Of a stretch of DNA of 49,064 bases, positions 1 through 49,064 are shown in pieces. The notes beneath the pieces were generated by a model that saw nothing but the letters and a program-made list of their open reading frames with translations, was not told the origin of the DNA and ran no database searches. Source of the stretch: Phycisphaerae bacterium (GTDB taxonomy: Bacteria; Planctomycetota; Phycisphaerae; Phycisphaerales; UBA1924); assembly GCA_030426395.1 (NCBI GenBank), contig JAUHYE010000013.1, forward strand, positions 1-49,064, in the 5' to 3' direction. Each line of letters opens with the position of its first letter. Position 1 is the stretch's first letter. Made by a program: the position numbers and the translations under genes.

Positions 1-948
1 GTGGAGCAGGCCGAGCGGTACCTTCGCAGGACGCCTCGGAAGGCCAAGGAGTCTCCGCCATCGCGGTTCGACCTTGCCATCTTGCACAATCCCGAAGACC
101 CGATGCCACCGAGCGACAAGAAGGCACTGGCGAGGTTCGTCGAGGCGGGCGAGCGCATGGGCATCCGCTGCGAGCTTGTCGACAAGAGCGAGGCGGCCCG
201 CATCGCCGAGTACGACGCGCTGTTCATCCGCGAGACGACGTATGTGGACCACCACACCTATCGCATGGCCAGGCGTGCGGCGGCCGAGGGCATGGTCGTG
301 ATCGACGACCCGCAATCGATCGTGCGGTGCACGAACAAGGTCTTCCTGGCCGAGACGCTCAGCCGGCACAAGGTGGCCACGCCGCGAACGCTCGTGCTGG
401 CGCGGGATAACGCGGTGGAGGGGCTGCGCTCGCTCGGCTTCCCGTGCGTGCTCAAGCAGCCCGATAGCTCGTTTTCCGCCGGCGTTTCGCGGGTCGATAG
501 CGAGGAGGGGCTCGAGGCGGTGCTCGACGCGCAGTTCGAGCACACCGACCTGATCGTCGCGCAGGAGTACATGCCCACCGACTTCGACTGGCGCATCGGC
601 GTGCTGGCGGGGCGGCCGCTGTTCGCGTGCCGGTATGGCATGGCGCCCGGGCACTGGCAGATCGTGAACCACGAGGACGGCGGCAAGGGCAACAACAAGT
701 ACGGCGACTGGCAGACGCTGGCGATCAGCGACGCGCCCAACGACGTGGTCAAGCTGGCCGTCAAGGCGGCGGCGCTCATGGGTAACGGGCTGTACGGCGT
801 GGACCTGAAGGAAGTGGGGGGCAAGCCCGTGGTCATCGAGGTGAACGACAACCCGAATATCGATTCGGGCGTGGAGGACCAGGTGCTCGGCATGGACCTG
901 TACCGCCAGATCATGCAGCACTTCTTCTGGGAGCTCGAAGCGCGATGA
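1..948 (+). CDS. RimK-family ATP-grasp ligase, 5' end outside window
   Basis: ATP-grasp carboxylate-amine (peptide-type) ligase of the long RimK-like family, predicted to join an amino group to a carboxylate using ATP in the cytoplasm. Visible motifs are the family block DALFIRETTYVDHHTYR near residue 72, DDPQSIVRCTNK near 101, the ATP-grasp lysine in CVLKQPDSSFSAGVSR near 148, and the Mg/ATP-binding end VVIEVNDNPNID near 277. As I recall the family it is about 470-490 aa with an extra N-terminal domain. The window starts inside the gene, so the first GTG is probably not the true start. Its stop overlaps the next start (ATGA), which points to translational coupling with the GCS2 ligase. Substrate unknown. 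Confidence 0.85.
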   Translation: MEQAERYLRRTPRKAKESPPSRFDLAILHNPEDPMPPSDKKALARFVEAGERMGIRCELVDKSEAARIAEYDALFIRETTYVDHHTYRMARRAAAEGMVVIDDPQSIVRCTNKVFLAETLSRHKVATPRTLVLARDNAVEGLRSLGFPCVLKQPDSSFSAGVSRVDSEEGLEAVLDAQFEHTDLIVAQEYMPTDFDWRIGVLAGRPLFACRYGMAPGHWQIVNHEDGGKGNNKYGDWQTLAISDAPNDVVKLAVKAAALMGNGLYGVDLKEVGGKPVVIEVNDNPNIDSGVEDQVLGMDLYRQIMQHFFWELEAR

Positions 949-2210
949 GCACGGCGGCGACCAGTTGGACCAACCCCATCGCCCTGTTCGGCGCGTACGG
1001 CGTCGAGCTGGAGTACATGATCGTCGACGCGCAGACGCTCGACGTGCGGCCCGTGGCCGACGATCTCTTTGCGATGATGAACGACGGCGACCAGAGCGTG
1101 GGCGAGGCCGAGCCCGACGGGCCCGATGGCCCGGTGAGCTGGTCGAACGAGCTGGTGCTGCACGTGCTGGAGCTCAAGACGCAAAAGCCCGCGGCATCGC
1201 TCGACGGGCTGGCCGGGCAGTTCCAGCGGCACGTGGGGCTGGCCAACGAAAAGCTGGCGACGATCGGTTGCCGGCTGCTGCCCACGGGCGCGCACCCGTG
1301 GATGAACCCGCTGACCGACACCAAGCTGTGGCCGCACGAGTACACCGAGGTGTACCGGGCCTACGACGCGATCTTCAACTGCCAGGGCCACGGCTGGAGC
1401 AACCTCCAGAGCACGCACCTGAACCTGCCCTTCGGCAACGACGAGGAGTTCGGCCGGTTGCACGCGGCGCTGCGGCTGGTGCTGCCGCTGGTGCCGGCGA
1501 TCGCGGCGAGTTCGCCGATTCTCGAGGGCCGGTGGACGCCCGTGGCCGATCAGCGGCTGGAGTTCTATCGGAACAACTCCAAGCGCGTGCCGCTGATGGC
1601 CGCGAAGGTCGTGCCCGAGCCCGTGTACACGCGCGAGGGCTACGAGCGAGACATCCTGGGCAAGCTCTACGACCAGCTCGCGCCGCTCGACCCCGGCGGC
1701 GTGCTGCGGCACGAGTTCGCCAACGCCCGCGGCGCGATGGCACGGTTCGATCGCGGCGCCATCGAGCTGCGGCTTCTGGACATCCAGGAGTGCCCGGCCG
1801 CCGACATCGCCGTTGTTCGGCTGGTCAGCGAATTGGTGCGCGCCCACGTCGAGGAACGCTGGATGCCCTACGAGCAGCAGAAGCAGGTTTCCACCGACGC
1901 CCTGCACGACGTGCTGCTGGACACGATCCGCACGGCCGAGCGCACGCGCATCCGTGAGCGCGGCCTGCTCGACGCTCACGGCGTGTCGGGCTCGCTCGTG
2001 TGGGCGGGCGACCTGTGGAAGCGGCTGGCCGAGCAGGTGATGCCCGCCGGCCACGAGGACACGGCGGTGATGAACAAGCTGCTGAACGCCGGCACGCTGT
2101 CGGCCCGCATCGGCAAGGCCATCAAGCGGTACCCCACGCGGGCCGAGCTGCGGGCGGTGTACGCCGAGCTGGCCGAGTGCCTGAGCAGCGGAGCGCTCTT
2201 CCGTGCCTGA
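945..2210 (+). CDS. Glutamate-cysteine ligase-like (GCS2) carboxylate-amine ligase
   Basis: Member of the GCS2/YbdK-type carboxylate-amine ligases, which have the glutamine-synthetase-like fold and activate a carboxylate (often glutamate) with ATP for amide bond formation. The N-terminal signature YGVELEYMIVD is at residues 25-35, and a substrate-loop-like segment NLQSTHLNLPFGN is near 155. Length (421 aa) fits the family. The start overlaps the RimK-like stop by 4 bases and the end overlaps the next gene by 8 bases, so the three genes form a tight operon. The product is not necessarily gamma-glutamylcysteine; the operon context suggests a dedicated amide or peptide metabolite. Confidence 0.85.
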   Translation: MSTAATSWTNPIALFGAYGVELEYMIVDAQTLDVRPVADDLFAMMNDGDQSVGEAEPDGPDGPVSWSNELVLHVLELKTQKPAASLDGLAGQFQRHVGLANEKLATIGCRLLPTGAHPWMNPLTDTKLWPHEYTEVYRAYDAIFNCQGHGWSNLQSTHLNLPFGNDEEFGRLHAALRLVLPLVPAIAASSPILEGRWTPVADQRLEFYRNNSKRVPLMAAKVVPEPVYTREGYERDILGKLYDQLAPLDPGGVLRHEFANARGAMARFDRGAIELRLLDIQECPAADIAVVRLVSELVRAHVEERWMPYEQQKQVSTDALHDVLLDTIRTAERTRIRERGLLDAHGVSGSLVWAGDLWKRLAEQVMPAGHEDTAVMNKLLNAGTLSARIGKAIKRYPTRAELRAVYAELAECLSSGALFRA

Positions 2211-2922
2211 ACAACTCTCGTGGCGGCCCGACGTGATTGTCCTCTCGTGCGAGCACGGCGGGCACGAGGTGCCGCCGGCGTACGCGCACCTGTTCAAGGG
2301 CGCCGACGACGTGCTGGCCAGCCACCGCGGGTGGGACATCGGCGCCCTGGGCGTCGCCCAGCGCATGGCGTGCGTGACGAGCTCCCCGCTGGTGGCCTGC
2401 ACGTTCACGCGGCTGCTGGTCGAGCCCAACCGCTCGCCCGATTCTGGCAAGCTGTTCAGCAGGTACACCGAGTCGCTCGACGACAACACAAAGGCGGCGA
2501 TCACGCGCGAGCACTACGACCGCCACCGAGCCTCCATCGAGCGGCTGATCGCCGACGCCATCGCCGCCGGCCGGCGCGTGCTGCACGTGGGCGTGCACTC
2601 GTGCACCGACGAACTCGAAGGCCACGTCCGCGAGTTCGAGGTGTCGCTGCTGTTCGACCCAGACCGCGAGAGCGAGGCCGACGTGTGCCACCCCTGGAAC
2701 ACCGAACTGGCCATGCTCGAGCCCACCTGGCGGCTGCCCTTCAACGAGCCCTACAAGGGCACCGACGACGGGCTGACGACGTGGCTCCGAGGGAAGTTCC
2801 TCGCCGAGCGGTACGCCGGCGTCGAGGTCGAGGTCCGCCAGGGGCTCATCGCCGGCATGAACGCCCGCCGGCACGTGGGCGACGTGCTGGCCCGGGCCCT
2901 CGGGGCGGCCCTGTCGGCGTAG
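2203..2922 (+). CDS. N-formylglutamate amidohydrolase family protein
   Basis: Zinc-dependent hydrolase of the N-formylglutamate amidohydrolase (HutG-like) fold, 239 aa. Visible family features are EHGGHEVP near residue 17, DIGALGVAQR near 46, the segment LVEPNRSPDSGKLFSRYTE near 68, and HVGVHS near 128. It starts with GTG 8 bases inside the GCS2 gene. There is no other histidine-utilisation gene in view, so a role in hut catabolism is doubtful. With two amide ligases directly upstream, it more plausibly trims or recycles an N-acyl/glutamyl product (inference). Confidence 0.8.
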   Translation: MPEQLSWRPDVIVLSCEHGGHEVPPAYAHLFKGADDVLASHRGWDIGALGVAQRMACVTSSPLVACTFTRLLVEPNRSPDSGKLFSRYTESLDDNTKAAITREHYDRHRASIERLIADAIAAGRRVLHVGVHSCTDELEGHVREFEVSLLFDPDRESEADVCHPWNTELAMLEPTWRLPFNEPYKGTDDGLTTWLRGKFLAERYAGVEVEVRQGLIAGMNARRHVGDVLARALGAALSA

Positions 2923-2930
2923 ACTGGCCC

Positions 2931-3374
2931 ATGATCCACCCGGCCCCGACCACCCGAATCGCCCCCGGCCTGGCCCGGGGCATGTTGAAAGAGGCCGTGC
3001 CCGCCACGGCCACCAAGCCCGCCCACGTGCGCCTGGGCTTTGCCAACACCAGCTACGTGCTCTACCTGCTGCCCACCGGCCCGGTGAAGGCCGAGCCGGG
3101 CGACAAGGTGTTCGGCACGATTTTCGCCCGGGCCCGCCGCGTCGACACCGTGCCCAGCGGCGGCCAGTTCGTCGAGCCGGTCATCGGCCGGCCGCGGCGG
3201 GTGCAGGGCCGCGTGGTGGCCAAGGCGGGGGACAAGATCGTGGTCGACGCGGGCGTGCCCATCCACTGCTCGCTGACCGACGGCCGCCAGCACGCGGCCG
3301 ACTTTGCCATCGGCGACATGGTCAGCTTCGACGTGCTCGACGGCGCGAGCTTCACGCCCAAGGGCGACGAGTAA
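2931..3374 (+). CDS. Small conserved-looking protein of unknown function
   Basis: 147 aa, starting at ATG 8 bases after the amidohydrolase stop. The longer open frame upstream is a shadow of that gene. The sequence is rich in Val, Gly and short beta-strand-like segments (RLGFANTSYVLYLLPTG, RVQGRVVAKAGDKIVVDAG) and ends GDMVSFDVLDGASF, reminiscent of a small beta-barrel. No signal peptide or membrane segment is apparent. Co-directional position suggests the same transcript as the amide-ligase genes. I do not recognise the family. Confidence 0.65.
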   Translation: MIHPAPTTRIAPGLARGMLKEAVPATATKPAHVRLGFANTSYVLYLLPTGPVKAEPGDKVFGTIFARARRVDTVPSGGQFVEPVIGRPRRVQGRVVAKAGDKIVVDAGVPIHCSLTDGRQHAADFAIGDMVSFDVLDGASFTPKGDE

Positions 3375-3396
3375 GCCCGATTGGTGGTGGGGGCCC

Positions 3397-4950
3397 ATGC
3401 CCAGCGACGATCGCCCAAATCTCGATCCACTGCCCGAGCGCGGCCAGGCGATCCCGCCCAATCTGCCCGGCGAGATCACCGAGTCGGCCAATGCGCCGCT
3501 GTATGCCAATTCGAAGTCCGTTCCCGCGATGGCGGCGCCCCCGGTCGAGCGTGACAACCCGCTGACGCGCTCGTGGGCCGGCATGCTGGGCATGGGCTTC
3601 CTGGTCGCCACCATGGCGGTGTGCCTGCTGGGCCTGTTCTTCACGCTGGGCGATGCGCCGAGCACCTACCCCGGCGTCAGCGAGGGCGCGTCGGCGCCGC
3701 GCTACAACGCCGGCAGTGCCGAGTATGGCCGGCTGCCACCGTGGTGGGCCGTGGGCGACGAGAGCGCCCTGAAGCTCAACGCGCTCGTGCCCGCCGAGAC
3801 GGCCGAACAGATCGCCTTCGAGTTCCGCGTCACCGAGCGCGAGGCGAGGCTCGCCACCGACGGCGACCTGGCGGACGCGATGGCCGAGCACTGGCCCTAC
3901 GAGGGCAACCGATTCGCGATGGTCCTGGGCACCGACGTGCTGGGCCGCAGCCTGCTGTACCGCGTGATGACCGGCGGGGGCATCTCGCTTGGGATTGGTC
4001 TCAGCGCCGCCCTCATCAGCGTCTTCATCGGCACCCTGTACGGCGCCATCTCGGGCTACGCCGGCGGCAAGACCGACGCCGCCATGATGCGCGTGGTCGA
4101 CGTGCTCTTCGGCCTGCCCTACATCCTGCTCGTCGTGCTGCTGGCCGTCGCCAGCGACGCGGCCATCGACGAGTACGTCACGCGGCAGAAGTCCCGCGCG
4201 TCGTGGGTCGATGGGCAGGAGGCGGTGCTGGCCAGCGAGGTTGCCGGCGCCAAGGCCACCGAGACCCAGGTCTCGGCGTGGCGCGACGAGCCGTACGCGG
4301 GTGAGCCATCGCCGCTCTCCGAGCTCGTGGTCAATCTCGGCATGGCCGATGTCGTGGCCGAGCTCGAAGCCGCCGACGACGCGGCCCGGGCCGAGGCCGC
4401 GACGCAAGAAGAAATCGATTCGATCGTGCTCACCCACGGCGAGGTGCTCGACGCGATGGCGTATCGGGTGCGCCCGCCGCGCGCACTCCTGGATTCCACT
4501 CGCCTGGTCCTCGACCTGGTCGTCCTGCTCGTGGCCATCGGCGGGGTGAGCTGGCTGACCATGGCCCGCGTCATCCGCGGCCAGGTGCTGAGCCTCAAGA
4601 GCCTGCCCTTCATCGAGGCCGCGCGGAGCGCGGGCGCGCCCACGCGCCGCATCTTCATCGTGCACCTGCTGCCCAACCTGCTCGGGCCGATCATCGTCTA
4701 CGCCACGCTGACGGTTCCGCTGGCGATCCTCCAGGAATCCTTCCTGAGCTTCCTGGGCATCGGCGTCAAGCCCCCGCTGCCCAGCTGGGGCAACCTCGCC
4801 GCCGACGGCCTGAACGAGCTCAATCCCTATGAAAGCTTATGGTGGCTCATCCTCTTCCCCTGCCTGCTGCTGGGCGCCACGCTGCTGGCGCTGAACTTCG
4901 TGGGCGAGGGCCTGCGCGAGGCCTTCGACCCCAAGCGCGGCCGACGCTAG
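3397..4950 (+). CDS. OppC/DppC-type ABC transporter permease with large central insertion
   Basis: Inner-membrane permease subunit of a peptide/nickel-type ABC importer, 517 aa. ATG 3397 was chosen because it follows a G-rich ribosome-binding stretch and begins a polar leader before the first membrane segment (residues about 65-90). [13 protein letters not shown] followed by repeated hydrophobic spans (residues 175-260) is typical of DppC. The cytoplasmic EAA loop is [21 protein letters not shown], and the ending [17 protein letters not shown] is characteristic. Unusual: about 110 charged residues (roughly 250-360) separate two membrane spans that normally lie close, and the periplasmic loop after the first span is also long. 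No ATPase, binding protein or second permease is in the window. Confidence 0.88.
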
Positions 4951-4985
4951 GAACGTTCTGGAACCGTCCTTGAAGGAGCCCGCCC

Positions 4986-5378
4986 GTGCGATTGGATCAC
5001 GTGGGACTCGTCGTCGCCGATCTCCAAGCCGGGCGCGCGCACCTGGAAACCTTCTACCAGGCGTCGCCCCGGGGCGAGCCCTTCGACGACCCCAACCAGC
5101 AGGCCAGCGTCTGGTTCTTCGACGCCCACGGCGTCACCATCGAGCTCATCGCGCCGCTCGGCGAGTCTTCGCACCTGCAAAATGTCCTCAAGCGCAGCGG
5201 CGAGCACCTGGCCCACCTGTGCTACGAGGTCGACGACCTCTCGGCCACCATCGAACGCATGCGGGCCAACAAGGCCATGCTCATCTCCCGCAAGCCGGCG
5301 ATCGCCTTCGGCGGCCGAGACGTCGCGTTCGTGCTGCTGCCGAATCGGACGATCGTGGAGCTGCTGGCGAGTTCTTGA
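4986..5378 (+). CDS. VOC-family protein (glyoxalase / methylmalonyl-CoA epimerase-like)
   Basis: Vicinal oxygen chelate protein of 130 aa with two beta-alpha-beta-beta-beta modules. Candidate metal ligands are His5 in LDHVGLVV, Glu in VTIELIAP near residue 52, His in EHLAHLCYEV near 74, and Glu in RTIVELLA near 124, which matches the H/E/H/E pattern of the methylmalonyl-CoA epimerase and glyoxalase I lineage. GTG 4986 is supported by AAGGAG 7 bases upstream. Substrate cannot be assigned; no mutase gene is nearby. Confidence 0.8.
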   Translation: MRLDHVGLVVADLQAGRAHLETFYQASPRGEPFDDPNQQASVWFFDAHGVTIELIAPLGESSHLQNVLKRSGEHLAHLCYEVDDLSATIERMRANKAMLISRKPAIAFGGRDVAFVLLPNRTIVELLASS

Positions 5379-5467
5379 GGGCTCTGCTGACGGGGGTTTC
5401 TTGAAGTTTCACCGCTCGGCGGGGCGTCCCTGAAGACAGGGCCGCCGCGCCAGCGCTCGCCTGTGTA

Positions 5468-5754
5468 GGTTGTTCTTGAGCGCTCCCTTCGGTCGCTTCG
5501 GCCTAACGGCCGGGCGGCTCAGCCGCCGCGCCGGAGCATGCGCTTTCGCTCGAAGACTCGCTCGGCGGATGCTCCGGCGTTGTTTTGTCGCTTCGCCAGC
5601 GGGGCCGTTCGCGGGCTGCGCCCGACGCGGGGGGCGCACGGGAACACACGAGTGTCTCGCGACGGGGCATCCGCCCAAGCCGTCTTCGGCGCCGGGCGCA
5701 TGTCCCGGCGCGGCCGCTGAGCGGCCCGGGCGATAGCACGCCTCCAGAACAACC
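5468..5754. repeat. Palindromic intergenic element, copy 1
   Basis: A 287-bp block bounded by short imperfect inverted ends (GGTTGTTCTTGAG at the left, GGTTGTTCTGGAGG on the other strand at the right). Internally it has nested hairpins such as GGGCGGCTCAGCCGCC and GGCCGCTGAGCGGCC. It shares long blocks with the element at 24432-24802: CGGGCGGCTCAGCCGCCGCG, GCATGCGCT, GACGGGGCATCCGC and GGGCGCATGTCCCGGCGCGG. The stretch 5379-5880 has no convincing gene; the open frames are low-complexity and lie in both strands. It sits 125 bp downstream of the FN3-like gene. Confidence 0.75.
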
Positions 5755-5787
5755 AAAACGGGAGGCAACCCCTCCGGGCTACCTCCC
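5752..5787 (-). terminator. Rho-independent terminator
   Basis: On the minus strand GGGAGGTAGCCC pairs with GGGTTGCCTCCC across a 4-nt loop (12 pairs including two G-U) and is followed by GTTTTGG. It lies about 95 bp after the stop of the minus-strand FN3-like gene and abuts the palindromic element. Confidence 0.65.
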
Positions 5788-5879
5788 CTTCTTGAACTTC
5801 AATCTACAACTCCTACCAAATCTACCAACTCGCGCCGGGAGGGCTCCGCCCCCACCAGCCCGACAAATCGCGAAGCTTC

Positions 5880-6563
5880 TTAGGCGACTCTCGCCATCGG
5901 CCCGCCCTGGCTCCCGGCCGAACCGAAGTTTGCCCGGGCGCTGGTGCTGAACTCGCTGGCGCCGCCGTTGCTGATGCGGGCCCGCACGCGGTAATCGACC
6001 GCGCGCACGCCCACCGGCACGGAAGGATCGGTGTACCGTTTGTCGCCGATGATGGCGATGATGGTCCACGGGCCCTCCGAACCGTCGAGGGCCAGCACTT
6101 GGCGCTGCACCTCGTAGAGTGCCGAGCCGCCGCTGGTGACCTCGAAGCTGAAGACGACCGACCCATCGGTGGTGATCTGCGTGGGCAGCACCAGCGGCGT
6201 GGGCGGCGCGGGCCGCTCACCGCCGCTCTTGGGCGCGGGGATCTGGGCCCGCACCCACACACCGGGGTCGTCGGTGTTGCGGCCGTAACCGTCGATGGTG
6301 GTCATGATGCTGCCGAGTTGGCGCACCATCTCGTCCAGGGAGGCGTCCTTGGCTTCGGTCGCCGCCCGAGCGGCGCTGACCGCCGCCCCCTGGGCCGCCA
6401 GCTTCGCCTCGACGTCGGAAACGGCAAGGTCGAAATTGTCGGCCATCTGCTGAGACACCCCGATGTCGGGCAATACGCCCTGGGTGCCCTTCCAAATGTT
6501 GGCGTGGGTCCGGGCCCAGTCAACGAGTTCCGCCTGTCGCGACGGATATCTGTGCGTCGTCAT
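5880..6563 (-). CDS. FN3-like domain protein with helical N-terminus (paralogue A)
   Basis: 227 aa. ATG 6563 is preferred to the upstream ATG at 6659 because the extra 32 residues are low quality. Residues 1-100 are Ala-rich and predicted helical (MADNFDLAVSDVEAKLAAQG...). Residues about 115-205 look like one fibronectin type III-like beta-sandwich (LYEVQRQVLALDGSEGPW ... VGVRAVDYRVRARISNGGAS). No signal peptide is seen. It is clearly related in layout and C-terminal sequence to the protein at 23644-24339 (VQRxV...DG..GPW.TIA; GVR.V.YRVR). Both genes are followed by the same palindromic element. Function unknown. Confidence 0.75.
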   Translation of the reverse strand: MTTHRYPSRQAELVDWARTHANIWKGTQGVLPDIGVSQQMADNFDLAVSDVEAKLAAQGAAVSAARAATEAKDASLDEMVRQLGSIMTTIDGYGRNTDDPGVWVRAQIPAPKSGGERPAPPTPLVLPTQITTDGSVVFSFEVTSGGSALYEVQRQVLALDGSEGPWTIIAIIGDKRYTDPSVPVGVRAVDYRVRARISNGGASEFSTSARANFGSAGSQGGPMARVA

Positions 6564-6648
6564 GACGACTTCTCCAAACAAGTGGCCCGGGCGGCGAAAC
6601 ACGAAACGAACCAACAAACAAGCCCGAAGCCACGTCCACCCGGCGGCC

Positions 6649-6669
6649 CCCCGACACACGTTGTCGGGG
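6649..6669. other. Hairpin in the upstream region of FN3-like gene A
   Basis: CCCCGACA and TGTCGGGG form an 8-bp perfect stem with a 5-nt loop, about 86 bp upstream of the minus-strand start at 6563. The 276-bp gap 6564-6839 holds no gene. The hairpin may be a leader structure or the end of an upstream transcript; there is no clear T tract. Confidence 0.4.
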
Positions 6670-6839
6670 CGAACACCGCCGGCTGAATGTGATTTCGGGA
6701 CGTTCGGAGGGCGACTTTATTGGTTCTGGGGTTTTCGGGGTGACTTTTTTGAGCGGGTGGGGCGGATGGGCTCAAGGCCATGCTATCGCGCGTGGCGCAA
6801 GTGGCGCCGTGTCTGCGACTTATGTGTCAGCCGAGCCCA

Positions 6840-8786
6840 TCACTCGTGACGCGCGAGCTTGGTGAAGCTGGCGGCAAAAAGGGTCGCCACGATCCAGCCC
6901 ATCGCGATATGGATCGGCAGGTACACGTTCTTGACGATCCATCGCCAACTCAGAATCGGCCCATCAATCGGCGTCCAGTATTCCTCTTGATGAAAGTCGA
7001 CGAGGGGAAGAAACGCGTCGAGGGAGTAGACGACGGGATGAAACTTCGGGTAATCGCCCAGCCACCCTCCGGTTGGATGGCCGAGGAACCAGGCCACAAA
7101 ACCATTGGCGTCGGACCATTGCCAGGGTGGCAGTGGCTTGCGGGAAGGCGTTACAGAGTTTTGGCTCCATTCCCGGAGTGCGATGCCTTGGGTCGGTTGC
7201 ATGGTGGGGCCGGCTGGAACACTGAACAAGATCGTTCCCAATACCCACATCCCGATCAGCCACCACAAGGGACGAAAGTGTGCGTACCCGTGACCTACCA
7301 CGGCACCATACATGAACTCCGGGATTCCACGGAGAAGTGCCAGTGTCTTACTCTTTTTCTGTCGTTGGCGGTATTTAGCGAAAGCGCGTCGCCAACCAAG
7401 GCAAATCATGACCTCGGTTGCGTCACGTTCACGGCCTTGCTTTCGTAACACTCCCGCCAGCCACTTGTACGGGCCTGGATCCGGCGGAATACCTTGGCCC
7501 AAAAATCGCTCGAGCGTCTTATCGTGGTTAGCTAGCCACTCCAGCCGCCCGCGCGCGTCAAGACATGAGCCGAGATGGATCGCGTCATAGCGGCAATCAG
7601 CAAGCACAATGGATTCCGGCCACGTGGGGCGTTGTGCGGAATCGTGCAAGTAGCCTATGCGAGTTCTTGTTAGATCTACTGTACCCTTGGTAGCGACCTC
7701 TCGAAAAAGGAAAGTGTCCATAGTGGTGCCGCTGAGATTCAGTGCATCGCCGTTAGGATGGGTCAGCCGTGCGTTGCTGCATTCAAAGCTGCCGGACACA
7801 GTCGCATTCTGTAGTTTGACCTCTCCATGACTTGTGAAGCCATGGCGGAGCTGAATGCCCGAAGCCTTTAGGCCATCTCCGACAAGCGCAAGGCCGGCTT
7901 CATTTTCTATGTGCGCCTCTCCGCAGTTAAGGCTGTTGCCAATCACCGTGCCAATCAACCTAACTTCACCAACCACGTGGGTACGCGGGCCCAGATTAAG
8001 CGCACCACCAATGGTTGCGCCCTGCGCGGCAAACGCAATGCCACCTTTGTTCTGAAAGCGCGATCGGCCACAGTCAAGGCTGCCACCGATGGTGGCTGCA
8101 TTTAGTCGAACCTCGCCCACTGCGAGGAAGCTGTCGGTGAGTAAAACGTTTCCCGAGGTCCTCAGATTGTCAGCCGCGAGCGCAAACACGCGATCATCGT
8201 CGCTAAGAAATCGCCCTCCACTACAATCAAAGTCGTCTCCAACATGGGCTCCTGGTAGGTATACGCCACCGTATGAGCAGAAGCCGGAGCGAAGGAACAG
8301 CCCGCTTCGGGTCGCGAGTCGATCGCCCAGCAATCGAGGTACGTGGGAGCCCGGCAGGCCAAGGCAATGCATCCGAGCATCTTGTGCCAACAGGTCTCGA
8401 TCAAGGCCACAGTGCACAAGCCAAAGATCAAACGGAATGTGGGAGCCAGCGAGGTCGAGCGTACCGCTGACTCGGGCATTCATCAGTCGTAGGCCAGCCG
8501 AGTCTATTTGTTCCTGCGCGTCGCGAGACAAACAAAGGGCCCGTATCATGCGCGCACGAATAGTCCTATGCGGACCCCAATCTTTCCAGCAGTAGCCCTG
8601 GGACGCAAGGCTTAGTAGTTCGTGGTCGCCGACACCCAGATCGCACCACTCCCCCAACACCACCGCCCGCGCCAGCTTCTTCTCTGGCTCGGTCAGTTCC
8701 CCGCACTCGCGCGTGAGCAGTTCGATAAGTTGCTCGATGCGTTCCTTCGGGCCAGCGGGCAACTGGTTTGGCTTGGGGTCGGTCAT
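6840..8786 (-). CDS. Large repeat protein with C-terminal membrane spans
   Basis: 648 aa. Residues about 100-370 are repeats of 20-45 residues with an alternating small/hydrophobic pattern (for example VRLNAATIGGSLDCGRSRF and VRLIGTVIGNSLNCGEAHI). This suggests a beta-helix or bactofilin/pentapeptide-like solenoid, as in proteins often labelled membrane-associated oxidoreductase without biochemical support. The C-terminus carries about two membrane spans (PLWWLIGMWVLGTILFSVPAG and IHIAMGWIVATLFAASF). The gene is visibly lower in GC than its neighbours and uses more A/T third bases, suggesting transfer. It starts 44 bp from a 21-bp tandem repeat array. Function unknown. Confidence 0.75.
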   Translation of the reverse strand: MTDPKPNQLPAGPKERIEQLIELLTRECGELTEPEKKLARAVVLGEWCDLGVGDHELLSLASQGYCWKDWGPHRTIRARMIRALCLSRDAQEQIDSAGLRLMNARVSGTLDLAGSHIPFDLWLVHCGLDRDLLAQDARMHCLGLPGSHVPRLLGDRLATRSGLFLRSGFCSYGGVYLPGAHVGDDFDCSGGRFLSDDDRVFALAADNLRTSGNVLLTDSFLAVGEVRLNAATIGGSLDCGRSRFQNKGGIAFAAQGATIGGALNLGPRTHVVGEVRLIGTVIGNSLNCGEAHIENEAGLALVGDGLKASGIQLRHGFTSHGEVKLQNATVSGSFECSNARLTHPNGDALNLSGTTMDTFLFREVATKGTVDLTRTRIGYLHDSAQRPTWPESIVLADCRYDAIHLGSCLDARGRLEWLANHDKTLERFLGQGIPPDPGPYKWLAGVLRKQGRERDATEVMICLGWRRAFAKYRQRQKKSKTLALLRGIPEFMYGAVVGHGYAHFRPLWWLIGMWVLGTILFSVPAGPTMQPTQGIALREWSQNSVTPSRKPLPPWQWSDANGFVAWFLGHPTGGWLGDYPKFHPVVYSLDAFLPLVDFHQEEYWTPIDGPILSWRWIVKNVYLPIHIAMGWIVATLFAASFTKLARHE

Positions 8787-8829
8787 GCGGGACTATACCG
8801 ATCGCCCGCGCATCCGCCGCCACGATCCG

Positions 8830-9144
8830 TAGGCCGCGCCCCGGACGCCCCGGGCCGCGCCCGACGCCCTCGAGGCCGCGGCCGGAGCCTCCCGGGCCAT
8901 GGCCGAGACGCTCCGGGCCGTGGCCGACGCCCTTGGGGCCACCGCCCACGCCGCCCGGGCCGTGGCCCGAACTTTCCAGGCCGTGGCCCGAGCGTCCCGG
9001 GCCATGGCCCGAGCGTCCCGGGCCATGGCCGACAAGCCCCCGGCCATGGCCAACACGATCCAGGCCGTGGCCGGAGCGTCCCAGGCCGTGGCCGGAACGC
9101 CTCAGGCCATGGCCGAAGCCTTCCCGGCCATGGCCGGAACCGTC
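8830..9144. repeat. Array A1: 15 units of 21 bp
   Basis: Fifteen consecutive degenerate units of exactly 21 bases, most of the form C(G/A)GGCC(A/G)TGGCC(C/G)GA followed by a variable tail. Some units contain the 12-bp palindrome GGGCCATGGCCC. All three plus frames and one minus frame stay open because 21 is a multiple of three, giving heptapeptide patterns such as GHGPGRS. I treat it as intergenic DNA. It fills most of the 430-bp gap 8787-9216. Confidence 0.9.
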
Positions 9145-9216
9145 TCCACCCGCCCCCAACCCCCACTCAGAGCCTCCCAGCCCCGTTTCCATATCCGGAC
9201 GCGCAGGGATTGCGCC

Positions 9217-9834
9217 TCAGCCGGTGGGATCGTCGGGGCGTGATTCGGTCGTGGTGCCCGGGGTGGTCGAGGTCGTCGTCGAGGTCGTGGTGGTGGTCGT
9301 GCTGGCGGGGGTGGTGCTGGAGGTGGTGGTCATCGTCGTGCTCTGGGTCTCGGTCGTCGTGGTGTCCGGCGCGGCGTGCACGAAGGCCCAGGCCACCAGC
9401 AGGATCCACAGCACGCTGATGACCCAGTGGCCCAGGGCGTTGCCCAAGCCGCCCCACCAGCCGGCCTTGCGGTAGTGGACCAGTTGGCCGAAGCCCAGAT
9501 CTTCCTGCTGGGCGGCCACCCGCTTCGTGTAGCGGCCCATGGCCAGGCCGGTGACGCTCGAGGTCGCGTTCTGGGCGACGAAGGCCGCGGCGATGAACAG
9601 CCGGCTCCACGGCTCGTGCACCTTCTCGACCACCAAACCCAGGGCCACGAAGTTGACCGTGTGAAAGACGGTGTAGAACTTGATGTAGATGTCCCAGGCC
9701 TTGAGCACCTGGTCCTGCAGGGCGATGGCAAGGGCCCGGGCGTCGTCGGAGCCTGGGGGTGGGCCTGGGGGTTTGGGGTCTTGTGCTGGTGCTGGTGGAG
9801 GTGTCGGGGCAGCAGCGGGGTGTGGTGTGTCCAT
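9217..9834 (-). CDS. Membrane protein with Pro-rich head and Thr-rich tail
   Basis: 205 aa. The N-terminal 28 residues are Pro/Ala-rich, followed by about three hydrophobic spans (FYTVFHTVNFVALGLVV, LFIAAAFVAQNATSS, HWVISVLWILLVAWAFVHAA). The last 50 residues are almost only Thr/Ser (for example STTMTTTSSTTPASTTTTTT). Such a mucin-like tail suggests an exposed, possibly O-glycosylated linker (inference). It lies 15 bases downstream of the lipoprotein gene on the same strand, so the pair is probably co-transcribed. Function unknown. Confidence 0.7.
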   Translation of the reverse strand: MDTPHPAAAPTPPPAPAQDPKPPGPPPGSDDARALAIALQDQVLKAWDIYIKFYTVFHTVNFVALGLVVEKVHEPWSRLFIAAAFVAQNATSSVTGLAMGRYTKRVAAQQEDLGFGQLVHYRKAGWWGGLGNALGHWVISVLWILLVAWAFVHAAPDTTTTETQSTTMTTTSSTTPASTTTTTTSTTTSTTPGTTTESRPDDPTG

Positions 9835-9849
9835 GGCGTTGCGTCTCGT

Positions 9850-11160
9850 TCAGGAGGCGCCGTTGCCGCCGGGCTCGGGCTTCGCGGGTGCCTCGGCCGG
9901 GTCCGGATCGGGCTGGGGCTCGGGCTGGGTTTGCGGCTGGCGTTCGCCGTTGGCGGGCTCTTGGCCGCCCTGGCCACCTTGGACTTCGCCCTGGCCCCGG
10001 TTCTCGCTTTGGCCATAGCCCTCCAACTGCTTTTCCAGGGCCCGCACCGCGTTCTGGGCGCGGAGCATCTCCGCCTGGGCCTCGAGCATCTGTGTCTGTT
10101 GCTCGAACTGCTGGGTTCGGGCGTTGAGGTTCGCCTTCTCGCGGTTGGCGGCGAACAGGTCGCCCCAGGCCGAGTTGCCCTTCTCCATCCGCTCCTTGGT
10201 GTCGCGGTTCTGCTCGCGCACCGCGTGCATCGCCCCCTTGATCGAGAACGAGAAGGCGTAGGCCTTGGCCTTCTCGAGGACCTCGTCGGTGGTCAGGGTG
10301 TCCAGACTGGCGGCCGCGATCATCTCGTCGATCTCCAGGGACAGCACCTCGCGGTACAGGTCCGCGGCCTCCTGCATCGTGGTGTAGTCGTTGACGTCCA
10401 GCCCGTCGAGGAATCGCTCGTTGTAGATGCTCAGGAGCAGGCCTGCGCCGGTCAAGGTGGCCCCGACGACCGGCGACACGAAGACACCGGGGATGCCGCC
10501 GCCGATCAGGGCGTCGCTGACGCCGTCCATCGCGTCCATCACCTCCAGCTCGCCGATCATGATCCCCCAGTAGGTGTCGCCGTTGTGGCGGGCGGCGGTG
10601 AGCAGCAGCTCGTTGATCTTCCGCAGGCGGCGTTGGTATTCGTTGTTGTCCTTGGCGCCAAGGGATGGGTTGAGCAGCATGCCCGACACGTCGACGATGA
10701 TGTACGCGTCGCCGAGTTCGGCGGTCTTCTTTGGGTCCAGGAGGCTGCGGTCCCAATACAGGAAGGGGAGATCCTGGTGGCCGTTCTTGGGACGCCACAC
10801 GGCCACGCGCACGAGCGCATACTTCTTCGGCGGGAGCAAGCGCATTTCTGACGCGGCCTCCCGTCCGGGCCCGGTGGACTTGGAGTCGCGCTTGCCCTTC
10901 GCATCACCCGTGGTGTTGCTGCCCAGCGCCCAATCACGGTGCATCTTCCGCTCTTTCGCCTGGGCCGATTCGTACTCGGCGCGCTCGGCCTCTGGAATGG
11001 CGTACAGGTCCAGGTCGAGCGGCGGGACCGCCTTGTCCTCGTCCGAGCCGAGCACCCCGAGCAGCGGGACGACGCCCAACTGGTGCGACGTGGCCGACAT
11101 CCAGCAGCCTTGAGCGCACGCCACCATGAGCGCGAACGCGAGCGTCAGAACGCCTCTCAT
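9850..11160 (-). CDS. Putative lipoprotein with coiled-coil and Pro/Gln-rich tail
   Basis: 436 aa. ATG 11160 begins a clear signal sequence (MRGVLTLAFALMVACAQGC) with possible lipobox cysteines at 15 and 19; the longer frame adds 73 implausible residues. The middle includes a hydrophobic Gly/Val segment (GGGIPGVFVSPVVGATLTGAG) that may be membrane-associated. Residues about 340-390 are a Gln/Glu/Ala-rich coiled coil, and the tail is QPQTQPEPQPDPDP-like. No family recognised. Likely exported and anchored; probable operon with the Thr-tailed membrane protein. Confidence 0.7.
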   Translation of the reverse strand: MRGVLTLAFALMVACAQGCWMSATSHQLGVVPLLGVLGSDEDKAVPPLDLDLYAIPEAERAEYESAQAKERKMHRDWALGSNTTGDAKGKRDSKSTGPGREAASEMRLLPPKKYALVRVAVWRPKNGHQDLPFLYWDRSLLDPKKTAELGDAYIIVDVSGMLLNPSLGAKDNNEYQRRLRKINELLLTAARHNGDTYWGIMIGELEVMDAMDGVSDALIGGGIPGVFVSPVVGATLTGAGLLLSIYNERFLDGLDVNDYTTMQEAADLYREVLSLEIDEMIAAASLDTLTTDEVLEKAKAYAFSFSIKGAMHAVREQNRDTKERMEKGNSAWGDLFAANREKANLNARTQQFEQQTQMLEAQAEMLRAQNAVRALEKQLEGYGQSENRGQGEVQGGQGGQEPANGERQPQTQPEPQPDPDPAEAPAKPEPGGNGAS

Positions 11161-11420
11161 ATCGTGTTTCCCCCGAGCCGAGATCGGATTCCGGGCCTGT
11201 CTCGGCGTGATCCGGCCGAACGGTATCGCCCCTGGGCGATCGGGGCTATCCCCCTGTTTGGGTGGGCACGATCGGCGAAGGTGGCCCACAAGGCGCGCCA
11301 CGCCGCCTCGGGAGGCTCCGGTGCAACAGCGCGGGGCCCGGGCCGGTATAGGCCCGTGGGTTTCGTGGAGAAGCGCCACAGGCTATACGGGCCGCAGGGG
11401 TGGCCGGGGGAGGGGTTGCG

Positions 11421-13178
11421 ATGGGGTTCGAGACGAGGAACCGGGCTCTCTGGGCGGGCCTCCTTCTGGCCGCGTGCGGAATTCCTGCCGCGGCCGACAC
11501 GCTGGTGGTGCCCAGCACGGCGTACCCCACCATCCAGGCGGCCCTGGACGCCGTCCAGGTGGGCGACGAGGTGGTGCTGGCGGCGGGCACCTATACCGGT
11601 GCGGGCAACGAGGCGCTGGTCGCCCCGGGCGTCGCCTTCACCCTGCGGGGCGAAACCGGCGACCCGGCCGACGTGGTGCTCCAGGGGCCCATCGACCCCT
11701 ACGAGCGCATCGTCCACGCCATCACCTTCGCGGCCGGCGACTCGGGCACGAGCGTGGAAGACCTGACCATCGCCGGCTTCACCGGGCTTGCCGGCGCGGC
11801 GGTGCGCATCACCGGGGCCGACCTGACCTTCGACAACTGCGTCTTCTTCCAGAACGCGACCGGCTCGATCGACTGCTTCCAGGACGGCTACGGCGGGGCC
11901 CTGCACATCCGCGACTCGGCGACGCGCTTGGTCGACTGCGTGCTGCGGGGCAACTTCGCCACCGGCACGGCGTGCGCGGGCTTCGGCGGGGCCTCCGGCG
12001 GCGGGGGCGTCTACGCCGAGCGCAGCGCGCTGACCTTCGAGCGGTGCCTGCTGGAGGGCAACCGCTCGTGGTCCGAGGCCGATTCGCCAAGCCGGGGCGG
12101 GGCGATCTCGGCCGCGGGCTCGACGGTGAACCTCGTCGACTCGATCCTGCGCGACAACGACGCCCTGGGCGGCGTGGCCCGGGGCGGGGCCGTGTCGGCG
12201 TCGGTCGTCATCGCGCGGGGGACCGACTTCATCGACAACAACATCGGCTGGACGGTCGAGGGCGCCGAGCACCACGGGGGCGCCATCGCCGCCGCGACCG
12301 TCGTGGCCGTGGGCTGCGACTTCATCGAGAATCGCAACTTCAGCGACGGCACGGCCGTGGGCGGGGCGATCTCGGGCACGGACGTGACGGTCGTGAGCGG
12401 CTCGATGATCGCCAACGACGTGGGCGGCGGCGGGACGCTCGAGGCCCGCGGCGGCGCGGTGAGCGCGAGTAGCTCTCTGGAAATGGTCAACGTCGTGGTC
12501 GCGGGCAACACGGCGGTGCAGGGCGCGCCCGGCACGCAGGCCCTGGGCGGGGCGGTGCACGCCGGCGGCGGCGCCACGCTCGACCACGTGACCCTGGCGG
12601 GCAACGAGGCCTCGATCGGCCGGGCCATCTCCGCCGATGCCGGGCCGATCGTGCTACGCAACTGCGTCGTGGACAACGGGACGGACTGGCTGTCCGCATC
12701 GGCCCCCGCCACCGTCGCCTGGTCGTGCGTCGTGGGCGGGTATCCCGGCGAGGGCAACATCGACGCCCACCCGATGCTCGACACCGAGCTTCGCCCGCTG
12801 GCCGGCTCGCCGGTGATCGACGCGGGCAACACGACGCTGCTGCCCGCCGATACCTACGACCTGGATGGCGACGGCGACACCAGCGAGCCGCTGCCGCTGG
12901 ACCTCGCCGGCCTGGCCCGGGCGGTGGACGACCCCGCCACGCCGGATACCGGTGTTGGTTCGCCCGGTGTGGGCGTCGTGGATATGGGGGCGTACGAGGT
13001 GCAGAGCGTGTGCCGGGCCGACCTGGACGGCGATGGCGAGCTCACGCTGTTCGACTTCCTGGCCTTCCAGAACGCCTTCGACGCGGGTGATCCGGTCGCG
13101 GACTTCGACGGCGATGGCGAGCTGACGCTGTTCGATTTCCTGGCGTTCCAGAACGAGTTCGACGCCGGCTGCCCGTGA
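11421..13178 (+). CDS. Secreted right-handed beta-helix protein with C-terminal dockerin-like repeats
   Basis: 585 aa, exported. ATG 11421 has GGAGG 7 bases upstream and is followed by a signal peptide ending near AAA-D (residue about 26). YPTIQAALDAVQVGDEVVLAAGTYTG is the usual opening of polymorphic outer-membrane/parallel beta-helix proteins, and residues 40-470 contain many GGAI/GGAV turns. The last 55 residues hold two near-identical DLDGDGELTLFDFLAFQN-type repeats, calcium-loop-like and followed by FDAGCP. This is the dockerin-like C-terminal module common in Phycisphaerae. It probably anchors the protein at the cell surface; substrate unknown. Confidence 0.85.
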   Translation: MGFETRNRALWAGLLLAACGIPAAADTLVVPSTAYPTIQAALDAVQVGDEVVLAAGTYTGAGNEALVAPGVAFTLRGETGDPADVVLQGPIDPYERIVHAITFAAGDSGTSVEDLTIAGFTGLAGAAVRITGADLTFDNCVFFQNATGSIDCFQDGYGGALHIRDSATRLVDCVLRGNFATGTACAGFGGASGGGGVYAERSALTFERCLLEGNRSWSEADSPSRGGAISAAGSTVNLVDSILRDNDALGGVARGGAVSASVVIARGTDFIDNNIGWTVEGAEHHGGAIAAATVVAVGCDFIENRNFSDGTAVGGAISGTDVTVVSGSMIANDVGGGGTLEARGGAVSASSSLEMVNVVVAGNTAVQGAPGTQALGGAVHAGGGATLDHVTLAGNEASIGRAISADAGPIVLRNCVVDNGTDWLSASAPATVAWSCVVGGYPGEGNIDAHPMLDTELRPLAGSPVIDAGNTTLLPADTYDLDGDGDTSEPLPLDLAGLARAVDDPATPDTGVGSPGVGVVDMGAYEVQSVCRADLDGDGELTLFDFLAFQNAFDAGDPVADFDGDGELTLFDFLAFQNEFDAGCP

Positions 13179-13190
13179 GGACCCGCGTCC

Positions 13191-13772
13191 TTACGACGTC
13201 GCCAGGAACAGGATCACCAGCCCCAGAAACGGCAGCAGGTGCAGCGTCCAGGCGATCATCGCCAGGCGGCGCTGGGCCGCGGGTGGCAGGGCCAGGAAGG
13301 GGCGGCGCTTCCAGAAGATGGCCAGCGCGATGGACCCGCTGCCCAGGCCCAGCAGCGTAACGAGGTGGAAGATGGGCGGGGGCCCACCTCCCTGCTGGCC
13401 CCTGGTCAGCTCGCCCAGCGTCACCATCGTGCCCAAGGCGATGGCCGCCAGCCCGGCGCTCATGAAGGGGGCCAGCGTGGCGACGAAGAGGCCGATGCGC
13501 AGGCCGTCGACGCCCACGGTCAGCTCCAGGTCGTGGTTGCACTCGGGGCAGACGGGCCTGGTGGGCTTGGTGGGGGTGTTGGTGGGGGTGGTGTTGGTGG
13601 GGGTGGTCAGGTCGCGGAGGTTGTAGCCGCAGAGCGGGCACGGCACGTCGCGGCCGTGCAGGAAGGCGATGAGCCTCTGGTGGTCGTTGGTTGCTTGGGA
13701 GCCGATCTCGCCCGTCGTGTCCGCCATGGCATCGCGGTACGGCGGGGCAGCGGCGCGGGTTCGCGGGCTCAT
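13191..13772 (-). CDS. Zinc-ribbon membrane protein with Thr/Pro-linker
   Basis: 193 aa. Its ATG overlaps the stop of the upstream gene (ATGA), so it is probably translationally coupled; a later ATG at 13727 is the alternative start. A zinc ribbon is split as CPLCGYNL and CPECNHDL by a low-complexity TTPTNTTPTNTPTKPT insert. About four hydrophobic spans follow, ending LHLLPFLGLVILFLATS. Convergent with the beta-helix gene (12-bp gap). Function unknown; lineage-typical family. Confidence 0.7.
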   Translation of the reverse strand: MSPRTRAAAPPYRDAMADTTGEIGSQATNDHQRLIAFLHGRDVPCPLCGYNLRDLTTPTNTTPTNTPTKPTRPVCPECNHDLELTVGVDGLRIGLFVATLAPFMSAGLAAIALGTMVTLGELTRGQQGGGPPPIFHLVTLLGLGSGSIALAIFWKRRPFLALPPAAQRRLAMIAWTLHLLPFLGLVILFLATS

Positions 13773-14560
13773 TCGGCCTGGGTGCCGGTCTTCGTTTCGG
13801 TCTTCGTCTCGTTTGGCGTCTCGGTCCGCGATCCGGCGAGCGTCTTGATCCACCACTTCGGCGCCATCAGGGCGCTCAGCGGGCCGGCGGCCAGCAGCAG
13901 GGCCAGGGCGATGGCGATCACGAGCACGCTCCACAACAGCCACAGGTACATGGTCGCGCCCTCCTCCCACGACATCGTGAAGACCCCGGGCACGAACGCC
14001 TTGGCCAGGAAGGTCGCAAAGAAGAACAGCCCGAGCGCCAGCAGGGCGTAGGCCACCAGCCGCAGCGTGGCGAAGGCCGCCAGCCGCACCACCAGCACGC
14101 GCTCGGTCGGCGAGAGAGCAAAGGCGGGCAGGGCCGGGTCGACCTCGTAGCCGCACTCGGTGCACTTGCCGCGGTCGAGGGTGGTCAGCTCGAAGCGGCA
14201 CATGGGGCAGGCCACCACGCCCGGCCGCGAGCGCACCAGCAGCCGGGCCAGCACGCCGCCCAGGGCGAGCAAGAGCCCGCCGCCGAAGAGCAGGAACGCG
14301 CCCGTGGCGATGCGCGGCCAGTAGTAGCCCAGCCACCACAGGTCGCCGTCGGACAGGCCCTCGGCCAGCCACGAGGTGATCGGGATGAGGCACGACGCGG
14401 CCATGACCAGCCCGGCCAGCCGCGTGAGGGCGACGAAGGCCAGCCGAAGCCGCAAGAGGTCGTTGGTGCGGACCTGGACGGCGCGCAGGCGTGCGGGCAG
14501 TTCGGGGTCGTGGCGGGGGTCGTGGGATGTGGTCTGGCCGCGCTCGGGGGTGTCGGTCAT
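13769..14560 (-). CDS. Zinc-ribbon multi-span membrane protein
   Basis: 263 aa, ATG 14560. Two hydrophobic spans (residues about 40-110) are followed by a ribbon with CPMCRFEL and CTECGYEV, then two more spans (LLALGLFFFATFLAKAF; LWLLWSVLVIAIALALLLAAG) and a Thr/Glu-rich tail. It overlaps the next zinc-ribbon gene by 4 bases, and the two proteins may act together in the membrane. Function unknown. Confidence 0.7.
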   Translation of the reverse strand: MTDTPERGQTTSHDPRHDPELPARLRAVQVRTNDLLRLRLAFVALTRLAGLVMAASCLIPITSWLAEGLSDGDLWWLGYYWPRIATGAFLLFGGGLLLALGGVLARLLVRSRPGVVACPMCRFELTTLDRGKCTECGYEVDPALPAFALSPTERVLVVRLAAFATLRLVAYALLALGLFFFATFLAKAFVPGVFTMSWEEGATMYLWLLWSVLVIAIALALLLAAGPLSALMAPKWWIKTLAGSRTETPNETKTETKTGTQAE

Positions 14561-14606
14561 ACGCGATGATACTGGACCGGCCCCCTCAGGCCGCGGCCCG
14601 TGGGGC

Positions 14607-15200
14607 TCAGCGCCGGCGCCGGCCCATCGCAAGCGCCCCCAACCCCAGCACGGCCGCCCCGCCGGGCGCGGGGAGGAGGATGATGGATCCCCGGCCCTCG
14701 ACCAGGTCGTCCAGCCTCGACTCGCTGCGGCCGCTCATGCGATCGGTGTACACATCGAAGCGAGTCGTGCGCGTCTCGAGGTCGAGGATCTCGCGGCTCG
14801 TGATGTCGCCCAGGGTGAAGGTCATCGACCAGAAAGCGATGGGGTTGGTCGGGTCGGCGTAGATCATGGCGGGCGGGAAGTTGAGCTGGCCGGCGATGAT
14901 GCCCTGGACGCCGCTGGGCACGACCATGCCCGCGCTGGTGCCCGGGCCGGCCATGGGCGCGATGAGTTGCAAATCACTGAATCCGCCGCGGCCGAGCAGG
15001 TCGACCACCTCGGTGGCGATGCCGGCGATGGCGTAATCGCCAGCGCCGTAGCTCGCCGAAAGGGTGATCGTGGTCGACTCGCCGGGGAACAGCGTGGCGT
15101 CGGCCACGTCGATCTGGATGCTCTGCGAGTGGGCGGCGGCGGCGAAGCCGGCGACCGAAAGGACGACGAACGCGGGGCGGATGCGGCGGTTGGCTGGCAT
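14607..15200 (-). CDS. Secreted protein with PEP-CTERM-like sorting tail
   Basis: 197 aa. ATG 15200 has GGAGGA 5-10 bases upstream. The signal peptide runs to about AHS-QS (residue 25). The body is a beta-rich cohesin/PEP-type domain opening VDVADATLFPGESTTITLS in style. The C-terminus has the tripartite sorting pattern: LPAPGGAAVLGLG, then a hydrophobic stretch, then MGRRRR. As known for PEP-CTERM proteins it is probably processed by an exosortase-like enzyme and exported; no exosortase is in this window. Confidence 0.78.
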   Translation of the reverse strand: MPANRRIRPAFVVLSVAGFAAAAHSQSIQIDVADATLFPGESTTITLSASYGAGDYAIAGIATEVVDLLGRGGFSDLQLIAPMAGPGTSAGMVVPSGVQGIIAGQLNFPPAMIYADPTNPIAFWSMTFTLGDITSREILDLETRTTRFDVYTDRMSGRSESRLDDLVEGRGSIILLPAPGGAAVLGLGALAMGRRRR

Positions 15201-15290
15201 GGGAAGTCCTCCTGGATCGGGATCGATCGAGGACAGCTTACCAGAAAGCGGGATCTCGTGCAAGAGAACTTATACCCAGGGCCGGGCGTC

Positions 15291-16298
15291 TTAGACCGCC
15301 GCCAGCTCCAGCCCCATCGCCCTGGCCATCGCCTGCCCCATCTCGGCGGGGCTGCGGGCCACGGTGATGCCCGCGTCTTCCATCGCGGCGATCTTGGCCG
15401 CCGCCGTCCCCTCGCCGCCGCTGATGATGGCGCCGGCGTGGCCCATGCGCTTGCCGGGGGGGGCGGTCTGGCCGGCGATGAAGCCCGCGACGGGCTTGGT
15501 GACGTGCTCGCGGACGTAGCGGGCGGCGTCCTCTTCGTCCGAGCCGCCGATCTCGCCGATCATCAGGATGCCGTGCGTGTCGGGGTCGTTCTCGAAGAGT
15601 CGCAGGCAGTCGACGTGGCTCAGCCCGCGCACCGGGTCGCCGCCGATGCCGATGCAGGTGCTCTGGGCGATGCCCAGCTGCGAGCACTGCCACACGGCCT
15701 CGTAGGTCAGCGTACCGCTGCGGCTCACGATACCGACGGCCTTCCCGGTCGTGCACTTGGCTTCGCTGATGTGCGTGTTGATGTAGCCGGGCATGATGCC
15801 GATCTTGCAGCCGGCGTTGGTGTAGGGGTCCTTCGCGCTCGTGCCGTTGCCGGTCTTGGGTCCCGGCGTAATCACTCCAGGACAATTGGGGCCGATGAGC
15901 GTGAAGAGGTCCTGCGTGGGGTGCACGTCGGCGCCGCGGGCTGCCATGTTCATGGTGTCGAGAGCCGCGCGCACGCGGACCATGTCGTGCACCGGCACGC
16001 CTTCTGTAATACAGCAGATGAGCCGCAGTCCTGCGTCGGCGGCTTCCAATATCGCGTCGCCGGCGAAAGGCGGCGGCACGAAGATCATGGTCGCGGTTGC
16101 TCCCGTCGCGTCGGCGGCCTGCTTGACGGTGTCGAAGATGGGCAGCCCGTTGTCGTCCTTGGTGCCGCCCTTGCCGGGGGTCACGCCGCCGGCGAGTTTG
16201 GTGCCGTAGTGCAGGCAGCCGCGCGTGTGGACGGCCCCGAACGAGCCGGTGATGCCCTGGCAGATGACCTTGGTTTCAGCGTCGACGAGTACGGCCAT
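15291..16298 (-). CDS. sucD: Succinate-CoA ligase, alpha subunit
   Basis: Alpha subunit of ADP/GDP-forming succinyl-CoA synthetase (TCA cycle): binds CoA and carries the phosphohistidine. CoA-binding start [15 protein letters not shown], mid-motif [22 protein letters not shown], and the phospho-His segment [18 protein letters not shown] near residue 290 are all present. ATG 16298 has GGAGG a few bases upstream. At 335 aa it is about 45 residues longer than the usual 290. Extra residues lie after [10 protein letters not shown] and between ITPG and CKIGIMPG. The beta subunit sucC is not adjacent, which is unusual because the genes are normally paired. Confidence 0.93.
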
Positions 16299-16386
16299 GC
16301 GCCACCTCCGGTGGGGGGTTGTGCGGGTTGGGGGGTTCCAGCCTTGCAGCGTAGGCCCGCGAGGCCGGCCTCTATAGGCTTGGGCC

Positions 16387-17568
16387 ATGCGACGAGCACT
16401 CCGAGCCGTGTCCATGCCCGCACTCGCCCTGGCCCTCGCGCTCGGCGGCTGCCACGCGACGCCGCCCGGCGAAGATCAGGTCGGTGTGTCGGTACAACGC
16501 ACCCCGCCCGACTACGACCCCTCGCGCCTCGAGCCCATCCTCATGAGCCCGGGCTTCCAGTGGACGGGCGTCGCCGCCACCGACACCGGCCGCGTCTTCG
16601 TGAGCTATCCCAACTGGCACGGCCCCTACCGCTGGGCCGTGGCCGAACTGGTCGATGGCGCGCACCGCCCGTACCCCGATGGCCAGTGGAACCGCTGGCC
16701 GCCGGTCGAGGGCGATCTCGATCCCGACCCCGCCTACCGCTTCGTGTGCGTGCAGAGCGTGTACGTGGACGCACGCAACCGGCTGTGGATCCTCGACCCC
16801 GCCAGCCCGCGCTTCGAGGGCGTGGTCCCAGGCGCGGCCAAACTGGTGGAGGTCGATCTGGACACCGACCGGGTGGTCCGCGTCATCCGCTTCGATAGCG
16901 ATATCGCGCCCGAGAAGAGCTACCTCAACGACGTGCGCATCGACGTGCAGCGCAACGTCGCGTTCATCACCGATTCTGGATTGGGTGCTCTGGTCGTGGT
17001 CGACCTGAACACCAACCAGTCCCGTCGCGTGCTGGCGAATCACCAGAGCACGAAGGCCGAGAAGGACGTGGTCCCCATGATCGACGGCCGCGAACTCCGC
17101 GTGGGCCAGACCCCCCGCGGAGCGGTCCCGCAGATCCACGCCGATGGCATCGCGTACAACCCGGCGGATGATTTCGTCTACTACCAGGCGCTGACCGGGC
17201 GGACGCTGTACAAGATTCCCGCGGCGGTGCTCGCCGACTTCGACACCAGCGAATGGGAGATCGCCTCGGCGGTGGTCGCGGTCCGGCACAGCGTGGTCAC
17301 CGATGGCATGGCCGCCGACGCCGATGGCAACGTGTACTTCACCGCCCTGGAGCACGGCGCCATCATGTATCTCACGCCCGAGGGCGACCTCCGCGTCCTC
17401 GTCGGCTACGACCTGCTCGCCTGGCCCGACAGCCTCGCCGTCACGCCCGATGGCGTGCACGTCACCACCAGCCGCATCCATGAGACCAAGAGATTCAGCT
17501 TCGACGGCCTCATGCCCCGCGAGCCCTACGGCCTGTGGCGGGCGCCGCTGCCGCCTGCCGGCCAATAA
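16387..17568 (+). CDS. MRJP/yellow-family lipoprotein (six-bladed propeller)
   Basis: 393 aa. The signal peptide ends in the lipobox LALGGC (Cys 22), so it is likely a membrane-anchored lipoprotein. The sequence follows the major royal jelly protein/yellow family: [59 protein letters not shown], and the ending VTTSRIHE. This predicts a beta-propeller. Bacterial members are of unknown substrate. It is divergent from sucD (88 bp) and 9 bp upstream of the next gene, so probably in an operon with it. Confidence 0.87.
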
Positions 17569-17577
17569 GGAGACGAC

Positions 17578-18723
17578 ATGCACACCATCCGCCTCGCACT
17601 CGTGTGCGTCACGCTCACGATCGCCTCGATGGCCCACGGCCAGGAGGTGCTCGACGAGTCGCAGATGATGGACAGCCTGACCGACATCCTGTGGGTCGAC
17701 GCCGGCGAGATGGCGTATTTCCTGAGCCTCTTGCAACTCGATGGCACCGCGCGGCGGGAGGCGGCCGCTGCGCACGAGGCGTACACCGATCGCCTCGTTG
17801 AGACCAACGCGGTCACAAGGAAGGATGGCGCGGTCGAGGCCTCGTGGGACATGCTCGCGATGGAAGACCAGGTCGGCCAGATGCAGGAGGCCCTCTTCAT
17901 CAAGCTGAAGGCCATCGCGGCCGGGGCCGGGCGGGCGGACTCGTTCGGTCGAGTCGAGATGGCCAGGCGGCGGGAGGCCACCGCGTTCCTCGAAGACTCC
18001 AACCCGTTGGGCCTCGACCTCGTCGCGATCGCCTTCGAGGCCGGCGTGGACCAAGTGTCGATCCGACAGGTCTTGCAGCGCTACGAGCTGGAGATCGACC
18101 CGCTCTACGAGAAGTATGTCGCCGGCATGCCCAAGTTCGCTCACCTCGCCGCGAATCCGCCCGAGGGCGAGCCCGCCCAGCCGCGTGAGATCGAGCTCGA
18201 CGAGGAGGGCTTCCCGACCGACGAAGAAATGGAGCGGCTGGACGGCGAGCGTGCAACGGTGCTGGCCAGAGATGAGCGGGCCAAGGCGATCAACGACAGG
18301 TACAAGGCCCTGGTCGCCGAAGCCCTGCCCGAGGCGGACAAGCCCCGGTGGCTCCTGGCCGTCAAGCGCCACGAGTGGCCGTGGGTCTACGCGTTGAGCC
18401 AGGCCGAGCGCACGCTTGAGGCGGCCGATCGCCTCGATGACCTCACGCCCGAGCAGCGTGAGCAGCTCGACACGATCATGGCCGAGCACGAGGCGAAGGC
18501 ATCGGCGATCAACGAGGCCTGGGCCAAGGCCATCGAAGCGCGCGACGCGGCCGAACGCGCGGACGAGTGGACCGCGTGGAACACGCAGATCGAGCGCGCC
18601 GACGCGGCCGAGGCGCAGCGCGCCGAACTGGACAAAGCGACGATCGGTCGCGTCCGGGCCCTGCTGACGCCCGAGCAGCTCGGATCGCTCCACGCCGCGC
18701 CACGCGAAGATCCCCCGGCGTAG
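17578..18723 (+). CDS. Secreted coiled-coil protein, CpxP/LTxxQ-like (paralogue 1)
   Basis: 381 aa with a signal peptide ending near AHG-QE and an AAGGAG site 6 bases upstream of the ATG. The mature protein is almost entirely charged helix. It contains the periplasmic-chaperone-like signature LTPEQREQLD near residue 282 and LTPEQLGSL near 365. The block WLLAVKRHEWPWVYAL is shared with WDLAVKRARWPEVYAP in the gene at 26041, and the gene at 27427 has a weaker match, so the three are paralogues. CpxP/Spy-like proteins act in periplasmic protein quality control, but a role here is only inferred. Confidence 0.7.
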   Translation: MHTIRLALVCVTLTIASMAHGQEVLDESQMMDSLTDILWVDAGEMAYFLSLLQLDGTARREAAAAHEAYTDRLVETNAVTRKDGAVEASWDMLAMEDQVGQMQEALFIKLKAIAAGAGRADSFGRVEMARRREATAFLEDSNPLGLDLVAIAFEAGVDQVSIRQVLQRYELEIDPLYEKYVAGMPKFAHLAANPPEGEPAQPREIELDEEGFPTDEEMERLDGERATVLARDERAKAINDRYKALVAEALPEADKPRWLLAVKRHEWPWVYALSQAERTLEAADRLDDLTPEQREQLDTIMAEHEAKASAINEAWAKAIEARDAAERADEWTAWNTQIERADAAEAQRAELDKATIGRVRALLTPEQLGSLHAAPREDPPA

Positions 18724-18774
18724 CAGCACGGCCCGGTCGCAACCCGCACCGCCCGCCGCCCGTACCACCCACCA

Positions 18775-19497
18775 ATGCGGCCGATCCGCGTCATCATCGC
18801 CATGGCCATCTACCTCGCCCTCGCGTCGGCCATCACCGTCGCCGTCGCCTGGGCCATCCACCGCGTGCACGAGCCGCGGCTAGCCGGGGCGGGGGTGATG
18901 CTCGAGCTCGCCGGCTCGCCCGCGGCGGGCAGCTTCACCGACCAAGAGTGGGCCGAGCTGCGCCCCGAGCGCGCGGCGCACGCGCCCAGCGGGGGCACCA
19001 CCATCCACCCCATCCGCCAGGGCGGCACGCGGCTGTGGGGCTGGCGGGCCCGGGCCAGCTTCGCGCGCGTCAGTTGGGAGCACGCCGGTCGATACGACTC
19101 CACCCTTGACATGCTCGCCGAGTTCAGCGCCGGCTGGCCGATGCTCGCGATGCGCTACGCCGACCACGCGACGCTGCCGCGCAGCGGCTCGTCGCCATCG
19201 CCCACCGCCACCGCCCCGCCGGTGAGTTATGTCTTTGGCCTCACGCTCCACCAGGGCGCCACGCCGGGCACGACCGCCTTCGCGCGGTCCGCCCTGCCCC
19301 TGCGGCCGATCTGGCCGGGGTTCCTCGTCAACACCGGGCTCACCGCCGCGCTGCTGGCGCTGCTGGTGCACGGCGCCGGGCCCATCCGCGTGCTCGTGCG
19401 CCGCTGGCGCGGGTATTGCCCGGCCTGCGGATATAACTTAGACGGCCTCGCGCCAAGCACACCCTGCCCCGAGTGCGGCCGCGAGCCCAAGGCGTGA
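18775..19497 (+). CDS. Zinc-ribbon membrane protein, tandem family member 1
   Basis: 240 aa. Topology: N-terminal span (VIIAMAIYLALASAITVAVAW), a divergent extracytoplasmic domain of about 150 residues, a second span (WPGFLVNTGLTAALLALLVHG), an Arg-rich junction, and a C-terminal ribbon CPACGYNL...CPECG. It is the most divergent of five tandem genes. Shared motifs with the others are LPLRPIWPGFLVNT and the ribbon position. Function unknown; the layout suggests an exported sensor-like domain tethered to a cytoplasmic ribbon (inference). Confidence 0.72.
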   Translation: MRPIRVIIAMAIYLALASAITVAVAWAIHRVHEPRLAGAGVMLELAGSPAAGSFTDQEWAELRPERAAHAPSGGTTIHPIRQGGTRLWGWRARASFARVSWEHAGRYDSTLDMLAEFSAGWPMLAMRYADHATLPRSGSSPSPTATAPPVSYVFGLTLHQGATPGTTAFARSALPLRPIWPGFLVNTGLTAALLALLVHGAGPIRVLVRRWRGYCPACGYNLDGLAPSTPCPECGREPKA

Positions 19498-19530
19498 ACC
19501 CGGCCGGCCGGCGCCCGGTACCCTGACGCC

Positions 19531-20382
19531 ATGCGTGGGGGCCCCGCCATCCGCACCGTGCTCGTGTTCGCCCTGCTCGGGGCGCTGGCGACCGTGTTCT
19601 CGTCGTGGGCGATCCACGGCTGGCGCCACTGGCGGGTCGTCCGGGCGGGCGTGCTGACCAACGACATCCTCCGCGGCATCGAGCCGCTGGCGGTGCCCAA
19701 GGAGGCGCCCATGGTCGTGGCCGCGCCGCCCTGGTCGGCCCACCGCGTCGTCCCCGCGGGCCGCGACTGGGCCCACTCGATCTGGGTGGTGATCGGCCGG
19801 CACGCCCAGCACGAGCGCGCCGGCTGGCGGTGGGAGGTCTTCGCCCTGGTGGGCATGAAGCGCTTCGAGGCCCAGGGCGGCCCGCCGCCGCCGGCGCGCC
19901 TCACGCGCGAGCACGTGGTCCGCATCCGCTGCGGCTGGCCCGCCCACGCCATGACGCACGCCAGCTACGGCGGGTCGTTCGGCCTCGTGCACCCGGGGCT
20001 GGCGACCGGCCCCGCTACGGCCGACGCCTTCGGCCGCACGCCGGCCCTCTCGCTGCACGGCGGGTACGCGCCCTTCGGCTGGGCGTCCACCCAGCGCTGG
20101 CCCCAGAGCGTCACCGTCGCGACGTACGACCCCATCGACCGCTTCGCGCTGCCGCTCATGCCCATCTGGCCCGGCTTCCTTCTAAACACGTTCTTCTACG
20201 CCCTTCTCATGTTCGCCCCCGCGCGTGCCGTGCGCGCACTGGTCCGCGTCCGGCGTCGGCGGCGCGGGCGCTGCGCCGTGTGCGGGTACGACCGGGACGG
20301 GCTCGCTCCACGCGCCACCTGCCCCGAGTGCGGGGAAAAGCCGCGGCCGCGCCAGGAACCCCGCGCGGCCCCGGCGTCATAA
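19531..20382 (+). CDS. Zinc-ribbon membrane protein, tandem family member 2
   Basis: 283 aa. Opens with the family start MRGGPAIRTVLVFALLGALA, then a variable extracytoplasmic domain, PIDRFALPLMPIWPGFLLNT, a second span, and the ribbon CAVCGYDRDG...CPECGEK. The gap to member 1 is 33 bp and to member 3 is 9 bp, which suggests one transcript. Function unknown. Confidence 0.72.
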   Translation: MRGGPAIRTVLVFALLGALATVFSSWAIHGWRHWRVVRAGVLTNDILRGIEPLAVPKEAPMVVAAPPWSAHRVVPAGRDWAHSIWVVIGRHAQHERAGWRWEVFALVGMKRFEAQGGPPPPARLTREHVVRIRCGWPAHAMTHASYGGSFGLVHPGLATGPATADAFGRTPALSLHGGYAPFGWASTQRWPQSVTVATYDPIDRFALPLMPIWPGFLLNTFFYALLMFAPARAVRALVRVRRRRRGRCAVCGYDRDGLAPRATCPECGEKPRPRQEPRAAPAS

Positions 20383-20391
20383 CGTTCGCCG

Positions 20392-21390
20392 ATGCGTGGG
20401 GGCCCATCCATCCGCACCGTGCTCGTCTACGCCCTGCTGGGGGCGCTGGCGACCATCCTGATATCCTGGGCCATCCACGCCGTGCGCTTCTCGCGCGCTT
20501 CGCCGGGGCCGGCGCTCGTGCCCTCGCCCGCCGGCAGCTTCTCGAAGATCGCCCGCGTGCCGCGGATGCCCTGGCCGGTCGACGGCGGCCGCATCGCCGA
20601 GTACGGCATCGTCACCACCGCCCGGCCGGGCCAGCCCGTGCTCGACCCCGAGCATTGGTTCGGCCGGTGGATGATCGAGCAGCACCCGCGATCGCCACAG
20701 ACCGCATCGCGCCTGCGCGACGCCGATCGCTCGTGGCGTCGCCATCGAAGAATCGCCAGCGGCTCGCCGCCCACGCCGCACTACCCCTTCCCCTTCCCGC
20801 TCGTCGAGGATCCCAATTCGGCCACCGGCTGGGGGGTGCTGGCCGGCGAGGCCGAGGTCACCAGCGACGCCCACCTCGCGCCGAAGCACGCTTCCTTCGA
20901 GGCGCTCAACGTCGTCCGGGCCGGGTGGCCCTTGCTAGCCCTCGAGAGCGGGGCCCACTACGCCGAGCTCTTCGAGGACATTTCGTACGAGAAGGCCCCC
21001 CGCGTCATCCACTACGAGCTTGCAAGCCGCGCCGTGCTCGCGCGCCCGCCGAAGGCCTCGCTGCGCGGCGGCGTCGAGCTGTGGCACGGGTCGGGCGGGC
21101 CCAACACCCAGGGCGGCCCGTGGCAAACACCCCACGACCCCCTCGATCGCTTCGCGCTCCCCCTGCTCCCCCTCTGGCCCGGCTTTGTCATAAACACATT
21201 GTTCTACGCCCTGCTGCTCTTCGGCGTGTTGCGGGTGCCGGGCATCGTGCGTCGCACGCTGCGCCGGCGGCGCGGGCGCTGCATCGCGTGCGGCTATAGC
21301 CGCGACGGCCTCGATCCCGACGCGGCGTGCCCCGAGTGCGGGGCGAAGGCGGGCGCTCGCATGGCGGCCGGGCCCACCGCCGCGACGTAG
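20392..21390 (+). CDS. Zinc-ribbon membrane protein, tandem family member 3
   Basis: 332 aa. Start MRGGPSIRTVLVYALLGALA, variable middle with the conserved core DYPFP-type segment (here PHYPFPFPLVED), and a GW.xLALESGAHYAEL motif. It ends DRFALPLLPLWPGFVINT, a second span, and CIACGYSRDG...CPECGAK. Same 9-bp spacing to its neighbours. Function unknown. Confidence 0.72.
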   Translation: MRGGPSIRTVLVYALLGALATILISWAIHAVRFSRASPGPALVPSPAGSFSKIARVPRMPWPVDGGRIAEYGIVTTARPGQPVLDPEHWFGRWMIEQHPRSPQTASRLRDADRSWRRHRRIASGSPPTPHYPFPFPLVEDPNSATGWGVLAGEAEVTSDAHLAPKHASFEALNVVRAGWPLLALESGAHYAELFEDISYEKAPRVIHYELASRAVLARPPKASLRGGVELWHGSGGPNTQGGPWQTPHDPLDRFALPLLPLWPGFVINTLFYALLLFGVLRVPGIVRRTLRRRRGRCIACGYSRDGLDPDAACPECGAKAGARMAAGPTAAT

Positions 21391-21399
21391 GCTCTGGCC

Positions 21400-22356
21400 A
21401 TGCGTTGCCGCCGGGCCATCCGCACCGCTCTCGTGTTCGTCCTGCTGGGGGCGGTGGCGACGGTTCTTACGTCGTGGGCGATCCACGCGGTGCAGTTCCG
21501 ACGCGCGTGGGCGGGCAGGAACCAGACGATCCTGTTCGTGCCGAGCGTCCCTTGGCCCGTCGAGCACGACCTCGCGCGGGAGCATGGCATCAACCCAACC
21601 GCACGCGACGGCGAGCCGGCGGTCGATGATGCGTATTGGCTCTGGGCATTCCAGGATCCGGCCCCGCCAAAGGCGGCCGGAATCGATGCCGATGGCGCCT
21701 GGCGGCGGTACCGCGTCCGGGCCGACCGCGCTCCCCCGATCCCGGACTACCCCTTCCCGCACGCGCTCTTCGAGTTCGGCCACCCGCGCTTCGGTTGGCG
21801 CGTGCTGCACAGCTGGGCCCGCATCTACAGCACCACGTTGCTGCCGCCCGACCACTGGACGGAAGAGTCGCTGTTCGTCGTGCTGGCGGGGTGGCCGCGG
21901 CCCGCGCTCGCGTGCGGCGCGCATCACGCCGAGCTCGTGGAGGATTTTCCGAGAGCACCGGGACCCGGCTCGAGCATCATCGGCCACAAGAGCGTGTCCC
22001 CCTTGGCCGACCAGCCGAAGGTCTCGCTCACGGGCGGCATCGAATTGTGGCGCGGCACGCCGGTCGCACCCCTCAGGGCGCTCAATCTTCCCACATCCTT
22101 CCACCCCCTCGACCGCTTCGCCCTCCCCCTGCTCCCGCTCTGGCCCGGCTTCCTTCTGAACACAATGTTCTACGCCCTGCTGCTGTTCGCCCTCGTGCGC
22201 GGCGTGCGCACGGTGCGTCGCGCGCTGCGCCGGCGGCGCGGGCGGTGTGTTGTGTGCGGCTATAGCCGCGACGGCCTCGATCCCGGCGCGGCCTGCCCCG
22301 AGTGCGGAGCGCAGGCGGGCGCCCGCATGGCGACCGGGCCCGCCGCCGCGACGTAG
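21400..22356 (+). CDS. Zinc-ribbon membrane protein, tandem family member 4
   Basis: 318 aa. Start MRCRRAIRTALVFVLLGAVA, middle with PDYPFPHALFEFG and GWPRPALACGAHHAELVE, end DRFALPLLPLWPGFLLNT, then CVVCGYSRDG...CPECGAQ. About the first 110 bases and the last 150 bases of this gene are almost identical to member 5, whereas the middle differs. This mosaic pattern is typical of recent duplication plus gene conversion. Confidence 0.72.
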   Translation: MRCRRAIRTALVFVLLGAVATVLTSWAIHAVQFRRAWAGRNQTILFVPSVPWPVEHDLAREHGINPTARDGEPAVDDAYWLWAFQDPAPPKAAGIDADGAWRRYRVRADRAPPIPDYPFPHALFEFGHPRFGWRVLHSWARIYSTTLLPPDHWTEESLFVVLAGWPRPALACGAHHAELVEDFPRAPGPGSSIIGHKSVSPLADQPKVSLTGGIELWRGTPVAPLRALNLPTSFHPLDRFALPLLPLWPGFLLNTMFYALLLFALVRGVRTVRRALRRRRGRCVVCGYSRDGLDPGAACPECGAQAGARMATGPAAAT

Positions 22357-22365
22357 GCTCTCGCC

Positions 22366-23619
22366 ATGCGTTGCCGCCGGGCCATCCGCACCGCTCTCGT
22401 GTTCGTCCTGCTGGGGGTGGTCGCGACGGTTCTTACGTCGTGGGCGATCCACGCGGCGCAGTTCAGGTTGGCCAGCGGGGTCTCCAGCCCACCGCGCCAG
22501 TATGTGCCAGAGATCCTCTGGCCCATCGACCACGAGCGAGCGCACCGATTTGATATCGACACCACCATACGCTCGGGTCAGATCGGCATCGATCCTGCCA
22601 ACGCGTACTGGCACCGCGTGCTGACCGACGACTATGAGCCAAGCGTGATCCCCCCGATGGCGCCGCGCATCAACGCCGATGCGGCGTGGCGGAGGCACCG
22701 CAATCAGGGCCAACGCCTTCCCGGCCTGCCCGACTACCCGTTCCCGTACAAGCTGTTCGAGGTCTGGCCAACGCGAACCGGCTGGCGCGTGCTGGAAAGC
22801 GGCACCGACCTGTGGCATCAAGAGGACATGTGGTCCCTCGAGAGCATCGAGGAGACGCTCTTCGTGATCCGCGTCGGCTGGCCACGCCCGGCGCTCGAGG
22901 TTGGCGCCCATCACGCGCAGCTCAAGGTCCTGCCGGAAGGTTTCTGGCAAACTTCTGGGATGATCGGCCGACTGGCTCGCGTGGACGAACTGGCCCAGCC
23001 ATCCATCGTGTCGCTGGACGGCGGCATCCAACTCTGGGATTCGCAACGCCCGCTCGTCCCCGCCGGGGGCGTCCGGGGTGTCGACTTCAGCCCCCTCGAC
23101 CGCTTCGCCCTCCCCCTGCTCCCCCTCTGGCCCGGCTTCCTTCTCAACACGTTGTTCTACGCCCTGCTGCTGTTCGCCCTCGTGCGCGGCGTGCGCGCGG
23201 TGCGCCGCGCCCGGCGCCGGTGGCGCGGGCGGTGTGTTGGGTGCGGGTATAGCTTGGGCGGGCTCGACCCCGGCGCGGCGTGCCCGGAATGTGGCGCGAA
23301 CCGCGCCGTTCGCGCCGCGATCGTCGTGCTCCGCCCGCCGAACCGCGCCGTGCGCCGCGTGGACGTCGTGGGCCGGGGGCCGAACGTCGCGAATCACCGC
23401 GCGATCGTCGTGGGTCGAGCGCCGATCATCGTGAGTCGGCGCGTGACTCACGATGATCGGGAAAAAAATCGCGATGGCCGGGCCCGAAAAAGCGTGGGTT
23501 CTGCTTGGTTTTTCGCGATTCGCCCCGAGAACGTGGCCGTTCGCCCGGATTCTGGCTCAAGCCCCGCCGCCGAGCGGCCGATGCTGTGGGCGTGGGCGGC
23601 GGCTGCCGGTGGTCGGTAG
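22366..23619 (+). CDS. Zinc-ribbon membrane protein, tandem family member 5, with repeat-derived C-terminal extension
   Basis: 417 aa. Residues 1-310 follow the family (MRCRRAIRTALVFVLLGVVA; PDYPFPYKLFEVW; GWPRPALEVGAHHAQL; DRFALPLLPLWPGFLLNT; CVGCGYSLGG...CPECGAN). After the last ribbon cysteines the usual stop within about 15 residues is missing. Translation continues for roughly 105 residues, the first part of which is heptads such as IVVGRAP and NRAVRRV encoded by a 21-bp tandem array. The extension is probably not functional in the family role; whether it is made in vivo is unknown. Confidence 0.7.
   Translation: MRCRRAIRTALVFVLLGVVATVLTSWAIHAAQFRLASGVSSPPRQYVPEILWPIDHERAHRFDIDTTIRSGQIGIDPANAYWHRVLTDDYEPSVIPPMAPRINADAAWRRHRNQGQRLPGLPDYPFPYKLFEVWPTRTGWRVLESGTDLWHQEDMWSLESIEETLFVIRVGWPRPALEVGAHHAQLKVLPEGFWQTSGMIGRLARVDELAQPSIVSLDGGIQLWDSQRPLVPAGGVRGVDFSPLDRFALPLLPLWPGFLLNTLFYALLLFALVRGVRAVRRARRRWRGRCVGCGYSLGGLDPGAACPECGANRAVRAAIVVLRPPNRAVRRVDVVGRGPNVANHRAIVVGRAPIIVSRRVTHDDREKNRDGRARKSVGSAWFFAIRPENVAVRPDSGSSPAAERPMLWAWAAAAGGR
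23296..23463. repeat. Array A2: 8 units of 21 bp, inside a coding frame
   Basis: Eight units of exactly 21 bases, alternating between GCGATCGTCGTGGGTCGAG-like and CCGAACCGCGCCGTGCGCC-like sequences. The array is in frame with the preceding zinc-ribbon gene and adds heptapeptides to it. The last two units are inverted copies forming a perfect hairpin. Confidence 0.85.
23422..23460. other. Perfect 16-bp hairpin at the end of array A2
   Basis: CCGATCATCGTGAGTC pairs exactly with GACTCACGATGATCGG across a 7-nt loop (GGCGCGT), followed by GAAAAAAATC. The A tract is on the wrong side for a plus-strand terminator. It looks like an inverted duplication of one repeat unit, and it lies about 180 bp upstream of the second FN3-like gene. 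Confidence 0.85.
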
Positions 23620-23643
23620 CCGGTCGGTCCGGAGGATCGCGTG

Positions 23644-24339
23644 ATGCGTCTGCCGTACTCGAAGGTCGCGAAGCTGGAATACCTCGAACGCCGCGTGGAC
23701 GGCTGGGCCGATCAGGGCGCGGCCATCGGCGTGGCCGCGGGCCAGTCGGCCGCGGCGGTGGCGAGCACGGAAGCGGCCCGGGCCGCCTACGACGCCATGG
23801 TGGCCGCACGCCAGCACGCCGAGGCCATGCACACCGCGTGGCTGGGCGCGATGAAGACCGCCGAAAGCGACGGCCGTTCGTGCCTGCGATCCATCGTTAC
23901 GTTCGCCAAGAACAGCCCCCAGCCGGGCGCCGTCTACGCCGCGGCGTCGGTCGAGCCGCCCAGGGACAAGGCCCCGCTCGGCAAGCCCGCCACGCCGTCG
24001 AAACTCAGGATCAACCTCGACACGCAGGGCCGGGCCAATCTGACGTGGGGCGGGACGCGGCACGGCGGCACGGTGTTCGCCGTGCAGCGCCGCGTGATCG
24101 GCGTCGATGGCGTGCAGGGCCCGTGGGACACGATCGCGACCGTGCCGCAGCGGAAGTTCGTCGACGAGGCCACGCCCAGCGGCGTGCGGGGCGTGAGCTA
24201 CCGCGTGCGGGGCGAACGCGTGGGCGGGGCGAGCACGTACTCGTCGCCCATCACCCTGCCGCTGGGCGCCGCGGGCAACCAGGCGAGCGTCGGGGGCGCG
24301 ATCGCGCCGGTGCAGGCTTCGGACAAGGAAGCCGGCTAA
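23644..24339 (+). CDS. FN3-like domain protein with helical N-terminus (paralogue B)
   Basis: 231 aa. ATG 23644 is preferred over the adjacent GTG 23641; GGAGG lies 8 bases upstream. Residues 1-95 are Ala-rich helix (AAGQSAAAVASTEAARAAYD), and residues about 120-205 are an FN3-like beta-sandwich (FAVQRRVIGVDGVQGPWDTI ... GVRGVSYRVRGERVGGAS). It matches paralogue A at 5880-6563 in length, domain order and C-terminal motifs. A small CCCGC-TCC-GCGGG hairpin follows the stop, then the terminal-inverted-repeat element. Function unknown. Confidence 0.77.
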   Translation: MRLPYSKVAKLEYLERRVDGWADQGAAIGVAAGQSAAAVASTEAARAAYDAMVAARQHAEAMHTAWLGAMKTAESDGRSCLRSIVTFAKNSPQPGAVYAAASVEPPRDKAPLGKPATPSKLRINLDTQGRANLTWGGTRHGGTVFAVQRRVIGVDGVQGPWDTIATVPQRKFVDEATPSGVRGVSYRVRGERVGGASTYSSPITLPLGAAGNQASVGGAIAPVQASDKEAG

Positions 24340-24431
24340 CCCGCTCCGCGGGGGGGTGAAGACGCTCCGGATCAGACCGTCACGGGCGTTCCACGCTCTG
24401 GCGGGGCCGAAGACGGCCGCGCCAGAGCTGC

Positions 24432-24802
24432 GCTCCGGTTGGGTGTTCTTGGGCGCTCGCGTTGCTCGCTTGCGGGCTAACGCCCGGGCGGCTCAGCCGC
24501 CGCGCCTCCGCATGCGCTGTCGCTCGGAAGACCTCGCTCGGCGTATGCTCCGTCGCAATCAACAGCGTTGTCGGGCCCGCGCCGTTGCCCCGCGACGGGG
24601 CATCCGCACAAGCCGTCCTCGGCGCAGGGCGCATGCTCCGGTGCATGGGCCCGCCGCCGAGGCGACCAAGCACAAACGACGGGGCATCCGCACAAGCCCG
24701 TCTTCGGGCGCAGGGCGCATGTCCCGGCGCGGCCGCTTCTGCGGCCCGGCCGTTAGGCCGCCAAGCGAGCACAGCGAGCGCCCAAGAACACCCAACCGGA
24801 GC
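24432..24802. repeat. Terminal-inverted-repeat intergenic element, copy 2
   Basis: A 371-bp block bounded by inverted repeats of about 50 bp. The outer 29 bases are identical on opposite strands (beginning GCTCCGGTTGGGTGTTCTTG), followed by a few mismatches and then CTAACG in both. Inside are two copies of GACGGGGCATCCGCACAAGC and the GCGGCTCAGCCGCC hairpin also found in copy 1. There is no transposase and no obvious target duplication. The element ends 2 bp before the stop codon of the minus-strand gene at 24805. Confidence 0.85.
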
Positions 24803-24804
24803 GT

Positions 24805-25854
24805 TCAAGAACCCGAAACGCCCGCTCGCACACCCCCCCGCACCACCCGCCGCCGCGCCCGCACCAGCAGCACGAGGCCGATGATCCACGCCAGGACCGG
24901 CAGGCTCGCGGCGCCCAGGCCGGCGGGCCTGGCCATGGGCGAGACGGTCGGCGCGGGGGCACCGATGGTCCCGTAGCTGAGCGATTCGCTGCGCCGGCCG
25001 TTCTGGACGAGCGCGGTGTCGTTTGGCCCGCTCGACTCGCCGGCGGGGCCGACGGCCGCGAAGCCGTTGGGGGGCGGGTCGCCGTGCGTGTAGGTGAACC
25101 ACTGGGCGGCCTCGTGCATCTCGGCGTCGGCGAAGGGCCGCTGGTCGAGGCCGATGTGGGCGAACATGGCGGCGACGCCCGCTTCCAGGCCCGTGCCGGT
25201 CGTGGGCGTGGCCGAGGACGGGTTCTGGCGGGCGTGGACCTGCCAGCGATCGGACTGGAAGTCGTGCAGCAGCAGGCCTTGCGACTGGCCGCCGATATCG
25301 ATGAGCAGGTGCCCCCGGCCGCTGGTGGGCACGAAGTCGTGCCGCTCGTTGGGCGGGGCGCCGGTGGTTTGCTCGGCGCCGTTGCCGTCCACCATGATGG
25401 TGAGCATGTAGCCCGCCGCCCCGCCGACGCCACGCGTGTGGGAGAGCTGGAGCAGGGCCTTGCGGTTGGCGTTCGCCGCCGGGGCCGGCGTGGCGATCAT
25501 GGGGACGGCCCGGTATGCAACGGTGTACAGGAGGTACGCCCCGGCGACCGCCGGCACCGCCAGCAGGAGGGCGCAGAGCCACACCGGGGCCCCGCCGCGC
25601 ACCAGCAGGGCGGGCGTGGCCATGCCCGCCACGGCGTAGGGCGTGCCGCACTCGGGGCAGGTGGTGGCCTTCGGGTCGCAGGCGTGCCCGCAGACGCCGC
25701 AGGCGCTCTGGGCGTGCGCGGCGGCCTCCCGCGCGCCCCGGCCGACCTGTCCCCGGCCGCGGCCGAGCGACGACAGCACCGCCCAGACCCCGGCCAGCAG
25801 GCACACGCCGATGGCCAGGAGTGCCAGGATCGTGGCTGGGGCGAGGATCTGCAT
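24805..25854 (-). CDS. Zinc-ribbon membrane protein
   Basis: 349 aa. ATG 25854 begins a membrane span (ILAPATILALLAIGVCLLAGV). The upstream in-frame stretch is only the 21-bp repeat array, so I exclude it. A ribbon CGVCGHAC...CPECGTPY lies near residues 50-70, then a second span, an extracytoplasmic domain of about 190 residues, and a C-terminal span (LPVLAWIIGLVLLVRARRR). The stop codon is 2 bp from the TIR element, so the last residues may derive from an insertion boundary. Function unknown. Confidence 0.72.
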   Translation of the reverse strand: MQILAPATILALLAIGVCLLAGVWAVLSSLGRGRGQVGRGAREAAAHAQSACGVCGHACDPKATTCPECGTPYAVAGMATPALLVRGGAPVWLCALLLAVPAVAGAYLLYTVAYRAVPMIATPAPAANANRKALLQLSHTRGVGGAAGYMLTIMVDGNGAEQTTGAPPNERHDFVPTSGRGHLLIDIGGQSQGLLLHDFQSDRWQVHARQNPSSATPTTGTGLEAGVAAMFAHIGLDQRPFADAEMHEAAQWFTYTHGDPPPNGFAAVGPAGESSGPNDTALVQNGRRSESLSYGTIGAPAPTVSPMARPAGLGAASLPVLAWIIGLVLLVRARRRVVRGGVRAGVSGS

Positions 25855-25869
25855 GGGGGCATGGTAGAA

Positions 25870-25974
25870 AACCCCTCCACGGAGCGGAAGAACCCCTCCA
25901 CGGAGTGGGAGAGCCCCTCCACGGAGTGGAAGAACCCCCCCACGGAGTGGGAGAACGCCCCACGGAGTGGGTGG
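25870..25974. repeat. Array A3: 5 units of 21 bp in a divergent promoter region
   Basis: Five units of exactly 21 bases with core CCCCTCCACGGAGTGG; each contains the dyad CCAC-GGA-GTGG. The array starts 16 bases upstream of the minus-strand gene at 25854 and ends 66 bases before the plus-strand gene at 26041. It could be a set of regulatory sites spaced two helical turns apart, or a minisatellite. Confidence 0.88.
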
Positions 25975-25999
25975 GTGCAACTTCCGGGCCCTGTTGCCC

Positions 26000-26040
26000 T
26001 ACAACCCTGAGCCGGGTTCTCCGGCGGGAAGGGGTCATGT
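26000..26040 (+). promoter_or_regulatory. Conserved leader of CpxP-like gene 2
   Basis: TACAAC, then AGCCGGGTTCTCCGGCGGGA and AGGGGT just before the ATG. It matches the leader of the gene at 27427 with about two differences over 26 bases and nearly the same distance from TACAAC to the start. TACAAC could be a -10 element; the G-rich end is the ribosome-binding site. Confidence 0.5.
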
Positions 26041-27318
26041 ATGCTGACGAGTCGGATGGTTCTCGGGGCGATCGGTGCCGTTCTTGTGACGAGCTGGCCA
26101 CTGGGGGGCGTGGGCCTGCCGGTGGGGGCCGCGGTCGTCTTGGCCCAGGAGGCCGGCGAGCCGGGCCAGGAAGAGGACGACCCCGAGCTGCGCGAGATGA
26201 TGGTGCTGAGCATCGACCGCGACTCGGCCCGGTATTACGCGGAGCTGATGCAACTGGACGAGCTCGAGCGCGAGCTGGCGATGGAGATGTACCGCGACTA
26301 CTACGAGAAGTACCGGGCCGCCGCCGTCACCGCCCGCGACGTGATGCGCAAGGCCCAGGAGCAGGCCGGCGGCGACTTCGAGAAGATGGAAGCGCTCATG
26401 CGCGACGCCATGCGCGTCATCATGGCGTTCCTCGAGCGTTCCATCAAGCTCGGCGAGCAGTACGTGGGCGACCTGGGCCAACTGGCCGTGACCGAGGAGC
26501 AGCAGGCCGGCCACCAGCGCGTCGTGCGCGCCCGCGAGCGCGAGCTGGCCGTGTCGCTCGTGGGCGCCCAGGGTGGCCCGGGCGCCATCGACCTGGTGCG
26601 CATCGGCCGCACCATGGACCCGCCCGTGCTCGCCGGTGAGCGCGAAGGCCCCGCCGGCGAGGCCCTGCTGGCCTACGAGCGCGAGCTGGAGCGCGAGTGC
26701 GGGCCGTTCGTCGTCGAGACGGTCGCCCGCTACCGCACCATGCTCGAGGAGTTCATGGCGGGCGACAGCGACGGCGACACCGAGGACAAGATGCAGGCCG
26801 CCATCATGAAGATGGCCGCCTCGCTGAACGGCGCCGCCGACCGCCACGCCCGGGCCGTGCACAACGCGCTGCCCGCCGATCGCCGCTCGAAGTGGGACCT
26901 GGCCGTCAAGCGCGCCCGCTGGCCCGAGGTGTACGCCCCAACCGACGCCCACCGCGCCCACGACGCGGCCATGGACCTCGAGGATCTGAGCGACGAGCAG
27001 CGCGAGGCGATCGCGTCGCTCCTGGCCCAGTACGACCGCGAGGCCGACCAGGTGAACAAGCGGTGGATCGACGCGATGGGCGAGGCCGAGGCCGCGCGGA
27101 ACGCCATGCGAACCGAGTGGAGCGAGGACCTCTGGGCAAAGTACCGCGAGAAGGACCAGGCCTCCAAGGACGCGCAGGCCGACCGCAATGCCCTCGACGC
27201 CCGGTTCGTGGAGCGCATCGTGCGGACCCTGACCGACGCGCAGCGCGAGGCCATGCCCGACCTGGGCGGCGATGGGGTGGACGTGGACGCCGTGCTGCGG
27301 GAGATGGGCGGCGGCTGA
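26041..27318 (+). CDS. Secreted coiled-coil protein, CpxP/LTxxQ-like (paralogue 2)
   Basis: 425 aa with an N-terminal export signal of about 35 residues ending near VLAQEAG. The rest is charged helix with two modules. It contains QLDELERELAMEMYRDYYEKYR near 60, WDLAVKRARWPEVYAP near 287, LSDEQREAI near 318 and LTDAQREAMPDLGGDG near 398. It is most similar to paralogue 3 immediately downstream (shared D.YLD/ELM.LDE... MYR.Y..KYR.AA, GERFVGDL-type segment, LDAVLRE.E.. tail). No metal or enzyme motif is visible. A periplasmic or surface role is inferred. Confidence 0.72.
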   Translation: MLTSRMVLGAIGAVLVTSWPLGGVGLPVGAAVVLAQEAGEPGQEEDDPELREMMVLSIDRDSARYYAELMQLDELERELAMEMYRDYYEKYRAAAVTARDVMRKAQEQAGGDFEKMEALMRDAMRVIMAFLERSIKLGEQYVGDLGQLAVTEEQQAGHQRVVRARERELAVSLVGAQGGPGAIDLVRIGRTMDPPVLAGEREGPAGEALLAYERELERECGPFVVETVARYRTMLEEFMAGDSDGDTEDKMQAAIMKMAASLNGAADRHARAVHNALPADRRSKWDLAVKRARWPEVYAPTDAHRAHDAAMDLEDLSDEQREAIASLLAQYDREADQVNKRWIDAMGEAEAARNAMRTEWSEDLWAKYREKDQASKDAQADRNALDARFVERIVRTLTDAQREAMPDLGGDGVDVDAVLREMGGG

Positions 27319-27384
27319 GGCGCTTTCCCGGGCTCGCACGCCGCCTGGCGGCAGAATCACGAAACCCCGCACGCCCGGCGGGAG

Positions 27385-27426
27385 TACAACAGATAGCCGG
27401 GGTCTCCGGCCGGAAGGGGTTGTTCT
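27385..27426 (+). promoter_or_regulatory. Conserved leader of CpxP-like gene 3
   Basis: TACAAC, AGCCGGGGTCTCCGGCCGGA and AGGGGT in the same order and spacing as upstream of the gene at 26041. This duplicated leader suggests the two paralogues are expressed separately but in the same way. Confidence 0.5.
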
Positions 27427-28749
27427 ATGGACAGGCGGATCTTCACGCTCGGCGCGGCCGGTGTACTCATGGTCTTGGCGGGGCTGCCGTTCTCGGTGGC
27501 CCGGGCGCACGGGGCCGGTGTCGTGTCGGGCGTTTCGTCGGGCTCGCTCGTCGAATACCAGGACGAGGCGTACGACGAGGACGACGAGATGATGTCGTGG
27601 CTCATGGCCATGTCCATCGAGCGCGCCTCGGCCGACATGTACCTCGACCTCATGGCCTTCGACGAGGACCAGGCCGAGATGGCCCGGATGATGTACCGCG
27701 AGTACCTGGGCCAGTACCGCGACGCGGCCGAGACGGTCAAGGGCGTGTACGAGAAGCTCCAGGAGTCGATGGACTACGAGGACGAGGAGCAGATGCAGAA
27801 GGTCTGGCGCGACATGTCCAAGGTCTCGTCGAGATTCATGGAGCGCGGCATCCAGCTCGGCGACCGATTCGTGGGCGACCTCGAGGCGCTCGCCTTCAAC
27901 GACGAGCAGCGGGCCGGCCACGCCCGCGTCGCCCGCGCCCGCCAGCGCGAGCTGGCCCGCGGCCTGATGGCCACCAACTACGGCGACACGCCCGCCGACC
28001 TGATGCTGCTCAGCCAGAAGCTGCGCGACCCCGTCGACCTGACCAACCAGGACGACCCGACCGCCGCCGCGCTGCTGGCCTACGAGAACGAGGTGGCCGG
28101 CGCGTCCGAACGGTTCGTCACCCAGACGCTCGCCTCGGTGCGCGCGCAGATGGAGGCCATGGCCAACGCCGACATGGACGACGAGGACATGTGGGAGGAG
28201 TACTCCAAGACCTACGAGCAGATCCAGAAGTCCAGCGAGGAGATCAAGGCGATCTCCGATCGCTACGCCCAACGCATCGCCGGCACGCTCGAGGGCGCCC
28301 GCCGCCGCGACTGGGACAAGGCCTACAACGCCGCCCTGTATCCGACGGTCTACGCCCCAGGCGAGTTCGAGAAGCTCCGCGACGCCGTGCTGAAGTTCGA
28401 CTCGCTCACCGACGAGCAGCGCACCAACATCGCGAGCATCGAGGAGCACTACGAGCGCGAGGCCGTGGCGATGAACGCCCGCTGGGCCGCCGCGCTCGAC
28501 GCCGCCCAGAAGGTCTCGGAGAACTGGGACTACTCCGCCGACGGCGACTACGAGAAGTTCTACGAGGAGTACCAGAAGGCCGAAGAGGAGTCCACCGCCG
28601 CCGCCAAGGCCCGGCGGGACCTCGACGAGCGATTCGCCGAACGCATCCGCGCCCTGCTGACCGCCGAGCAGCGCGACAAGTTACCGAAGGAAGAGACCTT
28701 CGACCTCGACGCCGTGCTGCGTGAGCTCGAGGGCGATGACGGGGGCTGA
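27427..28749 (+). CDS. Secreted coiled-coil protein, CpxP/LTxxQ-like (paralogue 3)
   Basis: 440 aa with a signal peptide of about 28 residues (ending SVARA-HG). It is strongly acidic and helical: ASADMYLDLMAFDEDQAEMA near 60, WDKAYNAALYPTVYAP near 300, LTDEQRTNI near 332, and LTAEQRDKLPKEETFDLDA near 413. It shares the C-terminal LDAVLRELEG with paralogue 2. Followed by a strong hairpin terminator. Function unknown. Confidence 0.72.
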   Translation: MDRRIFTLGAAGVLMVLAGLPFSVARAHGAGVVSGVSSGSLVEYQDEAYDEDDEMMSWLMAMSIERASADMYLDLMAFDEDQAEMARMMYREYLGQYRDAAETVKGVYEKLQESMDYEDEEQMQKVWRDMSKVSSRFMERGIQLGDRFVGDLEALAFNDEQRAGHARVARARQRELARGLMATNYGDTPADLMLLSQKLRDPVDLTNQDDPTAAALLAYENEVAGASERFVTQTLASVRAQMEAMANADMDDEDMWEEYSKTYEQIQKSSEEIKAISDRYAQRIAGTLEGARRRDWDKAYNAALYPTVYAPGEFEKLRDAVLKFDSLTDEQRTNIASIEEHYEREAVAMNARWAAALDAAQKVSENWDYSADGDYEKFYEEYQKAEEESTAAAKARRDLDERFAERIRALLTAEQRDKLPKEETFDLDAVLRELEGDDGG

Positions 28750-28793
28750 GCCCGTTCCTGGCATTCGCACACTCTTCATGATCGACGAAAGAA

Positions 28794-28823
28794 AAGAGCC
28801 GCCTGGCATGCCAGGCGGCTCTT
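28794..28823. terminator. Bidirectional terminator between convergent genes
   Basis: A perfect 30-bp palindrome, arm AAGAGCCGCCTGGCA, lies between the plus-strand CpxP-like gene and the minus-strand desaturase. On the minus strand it is followed by TTCTTTC, a good U tract for the desaturase. On the plus strand only TTGAAGTTT follows. Confidence 0.85.
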
Positions 28824-28845
28824 GAAGTTTCGGTTCAGATTCAGA

Positions 28846-29826
28846 TCAGGCGATCGCCTTCTGGGCCATGCGTTCGGCGCTGGGCACCTTCACGTCGCGG
28901 GCCAGGCCGACCTTCTCCATCGCCTTGATGATGAGGTAGCTGCTGTCGAACTGCCACCACTTCAGGCCGTGGCGGGCACTCGTCGGGAAGGCGTGGTGGT
29001 TGTTGTGCCAGCCCTCGCCGAGCGCCAGCACGCCCACGATGGCGTTGTTGCGGCTCTCGTCGTGGCTGTCGAAGGGGCGGCTGCCCCAGATGTGGCACAC
29101 GCTGTTGACGCTCCAGGTGATGTGGTGGACCACCGCGATGCGGATGAGCCCGCCCCACACGAAGCCCAGGAACGCGCCCCACCAGCTCATGGTGATCAGC
29201 CCGCCCAGCACGGCCGGCAGCAGCAGGCTGATGGCCATCCACACCAGGAACATGTTGCTCAGGCGACGAATCAGCGGGTCGGCCTCGAGGTCGGGCACGT
29301 ACTTTTTCAGATCGCGTCGGCCGCCGACGATCATCCAGCCCACGTGGCTCATGAAGAAGCCCTTGACGAGCCCCTTGAACCCCGAGCCGTGGCCGTGGGG
29401 CGAGTGGGGATCGTGCTCGGCGTCGCTGTGCTGGTGGTGGCACCGGTGGTGGGCCACCCAGGTGATGATCGGCCCCTCGCTGGCCATCGATCCGAGCACA
29501 CCGAGGATGGTGGTCATGATCGGGCCGGTGCGAAAGGACTTATGCGTGAACAACCGGTGGTAACCGATCGTCACGCCGAAGCCGGTGACCAGGTAGAGCC
29601 CGGTCATCAGCCCAAGTTCGGTCCATCCCACCCCCACGCCCCAGGCGTACACGATCGCCCAGACGAGCGCGCACAGCGGCACGAGTATGAAGATCAGGTT
29701 TGCGATCCGTTGGCCAAGTGGCAACGGACCGTAATCTTCGACCGCCTTGGCCGCAGCGCGGGCTGTAGCCCTTGCCTCGGCGTCACGGCGGACGACCGCG
29801 GGGGGAGCAGATGGGATGGTTGTCAT
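28846..29826 (-). CDS. Acyl-CoA/acyl-lipid delta-9-type fatty acid desaturase
   Basis: Integral-membrane di-iron desaturase, 326 aa, introducing a double bond into fatty acyl chains. All three histidine boxes are present: HRLFTH near residue 91, HRCHHQHSD near 126, and HNNHHAFP near 272. Two pairs of membrane spans flank them (LIFILVPLCALVWAIVYAW; LGLMTGLYLVTGFGVTIGY). It resembles bacterial stearoyl-CoA desaturase-type enzymes. It lies 36 bp downstream of the RRM protein gene on the same strand, which suggests co-transcription and perhaps a cold-response pairing (inference). Confidence 0.92.
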   Translation of the reverse strand: MTTIPSAPPAVVRRDAEARATARAAAKAVEDYGPLPLGQRIANLIFILVPLCALVWAIVYAWGVGVGWTELGLMTGLYLVTGFGVTIGYHRLFTHKSFRTGPIMTTILGVLGSMASEGPIITWVAHHRCHHQHSDAEHDPHSPHGHGSGFKGLVKGFFMSHVGWMIVGGRRDLKKYVPDLEADPLIRRLSNMFLVWMAISLLLPAVLGGLITMSWWGAFLGFVWGGLIRIAVVHHITWSVNSVCHIWGSRPFDSHDESRNNAIVGVLALGEGWHNNHHAFPTSARHGLKWWQFDSSYLIIKAMEKVGLARDVKVPSAERMAQKAIA

Positions 29827-29862
29827 AGGTTCCTTTTATCGGGATCGAGGGCCCGTGGTTCT

Positions 29863-30219
29863 TTAGCGACGGCCCCAGCCGCCGCCACCGCCACCACCGC
29901 CGCCGCCACGACCACCGCCGTAGCCGCCGCCACCGCCGCCCCGGCCACCGCCGAAGCCGCCGCGACCGCCGCCGCCCTCACGGGGCTTGGCCTCGTTGAC
30001 CGTCAGGGGACGGCCGCCGAAGTCCTTGCCGTTCAGGCCTTCCAGCGCGTTGCGGGCCGCGGCGTCGTCGGTCATCTCGACAAAGCCGAAGCCACGGGGA
30101 CGACCGGTCTCGCGGTCCATGATGAGCGAGACGCTGTCGACCTCGCCAAACTCGCCAAACAGTTCCTGAAGAGCACCCTCGGAGGTGTCATACGGGAGGT
30201 TACCAACATAAATCTTCAC
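29863..30219 (-). CDS. Glycine-rich RRM RNA-binding protein
   Basis: 118 aa. The start is GTG 30219, with AGGAG 8 bases upstream, which puts the protein start at VKIYVGNLPYDT; the upstream ATG at 30249 adds only ten atypical residues. One RNA-recognition motif: RNP2 IYVGNL near residue 3 and RNP1 RGFGFVEM near 42. It is followed by a Gly/Arg-rich tail (GGGYGGGRGG type) of about 35 residues. This layout is like cyanobacterial and planctomycete Rbp proteins, often linked to cold or RNA chaperone roles. Confidence 0.9.
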   Translation of the reverse strand: MKIYVGNLPYDTSEGALQELFGEFGEVDSVSLIMDRETGRPRGFGFVEMTDDAAARNALEGLNGKDFGGRPLTVNEAKPREGGGGRGGFGGGRGGGGGGYGGGRGGGGGGGGGGWGRR

Positions 30220-30481
30220 GTTTCCGACTCCTGCCCTGAGAAAATACATCCGAGAGAGACCTTCAGGGCAAGTCGCATCGGAAGACCTCGGCCAGCGATA
30301 CCCCCTGGTCCGCCGCACCGAGTCCAGTTCCAAGAGTAGCTACGCCCTATAGGACGATCCAGTTCGGTCAAGTGTGGCCGCTGGGGGGTCATACACTGCC
30401 CCTCCGGGAAGATCCTTGGGGCTTCTTCGGGGGCTGGGCTCAGGCTGTCGCTTCGGCGGCGTTTCACCGTTGGAGGCTTGC

Positions 30482-31606
30482 ATGCGGGCCATCGTCACCG
30501 GGCAGATCGGGCTGGACAAGAAGGCCTACCTCGACGAGGTGGCCGCCTTCGCGGGCCAGCAGGGCGAGTCCATCGACCTGCTCAACGTGGGCGACATGAT
30601 GTACGCCGAGGCCCCCGACGTCCGTCCCGGCCGCATCCTCGACCTGCCCCTCAGCCGCCTGCACTCCCTCCGCCGGGCGGCCTTCAAGGACGTTATCAGC
30701 GAAACGCGCGACGCGACCAACGTGCTGGTCAACACGCACGCCACGTTCCGATGGCGCCACGGCCTGTTCAGCGCGTTCGACTTCGATCAGATCACCAAGC
30801 TCAAGCCCGACCTGTTCATCTGCCTCGTCGACAACATCGAGACCGTGCACGAGCGCCTGCACCGCGACCACGAGATCGACGCGACCATGAAGGACTGCAT
30901 GGTCTGGCGCGAGGAAGAACTCCTGGCCACCGAGCTCATGAGCCAGGCCGTGCCCGGCAGCGACTTCTACATCGTCAGCCGCGGCCGCCACGCCAGCACC
31001 GTGCGAACCATGTTCCGCCTCGTGTGCCGGCCCGAGATGCGCAAGGTCTACCCCAGCTTCCCCATGAGCCACGTGGTGGACATGCCCGAGGTCCTCGCCG
31101 AGATCGACGCCTTCCGCGCCAAGCTGGCCGAGCAGTTCATCACGTTCGACCCCGGCGACGTGGACGAGAAGCTGCTGCTCGACCGCGCCCTCGAGGCCGC
31201 CCGCCAGGGCCAGGAGTTCTTCGACCACGCGCCCCACAGCTTCGGCGGCGGCAAGGCCAGCGCCAAACCGCTACGCGTGCGGACCCGGGAAGTCCTGGAC
31301 ATCGCCGGCGACATCGACGGGCAGATCTACATGCGCGACTTCAAGCTTATCGACCAGAGCGACATGATCGTCAGCTACATCCCCGAACTGCCCGGCGGCA
31401 TCCCGGGGCTCTCCAGCGGTGTGGAACGCGAGCTCCAGCACGCCTGGGAGCACACCAAGGAGGTCTACGTCGTCTGGCGGCCGGCCAAGGCCCCCAGCCC
31501 CTTCATCACCGAGACGGCAACGCGGATCTTCCCGACGGTCGAGGAGGCCATCCGGCACTTCGAGGAGTCGGGCATGTTCGCGCAGACGAACCTGTTCGGG
31601 CACTGA
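30482..31606 (+). CDS. P-loop kinase-like protein fused to a nucleoside-deoxyribosyltransferase-like domain
   Basis: 374 aa. ATG 30482 has GGAGG 5 bases upstream. The N-terminus AIVTGQIGLDKKAY is a beta-strand plus phosphate-loop-like turn similar to adenylate-kinase-type proteins, but the usual GKS/T is replaced by DKK. LNVGDMMY and NVLVNTHATFRWRHG fit a nucleotide-kinase fold. The C-terminal 90 residues (IYMRDFKLIDQSDMIVSYIP ... GVERELQHAWEHTKEVYVVW) resemble the 2'-deoxyribosyltransferase family D...D.I..Y....S.G...E...A pattern. It may sense or modify nucleotides. Function not established. Confidence 0.65.
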   Translation: MRAIVTGQIGLDKKAYLDEVAAFAGQQGESIDLLNVGDMMYAEAPDVRPGRILDLPLSRLHSLRRAAFKDVISETRDATNVLVNTHATFRWRHGLFSAFDFDQITKLKPDLFICLVDNIETVHERLHRDHEIDATMKDCMVWREEELLATELMSQAVPGSDFYIVSRGRHASTVRTMFRLVCRPEMRKVYPSFPMSHVVDMPEVLAEIDAFRAKLAEQFITFDPGDVDEKLLLDRALEAARQGQEFFDHAPHSFGGGKASAKPLRVRTREVLDIAGDIDGQIYMRDFKLIDQSDMIVSYIPELPGGIPGLSSGVERELQHAWEHTKEVYVVWRPAKAPSPFITETATRIFPTVEEAIRHFEESGMFAQTNLFGH

Positions 31607-31622
31607 CGCACGGGGGGATCCG

Positions 31623-32012
31623 ATGGAAGACGTCGCCGACGGTGTATGGCTCAGGCGGATGCGCATGATCGCGCGGCTGGTGATCCGTGTGGCGGCCGGC
31701 ATCCTGATCATCCTGGCGATCAGAGACGCGGCGCAATCGGTGCCGTGGTTCTTTATGCAAAGCGGGCCGGGCGGGTTCGAGTGGTACTACCTGGCGGTTT
31801 CCGGCGCCTCGCTCTTCGTGCAGGGCGGGGGCGGCATCGCGCTGCTGCTCTTCGAGCCCACCGTCGCGCGATGGCTCGTGCCCAGCCCGGGCGTCGGCTG
31901 CCCATCGTGCGGCTATCCCATCGACACGGGCAGCGCGATAGAGAAGTGCCCCGAGTGTGGCGTCCGGCTGAGGGGCGTGCCCCGAGACGATCCGACCAAC
32001 GAAGGAGGCTGA
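31623..32012 (+). CDS. Small zinc-ribbon membrane protein, pair member 1
   Basis: 129 aa. Two hydrophobic spans (LVIRVAAGILIILAI; YYLAVSGASLFVQGGGGIAL) followed by a C-terminal ribbon CPSCGYPI...CPECGVR. The gene is 16 bp after the kinase-like gene and 3 bp before a paralogue, so it probably sits in the same operon. Function unknown. Confidence 0.68.
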   Translation: MEDVADGVWLRRMRMIARLVIRVAAGILIILAIRDAAQSVPWFFMQSGPGGFEWYYLAVSGASLFVQGGGGIALLLFEPTVARWLVPSPGVGCPSCGYPIDTGSAIEKCPECGVRLRGVPRDDPTNEGG

Positions 32013-32015
32013 GCC

Positions 32016-32399
32016 ATGATCGGCCCGAGCGCGACGGACATCATCGCCATGCGGTGGCGCGTTCGAGTATTCCTCCGAACGCTGGCGATCATCCTGCTGA
32101 TTGGTGCGTTGGCGTGGGCGGCGATCCGCATCCCCGAGTTCCGCCAGATCCAGAAGTTCGCCGCCAGCGGCATGTACATGGAGCCGCGATACTTCGAGCT
32201 CTCGTGGTTCGCCATCCCGATCGTCATGGTCGGCAGTTCGATCGCGCTGGTCACGCTTGGCCAGTTCGGGCTGCGTTGGTTGGTCCCGGTGCCAAGGCCG
32301 AGGTGTCCCGGTTGCGGCTACGACCTGAGCGAACCCACCGGGGACAAGTGCCCCGAGTGCGGCCTGCCGCTGGCCCGGCGCGCCAACCATTCCGCGTGA
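32016..32399 (+). CDS. Small zinc-ribbon membrane protein, pair member 2
   Basis: 127 aa. GGAGG lies 7 bases upstream of the ATG. Two spans (TLAIILLIGALAWAAI; WFAIPIVMVGSSIALVTLG) and a ribbon CPGCGYDL...CPECGLP. Same arrangement as member 1. Its stop overlaps the GTG of the haemoglobin gene (GTGA), so the two are probably translationally coupled. Function unknown. Confidence 0.7.
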   Translation: MIGPSATDIIAMRWRVRVFLRTLAIILLIGALAWAAIRIPEFRQIQKFAASGMYMEPRYFELSWFAIPIVMVGSSIALVTLGQFGLRWLVPVPRPRCPGCGYDLSEPTGDKCPECGLPLARRANHSA

Positions 32400-32833
32400 C
32401 CGATCCCGCGCCCCCCAACGCCACCGTGTACGACCGCCTCGGCCCCGACGGCTTCGATCTGCTGACCCGCGGCTTCTACGACGCTATCCCCGCCGACGAC
32501 ATCCTCGGCCCGATGTACCGCCAGCACCTCGCGCACGAGCATGGCGTTGATGCGAACGACCCCGCCGCGATCGCGCCATACATGGAAGAGGCCCGCGTGC
32601 GATTGCGCGACTTCCTGATCCAGCGCTTCGGCGGCCCCACCACCTACAGCGACCAGCGCGGCCACCCGCGCCTGCGCATGCGGCACATGCCGTTCGCCAT
32701 CGACCACGCCGCCGCCGAGCGATGGCTCGAGGTCATGTTCGCCGCGCTGGACGACATGGGGCTGGAGCCGGACCTCTATAGAGAATTGCGCGTCTTCTTC
32801 ACCCAGACGGCCCTGTTCATGGTCAACCGCTAG
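32396..32833 (+). CDS. Truncated (2/2) haemoglobin, group II-like
   Basis: 145 aa haem-binding globin. FDLLTRGFYDAIPADD supplies the B-helix Phe-Tyr pair, and RMRHMPFAID near residue 100 carries the proximal His in the RH.PF.I pattern of TrHbO proteins. ERWLEVMFAALDD has the group-II Trp at G8. The GTG start overlaps the upstream stop. Such proteins bind O2/NO and are often tied to redox or NO defence; no partner is obvious here. Confidence 0.85.
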   Translation: MTDPAPPNATVYDRLGPDGFDLLTRGFYDAIPADDILGPMYRQHLAHEHGVDANDPAAIAPYMEEARVRLRDFLIQRFGGPTTYSDQRGHPRLRMRHMPFAIDHAAAERWLEVMFAALDDMGLEPDLYRELRVFFTQTALFMVNR

Positions 32834-32856
32834 CGGGGCGCCCGGCCCGGGGTGCG

Positions 32857-33045
32857 CTTCTCGGGCCGCCCGACACGGAAGATGGGCGGGCCGTCCCAGG
32901 AGCCGGGCCGGCCGACGCGCAAGCCGTGGACGCCGGCTCGCGAGTTGGGCCGGCCGACGCGCGAACGGTGGCGGCCGGCACCGGAACGGTGGAAGCCGGC
33001 CCACGGCCGGTGGAGCGTGACACACAAACGGTGGAGCGTGACACA
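32857..33045. repeat. Array A4: 9 units of 21 bp
   Basis: Nine degenerate 21-base units between the globin stop and the convergent rsmA stop. Two units share GGGCCGGCCGACGCG, two share GAACGGTGG followed by GCCGGC, and the last two share CGGTGGAGCGTGACACA. The right edge has an inverted 8-mer (GGAGCGTG/CACGCTCC). This fills the 252-bp gap; no gene is supported here. Confidence 0.82.
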
Positions 33046-33085
33046 AGGAATGAGCCACGCTCCTTCTCGGACCATCAATGGCCCC

Positions 33086-33961
33086 TCAGGCCGCGCCGGG
33101 CCCGTTTTCCCCATCAACACCCAAACAGCTTCCCCCATCCGGACCGCCTACCAGCCCCGCCAGCGCACACATCCCCTCCAGCCCCACCTCCTCGGCCCGC
33201 ATGTCCGGGTTCACCCCGGGAGGGGGCTCCCGATCGCCCAGGAGTTCTCGCAGCGGCTTGCCGATCCGCTTGCGGCGCTGCTGGAACAGGGCGGCCGCCA
33301 CGCGGCTGAGCACGACCGGATCGGCCATCGGCTCGGGCCGCCGCCGCAGCACGAGCATCGAACTGTCCACCTGCGGCCGCGGCCAGAAGCATGCGGGGGG
33401 CAGGTGGGCGATGCGCTCGATGTCGCAGGTCGCCTGCGCGATCACCGCCAGCGGCCCGTAGTCGCGCGTGCCGGATTGAGCGAGCAGGCGGTCGCCGAGT
33501 TCTTTTTGAATAGTCACGCCCATGATCTGACATTGGGGATAATGCATCAGCAGCGTGGAGAGCAGGGGCGTAGCGCAGCCATAGGGGAGGTTGGCGACCA
33601 GCTTGAAGCCCGCGTCGCCGATCCACCGGACGATCTCCGGATGCAACGCGCGCTTGCCGTCGAGGCAGTCGCCGTGCAGCAGCGTGAAGTTGCTTCGTTC
33701 ACCAAGCCGCTCTTGTAACAACCCCGCGAGCGCGTCATCCAACTCGCACGAGAGGACCGATGTGCCCGTGTCGAGCAGCGCCTCGGTCAGCGTGCCGGTC
33801 CCCGGGCCGACCTCGAGCACGCGCGAGCGTGCATCGACCTCGCACGAACGCACAAGCTTGAGGATGAGATTCTGGTCGGTCAGGAAGTTCTGGCCCAGCG
33901 AGCGCTTCGGGCGCAGGCCGCGGCTCTCGAGTAACTCCTTGATCTCCGCGAGCGTCTGCAC
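33086..33961 (-). CDS. rsmA: 16S rRNA adenine dimethyltransferase
   Basis: RsmA/KsgA, 291 aa, which dimethylates two adjacent adenosines near the 3' end of 16S rRNA using S-adenosylmethionine. Motifs: SLGQNFLTDQNLI near residue 21, the SAM-binding VLEVGPGTGTLTEALL near 48, LLHGDCLD near 95, and the catalytic NLPYGCATPLL near 124. PRPQVDSSML and RKRIGKPLRELL fit the C-terminal domain. It starts 3 bases after the HAD gene stop, so the two are co-transcribed. It is about 20 residues longer than usual at a low-complexity C-terminus. Confidence 0.94.
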   Translation of the reverse strand: MQTLAEIKELLESRGLRPKRSLGQNFLTDQNLILKLVRSCEVDARSRVLEVGPGTGTLTEALLDTGTSVLSCELDDALAGLLQERLGERSNFTLLHGDCLDGKRALHPEIVRWIGDAGFKLVANLPYGCATPLLSTLLMHYPQCQIMGVTIQKELGDRLLAQSGTRDYGPLAVIAQATCDIERIAHLPPACFWPRPQVDSSMLVLRRRPEPMADPVVLSRVAAALFQQRRKRIGKPLRELLGDREPPPGVNPDMRAEEVGLEGMCALAGLVGGPDGGSCLGVDGENGPGAA

Positions 33962-33964
33962 GGC

Positions 33965-34861
33965 CTACCACTCGCCGCTGAGGATGCGGTCGATGGTGAG
34001 CGCGACGCCATGCTCGGCGCACGGCTCGGCCACGCGGTCGGCCTTGGCCTTCACGAAGTCGGGCGCCTCGCCCATCGCGACGCCCAGCGCGGCCCCCTCG
34101 AGCATCTGGAGGTCGTTGGCCTGGTCGCCGATGGCCGCGATGCGATCGTGGGGGATCCCGAGCCGGTCGGCGAGCCGCTTGAGGGCGCTCCACTTGTCCG
34201 CATGGTGGGGGAAGACTTCCAGCACGTGGGGCGGCTCGGAATCTTCGGGGACGTGCGTGCTCAGCGGAAAGGCGTGGAACATCGCCAGCCCGGCCAGCTC
34301 GTCGGCCAGCAGGGCGCTCAGCTTGGCGATCTCCGATGCCGTGCCCGACGCAACGGCGCGCACGCTCGGGATGTGGTGCATGGGGCCATCCCGCCCGATG
34401 CGGTACTCGATCCCCATGGCCTCGTGCGTCTTCTTGTCGACCTTCCACAACTTCAGGACGGGGTGCAGCTCCGCGTCGGGATCGTCGCCGGCCGGCAGGA
34501 TGATGTAGTCGTACCCCGCGTGGTCGCGCTCCTTCTGGATCATCATCGCCAGGTCCAGCCCGCCGGCCAGCTCGGTCACGCGGTCGATCAGGGCGCTGTC
34601 GAGACTGAGCCCGTCGAGCGTGCGCCGCTCCCGCCCGCACGCGATCTGGGCCCCGCCCGACACGACGACCGGGTCCAGGTGCCCGAGCATGTCCAGCACG
34701 GCGTGGCACTCGCTCAGCACGCGGCCGGTGCAGATGGTCACGCCCACGCCGGCCTCGCGGGCGCGGCGCACGGCGGCGAGGTTCTCGCGCGAGATCGCGC
34801 CCGTGCGGCCCACGAGGGTGCCGTCGAGGTCGATGGCGATGAGGTCGTAGCGCGAGGGCAT
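33965..34861 (-). CDS. Cof-type HAD-superfamily hydrolase
   Basis: 298 aa. ATG 34861 is chosen because it begins the HAD motif I (DLIAIDLDGTLVG); the longer frame covers the divergent neighbour. Motif II is CTGR, the conserved Lys is in DKWSALK near 214, and motifs III/IV are GDQANDLQML near 243. The large cap domain between is type IIB, as in Cof/YidA sugar-phosphate and flavin phosphatases. Substrate not assignable. In operon with rsmA. Confidence 0.88.
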   Translation of the reverse strand: MPSRYDLIAIDLDGTLVGRTGAISRENLAAVRRAREAGVGVTICTGRVLSECHAVLDMLGHLDPVVVSGGAQIACGRERRTLDGLSLDSALIDRVTELAGGLDLAMMIQKERDHAGYDYIILPAGDDPDAELHPVLKLWKVDKKTHEAMGIEYRIGRDGPMHHIPSVRAVASGTASEIAKLSALLADELAGLAMFHAFPLSTHVPEDSEPPHVLEVFPHHADKWSALKRLADRLGIPHDRIAAIGDQANDLQMLEGAALGVAMGEAPDFVKAKADRVAEPCAEHGVALTIDRILSGEW

Positions 34862-34921
34862 CGAGCAATCGTTGGCGCGCCCGACTCGACGCGCGGTCCG
34901 TATTTCGCCGATGCTGGGGCA

Positions 34922-36415
34922 ATGCCCGATGTTCCAGACAGGCCCGCCGTGCTCGTGCCGATGCCCCAGGGCGTGGGCGTCAACGGCGTGGTGAGCTGGG
35001 CCCTGCGCCTGGCGGGCGCGCTGGCGGACCGCGGCTGGCCGGTGGGGCTCGTGCTGCACAAGGAGCCCAAGGGCCACGCTCCTGCGGGCCACGCGTTGCC
35101 CCAGAACGTGCGCGTGTTCGATCTACGATCAGAGCCCCCGATGCGCACGCCGGGGCTGTCGCTGTCGCCGTATGTCCAGGCCTACCGCGACGCGCTCGGC
35201 GAGATGGGCTGGTCGGCGCGATCGCCCGCCATCGTGCTGCCCAACCTCGACGCCGAGAGCTTCGCCATCACGGCGGCCCTGAGCGCCACCCACGGCGACC
35301 ACCTGCGCGCCATCGGCTGGCAGCACAGCGACACACCCTTCGACGCCGCGCTGCTGGCCACCTACGAGCCCACGCTCGCGGCGATGGTGGGGGTCAGCGG
35401 GCACATCACCGACATGCTGCGCGAGCGCCTGCCATGGCGCGCGGGGGACATCACGAACATCCCCTGCGGCGTCGAGGTCGCCGCGTCGCTCCCCGCCCGC
35501 CAGCCGGGCCCCATCCGCCTGCTCTACGCCGGCCGGTTGGAGCACGAGCAGAAGCGCGTCGGCGTGCTGCTGCGCCTGGCGAGCGTGCTGGAGGAACGCG
35601 GCGTGCCCCACGAGATCCGCATGGTCGGCGACGGCCCCGCGGCGGAAGAGGTTCAGAACCAACTCGCAAAGCTCCGCAGCGCGACGCGCCTGCTCCCGGC
35701 CAATCGCGCGCAGATGCACGAGCACCTGCGATGGGCCGACTGCCTCGTGCTGGCGTCGCGGTACGAGGGCCTGAGCCTGTCGATGCTCGAGGCTATGGCC
35801 GCGGGCGTCGTGCCCATCGTCACCCGCGTGCGCTCCGGCGCGGCCGAGGCGGTGGGCCACGGCGTCAACGGCCTGCTCATCGACGCCGAGGGCGACGACG
35901 ACACGGTGGCCCGCCGCTTCGCCGATGCGATCGGGACGCTCTCGGAGGAGAACCTCGCACACCTGCGCGCGGCCACCCATGCTCGCGCGACGGAACGCTA
36001 CAGCCTCGACGCCCACGCCGACGCCTGCGAGCGGCTCTTCCTGGGCGCAATCGAGAGCGAGCCGCGCTGGTGGCCCCTCGACCGCGCCTGCACGTTCGCT
36101 GAATCACCGAGCGCCAGCGTCCCCCCCGACGCCGCGGAATGTGCCGCGAAGGCCCTCGCGGGTGTGGAAGGCCCCATCGCCATCTATGGCGCCGGCCGCC
36201 ACACCCTGGCCATCTCGGAAGTCCTCGCCAACGCCAACGTCGCGTGCGTGATCGACGACGACCCGAAGAACCACGGCAGGACGCTGTGGGGCTGGCCGGT
36301 GGTGGGGTTCGACGATGCGCCAGCCGTGGATGTGTTGGTGTCCTCGTTTATGCACGCCGGGGCGATGGCCGACCGGTGTGAGGCGGCGGGGCGGCGAGCG
36401 ATCCGTCTGTATTAG
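34922..36415 (+). CDS. GT4-type glycosyltransferase with C-terminal Rossmann-like domain
   Basis: 497 aa. Residues 1-365 are a GT-B retaining glycosyltransferase: opening PMPQGVGVNGVVSW, middle IRLLYAGRLEHEQKRV near 198, and the donor-site motif EGLSLSMLEAMAAGVVP (E-x7-E) near 280. Residues about 395-497 form a second module, IAIYGAGRHTLAISEVLANA then CVIDDDP...GRTLWGWPVVGFDDA, which resembles the nucleotide-binding half of PglD-like or sugar-modifying proteins. Probably acts on cell-surface glycans. It is divergent from the HAD gene, and its stop abuts the thiC stop on the other strand. Confidence 0.85.
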   Translation: MPDVPDRPAVLVPMPQGVGVNGVVSWALRLAGALADRGWPVGLVLHKEPKGHAPAGHALPQNVRVFDLRSEPPMRTPGLSLSPYVQAYRDALGEMGWSARSPAIVLPNLDAESFAITAALSATHGDHLRAIGWQHSDTPFDAALLATYEPTLAAMVGVSGHITDMLRERLPWRAGDITNIPCGVEVAASLPARQPGPIRLLYAGRLEHEQKRVGVLLRLASVLEERGVPHEIRMVGDGPAAEEVQNQLAKLRSATRLLPANRAQMHEHLRWADCLVLASRYEGLSLSMLEAMAAGVVPIVTRVRSGAAEAVGHGVNGLLIDAEGDDDTVARRFADAIGTLSEENLAHLRAATHARATERYSLDAHADACERLFLGAIESEPRWWPLDRACTFAESPSASVPPDAAECAAKALAGVEGPIAIYGAGRHTLAISEVLANANVACVIDDDPKNHGRTLWGWPVVGFDDAPAVDVLVSSFMHAGAMADRCEAAGRRAIRLY

Positions 36416-38329
<1,914 letters not shown>

Positions 38330-38336
38330 GGCGCGT

Positions 38337-38427
38337 TCCCTCCGCCGGCATGACCCGGATCAGGTGGTGCGGGTTCTTCTCAGCCCCCACCAGCCATCCC
38401 GTTCAAGCGAGTGGGGGCGCCCCGAGC
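38337..38427 (-). promoter_or_regulatory. TPP riboswitch (THI element)
   Basis: Read on the minus strand, the segment has the TPP riboswitch landmarks in order: CTCGGGGCGCCC, GGGGGCTGAGA, AACCCGC, ACCTGATCCGGGTCATGCC and GGCGGAGGGAA. It ends 7 bases from the thiC start, so its 3' end can mask the ribosome-binding site, GGAGG within GCGGAGGGA (translational control inferred). Its 5' edge lies about 11 bases from the stop of the HEAT-repeat gene. Confidence 0.95.
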
Positions 38428-38438
38428 GTTGCTGGTTT

Positions 38439-39302
38439 TCAGGGGATGCTAGGCGAAGCGGGTCTGGGCTGGTTCGGGTCACGAAGCCGGCGGAGCCAGC
38501 CCATCCAATCGTCCAACGGCGGCTGGACCGCAGGGTCGAATACAGCGCTGGAAATGTCGTTAAGCGCTCTTCGCGTCTCGAACTCGTCGGCTGTCTGCGG
38601 AGGTTGCTCCAAATCAAGCAGCACGAGTTCGATGAGCTTCCGCTGCTGGGCATCGGATTTCTCGAGCGCCGCTCGCAGGAAAGGTTCAACCGCCTGACCG
38701 AGCCGATAGAGCGCTGCCGCGCACCACTTCGCATCCTCGGGTATGTCGTTATCGCGAAGGTGCGGTAGTAAGACACGAGCCGCGCTCTTGGCCTGCGAAG
38801 ATACGCCGCCAAATCCGAGTGTCAGGGCACACAGGAATCTTTGTTGGTAATCGTCACTCTTCAGGCCGGCCGCGAGTTGCGCTTCAGCCTGATTGGCGTG
38901 ACGGCGGAGACTGTGAAAGCCCTCGGCCGCGTTGAATGCGTAGGTGTACGTATCGCTGTGCCGGTCGTAGGGCAGGCGATCGCTTCGAAAACCCTCGACC
39001 GATACCTCGATAAGCCGTTGCGTGACCTCGCCTTGGGGTTCTCGTTGCTCCCAGTACGGGGGATGAATGAACCGCCAGAGAACACACGCTGCGAGCTGCC
39101 GCTGCTGCCAATCGTCCGAGTCCAGCGCCGCATTGAGCTCTTCGAGCGGCGGCGTGTCGAGCTCTCCAAGGGATCGCATCGCACGCATGGCGTTCCAATC
39201 CTGGTCGTCGTGTCGTAATTGCTCGACAAGCGTTGGGGCGTGGATCCGGGCTAGGCAAGGTGTGGCCAGAGAGAACAGAATCAGCAGTGTGCGTCCCTGC
39301 AC
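38439..39302 (-). CDS. Exported HEAT-repeat protein
   Basis: 287 aa, GTG start with a G-rich site upstream. It has a signal-like N-terminus (TLLILFSLATPCLA). The rest is helix pairs typical of HEAT/Armadillo repeats (AALDSDDWQQRQLAACVLW; AGLKSDDYQQRFLCALTLG; AALEKSDAQQRKLIELVLL) near 60, 145 and 215. No catalytic motif. GC is lower than in neighbouring genes. It may act as an extracytoplasmic scaffold; function unknown. Confidence 0.72.
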   Translation of the reverse strand: MQGRTLLILFSLATPCLARIHAPTLVEQLRHDDQDWNAMRAMRSLGELDTPPLEELNAALDSDDWQQRQLAACVLWRFIHPPYWEQREPQGEVTQRLIEVSVEGFRSDRLPYDRHSDTYTYAFNAAEGFHSLRRHANQAEAQLAAGLKSDDYQQRFLCALTLGFGGVSSQAKSAARVLLPHLRDNDIPEDAKWCAAALYRLGQAVEPFLRAALEKSDAQQRKLIELVLLDLEQPPQTADEFETRRALNDISSAVFDPAVQPPLDDWMGWLRRLRDPNQPRPASPSIP

Positions 39303-39313
39303 GAGCCACCCCC

Positions 39314-40879
39314 TTATCGCGCGATCTCCACCGCCCTCGTCTCACGCAACACCGTCACCCGGATCTCCCCAGGAAACGTCATCTCGTCCGCAACCCGTTT
39401 GGCGATCTGCGTCGCGACGTAGTGTGCCTCGTCGTCGGTCACCTTCTTGGCGTCCACCATCACCCTCACCTCACGGCCAGCCTGCACGGCGTAGGCCTCG
39501 GTCACGCCCTTGTGGGCCAAGGCAATGTCCTGCAGGTCGTTGAGCCGTTGGATGTAGAGTTCCATCGACTCACGCCGCGCGCCCGGCCGCGCGCCGCTGA
39601 GCGCGTCGGCCGCCATGACGATGGGCGTGTAGAAGCTGGTCGAAGGGATATCGCCATGGTGCCCGCCGATGGCGTTGAGCACGGGCTCCTTCTCGCCGTA
39701 TCGCTTGGCGAAGTCCATGCCGATCTTGGGGTGCCCGCCCTCCATCTCGTGGTCCATGGCCTTGCCGATGTCGTGCAAAAAGCCGCAGCGCCGCGCGAGC
39801 TTGCCGTTGAGCCCGAGCTGGTCGGCGATGATCTGGCTGAAGGTCGCGACCTCGATGGAGTGGGCCAGCACGTTCTGCCCGTAACTGGTGCGGTAGTGCA
39901 GCTTGCCCATGGCCTCGATGACCTTGGCGTGCAGCCCGCCGATCTTGACCTCCATCTGCGCGTCCTTGCCGTGCTTGCGGATGCGCTCCTCGAACTCGCT
40001 CTTGACCTTCTCGACGGTCTCCTCGATGCGCGTCGGGTGCATGCGACCGTCCGAAATCAAACGCTCGAGCGCCTCCACCGCGATCGCCTGCCGCACCTTG
40101 TCGAAACACGACACCGTGATCACGCCCGGCGTGTCGTCGACGATGATGTCCACGCCGGTCATCTTCTCGATGGCCCGGATGTTGCGACCCTCGCGGCCGA
40201 TGATGCGGCCCTTCATCTGGTCGTTGGGGATGGCCACCGACCGCACCAGATGCTCGGTGGCGAAGTCGCCCGCGTACCGCTGGGCCGCCTGGAGCAGGAT
40301 CTCCGTCGAACGCTCCTTGGCCTGGGCCTCGGCCTCGTCGGTGATCTTCCGGGCCACCGCCGCCGCTTCGTGGCGAGAGTCCTCTGCCACGCGATCGATG
40401 TACGCCTCGCGGGCCTCCTCGGCGCTCATGCCCGAGACCTCGGCTAGGGCTCGGGTCTGGCTGTCGATCAGCTTGTCGAGATCGTCCGAGCGTTCGTCCA
40501 GCTTCTCGCCGCGCTCGTGCAGGTCGCGATCACGCTTGTCGGCCTGCTTCTCGCGATCGGCCAGGCGAGTCTCGGCCTTGTCCAGCGACGCCTCGCGTTT
40601 GGACAGGTCCTTATCTTCCTGGCGCAGCCGCTTGCGTTCGGTGTCGAGTTCGTCCTCCACCTCGCGCATCCGCTGGTGAACCTTCTTCTCGGCGTCGGCC
40701 TCGGCGCGGCTCTCGATAGCCTGCGCTTCGGTCCGCGCACGTTCGGTGATGGACTCGGCCTCACCGCGCGCCTGCGACAGCGTCCGCGCGATCACGCGCG
40801 CGTGCGCGAAAAGGCCGACCCCAACACCGATAACCAGTGCGGCGGCGGCGACGAGCAAGATTGTCATTGGTTCGGGCAT
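39314..40879 (-). CDS. rny: Ribonuclease Y
   Basis: 521 aa, the usual length. Domains in order: an N-terminal membrane anchor (ILLVAAAALVIGVGVGLFAH), a long charged coiled coil (residues 30-190), a KH domain with GRIIGREGRNIRAIEKMTG near 222, and an HD domain with the metal-binding HDIGKAMDHE near 365 and GGHHGD near 400. As known for the family it is a membrane-bound endoribonuclease that starts mRNA decay. A 291-bp gap upstream (40880-41170) has no gene and could be a long leader. Confidence 0.96.
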   Translation of the reverse strand: MPEPMTILLVAAAALVIGVGVGLFAHARVIARTLSQARGEAESITERARTEAQAIESRAEADAEKKVHQRMREVEDELDTERKRLRQEDKDLSKREASLDKAETRLADREKQADKRDRDLHERGEKLDERSDDLDKLIDSQTRALAEVSGMSAEEAREAYIDRVAEDSRHEAAAVARKITDEAEAQAKERSTEILLQAAQRYAGDFATEHLVRSVAIPNDQMKGRIIGREGRNIRAIEKMTGVDIIVDDTPGVITVSCFDKVRQAIAVEALERLISDGRMHPTRIEETVEKVKSEFEERIRKHGKDAQMEVKIGGLHAKVIEAMGKLHYRTSYGQNVLAHSIEVATFSQIIADQLGLNGKLARRCGFLHDIGKAMDHEMEGGHPKIGMDFAKRYGEKEPVLNAIGGHHGDIPSTSFYTPIVMAADALSGARPGARRESMELYIQRLNDLQDIALAHKGVTEAYAVQAGREVRVMVDAKKVTDDEAHYVATQIAKRVADEMTFPGEIRVTVLRETRAVEIAR

Positions 40880-40953
40880 CGCGTCGGCCTATCAGCATGC
40901 GTTCATTGCACGCCCGGCGACACGGTCTACCCAAGCACTCACCCTATGTTGCA

Positions 40954-40971
40954 ACCCCGGCCTTCCGGGGT
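40954..40971. other. Small hairpin in the rny upstream region
   Basis: ACCCCGG and CCGGGGT pair perfectly across a 4-nt loop, about 75 bp upstream of the rny start. No T tract follows, so it looks like a leader hairpin rather than a terminator. Nothing else in the 291-bp gap is recognised. Confidence 0.35.
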
Positions 40972-41116
40972 GCCGTCCTGCGGTCGTAATTGGCGCCATC
41001 GGTGTCCCGGTGGCCTTGCAACGGGGCGGGCGACCTGAATCGCGAGCCCCGAGAGAATCGGGTGATGTTCGAGACCTGTCGGTCGAGCGTCGGCCGGACT
41101 ATCCCCAGCCGATTCC

Positions 41117-41146
41117 AGTATAGCAGAACCCGCTTGGGATAATGAA
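41117..41146 (-). promoter_or_regulatory. Possible promoter for rny
   Basis: On the minus strand TTCATT and TATACT are separated by 18 bases, a weak -35 and a good -10, about 240 bp before the rny start. The area is AT-richer than its surroundings. If used, the transcript has a long leader. Confidence 0.35.
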
Positions 41147-41170
41147 CTTTTCACGAATGCCGGCCGGCTC

Positions 41171-42022
41171 TTAACCCGCCTGGCGAGTCCGTTGCATCCC
41201 GGTGATGCGCTCGACATACCCGGTTATTTGCCGAACGATGAAGTCTCGGTGCTCCGGATGCAGCGAGAAGTCGAATGCGAAACCCAGGTGCAGGTTCTGC
41301 GAGCTGTCCAGGTGCTGGTGCACGCAGCGGGCCGTGACCGCCAGCGGAGCCGGCATCTCTGGGCCTAACGCCATCCGCAGCCAGTACCGCCCGCTCGAGT
41401 CGAAGCTCGGCCGCGACGCCGGCGGCACCACAAGCCCCGCGCCACCACCACCGACGTTGATGAGTTGTCCCTGGTACGCCCCGGCCACCTCGGGCATCAG
41501 GGTGATGGGGCTCTCAAGCCCAAGTCCTGGCTTGGTCGCCGTGGCGTCGTCCTCGAACGGGATCCGGCTGGCAACCTCGGCGGCCACGGCGGTCTGGGGG
41601 TCCACCAACCGCCATCCCTGCACCAGCGGCAGGTTGAAGCCCGCCGTTGTCGCGCGAAAGAAGTTGCGGCGCTGGCAGCGTTCGACGAGCGTGGGCGAGG
41701 CGATATGCAGCAGCCCGCGCATGTCGCCGGCCGAGGGCTCGACGGACATCGTGCGGAACATCCAGCGGTTCTGCCCGATCGACATCGCGACCACCAGCCG
41801 GAGCCCGGGCTCGACGCGCATGGTCTGCCCCAGGGCCACGGGTTGTTCGAGCACGAGCCTCTCGTCGTCGATGGCCAGCAGCCGGACGCGCCAGACCAGG
41901 TTGGTCGCGCCCATCTCGGCCGCATCGCCCACGTCGACGCTCACCTCGAGCGAGCCACCACGGTCGCGGATCTGGTCCAGGCACTCGCGCCAACGCTCGG
42001 TGCGTGATCGGTTGGTATTCAT
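41171..42022 (-). CDS. YcgR-like PilZ-domain protein
   Basis: 283 aa. The N-terminal half (residues 1-110) resembles the flagellar-brake YcgR-N beta domain. RCQRRNFFRATT near 117 matches the PilZ RxxxR c-di-GMP-binding arm. The second PilZ motif is altered to NVGGGGAGLV near 190, lacking the usual D/NxSxxG serine. It may bind c-di-GMP with altered affinity. The final 90 residues fit the rest of the PilZ barrel. It may control motility or surface behaviour; no flagellar genes are in the window. Confidence 0.72.
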   Translation of the reverse strand: MNTNRSRTERWRECLDQIRDRGGSLEVSVDVGDAAEMGATNLVWRVRLLAIDDERLVLEQPVALGQTMRVEPGLRLVVAMSIGQNRWMFRTMSVEPSAGDMRGLLHIASPTLVERCQRRNFFRATTAGFNLPLVQGWRLVDPQTAVAAEVASRIPFEDDATATKPGLGLESPITLMPEVAGAYQGQLINVGGGGAGLVVPPASRPSFDSSGRYWLRMALGPEMPAPLAVTARCVHQHLDSSQNLHLGFAFDFSLHPEHRDFIVRQITGYVERITGMQRTRQAG

Positions 42023-42092
42023 GCTTCGGGCCTCCGGGCCGGCGTCCTGCGCCGATCCCTAGGACCCATATCGATCGGATCGGAGCGCTACT

Positions 42093-44279
42093 TCAGCCCG
42101 TTGCCGGCCCGGGCGAAACCAATCGCCCGCTCGCCTCGATGATCGCTCTGCGCAATCCCGCCGCCTCTTCGGCCGTCAGCGGGCGATCCCCGAAGCGAGC
42201 CTCGTACAGCCGATCGACCACGTCCGAGAAGCCCTCGCCCCCCGCGGGCATGTCGGTCACGTGGGCCAGCAGCGGCTTCCAACCCGGTTTGGGGTGCCCG
42301 GCCTTCTCGAGCGTGCGGAGGAGGAACTCCCCAACCTCTCGGGTGCCTCCGAGGACGCGCACCCTCGGCCCGCGCCCGCCCCCGATGCCCAGCCGACGGA
42401 AGAATGACTGGGCCAGGATGGTGATGACCAGCACGCCCACGAAGGCCAGCCCCCCGGCCAGCACGGCCTGAACGATGCCCACCCAGCCCGATTGCCTCGC
42501 CCGGTTGACGAACTCGGAGATCGACTCGAGTGCAGCGATTTGGGGCTCTTCGTCCGAGTCTTCCGACCCCAGCACACGCCGCTGCGAACCGCGATCGAAG
42601 CTCACCACCGAATCGACCCAGAAGAACTCGAGCGCGTCCACCCACCGCCGCGCCATCGAGGCCAGGCTCGTGTCGGGCGCGTGCACGCGTTCGAGGTCGG
42701 CCGGCGGCGTGGGGTCGTGCGCCCGCCACTGCCCCGGCGCGTGCTCGATTTCCACCCACGCGTGTGCGTTACTCTCGCGCACGGTGTACTGGGCCGTCGC
42801 GTCGTTGTACTCCACTGCGACGTAGCCCGTGACCATGCGCGCGTTGATGCCCACGCTGCGGCACATGGCCACCATGGCCGACGCGAAGTACTCGCAGTGC
42901 CCACGCTGGCTCTCGTCCAGGAACCACTCGATCGGGTCGCCGTCGGCCCGCAGGATGTCCAGGGTGTACTCGAAGCCCTGTAGATATTCTCGGATGGCCC
43001 GCGTGGCGTTGGCAATGTCGGAGGCAGACCGCGGCTCACGTTCACCCGAGAGCCCGGCGTCCTGGAGAATGTCCACAGTGATCTCGCGGATCCGCTCGGA
43101 GTCGAAGTCCGGCAGGCGGCGGGGATTGAGCGCCGCCGGCAATTCGTTGCTCGTCGCACGCGGGCCCGGCAGGCCCGAGTGCACGACATAGCTGTGGGTC
43201 TTGGCGTTCTGGTTGAGCCGCAGCGTGCCAAGCCGACCGTCGAAGGAAAACTTCAGCGGCTCGTTGAACTCCCACAAGAACGGCTGCTGGATCGCGAACA
43301 TCATCGAGTCCTGGGCTGGTGGCTCGTACAGCGAGATCTCCTGCACCACCACGGCGCGGGTTTGGGGAGCGCCGGTTTCGATCTGTTGTGTGGCATCGGT
43401 CTGCAGCCGCTTGAAGTCGTCCGAGCCGCGTCGCTGCCGCCGCGTCCACCGGCCATTCTCGTAGGCGTCGAGCACCGCGCCTCGCAGGTAGTACACCCGG
43501 CCGGCCCCGCCAAGGTTGCCACCGCTGCCATCGCTCACCCGCATCTCCAGCACCTTCTGCTGGCTCTCGCTGATGAGCCCGGCGCGGCCGAGTTCGACCG
43601 TGTCGTTGTAGCCGGTCACCATGCTGCGCTGGCCGCCGAGCCCGCCGAGGAAGCTGGGCGCCAGCCCGCGCGGCACGAGGACGAAGACCGCCGCCGCGAT
43701 GAGCGACGCGGAGATCGTCAGCAACCCCGTCATGCGCCGCAGCCCGCGGGACAGCGCGCCGCCCTGCCTTACGCGCCGGCGTGTGGCTCCGATCTGCTCC
43801 TGGTACACCTCGACACGCTCATCGGCGGCCACCACCTGTTGCACCAGCGCCGCCCACACCAGCAGCGGGCAGAACACCAGCAGCAATAAACCCACAGAGA
43901 GCTTCAGGCTCGTGAGGATGGCCCCGAACACCAGGAACACCGCCAGCGCCAGCACCTCGGCCGCGTCGCGCGCGATCCGGCGATCGAAGAGCTTGATCAC
44001 CAGCAGCGAGGCGAGCATCTCGGCGATGCGCTCGACGTTGAATTCGCCGTCCAGCGACGCCAGGCCCAGGCCCAGGCCCACCACGATCAGCAGCACGGCG
44101 TTGATGAGCAGCCGCGGCACGCTCGGCGCCCACGGCTGGTGGGCCGCCCACCAGCACAGCCACGCGCTGGGCATCCCAAGCACCGCGACCCCCAGCGACT
44201 CCGCCGCCACGGCATAGATCCCGATGGCCATCAGGGCCGTCCAGATCAAAGCCAGTCTGAGTGAGCGTTCGAGTGTCAT
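42093..44279 (-). CDS. TgpA-like membrane transglutaminase (DUF3488 + transglutaminase core)
   Basis: 728 aa. Several N-terminal membrane spans (residues 1-210) are followed by an extracytoplasmic domain and a transglutaminase-like core with a Cys-His-Asp triad: RGHCEYFASAMVAM near 455, ESNAHAWVEIEH near 497, and HDPTPP near 517. A further span near 580 precedes a cytoplasmic tail. The layout matches TgpA-type proteins, which usually sit beside DUF58 genes, as here (20-bp gap to the DUF58 gene). The substrate is not known; peptide or cell-wall-related processing is inferred. Confidence 0.9.
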   Translation of the reverse strand: MTLERSLRLALIWTALMAIGIYAVAAESLGVAVLGMPSAWLCWWAAHQPWAPSVPRLLINAVLLIVVGLGLGLASLDGEFNVERIAEMLASLLVIKLFDRRIARDAAEVLALAVFLVFGAILTSLKLSVGLLLLVFCPLLVWAALVQQVVAADERVEVYQEQIGATRRRVRQGGALSRGLRRMTGLLTISASLIAAAVFVLVPRGLAPSFLGGLGGQRSMVTGYNDTVELGRAGLISESQQKVLEMRVSDGSGGNLGGAGRVYYLRGAVLDAYENGRWTRRQRRGSDDFKRLQTDATQQIETGAPQTRAVVVQEISLYEPPAQDSMMFAIQQPFLWEFNEPLKFSFDGRLGTLRLNQNAKTHSYVVHSGLPGPRATSNELPAALNPRRLPDFDSERIREITVDILQDAGLSGEREPRSASDIANATRAIREYLQGFEYTLDILRADGDPIEWFLDESQRGHCEYFASAMVAMCRSVGINARMVTGYVAVEYNDATAQYTVRESNAHAWVEIEHAPGQWRAHDPTPPADLERVHAPDTSLASMARRWVDALEFFWVDSVVSFDRGSQRRVLGSEDSDEEPQIAALESISEFVNRARQSGWVGIVQAVLAGGLAFVGVLVITILAQSFFRRLGIGGGRGPRVRVLGGTREVGEFLLRTLEKAGHPKPGWKPLLAHVTDMPAGGEGFSDVVDRLYEARFGDRPLTAEEAAGLRRAIIEASGRLVSPGPATG

Positions 44280-44298
44280 TGCGGTGCGGAGCTGGGTG

Positions 44299-45402
44299 TC
44301 ACGAGGCCATTCGGTCGGGCTCGTGCTTCGGTTCGTGATCGGGCTCTTTCGTCGGTTCGACGCGAAGCCGGGCCAGATCGTCCCCGCTCAGCGTGTGGAT
44401 GCCCCCGGCGGTCGGCCCTCGGGTCAGGGTCAGCACCACGGCCCCGAACCGGGCCTTCGGCACGGCGCCCTCCTGCTCGGCCGCGCCGGAGAACCCGTAG
44501 CTCCCCAGCCGCCGCAGCAGCGCCGCACGCCCGGCGGGCGTCGTGACCGATCCGCTGGAAACCCCGACCCTGGGGATCGAGAGACTCACCGAGATCGCGC
44601 GCCGGCCCGCTTCCACAACGAGCGAAGCCGCCAGGCTCAGCAGTTGTTCCGCGCGGTCGTCGCGGCCGGCGGCGAGCTTGGGATCCAGGTCGAGGTGCAG
44701 CACCAGCCGGCGCGGGGCTCGGGCCGAGCGTTGCGTGACCACCAGCGTGTCGCTGCGGGCCGAGAGCCGCCAGCTCACGTCGCGCAGTCGGTCGCCCTGG
44801 CGATACTCGCGCACGCCGAAGAAGTCCTCGCCCCCGCCGGGGCTGGCGATTGCTTCCGTGCCGTCGTGCGCTGGCTCCAGGATGGTCTCCACCACGTCGC
44901 TGCGCAGGCGATGCACGGCCGGTGTCGCCAGCGAGGGCTGGGAGAGGTCGAAGGTCACGCTCTTGCGGGCCACGCCGAAGGGGAAGGTCGTGCTCACGCG
45001 GACGCGCGACAACTCGAAGGGCCCGCGGCGTTCGATCAGCGCGCTCGTCTCGCATCGCACCGTGCGCCGCGGGGGCACCCGACCGATGCTCGCTACGGGC
45101 CGGCCGACCAGTGGCATGTCGTCCCGCTTGACGCCCTTGGGTGGGAGTTCCTCGATGAGCAGCGCGTACGCGGGCATGAAGCGGTTGCGGTTGCGCACGC
45201 GGTAGCGGATAGGGAACGGCCGGCCGACCTGGGCCTCGGGCACCGCCTCGCGCTCGATGGCTAGGCCCATCAGGGACGTCCCGCTGACGAAGCCCGACGC
45301 CAGCAGCCCGCCGATGGCCAGCCCCAGGGCCCAGAAGAGCAGGTTGTTCTGGCTGTTGACGGCGCCCAGAAGCACGAACGCCGTCACGATGGCGTAGGCC
45401 AC
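44299..45402 (-). CDS. DUF58-domain protein
   Basis: 367 aa from GTG 45402. Two N-terminal spans (YAIVTAFVLLGAVNSQNNLL; FWALGLAIGGLLASGF) and the DUF58 signature GGGEDFFGVREYRQGDRLRDV near 195, with VSWRLSARSDTLVVTQ following. These proteins have a von Willebrand A-like fold and pair with MoxR ATPases and transglutaminases. The reading frame stays open upstream with family-like residues (RYHLHLPG), but no ATG, GTG or TTG exists before the preceding gene. The true start may be a CTG at 45456. No moxR gene is in view. Confidence 0.88.
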   Translation of the reverse strand: MAYAIVTAFVLLGAVNSQNNLLFWALGLAIGGLLASGFVSGTSLMGLAIEREAVPEAQVGRPFPIRYRVRNRNRFMPAYALLIEELPPKGVKRDDMPLVGRPVASIGRVPPRRTVRCETSALIERRGPFELSRVRVSTTFPFGVARKSVTFDLSQPSLATPAVHRLRSDVVETILEPAHDGTEAIASPGGGEDFFGVREYRQGDRLRDVSWRLSARSDTLVVTQRSARAPRRLVLHLDLDPKLAAGRDDRAEQLLSLAASLVVEAGRRAISVSLSIPRVGVSSGSVTTPAGRAALLRRLGSYGFSGAAEQEGAVPKARFGAVVLTLTRGPTAGGIHTLSGDDLARLRVEPTKEPDHEPKHEPDRMAS

Positions 45403-45452
45403 GCCCGGCAGGTGGAGGTGGTATCGGCGGACCGGCTTGGCTCGGTGCGCGC

Positions 45453-45926
45453 TCAGCCGGGCTGCTCCTGGTTTTCTTCGGCCTCCGAGGCCGACTCCGG
45501 TTCGGGCTCCACCGTGCGGCGCTGGCCGGGGCCCTGGATCATCGTGATATAGAGCGAGCGTCCGAACGTGCGCAGCGGCACGGTCTTGTCGACGCGCGAG
45601 TAGCCGTCGGCCTCGACGATCACGCGCACCGTGCCGCGGGCCATCTGGTCGCCGCTGGTGGGCACGCTGAAGCGGCCCTCCTCGTCGGTCTCGGTGTCGA
45701 TCAGCATGCGGCCGTTGCCCGTCAGGCTCACGCGCACCTTGGCGAAGGGGATGCCCACCTGGTCGAGCCGGGTGTCGTCGCGGTCGATGACCGCCACCAC
45801 GCCGATGGGGCCTGGGACGACCACGCCCTCGAGCCTTGGCGTCTGGCAGCCGGGCAGGATGGCGATCGCCAGGGCGAGGGCGCCAAGCACCAGGAGACGG
45901 GCGGTCACGCGGGTCATGGTTGTCAT
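45453..45926 (-). CDS. Lipoprotein with carboxypeptidase-regulatory-like domain
   Basis: 157 aa. AAGGAG lies 8 bases upstream of ATG 45926. The signal peptide ends with lipobox ILPGC (Cys 27). Residues about 60-125 form a beta-sandwich with ETDEEGRFSVPTS, VRVIVEADGY and TVPLRTFG, like carboxypeptidase-regulatory/Cna-B-type domains. The tail is Glu-rich. It sits just upstream of the DUF58 gene and overlaps its possible CTG start, so is probably in that operon. Confidence 0.75.
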   Translation of the reverse strand: MTTMTRVTARLLVLGALALAIAILPGCQTPRLEGVVVPGPIGVVAVIDRDDTRLDQVGIPFAKVRVSLTGNGRMLIDTETDEEGRFSVPTSGDQMARGTVRVIVEADGYSRVDKTVPLRTFGRSLYITMIQGPGQRRTVEPEPESASEAEENQEQPG

Positions 45927-45983
45927 CGCTGAGTCTCCTTCATGGAGTTGGGATCGCGTCCGTGCGTTGATTGAGTTGGTCGA

Positions 45984-46616
45984 TTAGTTCTTGGGTTGCG
46001 TCGCCGCGCCGGGCCCACTTCCTGGCAAGTCTTTCAGGCTCGCCAGCCCGAACAACTCGAGGAACTGCGGCGTGGTGCCATAGAGGATCGGCCGGCCGAC
46101 CTCCTCGGCCCTCCCCTTGATGGCCACCAGCTTGCGCTCCAGCAGAGAACGTAAAACCTCGCCGCAGGCCACGCCGCGGATGGCCTCGATCTGGGCCCGC
46201 GTCATGGGCTGGCGGTAGGCGATGATCGACAGCGTCTCGATGCTGGCCCGGCTGAGCCTGGTGCTCTGGCGGTTGCGGTCGAAGGCGGCGACGATCGAGC
46301 CGAACTGGGGCGCCACCATCAGCCGATACCCGCCCGCCAGCTTCTCGGCCCGCGCGGGGCGGCCCTGGGCCTCGAGTTCGTCATTGAGCTGCGTCGCCAG
46401 GGCCTCGACGATGTCCTTGGGCTTCTTGTCCTTGTCCAGGGATTGGGCGAACTCGGCCGCCCCCTCGGAGAGGGCAAGGGCTTCCCAGAGCGCCTCGGCG
46501 GGCACGGCCCGGCCCGCGGCCAAGAGGATGGCCTCCAGCCCCGCCGTCAGCGTGGTGGGGGTGGCGGGGGCGGCGTGGGGAGCGTCGGTCTGGTCCGTGG
46601 CGGCGGTGGGGGGCAC
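45984..46616 (-). CDS. scpB: Segregation and condensation protein B
   Basis: 210 aa. ScpB is the winged-helix regulator of the SMC-ScpA condensin complex in chromosome segregation. LTAGLEAILLAAGRAVPAEAL near residue 23, the winged-helix core SIETLSIIAYRQPMTRAQIE near 123, and IKGRAEEVGRPILYGTT near 166 are family features. GTG 46616 is followed by a low-complexity Ala/Thr-rich lead; no ribosome-binding site is clear and translation may begin later. ScpA and SMC are not adjacent. The array A5 lies immediately upstream. Confidence 0.9.
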   Translation of the reverse strand: MPPTAATDQTDAPHAAPATPTTLTAGLEAILLAAGRAVPAEALWEALALSEGAAEFAQSLDKDKKPKDIVEALATQLNDELEAQGRPARAEKLAGGYRLMVAPQFGSIVAAFDRNRQSTRLSRASIETLSIIAYRQPMTRAQIEAIRGVACGEVLRSLLERKLVAIKGRAEEVGRPILYGTTPQFLELFGLASLKDLPGSGPGAATQPKN

Positions 46617-46627
46617 GCTGCGATGCT

Positions 46628-46816
46628 ATGGCAACGCCGATCGCGGCGTTCGGGCGGGCCGGGGGGGCCATCCCGTGGGCCAGCGGTGCCATCGGGTGGC
46701 CCACCAGTGGCCGCTGATGCCCCACCACTGCGCACGATTGCCGCAATCGTGCGCAGTGGTGGGGCAACGGTGCGCAGGATCGGCGCATCGGTGGCCACCG
46801 GTGGCCCAGAGAAGGC
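46628..46816. repeat. Array A5: 9 units of 21 bp upstream of scpB
   Basis: Nine degenerate units of 21 bases, many with the core GGTGG(C/G)CCA and CGGTG(C/G)C; some contain the palindrome CACCGGTG. It starts 11 bases upstream of the scpB GTG. Two neighbouring units are exact inverted copies forming a hairpin. It occupies the start of the 390-bp gap 46617-47006, whose remaining part holds no gene, only direct repeats. Confidence 0.85.
46720..46764. other. Perfect 21-bp inverted repeat within array A5
   Basis: The left arm at 46720-46740 (beginning CCCCACCACTGCGCAC) and the right arm at 46744-46764 are exact reverse complements of 21 bases with a 3-nt loop CCG. The arm length equals the repeat period, so one unit seems to have been copied in reverse. 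Confidence 0.92.
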
Positions 46817-46879
46817 ATCTGAAATGATCTGAGGGGCCCCCGACAGAGTGTCACCCAGAGCCGGGCCCCGCCGGCGACG

Positions 46880-47006
46880 CGTCAAGACACCCCCGCCAGC
46901 ACGCCGTCACGACACCCCCGCGTCGAGCGCAGCCCCGCCCCAATTCGACACGAAAACCCCCGCGCCGGGCGCAGCCCGCGCATGGCCCCGCTGGCGAAGC
47001 GCCACA
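46880..47006. repeat. GC-rich direct repeats and fragment of the palindromic element
   Basis: GACACCCCCGC occurs twice and ACCCCCGCG/GCGCAGCCC(C/G)GC recurs in imperfect direct repeats. The end, 46961-47003, contains GGGCGCAGCCCGCG and CCCCGCTGGCGAAGCG, which also occur, on the opposite strand, in the element at 5468-5754. I see no gene in it. Confidence 0.6.
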
Positions 47007-48188
47007 TCAGTTCCCGCTGAGGGGTAAGGTCAATATCGGCCCGCCCCCGCGGATGTCGCCCGCCTGGAGCGCGAAGAGCTGCTGCATGAGGCCCATCGTG
47101 CTCTTGCTGGTCAGGTCGGCGTCGTCGACCCAGAACCAGCGGCCGCGGTGGCGGATGGCGGTCTGCGCGGCCACCCCCATGCGGTCGGGGCGGTCCTTGG
47201 AGGTCTGGACGCGGAAGGTGTTGACCAGCAGGTCGTTCCAGTCGAAGCGCTGGCCGTCCTTCGTGAGCGTGGTGGTGACGACGCCGGCTTGCTCGTCCTG
47301 CTCGTCGACCGCGACGGCGTGGCTGAGGAAGAACATGGAACTCATGAGCGAGCGCGTGACAAGGGGCAGGGGGCCGCCCGGGCTGGACCCACCATGGCCC
47401 ACCGCTCCGGAGCGCAGGGAGCAGACGATGGTCAGCGAGCCGTCGGGGTTCGTGGAAGCGCCGTCGATTTCGAGCAGATCGAGGACGGTGGCGTACTCGG
47501 GCGTGTCCTTCACCGAGTCGGGCAGGGTGATGCCCAGCAGGTCTTCTCCGCCCACCTCACCCGGCGCGACGCCAGAGGAAGGCCCCTGGGCCACGAGCGA
47601 GAGGCTCAGCTCGTGCTCGCGCTGGATGGTGCGCAGGGCGCGGACGAAGCGTTGGAAGTCCCGGTATTGCGGGGCCAGGCTGGGCGTGGGGCCCGAGGCG
47701 GATGGCGCGTTCACGAGCGGGCCCAATCGCTGCACGCCGATGAGCAGCACGCGGTCGATGGCCCAGCCGCTGTTGGCCAGCAGCACCAGCACACGCGGGC
47801 GCAGGGGCGTGAGCAGGCGCGTGGCGAACTGCTCGCCCTGGAGGGGCAGGTAGGTGACCGTTGGCCGCTCGGCGAAGCTGATGCCCGCCGAGGCGCCCAC
47901 GAAGTCGTCGGCCACGGTGTTGAGGCCGGCCTGGCCGTTGATCCCCAGGGAGTTCTCGAGCGTGAAGCTGGTCGAGACGCTGGTGACCTCGAGGAAGACC
48001 GGCGTGTCGCGGTAGCGCAGGCGGACGAGGTTGAGCAGGAGCTGCTCGCTGCTGGTGGCGGCGATGGCCTCGTTGTACAGGGCCCGCCCGCCGTGGATGG
48101 AGCGCGGGCCGGCGACGTTGCAGGCCGTCAGCACGAGGCCGAGGCCGGCGAGCAGGGCGATGCGCAGGGGGTTCGTCGGGCGTGGCAT
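47007..48188 (-). CDS. Lipoprotein of unknown function
   Basis: 393 aa. Signal peptide with lipobox LVLTAC (Cys 23), so probably membrane-anchored. After the signal come EQLLLNLVRLRYRDTPVFLEV near residue 48 and long beta/alpha segments (SGWAIDRVLLIGVQRLGPL near 140; RVQTSKDRPDRMGVAAQTAI near 330). The LVRLRYRD.P pattern is seen in uncharacterised lipoproteins; I can assign no role. It lies upstream of scpB on the same strand across a 390-bp repeat-filled gap, so co-transcription is doubtful. Confidence 0.72.
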   Translation of the reverse strand: MPRPTNPLRIALLAGLGLVLTACNVAGPRSIHGGRALYNEAIAATSSEQLLLNLVRLRYRDTPVFLEVTSVSTSFTLENSLGINGQAGLNTVADDFVGASAGISFAERPTVTYLPLQGEQFATRLLTPLRPRVLVLLANSGWAIDRVLLIGVQRLGPLVNAPSASGPTPSLAPQYRDFQRFVRALRTIQREHELSLSLVAQGPSSGVAPGEVGGEDLLGITLPDSVKDTPEYATVLDLLEIDGASTNPDGSLTIVCSLRSGAVGHGGSSPGGPLPLVTRSLMSSMFFLSHAVAVDEQDEQAGVVTTTLTKDGQRFDWNDLLVNTFRVQTSKDRPDRMGVAAQTAIRHRGRWFWVDDADLTSKSTMGLMQQLFALQAGDIRGGGPILTLPLSGN

Positions 48189-48251
48189 CGCGCAGGGTAG
48201 TCGGCGGGGTTCACGTGGGGGTCGTCGTGGGGGGTGGCTATCGTCTGCGCC

Positions 48252-49064
48252 ATGAGCAACGCCTCACGCGGGTCCAAGCTAGCGCAGGAAGCACGGGCCG
48301 TGCTGCCCAGCCACCAGCACGGGTATGCCGGGTTGCCCGAGCTGGACGAGGCCACGCTGTACCGCCGTCGCGAGGGCGTGTTCCTGGTGCTGGCCGGGCT
48401 GTTTCTGGGCTCGCTGGCGATGCTGAACGTCCTGGGTATCACCCGGTTCATCGTGTTCGCGTCCATCAGCGAGGGCTCGGGAATCTCCTGGGCACAGTGG
48501 GGTGACATCAGTTTCGCCGTAGCCATCGGAGTGCTGCCCTACCCCATCACGTTCCTGTGCACCGACTTCATCAGTGAGCTCTACGGCCGCCGGCGCGCGA
48601 ACATGGTCGTGTGGGTGGGGCTGCTGCTCAACGGCTGGGTGCTGCTGGTGCTGTGGGTAGGCGGGGCGCTGCCGATGTCCGCCGAGATGGTCAGCTATGG
48701 CACCGATTCGCTTGGCCGGGAGGTGCTGGCCCCGCCGCTGCCAGAGCCGGTGTACAACGACAAGGGCGAGTTCGTCCGATTCAACGAGGATTGGACGTTC
48801 TATCGCGTCCAGATGCTCACCTTCGGCGCGGTGGTGGCATCGATGGCCGCCTACCTCGTGGCCCAGCTCGTCGACGTCCACGTCTTCCATTTCTGGAAGC
48901 GGCTGACCGGGGGCAAGCACCTGTGGCTGCGCAATAACGGCAGCACGCTCGTGAGCCAACTCGTCGACACTATGGCAGTCATCCTGATCACCCACTTCTA
49001 CGCCCGGGCGCTGCCGGTGGATTGGGGTAAGGCGATCTGGCCGCAGCTCTGGCTGTTTATCGGT
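48252..49064 (+). CDS. yhhQ: Queuosine precursor transporter (VUT/YhhQ family), 3' end outside window
   Basis: Integral-membrane importer of queuosine precursors, 271 residues visible and open to the window edge. Typical segments are GVLPYPITFLCTDFISELYG near residue 95, an asymmetric pair of spans around AYLVAQLVDVHVFHFW near 197, and GKHLWLRNNGSTLVSQLVDT near 220. Family proteins are usually 210-240 aa; here an extra loop (about residues 140-180) lies between spans. ATG 48252 is the first in-frame start and no strong ribosome-binding site is seen. It is divergent from the lipoprotein gene (63 bp). No queuosine synthesis genes are in view. Confidence 0.9.
   Translation, partial: MSNASRGSKLAQEARAVLPSHQHGYAGLPELDEATLYRRREGVFLVLAGLFLGSLAMLNVLGITRFIVFASISEGSGISWAQWGDISFAVAIGVLPYPITFLCTDFISELYGRRRANMVVWVGLLLNGWVLLVLWVGGALPMSAEMVSYGTDSLGREVLAPPLPEPVYNDKGEFVRFNEDWTFYRVQMLTFGAVVASMAAYLVAQLVDVHVFHFWKRLTGGKHLWLRNNGSTLVSQLVDTMAVILITHFYARALPVDWGKAIWPQLWLFIG

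What the first reader, a model, noticed from the sequence alone, without database searches (positions are those of the whole stretch)
8830..46816. Five loci share an exact 21-base tandem period with different unit sequences
Hand alignment of units at 8830-9144 (15 units), 23296-23463 (8), 25870-25974 (5), 32857-33045 (9) and 46628-46816 (9) shows that every step is 21 bases, although the unit sequences differ. Identical period without identical sequence suggests a common generating or maintaining mechanism, not one spreading repeat. Three explanations are open: selection on 7-codon units, protein-binding sites phased two helical turns apart, or slippage with a fixed unit size. Three of five lie just upstream of a start codon.
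Basis: seen in the sequence. Interest (0 to 1): 0.82.

Follow-up and report, generated by a model that had tools for sequence, protein, structure and literature searches.

The report
21-bp intergenic arrays with changing units
In a group of related planctomycete bacteria, short tandem-repeat arrays between genes keep a repeat length of 21 bases, two turns of the DNA helix, although the repeated sequence differs from array to array and, at some shared places, between species.

Summary
Confirmed, and larger than reported. In 679 kb sampled from the window's genome, noncoding tandem arrays occur at period 21 and hardly any other (29 at 21, 28 at its multiple 42, 1 at 31). In six sampled genus genomes, noncoding arrays at 19, 20, 22 or 23 were never seen. 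Unit sequences of 40 arrays are almost all unrelated. The arrays look noncoding and sit in every gene context. Four of five array sites probed also hold an array in another species. At the L020 site G000 and G006 share one unit, G003 and G004 another; at the L031 site four species carry four unrelated units. Many arrays have an inverted unit, and about a third have a head resembling GTCCGGATAT. Searching GTCCGGATATGG gave 12 sites not used to find the motif, 8 with convincing arrays. Best reading: one genus-level element class, often inherited in place, sometimes dispersed, whose units turn over by concerted evolution while a two-turn register is constrained. The constraint is well supported; its cause (phased protein binding, or copying in fixed steps) is inferred.

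The parts
8830..9144 (.). Array 1: about 15 units of 21 bp (GGCCATGGCC core), dyad-symmetric (p = 0.03), between ORF 9217-9834(-) and ORF 6840-8786(-)
   Evidence: (z 12.3)
9189..9200 (-). Head motif GTCCGGATATGG pointing into array 1
23296..23463 (.). Array 2: about 8 units; overlaps the 3' end of ORF 22366-23619(+)
   Evidence: (z 6.8)
23422..23460 (.). Inverted-unit palindrome of array 2 (CCGATCATCGTGAGTC ... GACTCACGATGATCGG), read by eye
   Evidence: array 2 has inverted-unit z 5.7, with the best-scoring position elsewhere in the array
25870..25974 (.). Array 3: 5 units, the most homogeneous of the five, last step 20 bp; divergent gap
   Evidence: (z 8.5)
32857..33045 (.). Array 4: about 9 units of two sub-types; convergent gap between globin-domain gene and KsgA gene; the same site in G006 holds a 21-bp array with other units
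   Evidence: (z 8.9)
33052..33063 (.). Putative inverted unit of array 4 (GAGCCACGCTCC), seen by eye; profile tests not significant
   Evidence: not significant (z 1.9, other place)
33063..33072 (-). Head-like motif GTCCGAGAAG pointing into array 4; one of the words used to build the head profile
   Evidence: score 11.3
46628..46816 (.). Array 5: about 9 units, upstream of the scpB gene 45984-46616(-)
   Evidence: (z 7.9)
46716..46768 (.). Near-perfect palindrome inside array 5, arm 26, loop 1 (one mismatch allowed)
   Evidence: arm 24 without mismatch

Best explanation
The five arrays belong to a genus-level class of noncoding intergenic elements: in about a third a recognisable head (GTCCGGATATGG or a variant), often an inverted unit, and about 5-18 direct units in strict 21-bp register. 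SHOWN: the period is 21, unit sequence differs between arrays and, at some sites, between species; several sites are shared between species; some elements are dispersed copies. INFERRED: each array is homogenised by local copying (slippage or unequal exchange, helped by hairpin-templated copying from the inverted unit), so units turn over by concerted evolution. The register is constrained because units must lie on the same face of B-DNA two turns apart (2 x 10.5 = 21.0), most likely as a phased scaffold for a DNA-binding protein with little or co-evolving sequence specificity.
For: Single period peak (49 noncoding arrays at 21 in five of six sampled genomes, 0 at 19, 20, 22 or 23, 4 at 18, 1 at 24). 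Units turned over with the period kept: L020 site, G000-G006 similarity 0.92 and G003-G004 0.68, the four cross-pairs 0.32-0.36 with p 0.18-0.36; site upstream of L031:17737, four species, six pairs p 0.07-0.96. Indels rare: 34 per 3230 substitutions against own consensus in 40 arrays, versus 329 per 3842 (0.086) in own-versus-G004 noncoding alignments, a rate at which a simulation recovered about 205. Inverted unit beside the array matches its own array's units in all four species at the L031 site (z 5.8, 6.1, 7.5, 3.2). The head predicts arrays at sites not used to find it. Gene context is mixed and much like that of other intergenic regions (not tested formally), so a DNA-level role fits better than an RNA-level one.
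Against: No binding protein is identified and no binding is shown. No 10- or 11-bp sub-period. Array choice by an ungapped lag-21 score favours arrays without indels, and the comparison ratio comes from BLAST alignments. Density differs among genomes (0 to 50 per Mb in samples of 100 kb to 1.2 Mb), so the arrays look dispensable. Turnover is gradual: weak similarity remains at the globin-KsgA site (0.51, p = 0.017) and units are retained at the L050 site (G000-G003 0.74, p = 0.002). The inverted-unit match is not exclusive: the G000 head at the L031 site scores 14.0 with G006 units, the G003 head 15.8 with the unrelated L290 array, and L297's head scores higher with L296 units (17.7) than with its own (11.2). 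All eight GAAA-type heads tested have no inverted unit matching their array (z <= 1.1).
Confidence: 0.45

Rival explanations
1. Mutational ruler without function: a copying, nuclease or recombination activity of this genus works in 21-nt (two-turn) steps at hairpin-prone intergenic sites, creating and renewing arrays whose unit size is set by the enzyme, not by selection.
For: Explains the exact period with free sequence, the inverted units and long palindromes, absence at many orthologous sites and near-restriction to the genus (one exception in G035).
Against: No candidate enzyme was found: the own genome has no Y1 transposase and no reverse-transcriptase match; other enzymes were not searched. 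Arrays persist at the same sites between species and share heads, which a purely local mutational process does not predict.
Confidence: 0.28
2. One element family that spread with an ancestral 21-bp array; the period is kept by descent and needs no present constraint.
For: Shared head motif and dispersed copies.
Against: Units have been replaced beyond recognition at some sites; at 0.086 indels per substitution I would expect neutral turnover to shift the period in some arrays (not simulated), and no noncoding array at 19, 20, 22 or 23 is seen. Only 16 of 46 arrays show an inward head at score >= 11, against 2 outward, with a profile partly trained on them.
Confidence: 0.13
3. RNA-level function: transcribed hairpin arrays acting as terminators, stabilisers or regulatory RNAs.
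For: 16 of 26 own arrays tested are dyad-symmetric at p < 0.05; inverted repeats of score >= 14 in 23% of 39 arrays versus 1% of 368 other intergenic regions; G004 has a long hairpin where G000 has an array (by eye).
Against: Arrays occur in tandem, divergent and convergent gaps; some have only short inverted repeats; nine element loci gave only sub-threshold microRNA models in Rfam; RNAalifold gave no supported fold of the head.
Confidence: 0.1
4. Selection on 7-codon protein repeats.
For: 21 is a multiple of 3; 150 of 240 frames are open in arrays against 550 of 1854 in non-array intergenic stretches, which short-period repeats give anyway because each frame repeats itself.
Against: No consistent codon-phase pattern of variability (5 of 40 with p < 0.05, median p 0.49); most arrays lie between called genes; noncoding arrays at 18 and 24 are rare.
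Confidence: 0.02

Closest known systems
REP / BIME palindromic repeats and RAYT (Y1) transposases
   Same: Many short palindrome-rich intergenic elements per genome; some heads contain CGTC; CGTC-tagged REPs are reported without a dedicated transposase (PMC3733652, passages)
   Different: REPs share a sequence family across a genome; here units mostly do not. No Y1_Tnp match in G000, G001, G003, G005 or G006; one in G002, two in G004. Fixed 21-bp tandem register.
Borg tandem repeats
   Same: Unit sequence differs from array to array, rapid turnover, intergenic arrays common (PMC9879509, passages)
   Different: Borg units are perfect copies and of various lengths (examples of 18, 20 and 21 nt; 14-38% of intergenic unit lengths divisible by three); here units are degenerate and the length is 21. 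The passages read describe flanking partial repeats, not a shared head.
Iteron arrays of plasmid origins (recalled, not looked up)
   Same: Direct repeats about two helical turns apart, with a partial inverted copy nearby
   Different: Many per chromosome, in gaps between ordinary genes; no Rep-like Pfam match among 15 ORFs at the window array sites.
Eukaryotic satellite DNA (recalled)
   Same: Period kept while sequence turns over by concerted evolution
   Different: Short bacterial intergenic arrays of about 100-390 bp, several at sites shared between species, some with a head motif.
Heptameric STRR repeats of cyanobacteria (recalled)
   Same: 7 divides 21; heptamer (CCCAATG-like) arrays lie beside some of these elements in G006
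   Different: No general 7-bp sub-period in the 21-bp arrays.

Membership tests
REP/BIME with RAYT | One palindromic sequence family repeated through the genome | tested here: not met
   780 pairs of 40 arrays (24 own, 16 G004): mean similarity 0.322 versus 0.308 for permuted columns; 9 pairs >= 0.6, 0.3 expected
REP/BIME with RAYT | RAYT (Y1_Tnp) gene in the genome | tested here: not met
   PF01797: 0 matches in the own genome (93% complete); in the genus only G002 (1) and G004 (2), weak
REP/BIME with RAYT | GTAG or CGTC tag next to the stem | tested here: inconclusive
   Some heads contain CGTCC; tag position relative to a stem was not established
Borg-type tandem repeats | Perfectly repeated units | tested here: not met
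   17-60% mismatch at lag 21 in 40 arrays
Borg-type tandem repeats | Variable unit length | tested here: not met
   49 noncoding arrays at 21, none at 19, 20, 22, 23; single noncoding hits at 15, 18 and 27 in own or G004 samples
Minisatellite / VNTR | Head-to-tail repeats | tested here: met
Minisatellite / VNTR | Copy number varies within a species | not testable with these tools
   The genome search holds one genome per species
Heptamer STRR | 7-bp period | tested here: not met
   Rotation autocorrelation at 7 scattered round zero, -0.34 to 0.36 over 26 arrays
Iteron replication origin | Adjacent replication initiator gene | tested here: not met
   15 distinct ORFs at or near the window array sites: globin, ScpB and RrnaAD above Pfam cut-offs, weak others, no Rep; genes beside other arrays not tested
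Iteron replication origin | Direct repeats plus inverted copy | tested here: met
   34 of 43 arrays with inverted-unit z > 2.5; dyad-symmetric arrays, which match their own complement throughout, are included
CRISPR | Conserved repeats separated by unique spacers | tested here: not met
   Units abut with a 21-bp period and no spacers; cas genes were not searched
Retron / DGR / other RT systems | Reverse transcriptase | tested here: not met
   PF00078: 0 of 7 genus genomes
Known structured RNA | Match above an Rfam gathering score | tested here: not met
   Window: only a TPP riboswitch, away from the arrays; nine element loci: only sub-threshold microRNA models

The most novel reading that the evidence does not exclude
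A bacterial chromosomal element class in which the heritable, selected feature is the helical register (two turns, 21.0 bp) and not the sequence: satellite-like loci whose unit sequence is free to turn over, each array re-homogenising, often together with an inverted unit, and which serve as phased scaffolds for a nucleoid or recombination protein.
Probability: 0.35. Interest if true: 0.9.

Novelty: new variant of a known kind. Interest (0 to 1): 0.76.

Why it matters
Bacterial dispersed repeats are normally defined by sequence. Here period is conserved and sequence mostly is not, across many arrays per genome and several species, at some identical sites. That separates constraint on spacing from constraint on sequence, and gives a bacterial system in which concerted evolution, satellite-like turnover and helical phasing can be compared between genomes. 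It would also warn that homology searches miss such elements: BLAST relates only a few of the arrays that share one anatomy.

Tried and rejected
Rejected or unsupported: coding repeats; REP/RAYT and reverse-transcriptase origin; known RNA families; a conserved fold of the GAAA-type head (consensus of 7 pairs, -3.0 kcal/mol, covariation -0.02; the hairpin I saw by eye in L288 is not supported across the 11 of 17 head sites that I aligned); a 7- or 10/11-bp sub-period; a promoter-only or terminator-only role; plasmid or phage relatives of one element, L295 (no match); viral carriage (8 viral stretches with GTCCGGATATGGAAAC, none with an array, z <= 3.9); k-mer enrichment in array-bearing gaps, which gave no strong shared word. 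Of the 12 head sites not used to find the motif, 9 passed z >= 6, but L289 (6.3) reads as a ribosomal protein L34 gene (name recalled), so I count 8; L282/L287 are copies of each other, and L295/L297 of the already known L296; L281 is borderline (5.1) and lay inside sampled sequence where no array had been called; L285 and L291 have no array. Outside the genus the head is rare (13 sites in 59 genomes, 4 for the reversed control); 12 of 13 have no array (z <= 4.9) and one does (L301 in G035, z 14.8).

Limits: the gene caller is home-made and misses genes such as 6840-8786, so 'noncoding' is approximate. Hits in called genes were set aside: in the own sample 10 of 39 at period 21; period 27 is common in coding DNA (26 own and 28 G004 hits, 1 noncoding each). 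The own sample is 678,944 of 3,485,589 bases; part of it came from contigs with weak matches to array 1, a possible bias; the G004 sample (1.2 of 3.6 Mb) was chosen by position. In one search the N-runs of L148 and L173 gave false hits at every period; they were masked. The 26 arrays leave out array 2 and include three that lie mostly in called genes. In one search one row (G004_L242) was scored at the wrong end; one search repeats it. In one search the array 4 head gave no inverted-unit signal (6.4 versus null 7.2). Five sites were probed across the genus, all chosen because G000 has an array there; a sixth query hit a large gene family and was not used. Literature: open PMC papers only; the listings showed me no report of such a class; passages of two papers were read (PMC9879509, PMC3733652), the rest only as listings.
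Full report
OBSERVATION. The window is G000:C8 of a 3.49-Mb, 186-contig genome, 93% complete. Contig lengths suggest that genus mates G002 and G006 are the Phycisphaeraceae MAGs CALCCF01 and TGS_PLA1 (29,888 and 237,105 bases; inference).

GENOME-WIDE PERIOD. I took 40 stretches of the same genome, 678,944 bases with the window, and called genes with a simple codon-usage caller (566 genes, 84% coding). Pooling 227 intergenic regions of at least 100 bp (88 kb), the match excess has sharp peaks at 21, 42, 63, 84, 105 and 126 and none at 20 or 22; a weaker 3-base periodicity shows that some coding DNA was missed. Counting local arrays at z >= 6 for every period from 7 to 45, noncoding hits are 29 at 21, 28 at 42, one at 31 and none elsewhere. 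With a combined lag-P/2P score, noncoding arrays at 21 are: own 23 in 679 kb, G004 16 in 1.2 Mb, G003 3 in 140 kb, G005 2 in 120 kb, G006 5 in 100 kb, G001 0 in 120 kb; none at 19, 20, 22 or 23 in any of them, 4 at 18 and 1 at 24. Of the five G006 arrays at least two contain heptamer stretches, which also score at 21. G004 is a single-contig genome, so draft assembly is an unlikely cause. In 1.39 Mb from family and order relatives the same score gave 7 hits at 21, against 9 at 15, 2 at 18, 1 at 20, 12 at 24 and 4 at 27, coding included: background.

ANATOMY. Arrays hold roughly 5-18 units, 100-390 bp, with 17-60% mismatch at lag 21. Relative to their own consensus, 40 arrays have 3230 substitutions but 34 indels; 23 of the 40 have none. 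Own-versus-G004 noncoding BLAST alignments gave 329 indel events per 3842 substitutions, and at that rate a simulation recovered about 205. Arrays were found by an ungapped score, which favours this result. Unit profiles are nearly all unrelated: 780 pairs, mean 0.322 against 0.308, with 9 pairs at or above 0.6 where 0.3 are expected. Sixteen of 26 own arrays tested are dyad-symmetric. An inverted unit is detectable in 34 of 43 arrays (z > 2.5), dyad-symmetric ones included; in 25 of the 34 it lies in the outer fifth or beyond. About 60% would fall there by my own estimate of the scanned length, so edge preference is clear only in individual polar arrays. Of 39 arrays, 18 lie in tandem, 15 in divergent and 5 in convergent gaps and 1 at an edge; other intergenic regions: 263, 132, 42 and 42. 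There is no consistent codon-phase signal and no general 7- or 10/11-bp sub-period.

HEAD. Comparing array edges suggested a motif: TCCGGATAT occurs 5 times in 11.2 kb of edges of 46 arrays and once in 278 kb of other intergenic DNA. A profile built from twelve words read from edges scores >= 11 pointing inwards at 16 of 46 arrays and outwards at 2 (partly circular). The cleaner test was a search for GTCCGGATATGG in all seven genus genomes: 17 sites, none for the reversed control. Twelve had not been used to find the motif; 9 have z >= 6 just downstream, of which one (L289) is an L34 gene by my reading, leaving 8 convincing arrays, some of them copies of each other. In G006, L295, L296 and L297 share about 50 bases before the head and a common tail, yet carry units GTACCGACGAGCGACTTGTCG, an alternation of GTGCGCGCAGGCGGGTTGTTC with GTGAGGACAAGCGGCTTGTCC, and CAACAGACAAACGGCTTGACT: dispersed copies whose units have diverged but remain related (similarity 0.51-0.67, p 0.002-0.012). 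L282 and L287 are another pair, with similar units.

IN-PLACE TURNOVER. Five sites where G000 has an array were checked in the six other genus genomes. scpB site (array 5): none of 6. Globin-KsgA site (array 4): 1 of 6, G006, both flanks conserved, units of G000 and G006 only weakly similar (0.51, p = 0.017). Site upstream of L031:17737: 3 of 6, G003, G004 and G006, with a decayed array in G005 (z 6.8, below threshold); six pairwise unit comparisons give p 0.07 to 0.96, although by eye G003, G004 and G005 share the flank up to the head and G000 and G006 share theirs. L020 site: 3 of 6, G003, G004, G006; G000-G006 0.92, G003-G004 0.68, cross-pairs 0.32-0.36. L050 site: G003 (0.74 to G000, units retained) and a short, uncertain hit in G002. 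So four of five sites are shared with at least one species, and at two, perhaps three, of them the unit has been replaced while the period stayed; the L020 arrays have 8.9 to 10.8 units. At the L031 site the inverted unit matches the units of its own species (z 5.8, 6.1, 7.5, 3.2). Cross scores there were 1.5 to 6.8 except 14.0 for the G000 head with G006 units (for the G004 head, one search gives a cross mean of 5.5). Empty sites exist too (arrays 4 and 5 in G004), and G004 has a long near-perfect hairpin where G000 has the L034 array.

INTERPRETATION. Period conserved, sequence replaced, indels rare, inverted and direct units changing together: arrays are homogenised as units, and something holds the register at 21. 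Descent from one spreading element explains heads and dispersed copies but, in my judgement, not why no array has drifted to 20 or 22. Two causes remain: phasing on the helix (two turns at 10.5 bp per turn) with a binding protein, or a copying step of fixed size. I prefer the first because arrays persist at some sites for longer than their units do, but nothing here shows binding. No Y1 transposase or reverse transcriptase was found in the own genome; other mobile-element enzymes were not searched.

NOVELTY. REP/BIME, Borg repeats, STRR heptamers and iterons each fail at least one tested feature. Formally these are minisatellites, hence 'new variant of a known kind'. Literature checks covered open PMC papers only and their listings showed no such class.

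Noticed in passing
window 38319-38434 (-): TPP riboswitch above the gathering score (58.1 bits), at the start of ORF 36416-38329(-).
   Followed up: no
window 19531-23619: Four neighbouring genes with similar 3' parts; the two translated end in a CPECG zinc-ribbon-like motif, and array 2 has extended the last one past the point where its paralogue stops.
   Followed up: partly
window 47007-48188 (-): Lipoprotein-like gene next to array 5; in five genus genomes there is too little room between the flanking matches (about 85 to 320 bases) for it at this site (not established for G006).
   Followed up: partly
window 12998-13184: Stretch at the 3' end of gene 11421-13178 that matches many separate places in G004, G003 and G005 (about 73-86% identity).
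   Followed up: no
G000:C88:8082-9797 (L329): Protein family with 111-203 matches at E <= 0.001 in each of the seven genus genomes (several matches can lie in one gene), a very large expansion.
   Followed up: no
L277 about 1494-1640 and 13972-14250; L295 upstream of the head: Heptamer (CCCAATG / GGCATTA-like) arrays beside 21-bp elements in G006.
   Followed up: no
L201 16400-16506 (G004): Long near-perfect hairpin (arms about 28 bp, by eye) at the site of the own-genome L034 array.
   Followed up: no
L301 (G035, other genus of the family): 21-bp array (z 14.8) directly after a GTCCGGATATGG site, the only one of 13 family sites outside the genus.
   Followed up: partly
own array-bearing intergenic regions: 8-mer GAACACAA in 5 of 22 array-bearing gaps and 1 of 225 others, picked from many k-mers.
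   Followed up: no
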